Origin: Tubiluchus corallicola
Taxonomy: Eukaryota; Priapulida; Priapulimorpha; Priapulimorphida; Tubiluchidae
Length of the DNA: 64,000 bases
Direction: 5' to 3'
NCBI GenBank assembly: GCA_030141605.1
Contig: JAQGDQ010000156.1
Span: 62,001-126,000, forward strand
Each line of letters opens with the position of its first letter. Position 1 is the stretch's first letter. Shown piece by piece: positions 1 to 64,000 of the stretch. The notes below the pieces were generated by a model. The model saw only the letters and a program-made list of their open reading frames with translations, was not told the origin of the DNA and did no database searches. A program made the translations under genes and the position numbers.

Positions 1-127
1 TCCAAATATGGAGCACCATTGTCAATTGGAGCATCGGTACGAGATTTCTCATTGCAATGGTCTTCCAAACAAATTTTATATTCTTTACGCACATTGTCTG
101 CAACCACAGGCCTTATACACATGTCAG
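1..127 (-). CDS. possible partial exon of an unidentified gene
   Basis: Read on the minus strand, a candidate acceptor (AATACAG) at 128-130 is followed by an open frame to the window edge, about 41 codons, containing residues such as RPVVADNVRKEY and ICLEDHCNEKS. The composition (charged, two Cys) looks more coding-like than the surrounding AT-rich DNA. It lies downstream of the CCDC83-like stop codon, so it would belong to a separate gene transcribed the same way. The plus strand is also open here, so the call is weak. No family was recognised. Confidence 0.3.
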
Positions 128-486
128 CTGTATTTTTGATTTATACAATGCACAGTTTATAACAAATCTTATAAACATTTAATCACTGAAAAGACTAGAG
201 TACTGTACAATAAGAAAAACAATTTTATAACCGCAACATTCACTTTTTAAGTTAGGAAATGCATATGTGAAGTGCAATCAGTTGAAGTACAGTATATTGT
301 ACAAATAGAAGTACTATACATTAAACATAAGATTCATTCAATTGCACTTCTACACAAGACTCATTGCCATTAAGAAAGAACTGTAAGTAACATTAAAAAA
401 ATATGTATGACAAGTTTTTCAAAAATAGACGTTGCAATGGCTGCATAGCAGCAATATAAGAGCCATCATTGTTACTTATAAACAAG

Positions 487-492
487 TTTATT
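487..492 (-). promoter_or_regulatory. candidate poly(A) signal of the CCDC83-like gene
   Basis: TTTATT on the plus strand is AATAAA on the minus strand, about 415 bases after the stop codon. It is plausible as the end of the 3' UTR, but this AT-rich DNA contains the hexamer often. Confidence 0.35.
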
Positions 493-905
493 ATAAATAA
501 TTCTGAATAAACCTATTTTGATATAATAACAATGATGGAGCAGTCAAGTGAAGCGTATAACAAACACAGTCAAGGTATTTACATCTGAAGCACCCAAATC
601 AGTGACATCACAAATATTATCATATTCACAGCATCAAGGATAGTATCACTAAGGTTTTCAGCACCACAAATATCATACTCACTGAATAAACAGCATACAG
701 CGATTACTAATATGCGCAGGATTGTCCGACTGTATTTTGGAAACTACGCAAAAGCTAACAAAACAATATTTCGAGGAAAATTAAAAACACCAGTGCTTTG
801 TATCACAAGATTTACTGCAACATGAATTTTGCTCTGTAATTTTACAAGTGCCAGTTACTACAGCTTTGTGACGTCTCTGCTGAAACTGCAGCAGGTTGAT
901 CTGTT

Positions 906-1091
906 CTAAGGATTTCCCTTAGACACCAGTCTTCTAAGCATTTTGTTTGTCACCGGCCACCGACTCTTTTCTTTCCTCTCCTCTTCGGAGGAATCGTGCT
1001 CCGATTCGACATTCTCGGACTCGTGAATCGGCATTTTGACACCTTTGACAGCAAGGGCTTCTACATCTTTTCTCGCACAGCTGTAGTCAAG
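906..1091 (-). CDS. CCDC83: CCDC83-like exon 10 and stop codon
   Basis: The acceptor CATTTCAG ends at 1092. It encodes LDYSCARKDVEALAVKGVKM, then PIHESE, an acidic segment, WPVTNKMLRRL and KGNP, followed by TAG at 908-906. The KxMPIH motif and the final NKML/Leu-rich end match the remembered C-terminus of the vertebrate protein. Confidence 0.75.
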   Translation of the reverse strand, partial: LDYSCARKDVEALAVKGVKMPIHESENVESEHDSSEEERKEKSRWPVTNKMLRRLVSKGNP

Positions 1092-4000
1092 CTGAAATGG
1101 ATACTAAGAGTCTTCAAATATCCGACTAAAATTATTATTTTTATTATTATTAACAGCCAGTAATTTCAAATATACTTTTACATAAGTAATTCATAAAAAA
1201 TGTTATCAGTCAAGATTATTTACACGATTAGTAATAAAACACCATAACGATAGTAAAAAGGATCAATGGGCCTAGTATTTCTGATAAAATATATAAGCAG
1301 TACAATTTCCTGCAAATTAACATGGTACAATGCAATCTAGAATTAACTGCAGCTGTGCTGTGTTTAAAAAATTGAAATCATTACATTCTAAGCATTTGAC
1401 GCATTCTCTAGCCATATTAACAATTACCGGTTGGTTTCCTATCAAAGCCTTTTTCCTCACTGATCTCCTTGTCAAAATTCCATTTTCTAATTGATAACTA
1501 CTACAGTTCAATGTGCAACATATATGATGTAAATTAAAACCCATTGCTGATTTAACAGTAAACAGAAATAGGAAACTACTACTGCAATCAAAACTAACCT
1601 TACGTATGTTACTGCACTGAAAGCTGTGTCTAAAATCAGAGCAACAGCAGACAAAAACTATAAATTTTCTAATTTGGCTGCGAGCTTTGCAGGCACTTCT
1701 ATGACCAGGGTCCGATCACCCAATAGACTAGTATAGATTGCAGCCTAGGACCCTCAACCTTTAGTAAATTTTGGTAAAAGTCTGTTTTTTCACTACGGTT
1801 GTGTTCAAATATGTGCTAGTTTGGTTTGCAATAAATAGTAAAATTGTGGTATTTCTTAAAAACTATTTTTATTGACAAACCGAAAGGTAGCTATTCTAGT
1901 CTATATAATGAATTTGCTGTAAGTTTACATTAAGCTATGCAAATATTGCTAAAATATATCACGAGTAAAACGTATCCTAGATGGGTATCAACGGCTTAGA
2001 GGGAGGCCCATAATTTCATTAGCTTAGGGGCCCCAGGAAGTCATAATCCAGCCTTGCCTATGACACTGGGTTTTATCAAAACAACGGACACTACTGTTTC
2101 ACTTTCTGATATAAAGAAGTAAGGAAATCAGAAAAATCTGCCAGCGAATGTTGAGCAACTGTGCCTTGCGGTTGTTAGAAGACAACAGTCAGTAATCCCA
2201 CAGGCTGCTTTACTTTCCCACATTATAGCAAAATATTTTACAGAAGACACTCAAGACACCAATGTTGTCTTGGAAGTTCAAGTGGGAAGAAAAGGGAATT
2301 TTGAAGTGTACCCCTAAGAACTTTCCATGCAATATTGCTTAACATTACACTTGCCTGTTTGAGTGACTTACGTAATTGATAAAAAATTGATGATAAAATA
2401 CTTTCAAAATTATTCGAAAAGTGTTTGCACTGCCTGGTAAAACAGCACTGCGTCGCCATCCCAGCATGCACCACTGATCTATTGATCTATTGATCTTACT
2501 GACAAATAAAGGAATTTAAATTTTTGCTTAAATAGTGCAGAGTGAGCTACGAATGCTCTGATTATTTTCCCAAACTTTACGCAGTGTTATCTAAACTTGT
2601 TTCAAACAAATTAACATTAAAATGACTCCCACTTTTGCATTTAAATTTACAGGGTTCGAGATTTATACAGTGTTACTGCTAATGCAAGCTTTGAATGCAA
2701 CAAGACAATACTTGTTTTGCAAGTGATTTAAAATTTCAAGACAGATTTTTCAAGCTTTATTTACGGAGTGCTTTCTTTTGCTTTAAACCAGATAACAGTA
2801 CCGTACTAACATCTATTAAATAATATATCAGCATACTTAATATGAAAGCTTTATATAAGGGTAAAAGGTGTGCTTACTTTCGTAGAAGTATACATGTAGT
2901 TATTTTTGCATTTACTTTTTCTTTACGTTTTCATACTTACATCACAGTAATGATCATATAGCCTCATAACGATAAACCAAAACTATAAAGTACCAATAAA
3001 TATGACAACAAACATGTACAACGTCTTGAAACACACGATTTCACAGTACTTGGGAGTCGCAGAGAGAAGGAAGAATTACTCATAAGGGTGCCAGCTCTGT
3101 TGGCGAAAATTTTAATTAAAAAAGGAAAAAAGGATAATGTTGTGTTTCGTTTCGTATTTTACAGTCAGCAACGCATATTTCTATAAGTGACCTAAGGCAA
3201 AAGGTTTCGGGCATTGCATGCTTTTTTGTCAGAGTTTGCCCTTTTTCGTTGGCAAAACTTGAATAAAGTTGTATTTTTCTATTAAGTTAAGCGATCTACT
3301 CGTTAGCTTAATTATACCCCAGAACTCGTCAGATAAAAAACAGAGAAAGAACAGAATGACATGTATGTCAGATTGTACATGACTAGTTGATGATATGATT
3401 AACTGGTAGACGAGAAGTAGATGTATGGGAGATACTTCTTCTTCAATGTCTCATTTTGACTGTTGTAGGCAGATAAAATAGATGACTTATTAGGCTTGCA
3501 TTTTACCTGTCACTTGTCACACATATAACCCTATTAAAGGACACATCAGTGAATAATTATCACATTGTGGTACCTGATCTTCGCTAGAACTGCTGGAGCT
3601 TTCCTCGTCTTCATCACAAACATGTTCACGACTACAAATTGCTGCAGGTTCATCTGCTTCGTCGTCAGTTTCTTTGGTTTCTTCTGAAGTCAACAAATCA
3701 TGATTTAGAAGATAATGGTAGTCAAGGCACTGTTTAACCCTTTCACTACGTAGTTGCTTTTTAACACGGGCTACATTGACTTTTGCATATTTGACAATAA
3801 CTTCTTGTGGTGTGTTACTAAAACTGAATCTTGTAAATAAACAAATACTTGTTCATTTCTATTTCTACACATTCACACACACACGCATACGCGCACACGC
3901 ACACACACACACACAAACTAGCATGCACTTCCGTGTGTAAACACGTGGTTACACTAATGTAATGGTGTAAACAAAGTGACAGCCCACCAATTAGCGGTCA

Positions 4001-7000
4001 ACTCGCGAACAACGGGCTGTGTGTGTCCGTAGTATGCAGGACTTTTTACTAGTCCAGATTTTGTCCGATTCTTCCCATACCGTAAAAGCAGTGCTGACAA
4101 TAATGACATGACATTCATTTTTCAAAAACTAAGGAACTAAATTTGCAGAATTAATGAACCTACCAGAACAGGCAGCTCCTGGCATAAATTCATCACTAAA
4201 AGGAATCGATAGAGTGAAATTTGCAGGGTCACTTGTGTCCATCTGCGTAACGAAGAAATTGCTGCAAATATGAAAGAGAAAATGAAAATCCCGTTGGATC
4301 AATGACAAACTGACACTATCACTGCCATTGGCTATTCTTGGTTGACACAAAGCTATTGTTGTGAAACTAATAGTCTAGTTGCTGCTGTTCCCGGTGGCGG
4401 ACTGGCCCACCGGAAGACCGGAAAATAATGAACCATTATTTTAGAAATAACCAAAAAAGTAGCAGCTAAAAGAAACAGAAAATATTGCATAGATTCTAGT
4501 AAGATTTAAATAAAGTCTTCTTTGATGTTAACATGGTTCATTTACCAGTACAACGTATACAACACAATATAGCAGTCTTGCTGGAACAATGTGCAGTCCT
4601 TTTAACTGGGCCGTTTTACAAGCGTTTCCTGTAGAAATTTTAAACCCAGTCCGCCACTGGCTATTCCACTGACCCAGTGCACAAATGGATTGAACTTTCG
4701 AGTAGTAATGGCTTCCATTCATGATAAAAGATCGCATACGGCTCTAAAAATATCATTTGTGCAAATGCACAGCTTCTACTGGTAGGACATCACAAATAGA
4801 ATTACAGAAACTTGTTGAAAATTTGTCATCTGCAAATACTAATGTAATTAGACAAAATAATTTCTCATAACTTTTCAATGGTGCCGTCCTTTTGATCTAT
4901 CAAATCTATGGGCTAAGATGATCAATTAATTAGCACTAGAAGTCATTCTAGATGCTGAAACATGTAGATCTTATAAGCAAATTCTATGATAGCAAGCAAA
5001 ATACGTTTAAATCAAAATTCAGAAACATAACTTTTTAAGCCTACAAAATAAAACTACTGTAGATATCTTAAACAAAAACAATAATTACTCGCTATGTCTC
5101 GTCAATTTTAATCTCTTTTGTACTAGAATAATATTCCAAACGGCACTTTAATCACTATACTTACACAGTATGTTCAAATTCCTCACTTTTGCTGATAAAT
5201 ACTTACACAATGTGTTCAAATTCCTCACTTTTGCTGACAAATACTTACACAATGTGTTCAAATTCTTCACTTTTGCTGTCAAATACTTACACAATGTGTT
5301 CAAATTCATCACTTTTGCTGTCAAATACTTACACAATGTGTTCAAATTCCTCTCTTTTGCTGTCAAATACTTACACAATGTGTTCAAATTCATCACTTTT
5401 GCTGTCAAATACTTACACAATGTGTTCAAATTCCTCTCTTTTGCTGTCAAATACTTACACAATGTGTTCAAATTCATCACTTTTGCTGTCAAATACTTCG
5501 TTTAGTAGCTTCAGATTTTCTTTTTCATATCTGCTCACTTCACGTTGCAAATAGGTAACTTGATGCCTCTGAATTACTGCCTAAAATTACAGACGCCACG
5601 TCAAAAAGTGAAAATTTAATTATAAAAAAGCCAGCAAGCACATAGTAAAGTTGAATGATAGTGAAGTAACTATTCTCACTTGCTCAATTCATGGCTATAC
5701 TGTTACAGTACAAGTACAATTTTAAGTCTAGCTCTGGGTCATGTTTTGTAAAATAACACATTAGCATCAATAACAATCTCAAAATTGAAAAAAAAATCGT
5801 ATGATGAAATGACGGCTACCTCGTGTTCATTCAGCTGTTGATTAATCAGAAAACGTCGAACGTATTTGTGAAGATGAGAAATTGCTTTCTGTAACATACA
5901 TATTAACATTTGTTAGTAAAACTAGTGTCTTTATTACTCTACAATACTGTACAGTATCAAATGTGCCAGTATTTACATAATTTTTTATTAATGTTTGCCT
6001 GTGAATTGAACCTATAACCTCTCAGGCGTAAAGCAAGCATGTTATCATCATATTAGGCCACCTGATAGTGTCCAAGCATTTCTGACCACTACTTTTCCTC
6101 ACCTCCGTATTTAATTTCATGCCTTTAGGACCAGTTAGTGGCGGCTCGTACCTAAAATTACTGGGGGGCTGCTTCAGAAAAGTTTTAGTCATTGTTTTAA
6201 TACTGTGTAAAACGAAACAAAAATGTGTAATTTTAAAGTTGTAATTTGTAATTGCAACTAGAAACAAACAAACATATGAAAATTTATACATAAACTTAAT
6301 AAAATCCTAAACAAAAAATATTGTTTGCTTGCGAATAGCCTAAATTGTCGCAGTTCAAGAATATTTAAGCAGGTGACAACTGACAACACACACTGCGTGA
6401 GTGACAGTACTTTCTCTGCCTAAAGTGCAGCATCTTATCTCAGACATGGACACATGGCCGCATGCGCACAACAGCCAAATACTACGTTGCTTGAGTTGTG
6501 AGTGCACTGTACTGGGCTGTGTAGCAAACAGTATTATCCTCACGTGCTCTGGACCATATAAGCATAAAGGAAGAACTAAAGGAGAGAGACTTATTATACT
6601 GAATATCATTGAGCGAAAATAGGGGATGCTGCAGTTCCACAGTACCTATACACGAGCCGCCACTGGGACCAGTAAACAGAAGACCACAAACAACAGCTGC
6701 ACAGTGTCTGTTGCCTGTTTAACGTTGATCATTTTGATGAGGTGAAAGGTCAGACATCTCTCCCTCACATTTTGATAGATGCCAAAGAAAATTAAAAACA
6801 GTTAAAGCAAAATTCAGCATAATTCAGATAACATACTGTTAAGAGCCAGCACGGCTCTAGCATAACGACAATACTGAACTTTAGTGACGATTTAAATGAT
6901 TTGGTGTCTAATCATCTTGCTACTATGTTGTTTGTGTTATTTGTTAAATTACATGTTAAAATGTGCAAATATTTAGTCATATGTCATCATCCAACTAGGA

Positions 7001-10000
7001 AATTAAGCACTCACCCAGCCCTTAAAGCATTGTTAATATAAAAGCCTAATTTTGCTCAATGACTCACTGACACAGAAGAAGAAAGGTTTCTTACGCTGAA
7101 AGACTGCTATGATAGGTGCTTATTGCATCTGTTTACAAAGTCTTCCCAAACAAGGAGGACAAGTGGCCAGTCTGTCACTTGGTCGCCTTTTTCCCCCAGT
7201 AAATGATCAGGCACTCAATTAAGACTTAGTAAGTGCTAAGAAAAGCAACGAGACAGTCTTGCTCATGTAGTAAATGATTTAAGTGAGACTCGATTATAGA
7301 ACATCTGAAATTCCAAAGCCATTAGGACAGCACACCTTTCCAATGCATGCTTATTGGAATTCCTAATCTAATAAAGGTAAATCTTTAACACAAATAGACC
7401 AGAAGGAACTGAGAAGTAAGTTCAACAGGAGCTAAACATACATCACTGGCCATTTCTTTCCGCAAAGCAATGGAGTCTGTCGTCCACTGGGCAATTTCGG
7501 CTTTTGATTGTCTGAGAATTTTATTCAAGAAGTCTAGCGTGTCCTCATACTCTAGGATTATATCATGGAGTTCTTTTTCTAAACTCTGAAAAATAGAGTT
7601 TATAAAATAATTAGCCACACGTGCCAAAACCTAAAAAAAGAAAGAATATCTGGACTGCAACAAATTCAAAATTCAACACAGTCTGCAGTCTGTCAGGTGC
7701 TTCATAGTTTAGTGAAATAAGTCTGAACGAACACTTAACCAGGGAATCGAGAAAATTTTAAAAACACGTATTATCTCTACTGAAGGAAAGCACGTGACCA
7801 TGGAGAATAAACTTAAAGGAAAAGCCAAGCCACCTGGGAACTCAGGCTTATTTCATTAATCGCAATAAATGTTAGAAGAATTTAGTAGAAAAAGTATGAT
7901 AAATGTGCTGTATAATTAGCAAAATCACTTTAAAGTTCCGATCATTCCACGTTTTGGCGCTCAAATTTTGCACAAAATGACATCACTCGTCTAATGAAGA
8001 AAAGCAGAGCACTGTCAATTTCCATCAAAAAGTGAATTTTTTACAAAAATATAGATAGCTAAATTAAAGGAACTGAAGCTCAAACTTTGCTTTTAACATT
8101 TGAATAGTTTTTTTTTGTATTGCAAGTATTACGAATTTAATTAATTAATGTTCACTAATTAGCATATAAGTCATCTAATATTACCTTGCCTATGGTGATG
8201 ATAGAAGATTTACTTAAGACATTAAAAACCATGTGACTGTTAATATGTATAAGCAAATAATCTATTATTTTTAAGCAGTAAGTACTTTCCGAAATGCACA
8301 CACGATCCATTTCATTTGCTCAATGTGCATTTAAAAGATGTAATAATCATCAACACCTCTACCATCACCATCAACAGCAGCAGCAGCAGCAGCAGCAAAA
8401 CACCACCAATGCAGTAAACGACACCAACAGCAACAATGCTTACTTCAATTTGTTCTGCATGTCTGATGCTAACGTTATCCCTGTAGTCTATCCAAATGTC
8501 GCACTCATTTCTCTTTTCATCAATGTCGTCATTGAATTTCTTTAATTCATCTTTGAGCTCTGCAAATATAGCAAGAAGTACCAGTGAAATATAGAATTCT
8601 GTATGATGGTTCAAACTCACATCAGTAAATGGTCATAAACCGACTCATAACTGTAAGAAGAAAGAAAGAAATAAAAAACAAGATTTTTTCAAAATAGAAT
8701 AATATTGCTGACCAGTTTCAAACAATTACTGTTTATTTCCAAGGCATCTAAAAACAAAGAAGTTTCACCTTATTTCTTTGTTTTTTAAAAATCCCTTGAA
8801 AGGTAAAATTTGTGTGAAATAGATGCCTGAAAATGAGCAGCAATTGTTCAAAACCGGTCGGCAATAAAATTCCATTTTGAAGAAGTTATATGTACTTGCC
8901 AAATATGGATAATTCTGAAAACAAGATTTACGAAAAAATATCTAAGAAATTAGTTAATAAAATTAACATAAGCGAGAATCTGTCTTTGCATACAACATGT
9001 AGTAGCTACTGTAATTTGAAAAAACAAAATTTTAAGCGATTAAACATTTCAAAATTGACATACCACGAAGCCATTTCTGGATATTTCTCTCTGTCTCCCA
9101 CTTGTCATGCAAAGCTTGGTCAACTAACTCATCTCCCTCCTCAGTTGCTAGATCTAGTTCCTTGTTTTTATCCTTGATTTGCTTCAGTGCCACTTTCATC
9201 CTATTTTTTTGTTCCTCCTTGAAATTTTCAAACTAGTAAACAAAACAAACATTTGCGAGCAAGTTAACATTTGCAATGCTTGTCACTGAATTATAAAGCA
9301 AGACAGACATCATACAAAAAACTGTATATACCGTATTTTCCCGTGTATAAGAGACCCTTTTTTGCTCAGAATTTTCACTTTAAAAATAAGGGGTCTCTTA
9401 TACATGGGAGTAAGTCTTTTCAATAAGATGCATAAATTGTGACACCAATGATTTTAAAGAAATAAGAGCTCTACAACTGTTTTATTTCGAATAATTATAG
9501 TTTCCTTTCAATAAATCTTCTCCATGGCTAAATTCTAATGATAAAATTAATGTACCGGGTAAGTTATTATTTTTTTAAATGTCAAAAGAGGACAATGCCA
9601 TTTTTGAGCAGAGTGACTCCTCTGATGATGAACTGGCTGGAATTGCTGAAGGTCTGACTCCAGTTGATATTTTTGATGAGAGTGATGAGGAATTTAATGA
9701 TTTCTATGATGAATAAAGTTATTCATTACCAAAAAACTTTTTTCCAGAATTTTTGCCTAAAAATTGAAGGGGTCTCTTATACACAAGGGTCTCTTAAACA
9801 TGGGAAAATACGGTATTTTACAAGCTCAGTACGTTTCAATTTGATTCAAACAAGTTTCTTTAGCTCAAATTCAATTCCAACCTAAAATTACACATTTGAA
9901 AAATTCAAAACTGCAATTACATACGTCCTTTATTATTAAAACGTTTGACACATCATGAATCAGCAGAATTTAACTGCCATTTCTGTGCATAATTTCTAAA

Positions 10001-11701
10001 CAAATTATCAGTGTTTTTGCTGCAGAACAAAATCAAGTAAAACATACAACCTTTATGAGACCACTTTTTATTAATGAGTTCAAAATTTATTAAAAAATGT
10101 TTGGAAATCCATTCAGATTTTAAAATACTGAAATTCAGTTTGATGCAAGTTCAAAAATGTCACAAATTCGATTCGATTCCAATTTGTTATCTAGCACACA
10201 GCGTTCATCCCTAAGCCCAAGTGTATGAAAAGTGTGAAAACAAACCTCGTTTTTGAACTTCTCAATAAATGCCAGTAAAAAAGTCCTTTCATCATTTGTA
10301 TTTTCTAAGTCCTTCTTTGCCTGGTTTATTCTATAAAATCATCAACTTAACTGAAGTAAACTAGCAAGCACATACGAACATATTAAAGCGATGTTAACAT
10401 AACATAATATTAAGATGAAATTGCAAGAAGTTTTTGGAGTTTTTACATAACCTATTTCATGTTGTATCAACACAACATACAGACCAGCATACCCGTATTT
10501 ACTCATTTTAGGGCCCAGGCTGTTATTTTATTCATTCACGCTAACTACCAGGCCCTTATCAGAATGGGCGCATATGCAAACTCAGTGAACAAGCTGCTTA
10601 CTATTTAACTAAAAGTGGAAGAAAATGTAATTTTAAAGTATGTCCCAAAAAAGCTTTCCACCCAAAGTTATATTACTTAGCATTAGGCTTACAAGCCTGA
10701 CAGACATGTGTAAATAGAAAAGAAAAATCTCATTAATTTAAAATGTTTCGCCAACTTTCCCAGTGTGCTTTTGTTAAGTTAGTGAAGTGTGTGTTATAAA
10801 TGCTCAGATTATTTTTTCAAACTTCATGCAATGTTTTATAAACTTGTTTCAAACGACCTACCATCAAAATGACTGGGGCCCTGTGGGAATTGTCAAAGTT
10901 TAAATGTTCAAGTTTTATACAGCGTTGCTGCTAATGCAATCTCTATGTGTTACAAATATTCAAGATGTTTTTTAGGTTTATGTAAGCAAAGTCTTTAACC
11001 CAATGAATGAATTGGCAAATAACCCAATGAAGTGCCATATTACTGAACTTAACTTATTAGAACATTTTTCCATGCAAATGGCTTTACAAAGACTGAGTAT
11101 AATCTGTGCATCAGTGCTGCGCATAACTGCCTGGCTGAATGACACAAGTTAAGACGCGACAGAAGGAAGTACAGTAGACTCTTCCTTGATTCACAGAAAC
11201 TGTTTAATATTGTCAATACACGCTTTCTGTCACAATTACAAAACAATAAGCAACTAATGAAAAAATTATCTTAGAACTAGTGAATTATTCTAGAACTGAT
11301 CTCTTCACTAAGGCATTAACAGGCAGGCATATCTAGACACGTATATGCAGACATTTAATAGACATGTATGCCTGAATGTTTTAAATCTGATTGCAGAATC
11401 AGTACCAGTAAAATTTCACACAAGTTGAGACTGATATGCTGCATTTTTCAATATAATGATGTTTCAAACACAAGTGCATGTAATGTCTTTCTTTTGTTTC
11501 CGCAGAGTAAATATTCAGACAAACTCTAAAACGAGTAAATATGTAATTGTTAATTCCAATGCAGCCGAGAAAACGAATCATTATGCATGTGATGCACACT
11601 TACTGATACGTAAGAATGATTTCTGTTGAACTTTGTTTGATCCCACGTTGCTTCTTCTTCTTCTTTTTCTTCTTTCCTAATTGAACAGGACTCTTTCCCA
11701 T
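906..11701 (-). CDS. CCDC83: CCDC83-like coiled-coil protein, whole gene span (10 coding exons)
   Basis: Joined exons, in transcription order: 11701-11604, 10330-10246, 9232-9064, 8559-8444, 7585-7442, 5888-5820, 5580-5459, 4261-4160, 3829-3574 and 1091-906. They give about 448 residues, close to the family's usual size of a little over 400. All joins keep frame. The start is ATG at 11701 (MGKSPVQLGKKKK), just after a spliced 5' UTR; the stop is TAG at 906-908. The protein is largely Lys/Glu-rich coiled coil. From memory of vertebrate CCDC83 I see aligned blocks in the same order: LTYQ near the N-terminus, FKEEQ, the EKWxxER-like DKWETERN, RHAEQI, SLEKEL, FFVTQ, an acidic Ser-rich stretch, and KGVKMPIH with NKML near the end. 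The vertebrate family is expressed in testis or ciliated tissue and has no known catalytic activity; no enzymatic motif is seen here. Identification rests on remembered family sequence and needs a database alignment. Confidence 0.75.
1706..2056. mobile_element. non-autonomous hAT-type element (family A)
   Basis: Degenerate terminal inverted repeats (CAGGGTCCGATCA at the left; the right end reads, in reverse, CAAGGCTGGATTA) are flanked by a 7/8-matching 8-bp duplication: TCTATGAC at 1698-1705 and CCTATGAC at 2057-2064. The same family recurs inverted at 47132-47491 and as a fragment near 25583. No transposase ORF. Confidence 0.7.
2270..2720. repeat. old dispersed repeat, copy 1
   Basis: This segment shares recognisable blocks with 10600-10960 in the same orientation: the tract around TTTCAAACAA, the AAAATGACT block, and TACAG-GTT-CTGCTAATGCAA. 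Divergence is high. Its class is unknown. Confidence 0.5.
3574..3829 (-). CDS. CCDC83: CCDC83-like exon 9, acidic region
   Basis: The acceptor TTTACAAG ends at 3830, donor CAG|GTACCA follows 3574, and the exit phase is 0. It encodes FSFSNTPQEVIVKYAKVN, a basic stretch, then a very acidic and Ser-rich segment (DDEADEP, DEDEESSSSSSED). Only this frame is open through the exon. Confidence 0.65.
3870..3916. repeat. (CA)n microsatellite
   Basis: A run of CA/CG dinucleotides (CACACACACGCATACGCG followed by pure CA) in an intron of the CCDC83-like gene. Confidence 0.85.
4160..4261 (-). CDS. CCDC83: CCDC83-like exon 8
   Basis: The acceptor ATTTGCAG ends at 4262. The exon encodes NFFVTQMDTSDPANF, IPFSDEFMPG and a short tail; FFVTQ corresponds to a conserved spot in the family. 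Two donors overlap. CTG|GTAGGT (after 4164) is the better consensus but breaks the frame with the next exon, while TAG|GTTCAT (after 4160) keeps it and gives a 448-residue total. A missed micro-exon is the alternative. Confidence 0.6.
4392..4659. mobile_element. non-autonomous hAT-type element (family B)
   Basis: The left end CGGTGGCGGACTGG and right end CCAGTCCGCCACTG are inverted repeats. Flanking 8-mers GCTGTTCC (4384-4391) and GCTATTCC (4660-4667) match at 7 of 8 positions. Length 268 bp; no transposase. Confidence 0.75.
5158..5493. repeat. 42-bp tandem repeat spanning an exon/intron junction (8 units)
   Basis: Eight near-identical 42-bp units start at 5158 and every 42 bp thereafter. 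Each unit, read on the minus strand, holds the end of exon 7, the donor GTAAGT and the first intron bases. Because 42 is a multiple of 3, several frames stay open through the array and produce 14-residue repeat ORFs that are not genes. Confidence 0.9.
5459..5580 (-). CDS. CCDC83: CCDC83-like exon 7, ending inside a 42-bp tandem array
   Basis: The acceptor AATTTTAG ends at 5581. The exon encodes AVIQRHQVTYLQRE and SRYEKENLKLL, then DSKSDEFEHI, and ends ATTGT|GTAAGT after 5459 (phase 2). The last 35 exon bases plus the donor are the first transcribed unit of an 8-copy 42-bp tandem repeat. Reading through instead of splicing meets TAA two codons later (HIV then stop), so retention would end the protein here. 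Confidence 0.75.
5820..5888 (-). CDS. CCDC83: CCDC83-like exon 6
   Basis: A short 69-nt exon, phase 0 to 0, with acceptor GTTACAG and donor GAG|GTAGCC. It encodes KAISHLHKYVRRFL followed by INQQLNEHE. Confidence 0.75.
5889..7441. other. intron of the CCDC83-like gene
   Basis: It holds the hAT element at 6136-6665. The remainder shows no exon-like sequence; the ORFs at 6022-6622 lie in or beside the element. Confidence 0.5.
6136..6665. mobile_element. non-autonomous hAT-type element (family C), perfect 8-bp TSD
   Basis: Terminal inverted repeats TAGTGGCGGCTCGT and ACGAGCCGCCACTG bound 530 bp. Both flanks carry the identical 8-mer GGACCAGT (6128-6135 and 6666-6673), the hAT hallmark. No transposase ORF is recognisable. 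Confidence 0.85.
7442..7585 (-). CDS. CCDC83: CCDC83-like exon 5
   Basis: The acceptor TTTTTCAG ends at 7586 and the donor is GAT|GTATGT after 7442. It encodes exactly 48 codons, phase 0 to 0, starting SLEKELHDIILEYEDTL; this is continuous coiled coil. Confidence 0.8.
8375..8397. repeat. CAG trinucleotide run
   Basis: Seven to eight pure CAG units in an intron, close to a CCDC83-like splice donor. The glutamine-rich ORF across it is spurious. Confidence 0.85.
8444..8559 (-). CDS. CCDC83: CCDC83-like exon 4
   Basis: The acceptor ATTTGCAG ends at 8560 and the donor is GAA|GTAAGC after 8444. It encodes ELKDELKKFNDDIDEKRNE through WIDYRDN to RHAEQIE, aligning with the family's Trp-x-x-Tyr-x-(D/N)-x-x-x-x-x-Arg-His segment. 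A pure CAG run lies just past the donor inside the intron. Confidence 0.8.
8687..8883. mobile_element. small palindromic element (MITE-like)
   Basis: The left arm (TCAAAATAGAATAATATTGC through AGGCATCTA) and right arm (TAGATGCC through CAATAAAATTCCATTTTGA) are imperfect inverted repeats of about 60 bp with a short loop. The target duplication is unclear. Confidence 0.55.
9064..9232 (-). CDS. CCDC83: CCDC83-like exon 3
   Basis: The acceptor TTTACTAG ends at 9233 and the donor is GTG|GTATGT after 9064 (phase 1). It encodes 56 residues of strongly charged coiled coil, including FKEEQKNRMK and DKWETERNIQKW; the latter corresponds to the family's conserved Lys-Trp-x-x-Glu-Arg segment. Confidence 0.8.
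9331..9813. mobile_element. deleted pogo/Tc1-type element with transposase-tail-like ORF
   Basis: The ends CCGTATTTTCCC and GGGAAAATACGG are inverted repeats flanked by TA on both sides (9329-9330 and 9814-9815). The motif GGGTCTCTTA is repeated near both ends. An internal ORF of 45 codons at 9579-9716 (+) is very acidic and ends with FNDFYDE and stop, resembling the acidic C-terminus of pogo-like DDE transposases. The catalytic part is absent. Confidence 0.65.
9900..10200. repeat. dispersed repeat (pair with 12690-12990)
   Basis: It shares the blocks AAAACGTTT, CATGATG/CATGAAT, a TTAGTGTTTTT-like tract and GCAGAACA-AAT-AAG with the later copy, in the same orientation. Diverged; class unknown. 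Confidence 0.45.
10246..10330 (-). CDS. CCDC83: CCDC83-like exon 2
   Basis: The acceptor TTTTATAG ends at 10331 and the donor is GAG|GTTTG after 10246. It encodes INQAKKDLENTNDERTF and the start of the coiled coil. The phase-2 entry and phase-0 exit match both neighbours. Confidence 0.75.
10600..10960. repeat. old dispersed repeat, copy 2
   Basis: The partner of 2270-2720 in the same orientation. The best-kept blocks are around ATGCTCAGATTATTTT, AACTTGTTTCAAAC and GCTGCTAATGCAA. Confidence 0.5.
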
Positions 11702-11721
11702 CTTGAATCTTTTGACACGAC
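11604..11721 (-). CDS. CCDC83: CCDC83-like exon 1 (start codon)
   Basis: The acceptor TTTCACAG ends at 11722. Twenty bases of 5' UTR precede ATG at 11701-11699, and the exon ends at donor CA|GTAAGT after 11604 (phase 2). It encodes a basic poly-lysine N-terminus followed by TEIILTYQ, which matches the start of the vertebrate family in position and length. Reading upstream from this ATG the frame stays open into the UTR, so a longer N-terminus cannot be excluded (see 14557-14689). Confidence 0.75.
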
Positions 11722-14556
11722 CTGTGAAACAATATTACATTGTAAGGAAATTTTACTTAAGCTCCAAAAAGTATTTAAATGTCCAAGCCCAGAATTCTGT
11801 AACATCTTGTTATCCAAATCCCAAAATATGATAACCTAATGCTGCAGCTTTTGAAAAGCACAAAATATGCAAAAGTGAACGGTAAAAAAATACACGGAAT
11901 GTCCATTTAATGAAAGCACATCTAAGGCTGCTCTAAAAATTTGTTCTATCTTAATTCAAGGCATCCTGATTCAAACTTAAAATGTGTGCCTGCATAGCAA
12001 GATTGTTCATAAATCTGCAATTAAGTTTTTTTTAGTTATTCACATATCCCGAATCTCCACTTCATGAGGATCATTATAATACCAAGCTCACCGCTCTATC
12101 TTATTTCTAAGTCGAGATAATCCACATTGAAGTTGAGGTGCACGCTACATTGAGAAAATCGCCGTTAAAGTTAGCCATTGTTTTTTGTCGCATTTAGCAA
12201 CTGCACAAAAGTTGGTTACAAAAGACTTTGCAAGAGCACAATGAAATAATGTTTAATCCAGTAGATGGCTCTTCCCGTTGAAGATCTGGGCTTGGCAACA
12301 GAAAAAAACTGAAACAAAGTCACAGCTTCCAGGAGCTACTATCGGAGTTTGAACATAATTTTTTTTACAATTGCAGGACTAGTTTCTGGACAGAAAAGTG
12401 GGTAAAGAGTTATAAAATTAAATTTTTGGTGTTTTTGAACACTTTCTTGATAATTTGTTGCGTAGAATATAAAAGTCCAATATATTTAGTGCTGGTTTTT
12501 ATAAAATACGAAAAATTGATATTTGACCATATAAATTTTTGCATCATTCTACCTCGAATATTATAACACAGTTTACAGACCGACTTATGGACGGGATTGG
12601 TATGCAAGCACACAAATTTAACCTGCCACACTAGTTTACAGTTACAGTAGTAAACTCAAAAACTCAAAACTCAAAAAAAAATTTAATTATAAATTCAATA
12701 TAAATACAAAATTATGGATTCAAATAATTCAACATCCAACTGCATAAGTTTTTTAACATCAAAACGTTTAAAACATGATGCAATCAACACAATTTTGCTT
12801 TGGTTTCTGAGCACATTTTTTAAACAAAGTATTAGTGTTTTTTACAGCAGAACAGAATAAAGCAAATATAGGCATGAGGTTTGTGTGACTGTTTTCTAAT
12901 GATTCAACAATTTACTAATCTCTAAAGCGGAATTCAAATTCAATTCAAATTTGAATTCGCTTTCTCAACCGCTAATAGTTAGATGGACAGTGTCTACAAA
13001 ATCCTGCTTATAATAAAGACAACAGTGGCTACCAGGGGCGGCAAAAGGGTGAGATGACCTGGGCGATTGCCTAGAGCCTCGTTCTTTGACCATCAAATTT
13101 TTTTATGTTTCCTACCTGCTTACAGCTCATAGCGCAGGTGATTGTGAGTGATTTCGCCTCAAGGAAAGCTGAAAAGTTAACTTAAAACAATGAAGTAAAA
13201 TACTTCAATATATTCATGTTTGTTTTTGGAATACAGGAATACAATGTATACAGTTTAGTGGGCTCTAAAGAACTGAAATAAAACTTCTAAATGTGAATGA
13301 ATAATGTTCTCTTCCTTTTAGCTAGGAAATACACTTTAATTGTCTTAAAATTCAAGAATTTTACCTTATTTTTCAAAAATATTCAGACGGCTTCATTCCC
13401 TAACCCCCCTCCACTAGGTGTTCTGCCCTGGACCCTGTTGTGGACTTAGCCACCAAAGCACCTCGGGGTCGCATTTCCTCTCATCGGCCCTGGTGGCTGC
13501 AGTGTAGATATATGAAGTTTTATTCAGCAGTTTCGAGATTAAAATAACAAAACAGTTTGTTTAGTAGATGAACTTAAGTACTCTCAAAACAAGAACAAAC
13601 TTACCACTTGATCAAACAAGTTGAGTTCCTGATTATTGACTATGTCTGTCCATAAAAATGAGTAACAATAAGCAGTGACAAGACTAAAATCACATCAACA
13701 ACTACCAAAAACACATTTAGGTGTACCAGAGATGATGTTCTTTTCTTGACAGCATTAAGGAGTTCATTCATACTGACTACAGCCACTGGTTAACAATCAA
13801 TAACAGTCTAACACAAGTGGCTAAGACTACTGCTTGCTGGTTGCATGATTACAACACATGTAACATAGATCAGGCAGTTACGCATGCATAAGGTACTTTC
13901 TTCAAGTTTTGCATTCATATTCTGTAGCATGCAATTCTGCAAATTAAAGAGATCATATTATGCACAAACTCATCAAAACTCACTTTACATAATGGCAACT
14001 AATAAACAATTTTGCAACTGAAGCACTAAACAGGCAATTAGGAGTAACATAAGTACAATAATACATAAAACAAATCATTGAGGAGTATCTCTTTGCAGTG
14101 TGACAGGAGATCTTGCTATAGATACTGAACAGACAACTAGACGTCATTAGCTTATGCAGTCATTAACTCCTGTTAATAAGCCAATTATTATTGAATTAAA
14201 CTTAACTATTGTATTGAGTATTGTATTGATTATTGACTGTATTAATTATTATGGAGTTAGATAAATTTACTATGACTATTACTCTACAGACCTACACGTT
14301 TGAAACTTTTCACGAGTATAAGTAACACATTAAAATGAATATAAGAAATGAAATTGCTTAGTTACTACTTACTCCAGTTGTTATTGTTGTCCTACGTTTT
14401 AGCTGTTACAATTTGCGCTCTTCATAAAAAATTGAAGCATGTTATGATAATGAAACATATAATATGTTTTTAATACTTTTAATTACATTTACTCCCATTC
14501 TTATAAAGTATTACATTCTAAAATCACATTCGAATTTCAAAAACTTCAAAACTTAC
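11722..14556. other. first intron(s) of the CCDC83-like gene
   Basis: It holds a dispersed-repeat copy (12690-12990) and a hAT element (13033-13492). Near 13590-13614 a 24-base stretch is bounded by AATCAG and GTG|GTAAGT on the minus strand and could be a tiny 5' UTR exon. Nothing else coding-like is seen. Confidence 0.4.
13033..13492. mobile_element. non-autonomous hAT-type element (family D)
   Basis: It begins CAGGGGCGGC and ends CGGCCCTG. Flanking 8-mers GTGGCTAC (13025-13032) and GTGGCTGC (13493-13500) match at 7 of 8. Length 460 bp; no transposase. Confidence 0.75.
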
Positions 14557-14689
14557 CTGAAAAACTGTGTTTCTCTTTAGTCAACTGTCCACTCGTCCAG
14601 CAGTCACTTCTCGCTTCCGTTGTGCATCGTTCTAAGGGGAGTTTCCACGACTCATCCTGTTGTAGTAAAAAACCACGTCGTTTCGGCAT
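14557..14689 (-). CDS. possible upstream exon of the CCDC83-like gene
   Basis: On the minus strand a perfect donor CAG|GTAAGT follows 14557. An ATG at 14689 opens 44 codons (MPKRRGFLLQQDESWKLPL and onward), ending in phase 1. Splicing straight to the acceptor before 11721 keeps the frame into MGKSPV, which would give an N-terminal extension. The family start corresponds to MGK, so this may equally be 5' UTR. A small donor-like exon near 13590 could also intervene and would break the frame. Confidence 0.35.
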
Positions 14690-17600
14690 AATAATATAAA
14701 TAATAATAATTTGCTTACCCGGTATGTGCATGTAATTTTGCACCTTCTGTTATATGCCACAGTCATGGTGCTTTCATATAAAAGCTTAATTAATTAAGAA
14801 ATTAACAAATGTATTTAAAATGCGAGAGAACGCTCCTGAGACTTGTCATCCTTAACATAAAAAACGTAATGCCTTTTACAGTCTCAATGATTACATTATT
14901 TCAAAAGGTTTACCCTAGTGGACACCATCAGCCAAATAGACACACTCGTGTTAGCAAATGTATTATTTATTCTACCAGTTATATTAAGAGTAACTTGGCA
15001 AGGTGCAAGTTAAAACTATTAAATTTTATGCCTACCATCTTTATTATTACTCGTCTACGGTATGCCCTTTTTCTAGATTTCTACCCGCTTTGTTTCACGT
15101 ATGGAAGTGAATGTAAGATGGATTTGTGTACCTGTGTCATAGACATGGGTAGATATAGATATTTTCAGTCTCTCATAACAATAATTAATACACGTAACAA
15201 TAGTTTTTGAATTACAATGTAAATTCGTGTGTTTCACAACCCCAACTATCATCAGTCCTGCGTACGTTTTAATTTGCATAATTAATTATGAAAGTACGTA
15301 TATAAAATCGAGAGGGTACCTATGTCGTGCTACTGCATGACTAATTCTGTTTGTTCATTGTATAATGTTGCTCTATTTAACACCATCAATAATTAATTAA
15401 GCAATTAAGCACTAAAGCTTTACAAAGCTCTAGTGATTTTTCACGAACTCTTTTTCTCACTTAGATTTGCCTGTAAGAGATGGCGCAGGTCACTAGTCTT
15501 GTTTACAAATAATTTGTAATTCCTGTCATTATAATCTGTAAATACTGTATCTTAGTTAATCTTATTATGTTAATGGACCTAAGATGTCGTATTGCAAAAA
15601 CGTATTAATAAAAATTTGCCATAATAATATATTATTGTGCAGAAAGCCATTGATTCGTTAGTGAAGAAATTTTGCCCTTCATTTTTATTTTACGTGTACA
15701 AAGTTTTAATTTTCTGAAATTACAAAGTCGCTTTCTAACTTGTAAAGTTTCATAACGTTCTGTTGAAATACATGTGCTTTCATCACACGAGCAGCTATCA
15801 CCACAGATGGCAGCACCTGGAAGCAGCGGCAGCAGCGGTAGTAAGTGGGGCGATTCACCATGAAATTCGTCGTGCTCATCAAGGTAAAACTGCACGAAGC
15901 CACGAAAATTGGCATTACCTGTTTCCCACGGTGTCAGTTGATGAATATTGGTTACAATTATCTTCTATCAATAACTAGACCTCACTGTTAATCAGAATCC
16001 TGCTGTCTTTTGCATTAAAGTGGAATAACTTTAATTACTGACAAAGCTATGCAACTATAGGCTACTTCCACGTAATATAATTATGTAACGTCCTGATTGA
16101 CATAGTCGACGCATGTTCACCCAAGAGATCTCTCGTAATGACACTACGTATTCAAATTATAGGCCTAACTTAGGTTAATAGTCAGTCTCTGTGTCTTGAT
16201 TAGAAACAGAAGCAAAAGTTGTCATTGTAGGTTTCGCGAGTTTTTGTTGTTTTTCTTTTGTTGTTCTTGTTTCGGTATTTTCTATCTCCTTCCACCTACC
16301 TACCCACATCAAAGTGGAGACTTGCTCCATCAAAGTGCTGATTGTCTAATGTGGGTTTTGTGTTGTTTTTGCTCTGTTGTTGTTGTTGTTTTTGCATTTT
16401 TCAACAAAGTGCTCGCAGTCTCATAAAGACCTTTAGTGTTTATACTACGTGATGTTATAATTATGATTATTACTTTCATATTAGACGAAACTTGTTTTCT
16501 TCTTTAACTTAGCTTCTCATTTTTCCGCTAAAATTTGTGTAAATGCTTCCCGGCGACAGCAGATCAGATTTTTTCCCACTCACCCCTTGAACTCCTATGG
16601 CAACAAACCCCGAACTGGCATTTTATGTATAAGCTCACACAACACGGAAAATGATTAACTTATTATTGCAATCCAAAAACTGTCAACTATCAATGAAGTT
16701 ACAGTAGAAACTTGCATCATTTATTCTACAAAAGAAATTTAAAACATGCAAACTTTGCTTAGGCCTATAACATTGTCTATCAAATCATGGTTGTCGTGCC
16801 AAGCGTTCTTGCGAATACCTAACTGACAATTGCCAGTAATTATTTAATTAATGTATAGGGCACTGTGGAATGCGTTTACGTAATCTGCTTTGTGAAACTG
16901 AAACCGTTTTCACTTATGAGTAGCACTCAATATTAATGTTCATTCTGCCGATAAGCGAACTTATGGTGGCAGGTAATACAAAACGCACCTTTATAGTTTT
17001 TCACTTATTACACGGATCAATATTAATTCAGCGGCTTAGAGAGAATTAAATTGCATCTACCTACAACACAAAACGCAAAACGAACCATGATGAAATTTGG
17101 AATGAATGTCTGGGTTTTTCATAAATCGTTTGGTTTATTGGCTAAGGACGTATTAAGATACAACGATGCCTAGGCTAATGGTTCAGTCCTGCCCATGCCT
17201 ATTATGGTTAAACTATATATAGCAGATCGTGCAGCAGTTGTTTGTGGTGTATTAACAACATTATTAATTTACGGCATTATTGTTAATGATATGCATTCGC
17301 ATAGTTCTTGCATCTAAAGAATGTGCAAAACTATTTGTGACGTAATACATTTTATGTATTTATTATGTAAAGTGTACTTGTTTGCTCATAATGTGCCGCG
17401 CTGCAAGCAAGCGGAACTCGTAACAGCTTGTTGTGTGGTGCTAGTTTAACTACTGACATTCTCTGTAATCTGCAGATTGATTGCAATAACGTCTACGAAA
17501 TTTTTGGTAATCATTAAGAAAAAGAAAAAAGAAAACTTGCTGGTGTGCACGCTTTCAAAACTAAGCATGCGGCATGTAGTAATATTTTAACGCTAGGCCC

Positions 17601-17934
17601 TAGACTACAGGCTTAGTTAGCTTATTGTTAACTACGCCTTTGTAGTAACGAACTGAGGCAATACGAGCTTGTCTAGTAAATAGATGAGTGAGAGCCAAAG
17701 AAAACTACTGAATCCTGCGTGGTTATCAGGTCAACATTGCCCCTAATGAGGTAGCTGAGTTCCTACGTAGGTAGCCGAGACGACTGTAAGATTCACCACC
17801 ATTATTATTATTATTGCTACTCTCGTCGTTATTGCCATGATCAGCATGACCACCATCGTCGTTTTCATCATATTTGGCAGCACTAGCATAGTCAACATCA
17901 TCTTATTCTGTTTGTCATCATTGTCATTTGATTA

Positions 17935-18990
17935 TTGACAGCAGCGGCGGCAGCGGAAGAGAACACGAGCAGTAACAGTTGCAGCAGAATAGAATTAAGC
18001 AACAACAGCAGCACTAGTATCAGCAGAACAGAAGCATCAGCAGCAGCAGAACAGAAGCAACAACAGTCCCAGAACAGAAGCAACAACAGCAGCAGAACAG
18101 AAGCAACAACAGTCCCAGAACAGAAGCAACAACAGCAGTAAGCAGAATAGAAACAACAGTAGCAGTGACAGAACAGAAGCAACAACAGCGAGAGAACACA
18201 AGCAACAACAGCAGTGGCAGAACAGAAGCAACAACAGCAGTGGCAGAACAGAAGCAACAACAGCAGTGGCAGAACAGAAGCAACAACAGCAGTGGCAGAA
18301 CAGAAGCAACAACAGCAGTGGCAGAACAGAAGCAACAACAGCAGTGGCAGAACAGAAGCAACAACAGCAGTGGCAGAACACAAGCAAAAACAGCAGCGGC
18401 AGAACAGAAGCAACAACAGCAGTGGCAGAACAGAAGCAACAGCAGTGGCCAAACAGAAGCAACAACAGCAGTGGCAAAACAGAAGCAACAACAGCAGTGG
18501 CAGAACAGAAGCAACAACAGCAGTGGCAGAACAGAAGCAACAACAGCAGTGGCAGAACAGAAGCAACAGCAGTGGCCAAACAGAAGCAACAACAGAAGTG
18601 ACAAAACAGAAGCAACAACAGCAGTGGCAGAACAGAAGCAACAACAGCAGTGGCAGAACAGAAGCAACAACAGCGGCAAAACAGAAGCAACAACAGCAGT
18701 GGCAGAACAGAAGCAACAACAGCAGTGGCAGAACAGAAGCAACAACAGCAGTAGAACAGAAGCAACAACAACAGCAGTAGAACAGAAGCAACAACAGCAG
18801 TAGAACAGAAGCAACAACAGCAGTGGCAGAACAGAAGCAACAACAGCAGTAGAACAGAAGCAACAACAGCAGCAGCAGAACAGAAGTAACAACAGCAGTG
18901 GCAAAACAGAAGCAACAACAGTGGCAAAACAGAAGCAACAACAGCAGTAAAAGCAGCAACAGTGGCGGAACGCATCAACAGCACCAGCAT
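17935..18990. repeat. 26-bp minisatellite, about 1 kb
   Basis: The unit is close to CAGTGGCAGAACAGAAGCAA plus CAACAG, 26 bp, repeated about 35-40 times with CAG/CAA-rich variants at the edges. Because 26 is not a multiple of 3, a reading frame cycles through all registers; none contains a stop, so ORFs up to 360 codons appear on both strands (Gln/Asn-rich on plus, Leu/Cys-rich on minus). These are artefacts of composition. Confidence 0.9.
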
Positions 18991-19053
18991 AACGAAAATA
19001 ACAACAGCAGAACATAGACGTAGTATCCTTAATTATCACCATTTTCATATCCA

Positions 19054-19103
19054 TCAAAATATCATCATCATCATCATCATCATCGTAATCATCATCATAC
19101 ACA
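19054..19103. repeat. (ATC)n microsatellite
   Basis: An imperfect run of ATC/ATCATC triplets just after the 26-bp minisatellite. Short ATT triplets flank its other side near 17800. Confidence 0.8.
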
Positions 19104-19931
19104 TTTGATTTGTTCCCAATTAATATTTCAGCAAAGCGAGAGGCCTATACAATTTACCACCGCAGTAACAACAACGGCATAATTATGCAGAAGAGCAGTA
19201 TCTTTACTATTGTCGTCACCACATGTCATCATCGTGATCAAATGTATTTTGGTCTAATTTCCTGATACGCATGAGAGTGATATGTCAAATTATGCAAGAT
19301 TTGCTACGTTTTAGCAGTTTGCAGTAGCACCAAACGCTAGAGTTTTGCAGGCATTTGTCCATGGTAAAGTAAACCAATGTCAAGTCTAGTCTAAGAATGC
19401 CCCACTTAAAATGTACAAAATCTCAGAAATTGGGTGTGGGGCACGACAAGCTAGACTTGATGTCTGTTTCAATTAAATCAGCTCAGTGTAAAATACTCAA
19501 GTGGGAGTTTCCGGGCTACCGAGCTGCGTCCAAAGTCATGCTCTACTGAAACACGTCTCGCTACCTACATTTCGAGCATTTAGTTAGCTAAAATAGCTAG
19601 GTATCACAATAATGCCCAAGGCATTATTAGGGTGGATAAGCAGCCTGACTCATGCGCTCTGTAAGACCCGTTCACCGGTACTCAGCAATGTAAGACGTGC
19701 ACATGCGGTCTCTCTCTCTGTGCTCTATTACTGTGAGGTGCGAATCTTATAACAAAGTTGCCTTTAGTAGTGTGTAATTCCAAGAAAATAGACCGCATTA
19801 TCCAAAAATCCTGTGCTAATTTGGAAATCTACTAAAAATCAATTCCAAAGTTGATGGTAAAATCAGTTTAAAGGAGCTAGTCAGTGCACAATTGCAATAT
19901 GCTTAAATAAGTGCTTCTTCAGTGTAGCAGC

Positions 19932-19943
19932 ATGGATATTTAG
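19932..19943 (+). promoter_or_regulatory. three-codon upstream ORF
   Basis: ATG-GAT-ATT-TAG ends six bases before the main ATG at 19950. If the transcript includes it, it could dampen translation. A pyrimidine-rich acceptor-like TTCTTCAG ends at 19920, so the 5' leader may be spliced just upstream. Confidence 0.4.
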
Positions 19944-19949
19944 CAAGCC

Positions 19950-20205
19950 ATGAAGTATCAAAGCTTAGGAGTGATAATACTGTGCTATTTTAGCAACTTT
20001 GTTGTACAAATATCGGCACAGTGTCCTCAAAACTTCTACGGAGAGCACTGCTCTGTCTTCTGTGAGCCTGAAGACGGTTGTTCTGGTCATTACACCTGTA
20101 ATCAAGAAACAGGTGAAAAAGTGTGCTTGCGTGGATGGTCAGGTGAAGGCTGTGCGCAAAAAAGAGGGAATTTCTGGGCACCTGGCGTCAACGATTGTCA
20201 TTTAG
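19950..20205 (+). CDS. giant gene exon 1: signal peptide and DSL domain
   Basis: The ATG at 19950 opens a hydrophobic signal peptide (LGVIILCYFSNFVVQ). Then come CPQNFYGEHC, GHYTC and CLRGWSGEGC, the classic DSL framework. The mature chain starts almost directly at the DSL domain, so the MNNL domain of canonical Notch ligands is missing. An extra Cys sits in EDGCSGHYTC. Donor TTAG|GTAAAA, phase 1. Confidence 0.85.
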
Positions 20206-23200
20206 GTAAAATTTGCCATTATATTAATCCCATTGAAGTATAAGCTATATAAATTTATGTAAAGCAAGGCTTTTAAGGATGTTTTAAACCTGATTATACC
20301 CTAATAGGCATTGAATACTGTACAGTGGTAGTAGGCGACTCTTGGACAGTTGTCCTTCTATATGCTACTTTCCTTTAGTCACAGTTTAGTGGTTTCCGCC
20401 TCCACACGACCATATAGTGACAATTTTTACTTCAATTTCCAAACGATGCTGAAGTTTAGGTTTATCGAACGGCATTCATTGCAACAAGCTTATTGAAAGA
20501 CTGGAGTTTCATTGCTACTGATAATGATGTAAGCCCTCCGGTAAAGATATAATGATGCTACACCATTTAATTAGAAATGAGTGCGTCTTTATGCGTGCTG
20601 CATTTAAAAATTTGTGTGTATAAGAATGGCTTATAACTAATTACTTTCATAAAATCTTTCCTATAATATAATAGCTGAATCTGCAGTATGCAAAAATGCT
20701 TATGCTAAGATTATTATAAAGCTAATTTATAATAATAACACTAATTGATTCTTAATGACAAGAACTCTAATTTGATAATAATCTAATAACAATAATTATG
20801 ATTTAGAGTTGTTGCTAACAAACTCCAACTTCCAATTCTGTTTTGACTATTATAAATTTTGCTTCCAAGTTTTATATCATATTGCAATTGTTTCCCTGAG
20901 AGGAAAAACCTCAACTTTCATGAGCCCTATGCCCATGATCGTCAATTTGGGTTTTAATTTTCTACATTTCAAAAATCCCAGTTATGAGGAAACACTGAAA
21001 TTCTAGGACGTTCGTGATCTCGACGTATGTCTGATTTTACCGATTTCAGCTCTATATTGCAACTATAACGCATCTACACACAAGAAGCAGCACTTAAGGA
21101 AATAATAAACTTACAACTAATAATAGGTTTAACACTCGTCTTTACTGAAAATCCTTACAAAAGAACTAAACTCGAGCACGTCCTAATTTATATCGTGAGA
21201 ACTCGTATTTGTGTACAAACTGAAATCGGCCAGAAAACGTTAAATGTTCTATACTGGGCAATTACGTGCAACCTTTACCCAATTTTAAACTCTCTCAGGC
21301 GTGTGGTAACTGTTGCAGCCACATCCAGCAATTATACCACCAGTTCTTCATGGTCTAGTTAAACGTGGTTATTTGCACCTTGATGACCCTACCTACCTAC
21401 TTTCTACCAATGTCGAGGTTTAATTAATTCAAAAGGATGTTGATCACAATTTTCGGTGACGTTGTCAATGGTTGGTTACTGTGATAAATGTGAAGCGGAT
21501 GCCAGTATCCTGAAGTTAATCTTATCTTTTAGCTTTCTTTGTTCACCGTGTTTACCTTGGCGGGCTGAAGTGTTACCTGCCTGCTCTTCCAGACTACTCC
21601 CATTTCATCGACTTTTGAAAGAGACAGTATTCGTATAAGCACTCTGGTGTGACACAGTAATTTGCAGATCGTGATGTGTCACGTCCACATCCATAATTTA
21701 TCTGTAATCTACGAACTTTATATGAATATACGTGGATATGTCCATAACTAGAATATCTGTCCTGTAAAAATGGCTCTTTTGGATACCTACAAAGCACAGT
21801 TGGTATTTGCTTTCTACTCGTACTAAAATGCACGAAAGTAAAGAATAAAAAGTTTGTGGCTGGTTAAAGTAATTTAACCAGAAACGCACTTTTACCAAAT
21901 GCACAACGTTGCCACAGCATGTAAATTTCATGATAAAATACATTTCAGTTGAGACTGTTGAACAGTCTCTTAGGACGTCCAAACTTTTTGCCATAAAATC
22001 ACTATAACTCGAATTAAATCACACATACATGTGGCTAGTCATATACATTGTGTCCCAGTTTCCGTTTAAAAGCATCAGCTTTCGCGAGATAGTGGAAAGA
22101 CTTATTCATTTTGGTGCAGTTGTGGAATGCACACAACTAGGCTTACGGGCGTAATTCAACTAAATATAATGAGCCTATATTCTACAGTAATTATTGCTAT
22201 CATTATAATAATAAAAAAGACAATGAATTAAACGTGTTATGCAAGTTATGGGTGTTACCATAATAGTTCAGAAATGTTGTGAAAACTTGAATTAAATTAC
22301 GTATACATGTAGCTATCGATGGATACATCTATGATATGGCCCGAGTCCTATATCTGCTTTTAGATATTCGCATCGCGGACATGCCTATAAAACTTCTGTA
22401 TGTACACCGGTTCTATATAGATGCTCTGCGCAGCGTTTAGACTAGCGAGTTTTCTTTCTGACAACAAACTCGCAAGTGTGAACTACTTTGCAAGTTACCT
22501 TCGGCAAGAAATTGCAAGCTGTAATTAAACACGCTTGCGAGTTAACATGACGAGAAAACTTGCTGGTCTGAACGCGCTGTTAGTATTTGGCAACGACAAA
22601 AAGTAAACGTGATCCATCCTATAAACGCACGAAAGTGAGAAGTATCCTCCTTAATATATTGTCGTGTATGCAGAAAATAATATGTGCCAGTGTTTAGAGG
22701 GGAGGCAAACCCCACCATTGTTTAAATGTAAATTCGTAAATTGCTTTAAAAGAGAAAACTTTGTAAGTGTTTTACAGCACCAGGTTACTAACTATATGTT
22801 AACTTGTCGTGGTAGTTTGATTTTTAATTAATTTTGCTATATCAATGTCTGTTAAGCAGGTAATAATTATGCAATGCTAGTATAGCTATACTGTAAATTG
22901 TTAAGAATGCCATGCAAATACTGTTAACTGTTATAGCCCTGCTAATAGAGGGCGCATGTATATATGTATATGCTCAAAATAAAGAGTTATAATAATAATA
23001 ATAACAATAATATTGTCCCACGTATCCTAACTTAACGTATTTATAATATATATATAATATTATATATATGTATTTGTGTATATGTGTATATATATATATA
23101 CATATAAAACCTAACCTACGCACTCGCGCCAGTTCAATGTTGCATAGATGATCATCCTTAATGAGTTAGGATCCGGTCCTGCCACGACCAATCAATAGTA

Positions 23201-26200
23201 GTGATAGGCTGTGTCACCGAATGCTAGATCAAGATTTGCAATGTATGGGGAAGTTAGAGCATGCAAGTAACTTCATAACATAAATGAGGTAGCTTCGAAA
23301 AACTGTGAATGAATTACATTGACGTTTACTGGCGTCGTTTACACGACATGCAATATAAGCCATGTGCCGGCATTTGTGTTAAGAACGGATTAATTTCAAT
23401 TCTTGTATAAATCCACTGCCATGTTTAGATACATGGATCGTATCACATTTCAGAACTGCCCTAGTTTCAGTTTAAAAGCAAACAACTTTCGCGTGATAGT
23501 GGAAAGATTTAGATTCATTTTGGTGCAGTTGTGGTATGCGTATACAACTAAGCCTAAAAGCGTCTTATAACATAATTATAATAACTCTTCCATAAGCTTA
23601 TATTCTACGATAATTATTGCTATCATTATAATAATAAGAAAGATAATGAATTGCAGTATTATGCAAGCTATGGGTTTTACCGTAACAGTTCGGAAATGTT
23701 GTAAAACCTATTTTGAATTATTTTCAAAAAGACCTTTAAAATCTTCAAAGATTTGCTTCTTGCCTTTTTGTCCTCGAAGACACGAGCTTTTTTTAACGTG
23801 CATTATTTGTTTATTTCTTTTCTTCATACGGAATTATACCCAACCCAAAGTAATATTATATAAACAATATATATATATAAAGAAATAATATATATATAAG
23901 AAATAAACAAATAATGTACGTTTAAAAAGGCTCGTGTCTTCGAGCTTTTACATATATGTTTTTATTATACACTCTATTTCACTTTGTGTATAATTTCGTA
24001 TGAAGAAAAGAAATAAACAAATAATATATGTTTGAGTAAAAAAGCTCGTGCCTTCGAACACAAAAAAGTAAGAGGCAAACCTTTGAAGATTTTAAAGGTC
24101 TTATATATATTGTTTTTATTATACACTGTATTTTACTCTGGGTATAATTCCGTATGAAGAAAATAAATAAACAAATATTATATATATATATATATATATA
24201 TGCGAGGGGTGTACCATGCACGCACGCAGGCAAGGAGTTCTAAATCGGTACAACTCGATTTGAGAAAAATTGACCAAATGATACCTTAGCATTTCAACGC
24301 ATGAAACACTTCAGAGAATTATTTTGCCTTGTTCTATTGCAAGATACAAGAGAAAATTTGTCAAAATCAACATCAACTTCTCTATGAATAATTTGGTAGC
24401 ATAAGATTAAATCTTTTTTGAATGTGTCTCTCTTCTAAAGATATTAAATTTAGAAACTCCAGACGCTTGGGATATGGCATATACATTAAATTACATCTAT
24501 AAAAGAAGCGACGAGCAAAGTATCGCTGGACACTGTTTTAATTGTTTTTATCCAAAATGCACATTTGCCATAAGTTATCAGAATTTCTGCGATGCACTTG
24601 TTATGAAAGCTATAATATGAAGTGAAAGGAATAACCGAGTGTATGCTTGGTAACCAAAGTTAAGCAACGCCGTGGATCTCGTTGAATGAATGGATGACCA
24701 CCAGGTTCAATACTCTAAGAGAGGTTTCATTCACCATAGTTTTTTTCTCTGTTTATTTCGTTGAGGGATCACGTATATTTACAAACAAACAGTAATTATT
24801 AATTATAAATACACGAATTATTTAGATTATGGATGTAAAATCCTCCAACCTGCTTTCCATTTTTTTCCCATGTTTAAACAATTCATGAATAAAATGCTGT
24901 GTTATTGAACCATAAAGAATGTTTGATATAATGACAACAGGTGTTAAAATCACTGAACCAGGAGGAAAAATAAACATCGAATAACCCTTTTTAGATTATC
25001 TTTTGTTACAATAACAAGCTCTTTAACTTTGCCGTTTTGACTCAGTGACGTCACTGGATGAAGGATTAAGTCTTTTTCCTGCACGTAACAGCTTAGCTAT
25101 ACTCTTGGCTTGACAGAAAACAAAGTTAAGCCAAATTAATAAAAAACTCTTAAAGTTGGAACTTCTTAGGTTTGTCTGTGCCGTGCGTAATCCGGTTATG
25201 CCTGCGTTTGTGGACTTTCTCGGTAACTTGTAGCCCATGGCAAGTTCATTGTCCAGTAAGATATGTGCGGGGAAAATGGTTAAATGATGTAGCTGTTTGC
25301 ACATACTATCGCAAAGCTTTACAAGAAGTATGCATGACTCGAATAGTTGAAAGACATAACAATTATTTATAGAGACAGTTGACATAGTACATGTGGACGT
25401 GAAGTCAGAATTCTTACAATGCGGGGGGCCTTAATCTGGAATTATCGGGTCATTCCCTGGTTTGTCCTGAGTTCGGCGGCCTGTGTATAACCCCATTCTC
25501 CGGTTCGAGGCCCGTATCTGGAAACACAAGTGGATATAGGTCTACCTTGTGTTTTATGTCTTAACATGTATGTTGTACTCCTATAGGTTAGTATAGGTGC
25601 AGCCTAGTTCCCCACAATTTTGAGGCCCTCTAGTTTGATAATGTTAAATTTTGGTAAAAAAAATCTGCTTTTCACTAGCGACTGTGTAAAAATATATGCT
25701 AATTTGGTTTGCAAAAATAGTAAAATAGTAGCTAAGTAGTATTAATTATGGAATATTTTTATTGACAAATAAAAGATTGATATTCGTTTTTACTTAAAGA
25801 GTTTGCAATAAGCTCTTATTTCAAGCTAGGTAAATGTAGGCTTTGTAATTGTATTTACGTAGCATCAGGATGCGCATGCGTTTTGGGGAGTGCGAAATAG
25901 ATAAAATAGGTTTATATTATCTTCAATGCAGCCGTTCATGCAGCCTGCGTATACGTTATTTTTTCTGCAGCTATTTTGTATTGATTTTTTCCGCAACTAT
26001 TCCGCAGATGAAAACGCATAGGCATCCGGAAACTCCATAGTGCTACGTAAACGCCACCTGTCTTTATATTTTCACATTTTTAATGTAACCCTTTACCTTG
26101 AGCAACCATTAATCGAGTTTGAACGAATTGTATAAAAATGGTTGTAACTCTGAATTGCTATAATGAAATATATATTAATAGTGACTTGTACTAATGTTAT

Positions 26201-29200
26201 CCGTAAAATCGTTGTTAAAATGAGTAACAGTGTGTAAGTAGGTCCATATAGATTATGTGTGATAATGACATAACCGACATAACGACGAAACAGATTATGA
26301 AGTGGATTTCGACATTAATGCATTTAAAACACTGTTCTTTTTCATAATTTGCGAAAAAAGATCAGTTGCTTTTAATAACAGTGAATACAGTAATCTGCTG
26401 AGGCACTGTAATTACCGTAAGTTCGGGTATTTATTACTACGATTATAAGATTGATTTTTTATTATTACAAAAACATTGAATATGTATGGCCTGCTGTTAA
26501 TTCTAATACACAATGCTTTTTGTATACTAAGTGTATTCAGTTGATTTAAATTATGCAGCGTTTTTCTTTGTCATCAATAACTTTTTCATAACTTTAAGCA
26601 CTGTTCTGTTTTGATACCAATTATTAAAACATACGTCGGCGTTCGATACACCGCCAGCCAAAAAAGAGTGGCATTATAGCTTGACACACTAAACGTGTAG
26701 ATGTGTACACAGTAGGAGGTGCTAGTTTTATAGAGAAGTAATTGAATTGCCCGTGAAGTAGTTTAATTTCCAAACTTTTGGTGTATATCATAATAATAAA
26801 CTTTTAAGCAATAAGTAATGATGCCTAAATAAATTGTACATATGTCCGGCATGAAGTTTTCGAATTCCCCAATAACTGCAAGTAGAACGTAATAATAAGC
26901 TAATTTTCAGTCGCGTGACTGAACGAAAACTACAAATCATGAGCTGAATGAAAACTTGTTGAATAGTTGCATTTTTATTACAGCTGGATTAGTATACAGA
27001 AATTGAATTGATAAGCCGACGCATGGCAAATACGAGAAAATACGTGTATACTCTCACTAACCCAGTTTCATTACACTCTACTAATCTGCAGTTGTAACTG
27101 TCCCGTGTTTCCAGTGGAGAAATACAATCAGCAACTTATCAACTTATTAGGCACCTAGCTGGATCTGATTACAGGTGCATTACAATAATTTACCTTTACA
27201 ATATAGCGTGAAATGCTTAACGTGAGTGGCGGTTCCAAACAACAAGGGAGCTAGAAGACGGTGGCACATCATATTATCAGAAATATTTTTTTTCAAATCA
27301 TTTGAAGTTCAGGCTGGACGTTAATGGCATGCAGAGTGTAATAACAAGTCTATAAACCGTATACGGCTAACTAAATCTGGTAAATTGTGACAAACTAATT
27401 TTATGTATAGTTACTTTATTGTAATTGCAGTACGAAATACGAATTTACATCATTCTTCATTCAGCAGATGAAAATATTCAAGCGTTAGTGTTAACCGCCC
27501 ATTTTGGCTCAACTAACCATTTGTCTCGTGATTTGTGACTCTTTTTTAGCCCTGCACTCGTTCGTGAAAGTGACATGGCGCTTAACTGCACAGCTATAAG
27601 CACCAAGAACATGTTTATGACCTATTTTATTGTCGATGACAAGTTTTAAAAAACGTGATAAAAATGTTGTGAACTTTAACAAAAACGTGTAAACCAGGAA
27701 GCGTTTTCCTGAATCTGCAGGTTGACCGTGGCCAGGCTTGCAGACCTCGTAGAATATGATTGTAACAATGCCACTAGCTCATTAGCAACGTTGAGAAACT
27801 AGAAGGCAATTAATTAATCAGTTTTAAATGAAATAAAGTTACTGTGTGTTTTATTCTGTGTGTCTTTGATTACAGTGTACGAACATAATGATTAAAAATT
27901 AGTGTTTTGTTTTGAATACGTTGTTTATGGACCAGGATTGTACGTTCATCCTACAGGTCAATAATTAATGTCAAAACTAATGTTAGGTTCTGTAGATTGT
28001 ATTAAACAAATTATAACAGTTAATGAAAAACTGATGATAACTGACGCTTCTCTACTCTTCTCGATTAATTATTTGTAGATTGTACTTTCCATGTGCTGTA
28101 ACAGCATGCTTGACTGTCTGATTGCATAATTTTTATTATCGTCCAAATTTTAATATTAATAACAACAATATTAGTAACTAAGGTTGTAATTATATCTCGT
28201 TTTCCCATTGGTGTGTTCAGCTTAGATGTTTTTAATGCATCTTAGAGCGAAGTCATGAATTCCCTGTAAGAAATTTGGTAACATAATCTAAATGTCAGAC
28301 ATTATTTAAACACGATAATGTCTAAATCTAAAAAAATGCATTCTGTACTAAGTTGTTTACGCCCACCATTATGATATTACATACATACCCTAGAAAATAT
28401 TATATGGATACCTTAGAAAAGCCCAAAATGAGATTAAAATTTTGTAAAATGCATTGAAATTTAATAATTTGATTGAATTTTGGATGATCAGAATAAAATT
28501 TTTGTACGTTCTAAAGTCATATCTAACTTTGTACTGGAAAGATAGCTCTCGAAATTCTATATAAAACCTTTTATAAAATTTAGAAAACAAGATTATGCTT
28601 AAATACATTATACGTACTTAATCAGTAAAGAGTAATCCCTCAAAACCTTCATGAATCCAACAAACATCGATCTCCGATCATGTTAATTTATCATAGCCTA
28701 GTGAATTTTCACTTTCAGTTAATTAAATTCAATTGAAAGTTGGATCGAACAGCCATAGAGTTACATTCTATTTTGATTTGCTGTACGAAGCAAAATAATG
28801 GTTTTTCATATTGTGGTACCCACTACCCACCCACATTTCAGACTTTTTCCGTCTGCAACCAGGCGTTGTTGTCTTGTTGCGGCATAGAAATCTTCTATAG
28901 CTATAGCACAATGGGTGCGTGCGCTAATCATAGGAAATCATCGTCACGTGAACAGTAATTTGCTAGCAACGTAGCCGTGCGGTTGTTTTCAATGTAGCAG
29001 TAGTCAGTTATTTTAGTGCTTTTCTCTTTCATACTTTAGGCCTAATGTTTAATGAGATTCTTTTAATTTATCTAACTTATGCCTGTGATGAGAAACTGCA
29101 TTTGTTTGTAGCAGCGCGTTGCTTAGTTAATTTGCGGGGTTTTGTCTATTTCTAAAACTATCAATCATTCTTCTACTGTAGTCTGTAGTATTACCAGGTA

Positions 29201-32200
29201 CTCTAACGTTTCTATCAAGTCAGTTCCAATCATTTATTTTTATCCCTGCCATAAAAACAAACACAAGTAATATCCATCTAAATGGGATGGGGTGGCGCAA
29301 AAACATAACATTGCTGAATCAGCCATCAATCAGTATGAATGACATACTACTATGCAGCTGACTTTTTCCCAAAGTGATAGAGTGGTACTTTGAAAATAAA
29401 GGCAATGATGACTGGGGTAATTAAGTATAATTCGGTGACCTGAACAGCCTGTCCTTTGGTCACAAACTAGATATCAGTGTGTTCGTAAGAATATTCAGGA
29501 GTAAGAACATACACAAATTAAATTATATGCCCTGGAAATCTACATCGATTAACTAAAACAATCTTACTTTCAGAAAAGAGACTAAGTCTTGCGAAATAGG
29601 ATAACCTTTCTGTGTTTCTTGTGGTACTGCTGTATAAGTTTCCACAAACAAATGATGTCAATGTCTTTTCAAAATTCAAATCTAATTACTAATGGTCAAA
29701 AATTTTTGTAATTATAAAATATTTTGTGAAGGTTCTTCTTCTTAAGTTAGGAAACTTTATACATCCCACTTAACTCATGATTCCTTGTACTTGAGTGGCT
29801 TTCCGTGAGATCATTGTTAAATTTACTCTAGGTCTGTAGTCTGTTAGAAACAAAGATTTAGCTAGATGTTAAATTGCTTTATGGATACTATGATCTGTCT
29901 CACTGAGCCACAACAGGAGGAGACAGTCTTTCAAATTTTTAGGATGGGTACTAGACCATTAAATTGTCCTAGTGTTTGTGGAAGTATCATTTATGAAATG
30001 CCAGTTAACTATGAGTACATGGGAAGCATTCGGGTTTGTGACAGTCTTCTTAGGATATATAGTATGTACATAATATTAATAAATTAGCATGAGTCATCAT
30101 ATTTGGAACCTTCTTCATAGTTCTTGTACTGCTTTTCACATCTATGAGATCCATCCACTAACTATGTAAACTTCAGAAAACTGACTAGAATGTAGGCCAT
30201 TTCTAAGTCTTTAACTGTTAAAGATTTGCCCTTCTTTCCAGTCATCACTATTTTGAATCATTCAGGAAGGTTTCCCCACCAGCATTGATTTGCACTACAA
30301 TTCAAAAACTGCAAGGGGCTTTGCAAACAAATTGTGCCGGATAGGGGCAAATTTTAGAGATATAGTCATCCAGTCAGTGACCTTGTGTAGGCCGCTTAAG
30401 GTCGGCAAAGCTAGTTTTCTGAAAAGATAAGTTTAAGAAGGCAAGTAAAAATTGAAAAGAGTTAGAATACCTTAGAATCAGAGTGAAAGCTGATCATTTT
30501 GCACTTCGATTTGCCAAATATATTATTGTCTTGTTTTTGCTGTGACGTGCAATGTTGCAGGACAGGGCCTGGCAGCCAATACCTGTTTTAACATTATGAA
30601 ATGTTTAAAAGTCATTGATATCTTAGCAGAGTCACTACCTATTCCAACTCCAGGAGGGCATTCAGGGTGACCTGTCTTATGCCTTGACAATGGCTGAGTG
30701 ACTTTCAGAATGACTGAGACATTCACATGCCAAAAACATTCATCATTTGTTTTGTTTATATATGCCTGGTATTACCTCCATGTGAAAATACAAACAATTC
30801 CTGCAATTAATTTATTATAATTGTTGACCTAGTTCTGACTCAGGAGTAAAAGAGCAGGGCAAAGATAAAACATTTAAGCTGATGTCCACCTTTCACTGCA
30901 AGACAGATATACTGACAGTTAGTTTTGGGGATGTTTAGATGGTTTATAATAAGAGACTGTCACAAAAAAGTGGCAGTACCTTGAAGCACAGCTGCATATT
31001 TAATGCATGGCAAACACTAGAGGTCATGTGTGTGGTGTATTAAGCGAGTAATGAACAGGTAAATTTTTTCACATTGACAATACTTGTAATTGTTAAAACT
31101 GCGCTGAATTTTGCATTGACAGCATTATGTTTGGTTTTTTTTTCATTGTAGGACATCGTTGTCAAAATGGAGCCACTTGTGTGTACCTGGGTCCTAGGCT
31201 GACAGACTACTACTGTTGTTGTGCGCCCGGATATGAAGGTTTGGAGTGTGCTCAAGAGATTGATGCGTGTGCTTCATTACCGTGCATTAATGGAGGCACA
31301 TGCAGAAAGAGGTCTCCTGGAGATTTCAGATGTGACTGTCCTTCTAAGTATGTACGATCTTTGACGTTTCTGCTCTTTAATGTAAGCCGGTTGACATAGC
31401 TAAGAATTTCTTTGTCTTTAAAAAAACAAGTGCGTCATTGTGCGATTGAGTATTTTGTGCTTGAATATTATCTGTTTAAATTAGGCCGAATTCAAAGCTT
31501 GGATTCCTTTTAACAAATACCTTTACTATGTAAATTGATTTTAACAAAAGAAAAATGTAGCCATAATATTCTACCTAAATTGCACCTTTTCTCCCAAGAA
31601 TTTAGATCAAGTTGCACTTAAACTCACGATCATTTTGAATAACTTGGATTTGAATGTAGGTGTAAATTATATCGTAACTTTTCGCTTTAAATTTGATTAA
31701 TAACTATGCAACATTGGTAACTATAAAGGATGTGCGAAGTCATGGGATGGTGTCACAAAAATTAATTGTCAAACAAAAGTTAGAATTGTCACTGTGAACT
31801 TATCTTTTTCAGAAATTTTGAGTTTAGTTAGAACTCTGATGTAAACCCTTTTTTTATTACGTTACTATTTTTCTGATTGGCACTTTTTTCATATAAGCCT
31901 GATAAAACAGAAGCAATTTTCCTGTTTAATTGCAAAGCATGTCATCAATGATCTTCACTCTGATGTTGTTTTTTCTATTATTCAGTTACTATGGACGACA
32001 GTGTGAACAAGATGCAACCTCTCTGTCATGCAACGACGCTCCATGTGAAAACAATGGCCACTGCACTGACACCAACAATGGTTTTAGGTGTCATTGTTTA
32101 CTTGAATACCAAGGCTTTACCTGTGCCGAAAAAATTACCTGTGTGGACGAACCATGTTTGAACGGTGGTACTTGTCAGGATGATGGCAGCGGCGGGTTTT

Positions 32201-35200
32201 TCTGCCATTGTGAATACAATTACAAAGGCCGGACTTGTAGCGAGCAGAAAACGTGTGACGACATTCCTTGTCGTTTTGGCGGCACCTGTCATCCTCACCC
32301 TACGCTAGGGTTCACATGCGAATGCGATGTGTATGTTAAAGGAAAGGCCTGTCATTTATCTACAACGTGTGAGGACAACCCTTGTGCGCCGTGGGCAGAA
32401 TGTGTTGATGATAATTTCCTAGGCTTTAGCTGCATATGTCCAGTAAATTATCAAGGGCCGCAGTGTTACGAATGTGCTCCAGGTTACGGTGGTGAACGAT
32501 GTGAAACCCAGTATCTAACCAGCACCATCAGCTTACCACGTCCAAACCGGGTCATAACTAGTTACTACACGAGCTATGTTACAGAACCTGCTCCTAGATT
32601 TGCCACTAGCTATTATACGATTTCGCCAGCTGAAAGAGTTGATCCGACTAGGTACATCACCAGCTATGTAACGAGCTTCATTAATCCACAAGCTGTGGAT
32701 CGGACTAGGTACATAACTAGTTATGTAACGAGCTTCATTAATCCGCAAGCTGTTGATCCGACTAGATACATAACTAGCTATGTTACCAGTTATCTTCCCG
32801 TCTCGCCAAATTATGTCACAAGTTACTATACTAGCTTCCTTGAACCAAAAGCGAGCATATACAATCCAAGTGGAGGCGGACTGCTTATTGATTTTTTAAA
32901 TCAAGGTGTTGGTCAACCTCAGGCCACTCCCACATTTGGAGTATCGTCCGCTACGCGGGTCTTTGAAAATATATTTGTAGCCCCGCCAGAAACAGGACCG
33001 CTGCTTGATTCTAAAGGTAAGGTCAGCGGGGACGTATTGCCTGGCGATTTGTTTGAACCCACCGATCCTCTAGATGCAAGGGAAGAGAAATACATTACCA
33101 GTACCATCGTAAGAGGTGGACAGACACAGTTAGTACTTCTTCGTGAAGAAGTGGAGACATACACTAGTTATAGAACTAGTCTTGCATATCCTGGTCAAAC
33201 TGCCCCATTCCTCTATTCAACAATACCTCTAACAAGCTACATTACCCGTACTTTGGATCCTATTTATCAGACTAGTTATATAACCCAGGAACATCCAGTG
33301 AGAAGTACCCGCTATTTTACCAGCACACGTACATATGGTGGTGGAATTCCTCCTGAACGAACAACCTTCTATTTGACCAGCACAGTTTCACCCCCACGCA
33401 GCACTCGTTACATAACCAGCACAATAACTTTGGACGAGCGTCCGTTTACCCCGCCAGTGAGCACGCAGTTTATTACGAGTACCGTTGCGCCACCTCGCAG
33501 TACACGTTACATCACTAGCACAATCACGCTCGATGCTGGAAGCGCACAAGTCAGATCCAGAGACGATGACACCTCCACAGCTGAACGAACTGTTAGGGAG
33601 CAGAGGTTTAGGACGCTGTACAGCACAGTTGATAGACCGGTACAGTTTGTGACGAGTACAGTTTCAGCAGCAGAAGTAGAACCTTCTCGAGTCACGAGGT
33701 TTGTTTGTTAAGTTATGTTGCCCTTATGTCGAACCTTAAATGATTCGAACTGACCTAAAATTATTTTCGAAAAAGAAAATGCCAGTGATTTATTTGTTAC
33801 AAATAGCCAGGCTGTATTGATTGTGTTTAAGTTCTGTATCTACAGTGTGTAACTAAAGAAATGCGTGCTTTTCACAGGGTGCTTACAAGCACAGTACAGC
33901 CAGATGCTGTCACTAGCTATTACACCACTACAGTTGCACCGGTGCCTCTGGCTACACCAACTTTAGAACCAAGCTTTTCGAGTGCTACTGACTTATTCTC
34001 CTCTGTGACACCTGACCTTGGTAAGTTGATGACTCCACACCCTAGTAACTGTCACTGATGCTGTCACTGGTGACTAACTGATTGGGCATGAGCTATAAAA
34101 ATGTTACAAAAGAGATTTTAATTTGCTTTCCTAGTTTGATTGATATTTTTGATGATCAAGTGTGTGGCTTTGTGAGTGAAACATAAACTAAACACTAATT
34201 AGGCATTCTGGTATTCACTTAATTTTTTATGCTTCCAGTAAGCATTGCTAATGAAGAACAGATGCTTATGGTTTATAAGGAATATTAGGTAATGTGATAA
34301 AGTAATGATTACTACCTTACTAGTCTAAACATGTATTGTCGCAGATTGATGTATTTTTTCTGTTGTATAATTGAAACACTTTGGTATGTGTAGGTCAACG
34401 TACACCAACTCCACCAGATCAGACTATTCGTGCAACTCCGACTCTACCTCCTAGGACCACTACTCCAGTATGTCTTGTTACGTTTTTAACTAACTTTGGA
34501 AATTTAGGATGTGGTAATCTGTATGTAGTGCACTATGCTCATTCAGTCAGAATACAGTATAACATAACTATAGCGAACAAGATTTATTGCGAACACACTG
34601 GTAATGCGAACTCACAAAAAAGAACGAACTTTCATCATTTATTTAACTAGTATATTAGCTTTGAATACAGCGTACTCGGTTATTACATATTGTGGACTTT
34701 TTGTCGGGCCTTATTGGCTGTATTATTATGTATTTGTAAGTTTTTATTGCATACTACTTTACCTTTGCCAGCCATTTCTAAATTAATTTACTGTTAAATT
34801 TTATCCACCATTCCTGGTGCTGCAAAAAATTGTTGGACATGCATCATGTGGAATTGTTAACATGCCATGTCAAAAGGTCATTTCGCGTACTAGCTGTATA
34901 AAAACAATGAGTCACTTAGCGGCTTGGCACCCCTGCTGTTTCATGTACCTGCACTGATAGCACACTGCTGAGGTAATTCAAGTGATGAATCTTACTGCAG
35001 TTACTTTGCTGCAATTTTTCAAATACCAGAGACAAACAAATTGAGTGACTTTTTTGAAGCTCAGTGTTTATATAGCCCCGGTGATTTACTGTACATGCTG
35101 TCAAAGTTTTTATGCTGCTGCGTGCATTAAACTAGTAATAAAATAATTATGCCCTCCACATTTTGAGTTATCATTGCATCTTTTTATAATGTGGAAATGT

Positions 35201-38200
35201 GTCCAGTCCGAACGTTTTATTTTAGGCAGTAATTCCACCACGGCCGTTTGTGATTCCCGGACTGGTACTTTACTTATCTGGCAACACCGCATTCAACTTT
35301 AGCATTCCTGATGTTATTGATCTAATTAAGAGAGGCTGGAAGATGGAAAACCCAGGTATTATGTCTACATGATCTCTATGATTACAATGTAAAATTACAT
35401 ATAACAGGTAGCATCAATTAGAATGCAATGTACAGGGTGTTGCAAAAGAACAGTTCAGCATAGATATGCTGATATGCTTACATTTCTACTGAAATGCAGA
35501 AAATCCCATGCATGTGGTGGGAAAATTGGAATTGCAAATTGTAATAATTGTATTTTTACATCATTATAATGTCACAAAGTGCAGAATTCCCCTGTAATGT
35601 TTTGTTATTTCATCAGCATGTCAGCTTACTACCACTGTACTGTTTCTTCTGCAACAACCTGTACAATGCTTGTTAGATGTGTGCATTCCCATCACTCATA
35701 ACACTCACAAAAACCATTTATGACACACTCACATAAGTTAAACAAAGAGCTTGCCAAGCTCAATTTTGAATATTACAAATGTGGTTGTGAGTGATGATGT
35801 TGATTACACATTTTCCACTTTATATTTTTTCAATTTACAAATAATTTTTTACATTTAACGTCATTGCTATTGCTATTTTGGTTTCAAATTTATAGCTTTC
35901 GTTACTTAGTGCTGACGTAACTGTAAAAACAGCGAAAAAATGAAAGCCTTTTAACAATATTTGTCGCTTTTAAATCTCTAGTTTAGCAACTGATGCTATT
36001 TTACTTTTCAGTCAACATTTTTGATAAATGCACATATTCAGTCCCGTTTTCTATGTACTGAATGATCTACTAGTTGTTTAATAAAGCCTTGTAATACTAA
36101 CAATTACATGTGCAAATACTGTGTGTCGTAGTAAGCGTGCTCAGTCATTTAGAACACGAATCTTGACCTTCGTATTTATCTTCACATCATACACACACAC
36201 ACGTGCAACTGTAAAACTGTAAACCTTGTTGGCTTTCATACAATTATCATCGCATTTGCATTAGTTCTAGAATTAACCGGTGGTGAATTGTATCGCATTG
36301 TTGTTTGACACTAATCTCTCTAGTCACAGTCATCATTCACTTGTTGTTTTGACATGTGCCTGGTGCAAATTAGCCTCATCATTATTTCCCTATCGTTTGT
36401 AATAAGTTTGGTATTATCTCATCTTCACAGAACTGTTATGATTGGCTGCATTTGAAAAATGTATGTCTTCATTTAATTGCTTCCTTAATTGCTTCCTAGC
36501 TAGATAAGTACAGTTGCCTGCCTTTGTACAACGTTATACTCTAAATGCTATCGTGTGTCCCATCCATTCTTTTATTTTGGCACAATAATATGTTACATTG
36601 GCTTAACATTTTACATTTTGAGATTACTTATTGACATTAGAATCTTCGCATTTCAAAATCCTAATAATAAAATCCACACTCTATTGCCAGATGCTCATAG
36701 ATACAGTACCTGCCACCATTTGAAATACCCCTTACCTGTATGCAGAACAGAGAGATCTAAGACAGTTTTATCTCATATGGCTTATTTAATTTCCAAACTT
36801 CAGTTTTGACTCATTTAATTTTAATTTATTGCATTCATGTATCTTGTAACAGTGTAATAGTACTTGTCACTGTATGTTCTACCATGCTTATTCTTTTTAA
36901 AATTTTTATATTGTAATTTTATGCTGTACTGTAATTCAATCTTTTGGATGTAATGATAATAAATAAACTTATTATGATTGGGCACTTACGTTCGTTTAGC
37001 ACGTATACATAGCTTGTCTAATAATCTTAAATATAATAATAATTTACTTATAGGTATAAAATTTACTTATTTCATGATTACACTCTACCAACATGCACAA
37101 AAGCAACACATACTGCATACTGTGTATATTGCGTGCGATGTGCGGTTCCATGTAACTTACTCTGTTTTTTTGCTCTTTTTGCTATTATTTGCATAGTAAT
37201 CAGTAAAAACGTCTTTGCTTGAAAAATCTTTCATCACACAATCATCAAATTTTGCTCTTAAACCTTATAGCTGCTGTACCGTAATGGTTCTTTTACAGTT
37301 TTGCAGTTTGGCCGCTTTGTGCCATTCGAGGTCGAGATAAATGAGGCGACGGATGGAGTTAACCCCAGAGGGTAAGCATTGCCTTTTACTAATGGCTAGT
37401 TAGTTTTCAAGTTGTCACTCTTAATCATGCGCTGAAATTTATGTACGTCGTTGTAACAGTGACAGTGAAACCTAGTTTCTAGGTTTCTAGCATTTTAGCA
37501 CGACTTAGTAGCTTAATCATAAATTCTTCAATTTTGTCCTGCTAGGGTAATTGGTGTAATTTATAAGGAATAAAGTTTAGGTGGTAATTTTTCTCATTCA
37601 CATCGACAGCTATTCATCTTTCACCGCGACACGCCCTTCCTACCGGTAGACTTGCAGTTAAATGGGTATTTATTATCACCTTTGTGCATTATCCCAGTGA
37701 CTGAATTCAGTGAATTGCATTTTTGGCCTTGCACGAGTACACAAGTACACAAACAAGCTATTTTTCTTTCGCATTCCCAGTATTGTCGCTTCCAAATTAT
37801 ACCTTAGCTTAGACAGCGTCAGTATTTTACTCAAGTATTGCTTACATTTTTCTTGGTTGAACGCTCGCGTACTGACTACCTTTTGATTCCGCAACAAAGA
37901 TGTTGTCACATCTTCAGCAAGTTATCTTAATAAAACAACGCTCCATGGAGTTGACCAGGGCATTAAAACCGGTCATTTTATCCCCAGGGGTTACGGTGTC
38001 CTGTGCACTTTGCTATTCATTGTACAGTAGCTTCTCAAGCTCAACTTTATAGGAGAATTTGAATGCTGAAAAGTTTTGTAACAGTTTTCTTCGTGTTTCA
38101 AACAACGATGCGATTGTTAAGAGATCTTACTGGCACACTTTTACGACTTACACTCATTGACCTTATTAATAGAACACTTCTTTTCATTGTAAGCGATTAG

Positions 38201-40101
38201 AGCGGCCTTAATGGAAGATTACCGTCTCAAGCAGATCAGGTTTTAAGGGGTCATGGTCAACAAGCCGCACAATCAAATCTCGGATAGCCTAAAAGTTGAT
38301 CTTTGCTCTGACACTATTATGAGTCATTTATGTAGAAACCTTCTAGAACATCTAGATCTTTCCAAGCATTGCATTCATGAAACCTAGATTAGTAAAACAC
38401 TTTTTGTCTAAACTTATTGTTTTACTAAGTCTTTGGTATGCAGTTATATATAACTGAATAATAATTACTTAAGCTGTAATTCAAAAGAAGTAGATGTCAC
38501 AGAATGTGATGCGTGGCTATTAAGTTTTAGTAATGAGTTAAATAAATTTTGTTCGTAAATTAGTAATACTACATGCAATCAATTGACAGAAAGCTGTGCA
38601 CAGATTTTATATAGCCTTGGATAGTTCAAAATGATGTAACATTTTGGTGTTGGTTTAGTTGCGAGGATCCGAAAAGAGATGCGGAAATTTTCAGTTGATT
38701 ACTCAAGTTATTTATCTTAAATAGAAAGACATTTTGTTGATATAGCTGAGTTGGTTTTTCCTCAAAGTTCATTCTACTAACTGTATATAGGGGGCTCTCT
38801 AGCAAGTATTATTGTACTGTTTCTCGCGAGTAGCGACAACTACGACTTAGCTGAACCACACTCCCAGTTCTATCTCTGCATCCGTAAGCACTTTTAGTCG
38901 GATAGGATGCCATGGTGTGGCTTTGCATTGCTTTGAGTACTTTTGATTAATCTATCGTAACATTATCTCCGTTTACTACTCTAGATTGTTGTTTTGATGG
39001 TGGGCGTCGGCCGTCGATACCCGGCGTCGGTATTTTTCTCTAACCTTGACTTGCAGATGATTGTGTTGTAATAACAGCCCGTTGGCTAGCTAACAATTCA
39101 TGATACGTATGTGTAAACACAACAAGAACAAATTGTATAGTATTTTGTAAGAAAATTGTACGTGATTTAGCAGTTGTAGGACATTTGTGTGATTCATTGA
39201 CAATTAACAAAACTCATGGCACTGTAGTCAAGCAAAGTATCAAAATAGTTAGTACACCAAAGACAAACTCTCAAATTGATGCTTGTGCTACTTAATATTG
39301 AAATTTATAGGTGAGAGAAACAGCCAAGCAGTCATGTTGTCTGCTTGACACTGAAGTTAATTAACATTGGGGCCAGCTAGTAAGTGGATGGATAAACCTT
39401 TTTTAGGCATGTAAAAATGACAGTTTCATCTAGTATCCTGCTTCTGACTGGTTCTTTTGTTGAAGAAAAGCTATAATCATCCGAATGTGGTTAAGACACC
39501 TCAGATGGTTCAGTATCTCATGTCGCAGAATCTTTAACAATCATCTAGGTTCCAGTTGTACCTCAGCATGACGTTAACTTACACGAAAGAATTGATATGG
39601 CAGAAATGTTTGCATTATGTGGCTTGTTCTTTACTGTTACTTGCGTTTCGCCAGTCCCAAATTAGATGGACACTAGTGCCTGCATCTCGGAAACAAGTTG
39701 CACAAAAAAACAGTTGTAGCACTTCTCACTTCAGACATTGTTCAGTTGTGATGTAGCACACTCGTTTGACCTGTGCATGAGCACACCGTTAAACTTGAAA
39801 TTTGAATTTTAAACTTGGACTTTTCGTATTTGTACTTCGGTTTTGTTTTTGCAAACACGTGCATCAAAGTCGTGGATCGTTTGTGCTCGTGAAAATTACT
39901 GTGACGTCATCACTAATTGGGCTCGCCTGCCGTTAATAACCTATTATTTCATTATCAGAAAATAGGTGTTAAAATGTACACTTTTTACTGTACTTAGAAA
40001 TGCAGTAGGATATGAAAAATCATCCTATGTTCCTTTAACTATCTAAAATACATGACATTTTTGACCATTGTAAATATGTTTTTATGCTGTCGCATTTACT
40101 T

Positions 40102-40166
<65 letters not shown>

Positions 40167-43100
40167 AAATAATAATAATAATTACTAATTTATTGAATAT
40201 TTTTAATGCATTTTACATGATGATCAAATGCATCTTACAAATAAAAGATCATCAAAATTACTAGAAAATTAATCCATAAGATATTTAAGACAATGGCACA
40301 TTGATTTATTAAAAGTACATTGAATATGACAAAAAATTATGTCTTTCATTATATCTTTGAATTATATAATGTCCCGTAATGGCTTGACTTTGTTTCATTA
40401 TCATTTTATCTGGTAATATCTATTTTTTGAATTCACCTCAGTTAATATTAGTTTAACTTTCTAAATTGTTTTCAAGTTAAACAAACTTAACATTGCGGCT
40501 TAGGTGAAAATGCACAGCAGAATGTAGCCTTCAAAGGGAACATTGACACCAAGTACGTGCCAAGTGGTTAATTACTACCTGGTGGCTTGTACCAGCAGAC
40601 TTTTTACCTTGAAAAATTTAACAGCAACTCACAAAAGAAATAATGTTTTCATTGATTAGCAGTAATCTACAAGGGATTATGACATTCGATGTTGAATTTT
40701 TTTATACTTGTGAGCAGAACATTGAACAATGAACAATGAACAACAATGAACAATGAAGAAAATTAAATTCTTTAACAAATCGCAATTAGATACCATCAAA
40801 GTTTAAAGAACTGTTATAAATATGAATCATATAAATTTATAGAAACTGTCTCAGCATTTAGCTAAATATTTGCAGAATTAAAAATCGATTTGGTTGTTAA
40901 GAGTTGAGCTCTTAATTATAATGGAAATATTACACTTCTAAATATAAAATATATGTTTCTCGTGTCGTTTGTATGTATAGTTTTTAGAGCTGCAATAATG
41001 TTAATTAAACATTTTAAATATTTTTTGCCTTTAGTTTTTCTCGTAAATACTTTTTTGTGGGTTCATTTTAGACTGAACAGGTAAAGCAGAATTAAATTAA
41101 CTTAGCATCAATTCTGTATAAACGATTTATATAATCACTAGCGACTGCTTAGTTAGTTTTGTAGCTATAATAGCTTAAAATCACGAGGAGTTAAATTATG
41201 GAATTCGTCGCCAAAAGATACCTTTGAAGGTAGTTTATTTTCTGCTTCCAAAAAATACACAAAATTCTTACTAAATGAATATACCTGTAGTACATAACTT
41301 GTTAGACTAATAAGCAAGCTAGCAAGTTTTTTTTTCTTTTTTCTCCTCATCTACTAAGTAACTGTTGCTCTTTCTCATACTTACTTTTTCTCTTAAATTT
41401 TTCTATATTACACTTATTTGATACTTATTTTATCTCTCCATACTCTCAGTTTTTTAACTTTACTTACTAACCTTGGTCAAATTTCCTTGTTAATAAGACC
41501 CCTATTTGAAAATACTATATATAATAATCATAATTACTGATTAATTGTATTGTTTTGTTTAGATTTAGGTATCTAACGGTATTATTTTTTGTTTTCACTT
41601 CTTTTTTGATAAATTGTATCATTTATACTGTTTTTATTTTTATTTTTTCTTATTTGTTTTTGTTTTTGTTATCTGCAGCATCACCATTTATTTTTAATAT
41701 ACTAATCTATTTACAAGAAAGGGCAGGAGACTAGATGACCCTATTGTCCTTCCCTGCCCTGCTCCATGATAACAATTACGTAATATTTAAAAACTTTTTA
41801 TGTCAAACTAATTGGAGAAAATAAATGTTCTATGTTCTGCAAAAGTTGGCTTCCTTTTTACCGATTATGTTGAAATTTAACGCAAAATGCTTGGAGATGT
41901 TTGAAAACTAGCCTGTATGTTACCTCTTTTACCTCTTTTTACCATTGTTGATTGTGACACCTACAGTCTTTTTGTATGACTGTTTTCTTAGTGCACCGAG
42001 CATGTGGTAATGGCTTTATTATTCTCATTTCACACTCCCACCCTGGTTCTGTGTCTGTGATTGTATTAAGTGTGCTCTAAGCATTGCAGTGTGTGCAAGT
42101 TCTGTGTTGAAGGAAATGGCTGAAAAATTTCGAGATTCTGACAGGGTCATGCCTTGACCTAAAAGCTTTTTTGATCGTCTGCCCGATTGCAGTTTGTCGG
42201 TTTGTAAAAGCAAGATGGAGAGTAGGAATTTTAAGTCAGATTTAATGGCAGCTCGGGCCTCCAGTTCTGTTTCTGGCATTTGTCTTGGTAATCCTTGCGT
42301 GGAACATAAATGTTTCGTTTTATCGATATCAGATTTTGCTGCTAAATTTGTCCTCAGTCACCTTATTAAATTCAGTTCTGCGCTAATTAGATTTCATTTA
42401 AATAATTGTTAAAGTTAGTTAAAATTAAATAATTCGTCTTAGTTTGATATCAAGTTCTTACTGACATGCTTCCAACACCCTAAATAAATTTATTTGCTCC
42501 TGTAAACGCCAATCTCCTGGTTTTTGGGAATGAAAACGCGTACCTTTTATAGTGGAATGATCCACAGTTATTAAAAGTTTGTAACCAAACGTTATGGATT
42601 GTGTGATCAGGTAGTCACTGCATTGAACTTGTAACTCCAAGTTCCCTGGTTCAAATCTAGGTTTAGTCCTATTTTTTTATTTTTCCAATCGCTAATCAGT
42701 TCATGTCATATTTTAAGTAAGTCACTGTTCAAACAGTAGTTGGTTGGCATCAAAAAGTTTTTTAGCCTGGAAATCTGTGTCGTCTCGTCCATAATTTGCT
42801 CTGCTAGTACTGGCGCCTGCTGATATTTTTCAATTTTTTAACACCTAATTTGGGACGCTTTTAACTTTGACTTTTACTCACCTTTTGTTGTCCTCTTGTA
42901 CTAATTCGTTGCCCCATTGCCTCAAGTTGTGAATTTTTTCATTGTGTTTCAACGAGATGGCGTGTTTGTTCTGTAAATTTTGCACAAATGCCATAGAATG
43001 CTAAAAAAAGTCTTAACGAAAATGGTAGTAATTCTGCAGTCTGTTGCTAACATGCATTGTGAACTCACAAATACAAAAAAAAAATACAAAAAAATACTGA

Positions 43101-46100
43101 AAAAATGAAATAATGTAGGCAGAAGCGAAACCTAAAACTTGTAGTTGCAAGATTTTGGAGTTAGATCTTTGAGAATTACTTGTATGTATTAAGAAATCTT
43201 TGCAAATTCACATATAGTGTGAGTTCATTTTTTATTACGTAAAAATATTTTTAGTTAAAACACCGCTTTACTCAAAACTTTTAATTACATAGTTAAAAAT
43301 TATGCTCTACAAAGCTACTGCTGTCATCTTCAGTGGTAAATTTTACAAACATACAACCAGTTTATATAGGCAGTCTGCAGTGTACAATATTGTGCACTAA
43401 TTATGTATTTAACAGAAGCCAAGTGGTCTGCTTATTCATTTTAAATACATTTTTACTGTTCTTTTTTTGTAAACATATTTATTTAACAACTTTTGTGCCA
43501 CAGTGCTACATATATATATATAACTTCTAAATTTCATATTAAGTCAGTATGTTATAAATATCATACTTTTGCTACGTTTTTTATGTTTGCAAGTGACTGT
43601 TATGTGTTTTTCTTACTAGTCACAATTTTTTCAGGCAAGATGTTATTATGGTAATATACACTGTGAAAACCACCGACGCCGCTGGCCCGCTGAACACGCC
43701 CTCCGCACAGTCATACCAGGATCTAGACGGGCGTGTTTACACCGGCTTACCACCGTTAAGGCAAGTAATAATGCATGACTTCTGTTATTTTCACCTAGTC
43801 TAGGTATGACAGGTGTGTGAAAAAATGCCTCGCATGAGCACTAGGTCACAATTTGTGGAGAAAACACATCTGAATGAGCATAACACTTACTACGAATTGC
43901 TTTAAGTTGTTTCTGTGGCATTTGAAGGATGTAGGTTCACCTGGTTACACCTATTTAATTAAGCGTAAGGCAGGTGAAAGTAAATAGCTTACCTGCCTTG
44001 CTTCAAATTCTTCAAATGAGAAATTTCTTCTGCCTCAAAGAGTTTTGCATTATCAGATCAAGTAGTTTATTCGTTATAAAGCTTTCTATTGGAATGTACA
44101 AAAAAACATTAAATCATGGATTTTGTAGCTTGGGAACTTTGTGGTAGCAGTATTTCTTATTGTACACTATCCTTATTTTCTTGATGATCGCAAAATTAAT
44201 ACCAATTATCTATATATTTCAACACATTTACGTCCTAGCTATGTTCAACCACCTCTTTTGAATGCAGTTAGATTGACCACAAACAGGAGTTTTGTTTGTG
44301 AAAGGGAAAGCGTATATTGTCCGTGAGAGTATTGTGCCACAAAATACAACATTTTTCATATCAGAGTTACTATTCCGTGACATTTTTAACTGGCCAGTGA
44401 TGGTTCACACCACGCACTCTATATGGTTGATGACAATAGTGCCGAGAAAGGGTGTGAAAAAGCTCAACTACGATCCTGGCAACAAGAATCGAAATCGAGA
44501 ACATCAGAAAATTCAGATTAGTTTCTTTAGCTACCGTTTCGGCTAAAGTTTACAAATCCCCATACACAAGAAATCAGTTTGTGAAGCAGATAAGGATTAG
44601 GGTTAGGGTTAGAGTTGAGGTTGAGGTTAGGGTTAAGAATTGTAAACTCCTTTTCAGTTTCAAATGAAAATTTGTGTTTCATTGGCCGGTTATTGTTATA
44701 TTATGGCAAGTTTAAACTTTCTCAAAGATTAAACATTCTTGTACATTGCAATACTCATTTTTGATGCTGCTAACTGTGTTTTTAATGCATTAATTATGTT
44801 ATTGCAATTAACTGACTTTGGTGCCAATTTTTTTAGGTAATTTCTTTAAAATTGTATAGCCACTGTGCTGTGCTTTGCTTTTAACATTTCTTTACAAGGA
44901 AATTTAATGTATGTATCAAGTACATTTTTGTCTTATAGAGTGCTAGACTCTTATGATGTGTATATAACCTGGCCGTGGACGAGCTCTCTAGATAATGTAC
45001 AGCTTGAAAACACTCTCAATGATGCTTGGATTAAAGCCAATCCCGGTGAGTGGTAAAACCTCTTACAAAGTTGTTATCAAGTTTGCTAGTAACTCACTTT
45101 CGTAGTGAGTAAACCCTGATTTACTTCTCACCTTCGTAGTGAGTAAACCCTGATTTACTTTTCACCTTTGTAGTGAGTAAACCCTGATTTACTGCTCACC
45201 TTAGTAGTGAGTAAACCCTAATTTACTTTTCACCTTTGTGGTGAGTAAACGTTGATTTACTTCTCACCTTCGTAGAGAGTAAACCCTGATTTAGGGTTAT
45301 CAAAATAGGAGGTTCTTCGCACAGAATTCTATGTGAAGTTCATATTTGAAACTATTTTCATTATTTGCTTTCATTATTGATTCATGATAGTGTCTAGTTT
45401 TTATTACTGGATTAATGCTGTGTTTATTCTGCCTGCCCAATGTCTGCAACAGACGTGATGATGATGATGATGATGATGATGACGATTAGTGATTCCGGTA
45501 ACGAATTCCACATAATCACTACAGCTTGTGAAAAACTATGCCTATACTTTCAGTGTTGACCCTATGCTTAAGCAATTTAATGCTGAGCTCATGTGTGATG
45601 CTTCTATTTGAGAGTAAAAACTGATTTGCATTAACGTCAGACTATGCTATGTAATGATGTCATCAGATCAGACTAGCACGCTTAATGACAAATCGTTAAC
45701 TTTCTGTTTGTAGTGTAAAATTTGTTTTCATAAGCATTTATTTATGAGCGATTTATTTATTAATTTTTGGTGCAAATGTACATATTTCACTGTATTTAAA
45801 ATTGAAGCTTTGGAAGAGCGGCTTATCGAATGTTGATTGAGGTTAGTTTGCAAAGGCTTTTGGTTCAACCTTCTAAGAGTGTTTCTGAAGTGACTTTCTT
45901 TTGTTACTAATATGTTACCAGTTGAGTAAGGAAAGACAAATTCCTTGTCTTGTACTGTTACAACTGTGTGTGCTTACACTTTCAGTTTGTACTGTTCTTT
46001 GCTGATCATTTTTTCTAATTTAGAACTTCGTGGTTGTATCGATTGCTTGAGATTTGAAGTGCAGAGGATTGAACCATACCTTGGAGACAGCGGGTAAGGA

Positions 46101-49100
46101 TAACGCAAATTATACTTCTAACACAAATCTTAGTTTGAATATCGCAAACAGGTTTACTAAATTTCATAGCTGGATAGAGAATAAAGTTTGGTCTGTTCTT
46201 TTTGTGTCTTTTCAATCCTATGATTATGGTGCCTGTTTTATTGACTATTTCAGGGAGCAAGTTTTACAGATTCGGTATTTTGTCTTCCTAAATGGAGATC
46301 TTGTAACTCAAAACTCAGATTTATTACGCGAACCAACAAAGGAGCAACATCAGTATTTTGGTATGAGACAATGTACTAATAATACATTTCTTATATGATT
46401 CTGTTTTTAGGCTACTGTAATGTGATTTTTCGGTATGAAAAATTAAATAAGGACGTTGATTGCTCAACTTCCTACTCTATGTGTTAAGAATACAAAATCT
46501 TGACAGTCAGTAAATGTTGTTTTTCATAAGCCTCTATTTTATTTTAGACATTGTTTTGTCATTAATTGTAATTGGGTGTAGGTTTGTGGAAGAAACTACT
46601 TTTGCTTGTCTTTTTATTTTTGTGTGATTTATACAGGAAATTTCTCAAATTATTGTAATCATTCCGCAATATCTAATTGAATATATTTATGTCATTACAT
46701 CTCGATGGATGATAATCATTTGCATTTTTAGAGGCCGGTTTATTGTATGATGGGCTCACATATCGGAGATACGCGTATCGCTTTCCGCTGTACATTAAAG
46801 GGACTGTTTATGAAGTTGATTTTACACGCATGCGTGATGCACTGCAGCAAGTGTGGTCTCGGACGCTACCCGACGAGAACCTAACAATCGACCTCTCTCC
46901 ATCTCACATTGAATTTGTAGACAGTAATGGGTGAGTTTTTTGTTTAAAATTAGGTTTAAAAAAGACTCGGTGTAAGTGAGTCAGTATTTTTTAAAATGTG
47001 AAAGCAGCTTAAGATAGTGTAGTTTTGTGTTACTCAGTAACACGTCTGAAGGCTGGGGGGATACAATTTTTTTCACTACTTTATCACAAGCGGAATGTTA
47101 ATTAATTAGATATCTCCTTTCCTTCTTTTAACAGGGCCGGATATGACCTTTTGGGACCTGTAGGCTAATGAAATTGTGGGGTAGCCTGAGACGGAGCATC
47201 CCCTAACTCGCCCGCACTCCTGTTGAATATTTTTTCCTTGTGATGTATTTTAGCGATATTTATATAGCTTGAAAGTAAACTTATTGCAAATTCCTTAAAT
47301 AAACTAGAATAGCTATCTTTTGTTTCTCAATAAAATATTGTTTAAGAAATACCGCTATTCTACTATTTATTGCAAATCAATTTAGCACATATTTTAACAC
47401 TGCTGTAAAACTGATCTGTTACCAAATGTTGCCAAAACTTGAGAGGCTCTAGGTTGCAGCCTATACTAGCCTAAAAGATAATCTGGCGCTGCCTTTTATT
47501 TTCATTCGAAGTACTGCATTGTGTTCAATAGGTATAGCAGATGAGGTACCATGTAGGAATTACTATTTCTGCTTTCTCTTTTAACTCACTCAGATGAAAT
47601 TTGTGTTTTTCTTTGCTCTCGTGTTTCGTAGGCCTGTAATGATACATCGACGAATCTTATGTATCTTGATATCTTTTATTGCGATATGCAATGCACTCTT
47701 ATCCTTATTACTGGTGTCAATGATATTTAGCAAGTTATGCTTGTGCTTGACCATATGCCGATAAAAACAATGTGAAGTAATTCAAGTTGCAGCTGCGGCG
47801 TGTACTGTAGATACATAACAATTCCTCATGTACTTAACATAGGCACTGATATGCAATGCACTTTTATCCTTATAACTGGTGTCAATGACATTTAGCAAGT
47901 TAAGCTTGTGCTTGACCGTATGCTGATAAAAACGATGTGAATGTAATTCAAAATGCAATGTGTTTAATCTTGTGAAATGACAAGAGCTAATCAGAAAATG
48001 CACTAGCAACTATTAAACCTAAAGTATTGATATTGGTTTTCCTTTTCTGGTGGCTTACAATGCAAACAGTAGCTTACACATTACACAAGTACTAAATGAA
48101 TATGAAACAGCTTGTCGAATTTTAGCATTTAGCAATTCTAAAACTGTTAATTGATAAAATATGTTTAGCATTTTTTATTGACGGCATCATCTAGTTTTTT
48201 TATAAACCCTGCAAACATTAACTCAGGCGTATCGTGATACTTATTGCATCATGAGGTTAGAATCGTGACTCAGATGTATCGTTACAACTCTAGTGTTTTT
48301 CTTCATTTTAATTATTTGTCATCAGTTTCATTTCTTTTTTTAATATCTTTAGTTTCTTTCTTTGCATTATTTATGTTTAGCTGATACAAAAATTATTTCA
48401 CATTGCAGGATGGTCTTTACGCAAATGGTCTACTTCCTTAATATATCGGACGTTACTTGGCCAGCAAGCCTAATTAACACGAAACCTAGTTCGGACGAAA
48501 TCAATCGTGCGATTAGAAGCATTATTCGTCCTGTAGATGGCACACCGTACATGACGGTAAAAGAAATTGGAGATGCAGTAGCGAATCATTGGCTTTTCCC
48601 GGTTTTCGTTGTAACACATTCATCGGTTGATATGCAAATCCTACGGGCAGCTTTACGAAGACAATGGGCTATTCAACACCAAAGTAATTAAGTTAAATTG
48701 TAATAGAGATTAGAAGATGGTTCATTAGCAAGTTTGTTTTGCAATTTTTTATACCGGTGCTTGTAAAATTATCTGGTGCATCTTCATCAGAATTAAATTG
48801 TACAGTAAATTTCGCGTAACTCGAATTCAACCGGACAGAAAAAAAACTTTTGAGTTAGGCAATGTTGACCGTTTTCCAGCATAGAAACTCTACACCTCTC
48901 CACCAGACGGCCAGCTAAATAGAAGGCAGAAAATCAGCCCTTCTATACATAAACGACGAGATTTGATGACAATTACATAAAGAATAACAAATTATGTAGC
49001 AAAACACCCTTTTTTTATGTTACAAAGGGACACGGAAAGATCAATCTCAGAAAAATTAATCGGGGAGGGGGGCTTGATTTGTAAGACATCAGAATTTTCA

Positions 49101-52100
49101 TGGAAGACGATATTGTTTTCAGGTGTACAAAACTTTTTCTAGAGTATAAATTGCATTTTTTGAGTTATGGGAAATAAATTACATGTATTTTGATTAAATG
49201 GGCCATAATTTTTTATTTGAGTTAGACGAAATTTTGAGTTAAGCGATGTTTTTTTTGTGGGAAAAACGAAGAATTTTATCTGTTCTGCTGCAATTCTTTG
49301 AGTTAGGTGAAAATTTGAGTTATGCAATTTTGAGTTACGCGGAGTTTACTGTAATTACATATCATGTAATTAAGTAAGAGTTTTTTTTACATTTAATACT
49401 ATTCTTTTTTCTCACATTTACCATCTGTGAACTCATTGTTTGATTTTTAGCAACTGTATAAAAATGTAAACTTGTTTTTTTGTTGTTTTGTAGGTCCTTT
49501 TGAAATTCGAATGATGTCTGTTGAACCAGGTGTGGCTAAATTTGGGTAAGATATTTTCCGCAATTATTGTTTTAGAAAGTCATTTAGCCTATTTTGTGTT
49601 TAAATAAACAGATATATTTCCTAAGCTCTGTAATAATTGTAATAATAACTTTCTTTTTGGCAAAAATTTTTCAAATTCGCTTGTGCGACTAGGGATTTAG
49701 AAAGATTTACAGATTACCGTGTCAAAGCCATATTAAGCGTTTTATTGATTTGTACACCCAATCAGGTCTCTTGGACGTCTTGGAATATTTGGTGATTTGT
49801 TTCAGTAATTTGCACTGTGCCAGTTTCTTAGTCTACATTTTATTTTTACTTTTTCAATTGTTTTTATTTCTATCAATAATGTTTTCTTAATCTTTCAGGT
49901 TACCTATAACAATAGTTTACTATGCAGTTTATCAGAATGGAAGACTTGAAATTCCAGACACACGTTCTGCACCGCGTGTTAAGCAACTGCAAAATGAATT
50001 GGATGGCATATATAAGTAAGAACGCATTTTCAATTTAACTGTGTATGATATCTTGATTTAGCTACTGTGTTCTGAAAACTGTTTATTGTAATGCAAATGG
50101 GTAATTAATCAACCTCAGCAAATTGTGATTCGTGGTGTATTGATTTATTTGAGTCTTAGTTTCAAGCTGGTAGCAGTCGGTAGTTGTCGACTTTACAACC
50201 CAATCACACCTTAATTAATTAATTATATAAAACTAATAGTAGCTCATATTTCCTTCTTTTTTAAGCAAATTTATTTTATATCGCCATAAGTTTCGATAAA
50301 TTAATCCATATGCGCTGCCATACTTAGCATGACTGTAACAAACGTACAACATCTTATGCGTAGAGGTGCACCACTTGAACATACGGGTTGGACTTGCTTC
50401 CAAACTTTCTAACGATCAATTCGCCAGAACCATATTTGTGGTCGTAAGTCGACGACTACCAGTATCAGTATTTATGTTAAGGATATTAAAAAGTTTGAAA
50501 CTCCTTTTACTAAGCCTGAAATTGCACCTTTGATGCATCTAATGCCGATATTTTGCATATAATTTCATAGTTCCAGGATGACATTGCAACATTTGTTCCG
50601 ACAACTAAATCATATGCATACTTTTCTAGATTGTACGATGGCGATGATGTTGAAAGACTGGTGCAATCGTATGATCTTTACATTCGTGGAAATCCGCAAG
50701 ATGTATTTGAAAAACGAGCAGACTTGGTGAATGCTGTTGAGAAAGCTTGGTCTTGTAAGTTACTAGTACTGTAGTTTTATTTGTGTTATTTTGTCTTGTT
50801 GTGTTAGCAGAGCTCTCAAGACTAATAACCACTACTAGTAGTTTTATTTGTGTTATTTTGTCTTGTTGTGTTAGCAGAGCTTTCAAACTAATAAAGGCTG
50901 ATAAAATCCTTGAAATGTGGAAATTAATACAGGACTTCTTATTAAGCTTGTTGTTGTCATTCTAGATTATAGGAGCACAAGAATTTTACATTGGCATTGA
51001 GTAGCCGTATATTTTCACTCACATTTTTTGCCATTCAAGTTTTGGTGAGGAGTTATGGAACCAGTCTCTACAAGTTAAAAGCGATAACTACTTCTGTCGT
51101 TACCCTAAGCTGGTGTGCGACTTGCTTGTGGCAGTAGCTATAAAAACTAATACTGTATTACGTTGTGAACAGTCAGCCCTGGATTAACCATTAAACAAAA
51201 ATAAGCACATAGTTGGGGCCTCAGGAGAAGAGGGGCTCGCACAGTGTTTTTTCAATTTGAATATTTACACTATAGTAAGATATACTGGAATATGTGTGGC
51301 AGTTTTTGTAATAAACAATATGACGGTACGGACCTAAGCTGTTCACTGCCTATATGATGACAATGATTTCTTATATAATGTGTCATAATATAAATTAAGA
51401 ACTTATAAGAACATATAAATAAGAACGTGCTTATAAGAACGTGGTGATACTGAAAACAGGATAATGTTGCTGTTGACTGCATGTAGTTTGTCACATGGTA
51501 GAGATGATGACTGGATGACTATTGTAAATAAATCTTACTGTACATTTTTTCATTTTGAAAGATAACATTTTATTCTACAGCTTAATGTTGTTTTTATTCT
51601 AAATTACACCTCTTTGGGGTACAATAATCTTTTCAGTGCTAAAGGCCTCTTGAGATTTTAATCCGACCTGTGGATAATACATATACGGGTACGAATATAA
51701 TGAATTGTAAATTAAAGTAGTCGTTTTGATTGCAGTGTATTTTCCCAATTCTGATGTTGAAGTTGATGTGCAAAGATATGAACCATATGTCACAAGATCC
51801 GGGTAAGTGTCAAACCTTATCAAATTTATTAAAAGTGGAATCAAAAACCATAGTACATGACCTGAAGACAACTGTCTTTGTTTTATTTCAGCATTGAACA
51901 AACCCGAGTTGTGTACTTTCTAATGGTGAATGACTCATTAGTTGACTCAAGAATCGTACTACAGCCCAAGAATCGGTTTTTCGCCGATTTCTTAAATGGA
52001 GTTAACTTATCCGGCTGCTTTAACTGTCAACTGAGGAAGCAGCGCGAAATTTACATCAAGAACACAGCTGGACTTGAGCCGGACATGCTTCTGGAACTTC

Positions 52101-55100
52101 AAGGCTCCCTAGCAGAAGCTTGGGATTTATCTGATCCTGGTAAGTGAATACCGTGATCCCTAAAAAATTTTGTGCAACCTTTTTATTTTAGATAAAACAT
52201 TCAGGCGTCTATTTTCCTTACACTGTTAGAATATGTGATAATGATTTTTTTGCTAAATATTTTTCCTGTCTAAACTGCTGTACCAGAATTATGCTTTAAT
52301 AATCTACAGCACAGCAAAATAACAAAGTAAAGCAGTTCTTCTCTGCTCTTAATTTTTTCATGTTTACTGTAAACAATTTCTATTGTGCGTAGAATGTCAG
52401 TGTTATTAATCCTTTGTTATTGATGAATTTATTCCAGCATCAGTCGATTTGAAAGATCCAGAATACAACTACCTGACAAAAGATTAGTAAGTTTTTGTGC
52501 TTTTGTTCTATTTAATTTCATGAATTTCAGTAGCTTTTCTTTCCTTCAAAACGTTAAAATCTTTGTGTAATGAAAATCCATAAAGATGTTTTAAGACTAT
52601 GCTAATGATAATATAATAACAATATGATATGCTTCTATATGATATTTATTTTTCCGATAATTATTGCTGTTTTGTTAGCGTTAATGTTAATGCAGAAGTT
52701 TTATTAATGCAGAAGATTAAGCATTATCGCTTTCATGTCAAATTTAACAACTTTCAAAAAACTATATCACTTATCTAGTGTATATTAAATTCATACTGCA
52801 AGACACCTGCAACTCCAGATAATTATTATTTAAGAAGTAGATGCTCATTACAGTATCATTATTGTTCATAAATTTCCATTTTTCTGATTTTCGTTTTTAG
52901 TATAAAATTGTCTCATTAAGTTGTAAGTATCTACATTTTTTAAAAAACTGGCTATAATTTATAACAAACCAATGAATCTAAAGACTAACTGTCATCATCA
53001 GTCATCTGAAAGGTTCAATTGTAGTGTTGCGTAGTTGATTAGAAATGCATTTGTGATTTTTTTTTAGTGAGGACGTTGCAAAAGTTCCATACATCTTGAC
53101 TGTTGACGAGAATGATCCCAACAGATACCTGACGCCAACAAATTTAAAAGAAATATTATCAAATGACGGTAAGCGCCTGCGTATTTCATGTAGACACCAC
53201 AAATTGCAATATATCTGAGTGTTATATTTATCAGCAAGTTGTAACTTTGTATCGTTTACTGTTTTGATTTCAGACCGACGTCTGTCGTAATATCTTCGTT
53301 CTGTGATAACCTTTGGTTCCGCTTCTGAACCACTCAGCCACTATGCTTTTCACGATCCATTCTGGGTTCGAATCCCACTCTTCTTTTCTAAGTTTCTACA
53401 AAAATTCTGGCTGCCTTTCTGTGCCCATTTAGCCTTAATGGAGCACTTACTTATGTACTAGGTGAAAAAGACAGCCAAGCAGTAGGCCTAGTGTGCCTAG
53501 ACTTCACAAGTAGATGTTGTAACCATCTGTACCTGCACTACACCATCTTCCTGTTTTATCTTCTTCTTCTTCTTACCAGCTTTTCCCTATGCGGGGTCGC
53601 CGTTGTGAATGAGTCTTCTCCACGCATTCCTGTTGTTGACCATCTCTTCATTTATGTTCTTCTCTCTAAGGTCTCCATTAATACATTCAATCCATCTCCG
53701 CTTGGGTCGTCCTCTTCTTCTATTTCCCAGCACTTCCATTTCCATGACCTCCCTTCCCACATGATCTTCACCGACTCTTCTTTTCAGGTGTCCACACCAT
53801 CGCAATCTTGCGAGGCTTTCACTGCTTTTACTGTTCCTCTGATATTATTATTTCTAATTTTATCTGTTCTTGTTATTCCCACCATTCATCTCAACATCCT
53901 CATCTCCACCACATCCATTTTCTTCTCTTCGGTCTTCTTTAGAGAAGCTGCTTCCACTTTGTGGAGACTCATTCATAGAAGGTTTTGGCGCAGTTTTTAC
54001 AGGCGGATGCCCTTCCTGACCCTAACCCTCCCTATTTATCCGGGCTTGGGACCGGCACTGAGTTGGACTGGCTTGCCCTCCCCCCCCCCCCCCAGTGGCT
54101 AGGTTCCCATCTTCCTGTTCTATAATTACCTTTAATTAAGCGATGTATAGTTGTAATAATCAGAGTTTGTTTCTTTCGTCATCATTTATTGATATGATTC
54201 TTATTTTGCTTTGTATAGGTTTTGAAGTTTGTGATGGACTAATAGACTGTGAAGTTCAGGAAATGTTTATGCTGAGTGTTGATGCTTCAGCTCAAGATGC
54301 TGAGGCTGAGGAATTAAATGATGCTATGCAAAATGCCTGGGAAAATAGTAAGTGTTTTCCCTTTAGGCTGCTAAATTATAAGTAATTTACTGATGAAATT
54401 AGTTTAAACAGTTTAGATAGAGTTGTTTAACGAGAAAGCATTATTTTTAATTTGATTCATGTGTGTTTATTTACTTGCCTAGGTGTGCTGGAAAGAGGCG
54501 TACCTGTGCAGGTGCAATTCTATGACAAAGTACCTGGATTAATCAGCTCTGATGGGTATGACATAATAAATCACTTGATCCTCATATGCTTAGATAAAAT
54601 ATATTAATCAACTTTCTATATAATTTAAATTTAAGTGTGTTGCATATCACAAGGTAATATTGTGTGGAAGGTGAAAAGAGCAGGCGTATGCGCTTCTTTT
54701 TTTTGTTTATGTTTAATGATTTTCAATTTTTTATTACAGAATGTGACTTGTGATCTTGTCATTGTTTTACAATTATGAATTGAACATGAGAATTTGCACA
54801 AATAGTGCTGCCGCCATGCAGCAGAAATTACAAAAACTGACGGAGCCCATGTAATTAATACTTACTCGTTAACACAGTTTATGGTTTAATGGTTGCGTTT
54901 TCATTTTCATAGAGAGTTTGTTGACCGGTATAGCTACTTTGTCACGGTGGACGACTATGACTCTCACTTACTTCATGTCTGGCCGCCTACAAAGACGCAA
55001 GTTGGTGCTGCGCTAGCGCCAACTGGTGTCCAAGTATGTGACAGCTGTGATGATGTGTTTTCTGCTTTTTACGTGCCTATACTTGGTGCTGCAAGACTCG

Positions 55101-58100
55101 ATGATCTTCCCGTTGAAAAATGGCGCGAAGTCATTCGACAGGGATACTTCCGGCAATACGAAGGTGTGGTTCTTGCAGTATTTTTTGTCATGGTGATTGT
55201 TTATTGATGTAGTCAGTCTAAACTTCCTTGTCTAAGCTTGATAGTGCACATAGATTTCGTTCTAATGATTCACTTATGGTTAACTTAATGTTGTTAGTTG
55301 ATACGTTTGACTGTGTTTTCGTTGGACAATTTGGCAACTCTGCTGCTTATTTCACTTAAGATTTTTAAAATTCAGTTATGAAATCTTATTAAGCGTACTT
55401 ATTTCTTTTCAGACGGAATACCACCTGTTAGCAAAGGTTGTTTTGTAGACAGACCTCGTTTACGGGATTTATCCGTGCGATTACAGCTTCGACCAGCCAC
55501 CGCTAGTGAATGCGTTCAGCTGTGCAGTCATTATAACTACACGTATGCTGGCATACAGAATGGCGGAGAATGCAGATGTGGGGACACGTTCGGTAGATAT
55601 GGACCGTCTAATGTCTGCAATTTGCCATGTGTTGTTGACAATGCCGTAACGTGTGGTGGAATAGATGCTAATGAAGTGTTTTTTACCGGCAGTAAGTTTA
55701 CATCGTATTTTGTAAACTAAACAGTTTTGTAAGTGACCAGGTGTCAGCGGGCAAACTATGATAAATGAAATTCATAAATCATGAGTGTTGTTAAAAAGAT
55801 TAGTAATGCAGTTAAATACGGAAAGAATTTTTACAAGCTTTGGAACAATTTGTAAACAAATTTCACGATAGTGAAATGAAAAACATTTGTTTAATGCAGG
55901 ATTATTTTTGTTACCGATGATAATTAATTCAGTGTTTGTTTGTTTGTTTTTGCAAGATATCAACAAGTTAGATGTTGACATTGGAAATCCACATTTGTTT
56001 ACGTCACGATATGGGTAAGCAAATAATGTGTTGTTAATATTTTAAGTGATTATATTTTTAATATAATCGGTCATTTAAAAACTCAAAAACATTCCTGTCC
56101 TATTTAAATGTACGTAAAAAATGTCTGCAATTGACTGTACTTAAAATAAGGCAATTGTGTGTGTTGAAAGAGCTTTTATTACTTTTAGGTCATCTTTACT
56201 TCACTTTGGCACTACAATATATGTAGAAACAGTCATGTTAAGTACCGTTTTGTTTGGAAGCAAATATGTTTACCATGTGCTGCTAGCTAGCGGTTTTGCT
56301 TTTTGAATTTGTCACCTGCTCGTCTGCTGCAATTAATCTCATTGCCCAAGAGCTTACGGAAGCTACAAACACATGCTTAGTGGTTTCCTTTTGAATCTCT
56401 TCCTACTTTTCACAGAACGTTTAATCAGTTAACTGCTGTTGTTGTGCCATCGATGAAGCGGCAGTAATCTGCTAGTATTCTTTGTAACTTTTCAAGTATA
56501 AATATCATGGAGATACTAAGAGCACCGAGTTAATTTTGGCAAATAGAGCATAAGCATAAAAACCTAACATAACCTGTCACAGTGCATACTAAGCTAAAGA
56601 ATGATGACTACTGCTTCCATACTAGTGTTACTACATTCGTCAATTAATAGATCCATTTAATTAATTGGGTCACAACTCTCTATCCCAAAGTGAGTTTATT
56701 AAGCAATGGCTACTGTTTGGTAGCTATTTTTTACTACTAAGCTATTTTTGGAACTATAGTTGTTGTGTTACACTAATCACACTTAACTCTATAACGATAA
56801 TAGAAAATTAAATCAAAAATTAAGAAATGTATTATTTGTCGTCAAACTAGCCTCATGGACTTATATATGTATTTGCAGAACTCAAGTAACTCTTCTCTTC
56901 TTCAAAGTGTCGGTTGGTCAGGAAATTTTGCAGTCTGGTGTGGCGCCGCCTACTGGCCAACTGTTTGCAGAAGAAATTCTCGGGCAAAGCGAAAATTACA
57001 AGATTGTACCGGAAGAAAAAGGCGCATTGTTTGATCGAGAAAGGGCTTTCAGTTACTACGTTTATGGTGATTTAGACAGATTTGATGCGCACACTCTGGG
57101 TCGAAATATACAAACGACCATTCAGAGAGGTCTGGGCACGGACACGTCGGTGTTGGTACAGTCACAGGAGCCGTACTTTCTTCCCGACACTCGGCAGACG
57201 GTGACAAAGTTGTCTTTCCTTATCACTGTAAATGGTCATTTGTTGGACGGTCGCTTTCCACACGACGATGTCACTGATTTGATTACAACGACAATTAATT
57301 TATCGCCCTACCGACTGTGCGACTGCAGTCCGGTGAAAGTGCGGACACTTCGGTTACATGGTGATTATGATCCAGCACTTGACCCGGCTTTACGTACGGC
57401 TATTGTAGAGGCATGGAGAGGCGCAAATCCAGGTACAGAACATACTTGAATTAGCATTCATTTTTTCCACACGCGTTTTTTATTGTCGTTTCGTTTCTAA
57501 TAGAGAATTAAAAAGTATGAGAGTAATTTTTATCCATATAATCATTTTGCTATATTTACTGCATGAGAATGTTAAATCTGTTGTATATGTCTTGCATTTT
57601 TTTTATTTTGCCGAATAGGTCTGGATCTCAATTACCAAGTTGCATTTTCTGGCTATGATTCGGCAAATATTGTGAATAGTGTAGGCTTACCATTAACTAC
57701 AGTCAGCTACCACATCTCAGTTGATGATCAAGAACCAGAGGTACACGGAGCTAGTGTGCCATCAGCAATAATCCTTGATGGTGAGGCTTATTAAATCATT
57801 TGCTATAGCAGGGTGGATATATGCCCTAAATGTGAACAATTATGCATTTTGTGCCTAGTTTTTGCAGTTTGGCATGTAGTTAGACATGAACATAAGGATT
57901 TTAACCAAACGGTTAGGTCTAGTGGTAACGCGTTCGATACAATGGCCGAGTCATACCAAAGACTTTAAAATTGGTACCTGCTGTTGCCCTGCTTGGTGTG
58001 CTGTATTTAGGATAAAAGTGGGATAATAATAGTCTCTGTCACATAGTTGTAGGTTGTTGTTTATAGTCGGCCCAAAAGCTCTTCGCAGCTTATGTTAACT

Positions 58101-61100
58101 GTTGGTCCAAAAAGTCGACTTTAAATAAAGATTAATATTATTATACTAAAAACCATCACAAGCAATATCGACAGAACGTCATTGTATTTGATATGGTACA
58201 GCAATATATTGGTTCATCTAACCGTTTTAATTATCTTAATTAATAACTGGAATAGTTATGTATATTTTGTAATAGATTTGCTTCTCCTGTTGAACTGCAC
58301 TCCTGTGAATTTTGCAGCCAGAGGCAACTTGATCAGCATTTATTTGCTGTTTGCCAAAAGGCAATTATTTCAAATAAATATTTATAAAAGATATCGTCAG
58401 AAATAACTTTACCTCGTTAGACAAAAAACTCACGTGTTTATAACAAATGATATGAAACTGAATTAACTACTGCAATACTTTCAATATACCGATACCACCA
58501 GTAAAGCTGCATTAGCACTAATATGACTAATCTAGTCTCACATATGACTTTGAAAATAGCCTTTAAGAGAAAATGTCCTTAAAAACATGAGCAACTAACC
58601 TTATTCATCAGTTTATCGTGTATATATGTTACGACATTAATGTTATTACTTCACATTACTGTCGTTCTAACTTTTGTGTATAGAAGACCGACCACAGGTT
58701 GCTTGCTATGGTTTCTGAAAATGATGAACCCATTCCTACTTACCTGCCAAATTACAAAAACTAGGCACCAAGTGCATAACTCTTATGAATTTCCTCTCCG
58801 CTACTAGATGTTGTACATCTGGTCAACTCTATGGTTATTATGGATAAATATCTTTCAAACCTTAATAGTTGTAAATTGAAAATTAATAGCTCAAGAATTT
58901 ATAGCATTGATTTGGATCTGAATGAAGAAGTCGGGATTTTGCTTTCCAGATGAAATTCAAGCAACTATGCAAGCAAACATATATAATCTTGTTTAAAAAT
59001 ATTAAGTATTTAATGGCTTTTATTTTTAATGTTAACGTTATTTCAATGTAACTGTTAGTGCTATTAAGTATAGATTGTTATAGCTGGTTTGTGTAGTTAT
59101 CTATTATTCTGTAAACTTTTAACCTTTACTTGTTTTTTTATAATTTCACATTTTTCTTACTTACGATATTTATTTTAACAACATTGATTTTGTCTACTTT
59201 TTGTCTTCTAGCTGCACTTCGCAATGCTGGTTTACCTGTCTGCACTGACCCCTGCTATTCTACAAAACTGTACAATGTAACTGTTCCTGGTACTGCATCG
59301 CCCAGCACTGTAAACAATATCGTCTACTACATACAGCAAGCTTGGCAGCAACCGGAAATACCAGTAGATGTTAATGTGATCGCACAAGATCTGGGTTTCA
59401 CCGATATAGGGTATGTCTGTTATTTCTGTTGTCATTTATCTTAAAGCATGGCAGGATGATTTTTCATATACTACCTCATTTTCAAGTCCGATAAAAAGTA
59501 TACATTTTAACACAATTAATACTGCAAAAGCTTTTCTGATAATTAAATGATAGATTAAAATCTCATTTAACTGCAGATGAGCCCGACTATCGATGATATC
59601 ACAAACTAACATAATTTTCTACAGCAAAAATATTCCACGAGCGTGTTTGCGAAGGCAAAGATTAAAGTACAGTGCTACTGTAAGATATTCAGTGTGTTGT
59701 ACTAAAACTAGGCAAGTTTTAAGATAAAAATTCAAATTTCAATTTTACTGCTGTGCTCACGCATGAGCTGTTGAATGTGTGTACTTCATCAGAAACTAAC
59801 ACATCTGAAATGAGAGGTACAGCGCCTGTTTTTTGTACAACGCCTTTCCGAAGTGCAGGCGCTGGTGCCCGTCTAACTAGCGAATAGCAAAATGCATGTA
59901 ACAGCGAAGAACTAGTGGTGCGGATGCGAAATTGTGTTTGTGAGGTAATAATTCTTTCTCGTAAGTCATTTTTGGAAAAAACTGTATGTTTCTTTCCAAT
60001 ATTTTAAAGAGTTGATTGTTTTGACCTACAGCTTAAGATTGGGCCCGGTTTTGCTTTTTAAAAAAAAAATTATGTTTGGTAGTGTCCAATTTTTGCATCT
60101 TAAGGCTTACCAGTTAATTTTCTTTTTTAGACAAAAAGTTATAGTCATCCGATATGCGGTAGTAGCCGGTGGTGTTGACAGCGGTAATGCTGAACTGCTT
60201 GTCCCTCCCTCTGACGGGCAAATCTCTGAGGCTATCCGAAGTGGAACTGGTGTTGTTCCCATATGTGTAGGACACACAGCCGGACAGTCGTGTTCTGGTG
60301 GACGATACTACACTTTCTATTTGGAAAAACCGAGTTTGAGCGAAACCGATATTCGAAGATTGTTGAGAACTCTTTATCTGAATCAATTTCCACAGCTTCG
60401 GTTCAGAAATGTGCAGGTCGTGACGAGCACAGATGACGGACACACGACAAGCGAAGGAGTTCCAGCAACAAGAGTGGTCTATACCATCCTGGTCGACGGC
60501 CGGTCATTCCAGCCACGCAGACCAATACCCAGCAATGCTCTGAAATCAGCATTTGAGAGAGAGGGTGGCAAGTTGAAGTATGAATCCGATGGCGTTTATG
60601 GAAATCATGAACAGTTTGTTGTTTACTTTAATGGATCGGTTAACTCTGGTAATGCGAACCAAGTCCTTAAGGGTATCTGGAATCATGTGTTTAGTAACTC
60701 TACTGTTGATGTGTATGTTCGCCAAGCAGACGAGGAAACTACACCCGAAGGGTAATGTATCAACTTAATGTTTACACTTAATGTTTATAAGCTTTAAACT
60801 GACCAACTGTCAATATTCTCACACCATACAGTAATATTATGTCTCATACGTTATCGTTACCATAAAAGAATTAATTGTGCTGCAGTGGCCTAGAGAAGGA
60901 AAGCCCACTGTCATGTGAACCACAAAGTATTTTCTGTCCTGTGTGATCTAACCTTTCTCCCTGTTTTTTTTTTGTTCACTCATTAATTCATTTTCTGTCT
61001 AGTTCACATGACAGTGGGCTTATGCAAGCCTTTGCTTATCTAGCCCACTGCAGTATAATTATTCTTTTATGATAACGATAGTGTGTGAAATATAATAATT

Positions 61101-64000
61101 TATTACAGTATTGTGTTACAATTTTGATATCACCATGTACTGACTGTTACTATATTGCACTGAATGTGATAATAATAAAAACTTCAAAAAAACTTCAAGA
61201 ACATAAAGAAAGATTAGAACACACAGGAAAGAAAGAAGGATGTGTTATTGGAAGTGGTGGGAAGAAAGACAATAAATCATGTGATATTTACATTGACTCT
61301 AAAAATTAATCAATGATTTCTTTTATGTATAATCTGTACTGGGGCTGTGGTATGGCTGCTGCAATAAGTATAGGGTATTAAAAATATTATATTTATTGAA
61401 AGCCATTACTTTATATGTTTTTTTTTGTATTGGCTAAATTGTTTTTAGTTAATCATTTATGCCATTCCAAAGCGCAGGACCGACGATTGCAATGAATTGC
61501 CATGCCACGTCTGTTCTACAGAAATTAATCACAAACTCATTCATTCTGATTGCGTAATGTCAATTACTAGGTTGAGCTGGGTTATCAAAGAATGTTTGAA
61601 AGAGTTAATATTTAGTTTCATACATGTATATAGCAGTGTTCATTAGTTTTTAATCATTAAAATGTTGTTAGTTAACTTTATTAATGCTTGCTGTACGGGT
61701 TTGGTGTCACATCTGATGAAAGTTATTTAATTTTTTAATTGATTTGCTTTGTTATCTTTTATTTACCACTTTTAGGACATGGGTATTTGACATATTAATA
61801 CTAATTTATCATACATTTTAATTGCATTTGTAAACTGGGAAATGAAGTTTTCTTGGTTTGCTTTACTGTGACTTGATAACGATGAAATTTAGACTAAAAT
61901 TTTCAATTTCAGATTTGTGATTACGAAAGTTGTGTACTTTGTTATTGTCAACGATCACGTGCTCAATCCTGACTTGACGGAGAGAAACGTAGCCGATTTT
62001 ATTGAGAGACAAGTAAAGAGTGAATCAACTGTTACTGCCGTTAGGGAAGTTGTCGTTAATGTTCCCGCAGAAGAAGTCGTAAACAAGACTGTCTTTGTGA
62101 CGGTGGTGCGCAATGCCTGGGAACTGGCTAATCCCGGTATTTACTAATCATCTTAGAAAACATTAATTCTAAAATTACATTTTTCTAGTAAATTTTAAGG
62201 GAATATAGAAAATTTCTCTTTATTTAAGTTACCTTTACAACATGGGCGACTTTGTTTAGTAGAATAGTGCAATTGTTTTTGTGCATTAGCGAATGTGGAG
62301 ATTTTTATACTTCACATTAATTGTCCTAGGATCCGAAGCCTCAGTCAACGTTACATCTGAACAGATTGGTGTATCCGACACGGGCAGTCCTGTTGTCATT
62401 ATCCGCTATGTAGTGCTTCTCGATAGACAAGGTCATATACAGGAATCAGCACCTCCTAGTAGACAGTTATTGGCTTCATTGCTCACCAATAATCTGGGTT
62501 TGACACTGTGTGATGACTGCGATGTCTCGACGGTAATTCGTCAGATGATTTTATTTATTAGGTTATGCTACATAGTAAAATAATATAGAATTGAAAGCAT
62601 GATTTTACGTGTTGGCAACATGTTGTCCATATTCATGATTCAAAGTGAAATCATTGTAATTGCCCGTGTACACTATAATATCTTATACATTATTATACAC
62701 ATTATTATGTATACATGGCCGATTTCCATAACAAAGTACATTGTTTCGATACTCAAGTTTAGTATGCCATTTAAATACCTTTGGCTTTCACAAGTTCACT
62801 CATGCACAAGTTTAGTTTACACATAGTTCTATTGTAATATGATAGCGATTACAATATGGCTTGAACAAGACAGTTTTACGATTGACAGACGTTTTCCCAA
62901 TGGCACATACCTTTTAGAAATCTGCAGACAATAAACGAACAGTAGACGCATTACAGTATGACTACTAGCAGTATAGATACATACGTAGCATTAATGTTCA
63001 GAATAAGAATAATATTACTATGTAAACTAATACAATAGTTAAAAGTGTTTAATAAGAAATGCAAATTTCTGTACAAGCTTAAATACTTGAATATTAACAG
63101 TTACATGCAGATGATGATTGCCATGAAGAAGCAGATAAACGAGTTCATTTGTTGACAGATTTTGAATTCTAATATTATGAGGAGTCAACAAAGTACTAAG
63201 TTTGTTTAGTAAGATATCTTGAGCCTGGTGATATAAAGAGCAACTAATGCAAAAGTTCAAGTGAAAATTAGGTCAGTTTTTATCACTCCTTATTCTTAAC
63301 GTTAAAATGTTCTGCGGTCGACAACAATAGAGATGACTGAGTAAATGAGAAGATTATTTTATGGCATTACTATAAAACCTTGAAAATTTTGTTTCTCTTT
63401 TTCAGGTTAACACGTTGTTTATTGGTTCTCCCACGTCTCAGATCAGCTTCAATGATTTGAGGAGTGCACTGAGCCAACTCTGGCAGGCTAACAATCGTCA
63501 GCGTCTTTCAGACGGTAACTGGCAACTACTGCTGACAAATTGGACGACCGGTTATCTTTCCAAGACATTTCAACCGGCCGTTCGTGTTTCATATACGCTC
63601 AGCCTTCCACCGAATGTACCTGAAGACAGTCTCATCAGACCTTCGGCCGGACAAACAGCAGCTGCTGTTCGCAACTTGGATATGGAGCTTTATCCGGCTG
63701 ATCAAATATATGAGAAGCGATATCAGTTCATGAATGCCATCCCCGGACAAGTGGACATTGTCGCAGCTGCCCAAAAACTAATTCGTGCCTGGGGAAGGGT
63801 TAAGCCTAATCAAGGTGCTCGGGTGTATGTTGTGAATGTTGCTCCAGCACAGCAACCTGATTTAACCATAGCTGATTATTATCTATTTCTGAATGACGAC
63901 GATATTGTGTCGCCCACAGACGTCTCCCCGGCCGAATTTGCAGAAATGTACCGCTATTTGAGAAGTTCGGAAGATATCATTACAATTCCGCATGCGGTAA
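19950..64000 (+). CDS. giant secreted DSL-EGF-(TSY repeat)-novel module-WSC protein, whole gene span (at least 32 exons, 3' end outside window)
   Basis: Joined exons give at least 2,524 codons with every junction in frame. Layout by residue: signal peptide 1-23 (cleavage likely in QISA|QC), DSL domain about 24-69, EGF-like domains about 80-325, Thr/Ser/Tyr repeats about 326-790, then modules of a repeated domain from about 795 to the end, with one WSC domain at about 1568-1650. No transmembrane segment is seen before the window ends, so secretion or a later membrane anchor are both possible. Each module has a strand like YxVxVNG, a Pro, helical Leu-rich parts, a C-x(n)-C pair and AW-x(n)-NPG. 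Introns alternate phase 1 at NPG and phase 2 before the strand. DSL domains are known from Notch ligands, WSC is a Cys-rich carbohydrate-binding-type extracellular domain, and EGF arrays mediate adhesion. The repeated module I do not recognise. The function is inferred only as extracellular structural or adhesive. Confidence 0.85.
22050..22290. repeat. dispersed repeat, copy 1
   Basis: It matches 23455-23715 in the same orientation. Shared blocks include TTTCGCG-GATAGTGGAAAGA, CATTTTGGTGCAGTTGTGG and ATTATTGCTATCATTATAAT. Confidence 0.7.
23045..23106. repeat. (TA)n/(TG)n microsatellite
   Basis: Alternating TATATA and TGTATA runs inside intron 1. Confidence 0.8.
23455..23715. repeat. dispersed repeat, copy 2
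   Basis: Same repeat as 22050-22290, with a small insertion before the shared ATTATTGCTATCATTATAAT block. The downstream edge merges into the palindromic TA-rich region. Confidence 0.7.
23725..24205. repeat. compound inverted repeat around (TA)n
   Basis: A segment with CTTTAAAATCTTCAAAG and TCGAAGACACGAGC is followed by two partial inverted copies (GCTCGTGTCTTCGA near 23930; GCTCGTGCCTTCGAA and CTTTGAAGATTTTAAAGG at 24043-24098), separated by TATATA runs. It could fold into a long hairpin. The ORFs here are by-products. Confidence 0.7.
24625..24728 (+). pseudogene. 5S rRNA-like or 5S-derived SINE fragment
   Basis: AAGTTAAGCAACG, then a GGATGACCACCAGG-like segment and CAATAC, resembles the internal promoter region of 5S rRNA (AAGTTAAGCA ... 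TGGATGGG-GACC ... CCTGGGAATAC). The sequence is too diverged for a working 5S gene. Confidence 0.4.
25583..25800. mobile_element. fragment of hAT family A
   Basis: It shares TTTGGTAAAA, GCTAATTTGGTTTGCAA and TATTTTTATTGACAAA with the element at 1706-2056, same orientation. The right end is missing. Confidence 0.6.
31152..31347 (+). CDS. giant gene exon 2: EGF-like 1 and most of EGF-like 2
   Basis: The acceptor TTCATTGTAG precedes 31152. Joining to exon 1 gives NDCHLG-HRCQNGATC, a normal EGF start. The second EGF reads CINGGTC. Donor TCTAA|GTATGT, phase 2; the next exon completes CPSNYYG. Confidence 0.9.
31986..33698 (+). CDS. giant gene exon 3: EGF-like 3-6 and Thr/Ser/Tyr repeats
   Basis: Acceptor TATTATTCAG; donor ACGAG|GTTTGT, phase 2. 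Four complete EGF-like domains (CENNGHC, CLNGGTC, CRFGGTC, CAPWAEC) and a half domain (CAPGYGGERC) are followed by a long Cys-free region. That region has about 20 motifs Y-x-T-S-Y/T/F, such as RYITSYVTSFINPQAVDPT twice in tandem and RSTRYITSTITLD. A 5' stretch before 31986 is also open but is intronic. Confidence 0.9.
33878..34020 (+). CDS. giant gene exon 4: end of TSY repeats
   Basis: Acceptor TTTTCACAG; donor CTTG|GTAAGT, phase 1. It encodes VLTSTVQPDAVTSYYTTTV, then a Pro/Ser-rich spacer, continuing the repeat style of exon 3. Confidence 0.85.
34394..34467 (+). CDS. giant gene exon 5: Pro/Thr linker
   Basis: Acceptor TATGTGTAG; donor CCA|GTATGT, phase 0. It encodes QRTPTPPDQTIRATPTLP and more Thr/Pro, a mucin-like linker ahead of the module array. 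Confidence 0.75.
35226..35355 (+). CDS. giant gene exon 6: first (divergent) module
   Basis: Acceptor TTATTTTAG; donor CCCAG|GTATTA, phase 1. It encodes RPFVIPGLVLYLSGN (strand), IPDVIDLIKRGW (helix) and MENPG, the first copy of the strand-helix-NPG pattern. Confidence 0.8.
35433..35661. mobile_element. Tc1/mariner-type small element
   Basis: TA-flanked inverted ends: CAGGGTGTTGCAAAAGAA at the left; the right end in reverse reads CAGGTTGTTGCAGAAGAA. Length 229 bp, no ORF. Confidence 0.75.
37299..37371 (+). CDS. giant gene exon 7: module linker
   Basis: Acceptor TTTTACAG; donor GAGG|GTAAGC, phase 2. It encodes LQFGRFVPFEVEINEAT and NPRG. Short exons like this recur between an NPG intron and the next strand. 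Confidence 0.8.
40104..40185. repeat. (AAT)n microsatellite
   Basis: About 25 AAT units with one interruption; it produces a poly-isoleucine ORF that is not a gene. Confidence 0.9.
42025..42357 (-). pseudogene. possible processed pseudogene or antisense terminal exon
   Basis: An open frame of about 110 codons on the minus strand ends in stop at 42025-42027, with AATAAA a few bases beyond. Residues such as CSTQGLPRQMPETELEAR and LLGQGMTLSESRNFSA are protein-like rather than AT-rich noise. No start or acceptor is certain and no family was recognised. Confidence 0.4.
42595..42672 (+). repeat. tRNA-derived SINE head
   Basis: A B-box GGTTCAAATCTAG is preceded by an A-box-like GATCAGGTAGTCAC at tRNA spacing. 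The arms do not pair well enough for a tRNA gene. Confidence 0.45.
43635..43760 (+). CDS. giant gene exon 8: module strand, GC donor
   Basis: Acceptor TTTTTTCAG. It encodes QDVIMVIYTVKTTDAAG, then LPPLR across the junction. The exon ends TTAAG|GCAAGT, a GC-AG intron: the frame and the domain pattern continue perfectly into exon 9. Confidence 0.85.
44591..44640 (+). repeat. short interstitial telomere-like repeat
   Basis: GGATTAGGGTTAGGGTTAG followed by degenerate GAGGTTGAGGTTAGGGTTAA: about seven TTAGGG-like units in intron 8. Confidence 0.8.
44939..45045 (+). CDS. giant gene exon 9: module helix and AW-NPG
   Basis: Acceptor TCTTATAG; donor CCCG|GTGAGT, phase 1. It encodes VLDSYDVYITWPWTSSL and LNDAWIKANP, the AW/NP motif of the module. 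Confidence 0.85.
45088..45297. repeat. 34-bp tandem repeat next to a splice donor (6 units)
   Basis: Units close to CTCACCTTCGTAGTGAGT plus AAACCCTGATTTACTT, 34 bp apart. Each has a small hairpin (CTCAC...GTGAG) and a donor-like GTGAGTAAA. The array starts about 40 bases after the true donor of exon 9, GGTGAGTGG. Confidence 0.85.
45456..45483. repeat. (ATG)n microsatellite
   Basis: About nine GATGAT triplets in intron 9. Confidence 0.85.
46024..46093 (+). CDS. giant gene exon 10: Cys-pair linker
   Basis: Acceptor TCTAATTTAG; donor GCGG|GTAAGG, phase 2. It encodes LRGCIDCLRFEVQRIEPY, with the C-x2-C pair typical of the module. Confidence 0.85.
46254..46360 (+). CDS. giant gene exon 11: module strand
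   Basis: Acceptor CTATTTCAG; donor TTTTG|GTATGA, phase 1. It encodes EQVLQIRYFVFLNGDLVTQN, a clear YFVxLNG strand. The in-frame stretch upstream is intron. Confidence 0.85.
46732..46930 (+). CDS. giant gene exon 12: module helix region
   Basis: Acceptor TTTTTAG; donor AATGG|GTGAGT, phase 2. It encodes RRYAYRFPLYIKGTVYEVDF, RMRDALQQVW and a linker ending FVDSNG. Confidence 0.9.
47132..47491. mobile_element. non-autonomous hAT-type element (family A, inverted copy)
   Basis: The left end CAGGGCCGGAT and the segment GCTAATGAAATTGTGGG match the reverse of 1706-2056. The right end is AATCTGGCGCTG. Flanks TCTTTTAA and CCTTTTAT match at 6 of 8. Inside intron 12. Confidence 0.7.
48409..48683 (+). 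CDS. giant gene exon 13: complete module in one exon
   Basis: Acceptor ACATTGCAG; donor CAAA|GTAATT, phase 1. It encodes TQMVYFLNISDVTWPASL, INRAIRSIIRP, YMTVKEIGDAVANHW, then LRAALRRQWAIQH. The terminal NPG is replaced by HQS, and no Cys pair is present. Confidence 0.85.
48803..49351. mobile_element. pogo/Tigger-like small element
   Basis: TA-flanked ends CAGTAAATTTCGCGTAACTC and, in reverse, CAGTAAACTCCGCGTAACTC; 549 bp. Internal GAGTTAxGCxA motifs repeat near the right end. No transposase. Confidence 0.8.
49494..49545 (+). CDS. giant gene exon 14: module linker
   Basis: Acceptor TTTTGTAG; donor TTTGG|GTAAGA, phase 2. It encodes PFEIRMMSVEPGVAKFG, equivalent to the linkers of exons 7, 10 and 17. 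Confidence 0.85.
49899..50015 (+). CDS. giant gene exon 15: module strand
   Basis: Acceptor TCTTTCAG; donor TATAA|GTAAGA, phase 2. It encodes LPITIVYYAVYQNGRLEIPD and a helix (VKQLQNELDGIY). Confidence 0.9.
50630..50754 (+). CDS. giant gene exon 16: module helix and AW end
   Basis: Acceptor CTTTTCTAG; donor GTCTT|GTAAGT, phase 1. It encodes VERLVQSYDLYIRGNPQD and LVNAVEKAWS. Confidence 0.9.
51736..51802 (+). CDS. giant gene exon 17: module linker
   Basis: Acceptor GATTGCAG; donor TCCGG|GTAAGT, phase 2. It encodes YFPNSDVEVDVQRYEPYVTR; the Glu-Pro-Tyr also occurs in exons 10 and 26. Confidence 0.9.
51892..52139 (+). CDS. giant gene exon 18: complete module with CxxC
   Basis: Acceptor TTATTTCAG; donor CCTG|GTAAGT, phase 1. 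It encodes TRVVYFLMVNDSLVDSR, FADFLNGVNLSGCFNC, then LLELQGSLAEAWDLSDP. This is the cleanest single-exon example of the module and the best query for a profile search. Confidence 0.9.
52438..52486 (+). CDS. giant gene exon 19: short linker
   Basis: Acceptor TTATTCCAG; donor GATTA|GTAAGT, phase 2. It encodes SVDLKDPEYNYLTKD, 49 nt. Confidence 0.85.
53068..53168 (+). CDS. giant gene exon 20: module strand
   Basis: Acceptor TTTTTTAG; donor GACG|GTAAGC, phase 1. It encodes EDVAKVPYILTVDENDPNR and a helix. Confidence 0.85.
53284..53545 (+). repeat. tRNA-derived SINE-like sequence
   Basis: A B-box GGGTTCGAATCCCAC near 53370 is preceded by a tRNA-like stretch (CTTCTGAACCACTCAGCCAC). The tail includes GTGCCCATTTAGCC and AGCCAAGCAGT. 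It abuts the LINE fragment in intron 20. Confidence 0.5.
53556..54105 (-). mobile_element. 3' end of a non-LTR retrotransposon (LINE)
   Basis: On the minus strand the ORF at 53805-53587 encodes the C-terminal tail of a reverse transcriptase (RWCGHLKRR, GRPKRRWIECI, AWRRLIHNGDPA). Upstream, after a frameshift, residues like TRTDKIRNNNIRG belong to the same family. It ends with a (GAA)n tail near 53560. The element is 5' truncated and dead. A poly-C run lies at its far edge (54078-54094). Confidence 0.75.
54219..54347 (+). CDS. giant gene exon 21: Cys pair and AW end
   Basis: Acceptor TTGTATAG; donor AATA|GTAAGT, phase 1. It encodes FEVCDGLIDCEVQEMFMLSV and LNDAMQNAWENS; the Cys spacing here is C-x5-C. 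Confidence 0.9.
54483..54555 (+). CDS. giant gene exon 22: linker
   Basis: Acceptor TTGCCTAG; donor GATGG|GTATGA, phase 2. It encodes VPVQVQFYDKVPGLISSDG. Confidence 0.9.
54913..55163 (+). CDS. giant gene exon 23: complete module with CDSC
   Basis: Acceptor TTTCATAG; donor CGAAG|GTGTGG, phase 1. It encodes RYSYFVTVDDYDSHLL, VQVCDSCDDVFSAFYVP and VEKWREVIRQGYF. The AW motif is altered. Confidence 0.9.
55413..55691 (+). CDS. giant gene exon 24: WSC domain
   Basis: Acceptor CTTTTCAG; donor CGGCA|GTAAGT, phase 1. Cysteines follow the WSC order: GCFVDRP, ECVQLCSHYNYTYAGIQ, GGECRCGDTFGRYG, CNLPC, CGG, then FFTG. WSC domains are Cys-rich extracellular domains linked to polysaccharide binding. It replaces nothing in the array; it is inserted between two modules as a single symmetric (phase 1-1) exon. 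Confidence 0.9.
55957..56014 (+). CDS. giant gene exon 25: linker
   Basis: Acceptor TTGCAAG; donor TATGG|GTAAGC, phase 2. It encodes INKLDVDIGNPHLFTSRYG. Confidence 0.85.
56879..57432 (+). CDS. giant gene exon 26: two modules in one exon
   Basis: Acceptor ATTTGCAG; donor CCAG|GTACAG, phase 1. First module: TQVTLLFFKVSVGQEIL, FSYYVYGDLDRFD, a linker with EPYFLPD. Second: KLSFLITVNGHLLDGRF, LCDCS and IVEAWRGANPG. The linker intron expected between the two is absent. Confidence 0.9.
57619..57780 (+). CDS. giant gene exon 27: linker plus strand
   Basis: Acceptor CCGAATAG; donor GATG|GTGAGG, phase 1. It encodes LDLNYQVAFSGYDSANI and TTVSYHISVDDQEPEV. Linker and strand are fused without the usual intron. 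Confidence 0.85.
57905..58142 (+). repeat. tRNA-derived SINE-like sequence
   Basis: An A-box-like GGTCTAGTGGTAACGCG opens the element. It continues with TTGGTACCTGCTGTTGCCC and GTAGGTTGTTGTTTATAG and ends in an AT-rich tail. Located in intron 27. Confidence 0.5.
59212..59410 (+). CDS. giant gene exon 28: Cys pair, AW end and linker
   Basis: Acceptor GTCTTCTAG; donor TATAGG|GTATGT, phase 2. It encodes LPVCTDPCYSTKLYNVTVPG, VYYIQQAWQQP and VDVNVIAQDLGFTDIG. Confidence 0.9.
60131..60751 (+). CDS. giant gene exon 29: two modules in one exon
   Basis: Acceptor TTTTTTAG; donor GAAGG|GTAATG, phase 2. First: QKVIVIRYAVVAGGVD, CVGHTAGQSC, RRLLRTLYLNQFPQ. Second: RVVYTILVDGRSFQP, a charged loop, HEQFVVYFNGSVNSGNA and LKGIWNHVF; the latter lacks the Cys pair. 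Confidence 0.9.
60829..61108. mobile_element. Tc1/mariner-type palindromic element
   Basis: TA-flanked (60827-60828 and 61109-61110) inverted ends CAGTAATATTATG and ATTTATTACAG. Long arms include TATCGTTA-CATAAAAGAA, CTGCAGTGG and AGCCCACTGTCATGTGAAC in inverted form. Length 280 bp, intron 29. Confidence 0.8.
61913..62136 (+). CDS. giant gene exon 30: complete module
   Basis: Acceptor CAATTTCAG; donor CCCG|GTATTT, phase 1. It encodes ITKVVYFVIVNDHVLNPDL and VTVVRNAWELANPG. No Cys pair; otherwise it matches the consensus well. Confidence 0.9.
62330..62532 (+). CDS. giant gene exon 31: linker, strand and Cys pair
   Basis: Acceptor GTCCTAG; donor GACG|GTAATT, phase 0. It encodes VNVTSEQIGVSDTG, VVIIRYVVLLDRQG and LCDDCDVST. 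The phase-0 exit is unusual in the array. Confidence 0.9.
63406..63996 (+). CDS. giant gene exon 32: about two and a half modules (may run past window)
   Basis: Acceptor CTTTTTCAG. It encodes LRSALSQLWQANN, VRVSYTLSLPPN, KLIRAWGRVKPNQG and ADYYLFLNDDD, open to the window edge. GCG|GTAA at 63996-63997 could be a donor, cut off by the window. There is no ATG near its start, so simple ATG-based ORF finding misses it. Confidence 0.85.

Follow-up and report, generated by a model that had tools for sequence, protein, structure and literature searches.

The window, that is, the whole 64,000-nt stretch analysed here, taken from positions 62001-126000 of contig C1901 in a 343.5-Mb animal assembly, holds on its forward strand, between positions 19,950 and 64,000, a chain of 32 exons amounting to 2,523.3 codons, as judged by codon statistics and splice sites. 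The first-pass annotation had counted 32 in-frame exons and at least 2,524 codons, which our own chain reproduces, and all 31 junctions within the window are phase-consistent. A further 110 kb of downstream sequence was added, with numbering above 64,000 extending the window coordinates, and the same reading frame was found to extend another 104 kb past the window end. Exons were chained using a codon model trained on clear module open reading frames together with splice sites scored with a general metazoan matrix; doubtful splice junctions were settled by hand after automatic chaining, and the chain was rechecked exon by exon. The entire phase-consistent chain comprises about 84 exons encoding about 8,000 amino acids with no internal stops, and spans approximately 148,000 bases, from 19,950 to about 167,970 in extended coordinates (contig 81,950-229,970). 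Three candidate gene ends, the window edge, 104.9 kb and 110.5 kb, were each overturned by further phase-matched module exons, and finally by an exon encoding a transmembrane (TM) helix. The features along the chain are as follows.

19950..20205, +: exon 1, with the ATG, signal peptide, DSL domain and start of EGF1 (Pfam DSL, sequence read)
31152..31347, +: exon 2, remainder of EGF1 and most of EGF2 (Pfam EGF; phase 1>2)
31986..33698, +: exon 3, end of EGF2, EGF3-6, a half EGF and Thr/Ser/Tyr repeats, the latter at about 32,560-33,698 (Pfam EGF)
32641-32783: 57-bp tandem repeat in the Thr/Ser/Tyr region of exon 3
33878-34020 and 34394-34467, +: exons 4-5, Thr/Ser/Pro-rich mucin-like linker
35226..35355, +: exon 6, half-unit (beta1-alpha1) opening the SEA-like array (weak unit profile match, E 0.05)
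37299-37371, 43635-43760 (GC-AG donor) and 44939-45045, +: exons 7-9, SEA-like units
46024..50754, +: exons 10-16, SEA-like units (held-out profile matches)
51736..55163, +: exons 17-23, SEA-like units (held-out profile matches)
55413..55691, +: exon 24, WSC domain as a single phase 1-1 exon (Pfam WSC and genome scan)
55957..62136, +: exons 25-30, SEA-like units (held-out profile matches)
62330-62532 and 63406-64087, +: exons 31-32, first regular three-unit super-repeat of about 300 aa, exon 32 spanning the window end
102679-104824 (extended coordinates), +: exon of 2,146 bp bearing an LDLa domain (Pfam LDLa E 1.6e-7)
112016-112070 (extended coordinates), +: beta2 exon of 55 bp, picked by hand
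158609-158678 (extended coordinates), +: small exon, picked by hand
to 162194 (extended coordinates), +: last module exons
163353-163435 (extended coordinates), +: TM exon, RWLIPVIIVIAVIAVVLILALAVALWKR
165927-166295 (extended coordinates), +: tyrosine-rich tail exon
from 167952 (extended coordinates), +: short final exon

The 10.9-kb join between exons 1 and 2 is credible because exon 1 ends in a phase 1 donor after the DSL domain and the residues NDCHLG, and exon 2 resumes with HRCQNGATC, the two together giving a normal EGF. At 43760 two module exons are brought into phase by a GC-AG intron with a perfect AAG/GCAAGT donor. A profile was built solely from units at 63-94 kb; since the exon finder ran without this profile, its matches constitute an independent test of the joins. 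In three stretches, 45-62, 102-104 and 121-162 kb, it recovered held-out units, and many of these were spliced from two to three exons. Matches included 44979-46314 (E 1e-4), 46776-48523 (E 9.5e-9), 48617-50010 (E 9e-5), 50724-52009 (E 4.7e-5), 54293-55036 (E 1.5e-9), 57396-59258 (E 4e-4), 60336-60617 (E 2.8e-6), 60615-62033 (two exons, E 8.6e-11) and 160381-162068 (three exons, E 3.5e-8), while 50 shuffles of the protein, scored against the full unit profile, gave nothing better than E 0.003. The exons at 112016-112070 and 158609-158678 are among a few small ones that were picked with the pattern in mind, and profile matches are absent from window exons 4-8 and from exons 56-60 and 62-67, which are based on their splice sites, fitting phase and weakly similar sequence. 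Within the window, exons 7-9 are the least certainly joined.

The domain order reported from the first pass, namely a signal peptide, a DSL domain, six and a half EGFs, Thr/Ser/Tyr repeats and modules interrupted by a WSC domain, was found again, and Pfam searches bear out its named domains. The DSL domain (PF01414), which starts at residue 25, immediately after the signal peptide, scored over the cut-off (E 3.7e-13 and 6.9e-12); EGF was matched in five stretches (E 2.1e-23), where six and a half can be read by eye; and the WSC domain was matched at E 9e-15. A hydropathy scan with a 19-residue window detected two strongly hydrophobic stretches in the 8,000 residues, the signal peptide and the TM helix, with no second signal peptide or TM helix inside the chain. 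The phase-consistent joins, the module homology across junctions and this lack of internal signals agree with the earlier proposal of a single giant extracellular product, and we consider it likely that the whole chain is one gene with a continuous transcript.

Several introns hold other genes, and the locus would thus be a hard test for gene predictors. One intron contains a survivin-like (BIRC5-like) BIR gene at 114125-114721 (-) and a glutaredoxin exon at 116539-116730 (+), on the strand of the giant gene. An intron of 27 kb contains two nearly identical tandem CLCA-like genes, at approximately 129400-139000 and 141100-153400 (-), each with a CLCA N-terminal domain, a VWA domain and a TM segment (all in extended coordinates). 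Within the window, an intronic open reading frame at 53590-53844 (-) resembles the terminal part of a reverse transcriptase from a non-LTR retrotransposon and had no Pfam match. Upstream of the gene, at 18023-18948, lies a long CAA/CAG-rich 26/75-bp tandem array that is open in several frames on both strands; other tandem arrays occur at 5157-5498 (eight copies of 42 bp) and 45093-45293 (six copies of 34 bp).

Since introns of up to 27 kb hold whole other genes, the chain could represent two or three neighboring genes. The first would encode a secreted protein with the DSL/EGF head and a SEA-like array, ending at about 112 kb; a membrane protein of the same modules would follow from about 121 kb, with perhaps a third gene from 155 kb. 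The same-strand glutaredoxin exon (116,539) and the BIR gene sit between the two parts, the following gap contains the two CLCA-like genes, and a weak candidate signal-peptide exon at 113613-113662, MCLILAIIYCYLLLEG, has a phase at its end that would fit. However, exon 120982-121259 begins in the middle of a unit, at beta3, and the fitting 55-bp beta2 exon at 112016-112070, with the right phases, precedes the nested genes; the first product would moreover be left without a membrane anchor. We regard such a split as unlikely.

The array between the mucin-like linker and the TM helix consists of about 60 copies of a unit of approximately 100 amino acids. At the exon level it appears as a super-repeat of about 300 amino acids comprising three units, mostly encoded by an A1 exon and an A2-B-C exon with a phase-1 end at NP/G. 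We had considered the 300-amino acid A-B-C block as the module, and rejected this because the block is a super-repeat of three units, against which the fold unit is shifted by half its length. Folded together with paralogs, a single unit gave an AlphaFold model with pLDDT 92, pTM 0.81 and a beta-alpha-beta-beta-alpha-beta order, and a three-unit stretch gave pLDDT 86. The ends of the array match this fold unit, its first element behind the Thr/Pro linker being beta1-alpha1 and its last, just before the TM helix, beta4. By tblastn, a search that is weak for diverged units, the module was not found in the genome beyond the giant locus.

Structural comparison of the single unit by VIA-align placed the PCDH15 membrane-adjacent domain MAD12 (6bxz) first (Z 6.9 over 98 residues, rmsd 4.0), followed by ACE2 617-728 (Z 5.5), the MUC16 SEA domain (5.2) and Gpr126 (5.1), and the longer model matched CDH23 MAD28 (Z 7.0) and Nup54 (Z 7.1). 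The protocadherin-15 and cadherin-23 domains are treated as SEA-like, SEA being a ferredoxin fold with poorly conserved sequence (PMC6586460). The unit very probably has a SEA-like (ferredoxin-like) fold, according to these models. The prediction speaks for the fold but not specifically for SEA ancestry, since unrelated ferredoxin-like enzymes, HMG-CoA reductase (Z about 6) and PheRS (about 7), score equally; Foldseek alone returned nothing significant for the module model (best E 0.012). In sequence, the units had no Pfam SEA (PF01390) match, hhalign gave a probability of 0.3% against a partly approximate SEA profile of three sequences, and PDB searches with the module yielded nothing useful. 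A Pfam SEA scan of the genome had no match anywhere, controls included, and MUC1 picks up MUC16-type SEA only at E 0.013; SEA domains are so divergent that these negative sequence tests say little. The module, called unfamiliar at first, has no Pfam or PDB match in sequence, but its predicted fold is a familiar one.

Other domains have been inserted into this array. The WSC and LDLa domains each lie within a unit at one and the same site, the alpha1-beta2 loop, where a phase-1 intron recurs. The unit at 73440-74015 contains a Ser/Thr/Pro tract of about 100 residues, and Ser, Thr and Pro make up at least 45% of residues at aa 560-800 and 3480-3640. WSC domains are common in this genome, a scan giving 85 exon matches, many of them clustered on contigs C1831, C1176 and C2250. 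A search for Hox genes points to a protostome, by what we read as a UbdA-like tail, without narrowing this to a phylum, and a search with COX1 found no mitochondrial contig.

The last SEA-like unit (aa 7726-7801) is followed by the TM helix (aa 7845-7870), a basic stop-transfer stretch and a tyrosine-rich tail of about 130 residues. As read from these residues, the protein is quite probably membrane-anchored, and because the chain extends to a TM helix and tyrosine-rich tail, a type I membrane protein is the most likely reading, rather than a secreted matrix component. The SEA autoproteolysis motif G-SVVV was not found in the protein; one GSVL occurs in a unit hairpin and none near the membrane. 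No cadherin repeats were found.

A matrix, tunic or cuticle protein, as had been suggested at first, is weakened by this ending. Thr/Ser/Tyr repeats and WSC domains are found in wall or matrix proteins, and both features would suit a secreted product whose main isoform lacks the anchor, but the strong TM helix, the basic stop-transfer stretch and the tail speak against it, and we judge this unlikely.

The DSL domain raises the question of a Notch ligand. At the five positions of the Jagged1 DSL domain that contact Notch (F199, R201, R203, D205 and F207; PMC3415683) the giant protein has F, E, E, G and S, keeping F199 alone, and its signal peptide leads straight into the DSL domain, with no MNNL sequence separating the two. 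The other DSL domains of the genome, at four loci, retain R203, D205 and an aromatic residue (F or Y) at 207. Two nearly identical Jagged-like DSL exons lie 19 kb apart (C1377:1584 and 20762), as a tandem copy or an assembly duplication. With four of the five contact residues missing and no MNNL domain, a canonical Notch-ligand role for the head is doubtful. That the protein is a Notch-pathway ligand or decoy whose head binds Notch at a distance is improbable, for although its DSL domain passes the Pfam cut-off, EGFs follow directly and a C-terminal TM helix is present, the altered contacts and the missing MNNL domain count against it.

The best overall explanation, to which we give a probability of about 0.6, is a single gene for a giant tethered protein with a rod-borne DSL/EGF head. 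The domains and their order, the phase-consistent chain, the predicted fold and the single TM helix outline a single-pass type I protein of about 8,000 amino acids, in which a signal peptide, a DSL domain, EGF1-6 and a half EGF, and a Thr/Ser/Tyr-rich mucin-like stretch would be followed by about 60 tandem SEA-like domains with WSC, LDLa and Ser/Thr/Pro insertions, the TM helix and the tail. The SEA-like array may form a long glycosylated rod that keeps the head far off the epithelial membrane. The head, aided by the putatively sugar-binding WSC domain, would touch the glycocalyx, the cuticle or a neighboring cell, and the membrane-proximal SEA-like unit might pass load or shedding to the tail, which may signal. 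This model is drawn from what tethered SEA mucins and tip-link cadherins do, and the chances of an adhesion or barrier function seem about even.

Tethered-mucin traits are present, namely Ser/Thr/Pro tracts, a SEA domain near the membrane (by fold only), a TM helix and a tail. Like MUC16, the protein is giant and single-pass, with Ser/Thr-rich stretches, tens of SEA-fold domains, one such unit by the TM helix and a short tail, although its Ser/Thr-rich share is presumably much smaller. It differs from MUC16, which has 56 SEA domains (PMC5927449), in its DSL/EGF head, its WSC and LDLa insertions and units without sequence relation to SEA, where GSVL occurs once and is not the SEA cleavage motif. 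Protocadherin-15 and cadherin-23 are likewise long rods ending in a ferredoxin-like membrane-proximal domain (PMC6092121), but they have one such domain after cadherin repeats, whereas here the domain is repeated about 60 times. Delta and Jagged share the signal peptide, DSL domain, EGF repeats and TM helix, but the giant protein has neither their MNNL domain nor a visible Jagged VWC, has lost the Notch contacts and carries a 7,000-residue SEA-like array. Cnidarian DSL-only genes (PMC2770060) also place DSL outside the Delta/Jagged order, but their descriptions are of DSL repeats, in one gene together with MNLL, and not of SEA-like arrays or WSC. Glycerotoxin (EGF, two WSC and CCP; PMC5336659) was rejected as a relative, its order being different and neither DSL nor the array being reported for it. 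A literature search for a protein combining SEA, DSL and WSC found none, and the first-pass view that the domain order is unlike any named family is supported, the order likewise not being recognised in our analysis.

At somewhat less than even odds, the protein could represent an undescribed class of giant cell-surface proteins, with a DSL/EGF head on about 60 new SEA-like domains and further domains grafted at the alpha1-beta2 loop, at a phase-1 boundary. The insertion of WSC and LDLa into the same loop illustrates cleanly how exon shuffling can place a domain inside a fold, and the units are a well-modelled domain family absent from Pfam. The DSL domain would be placed outside its usual Notch-ligand setting and, if this reading is true, a rod built from tens of SEA-fold domains, as in MUC16, came about with a tip of another kind, that of the Notch ligands.
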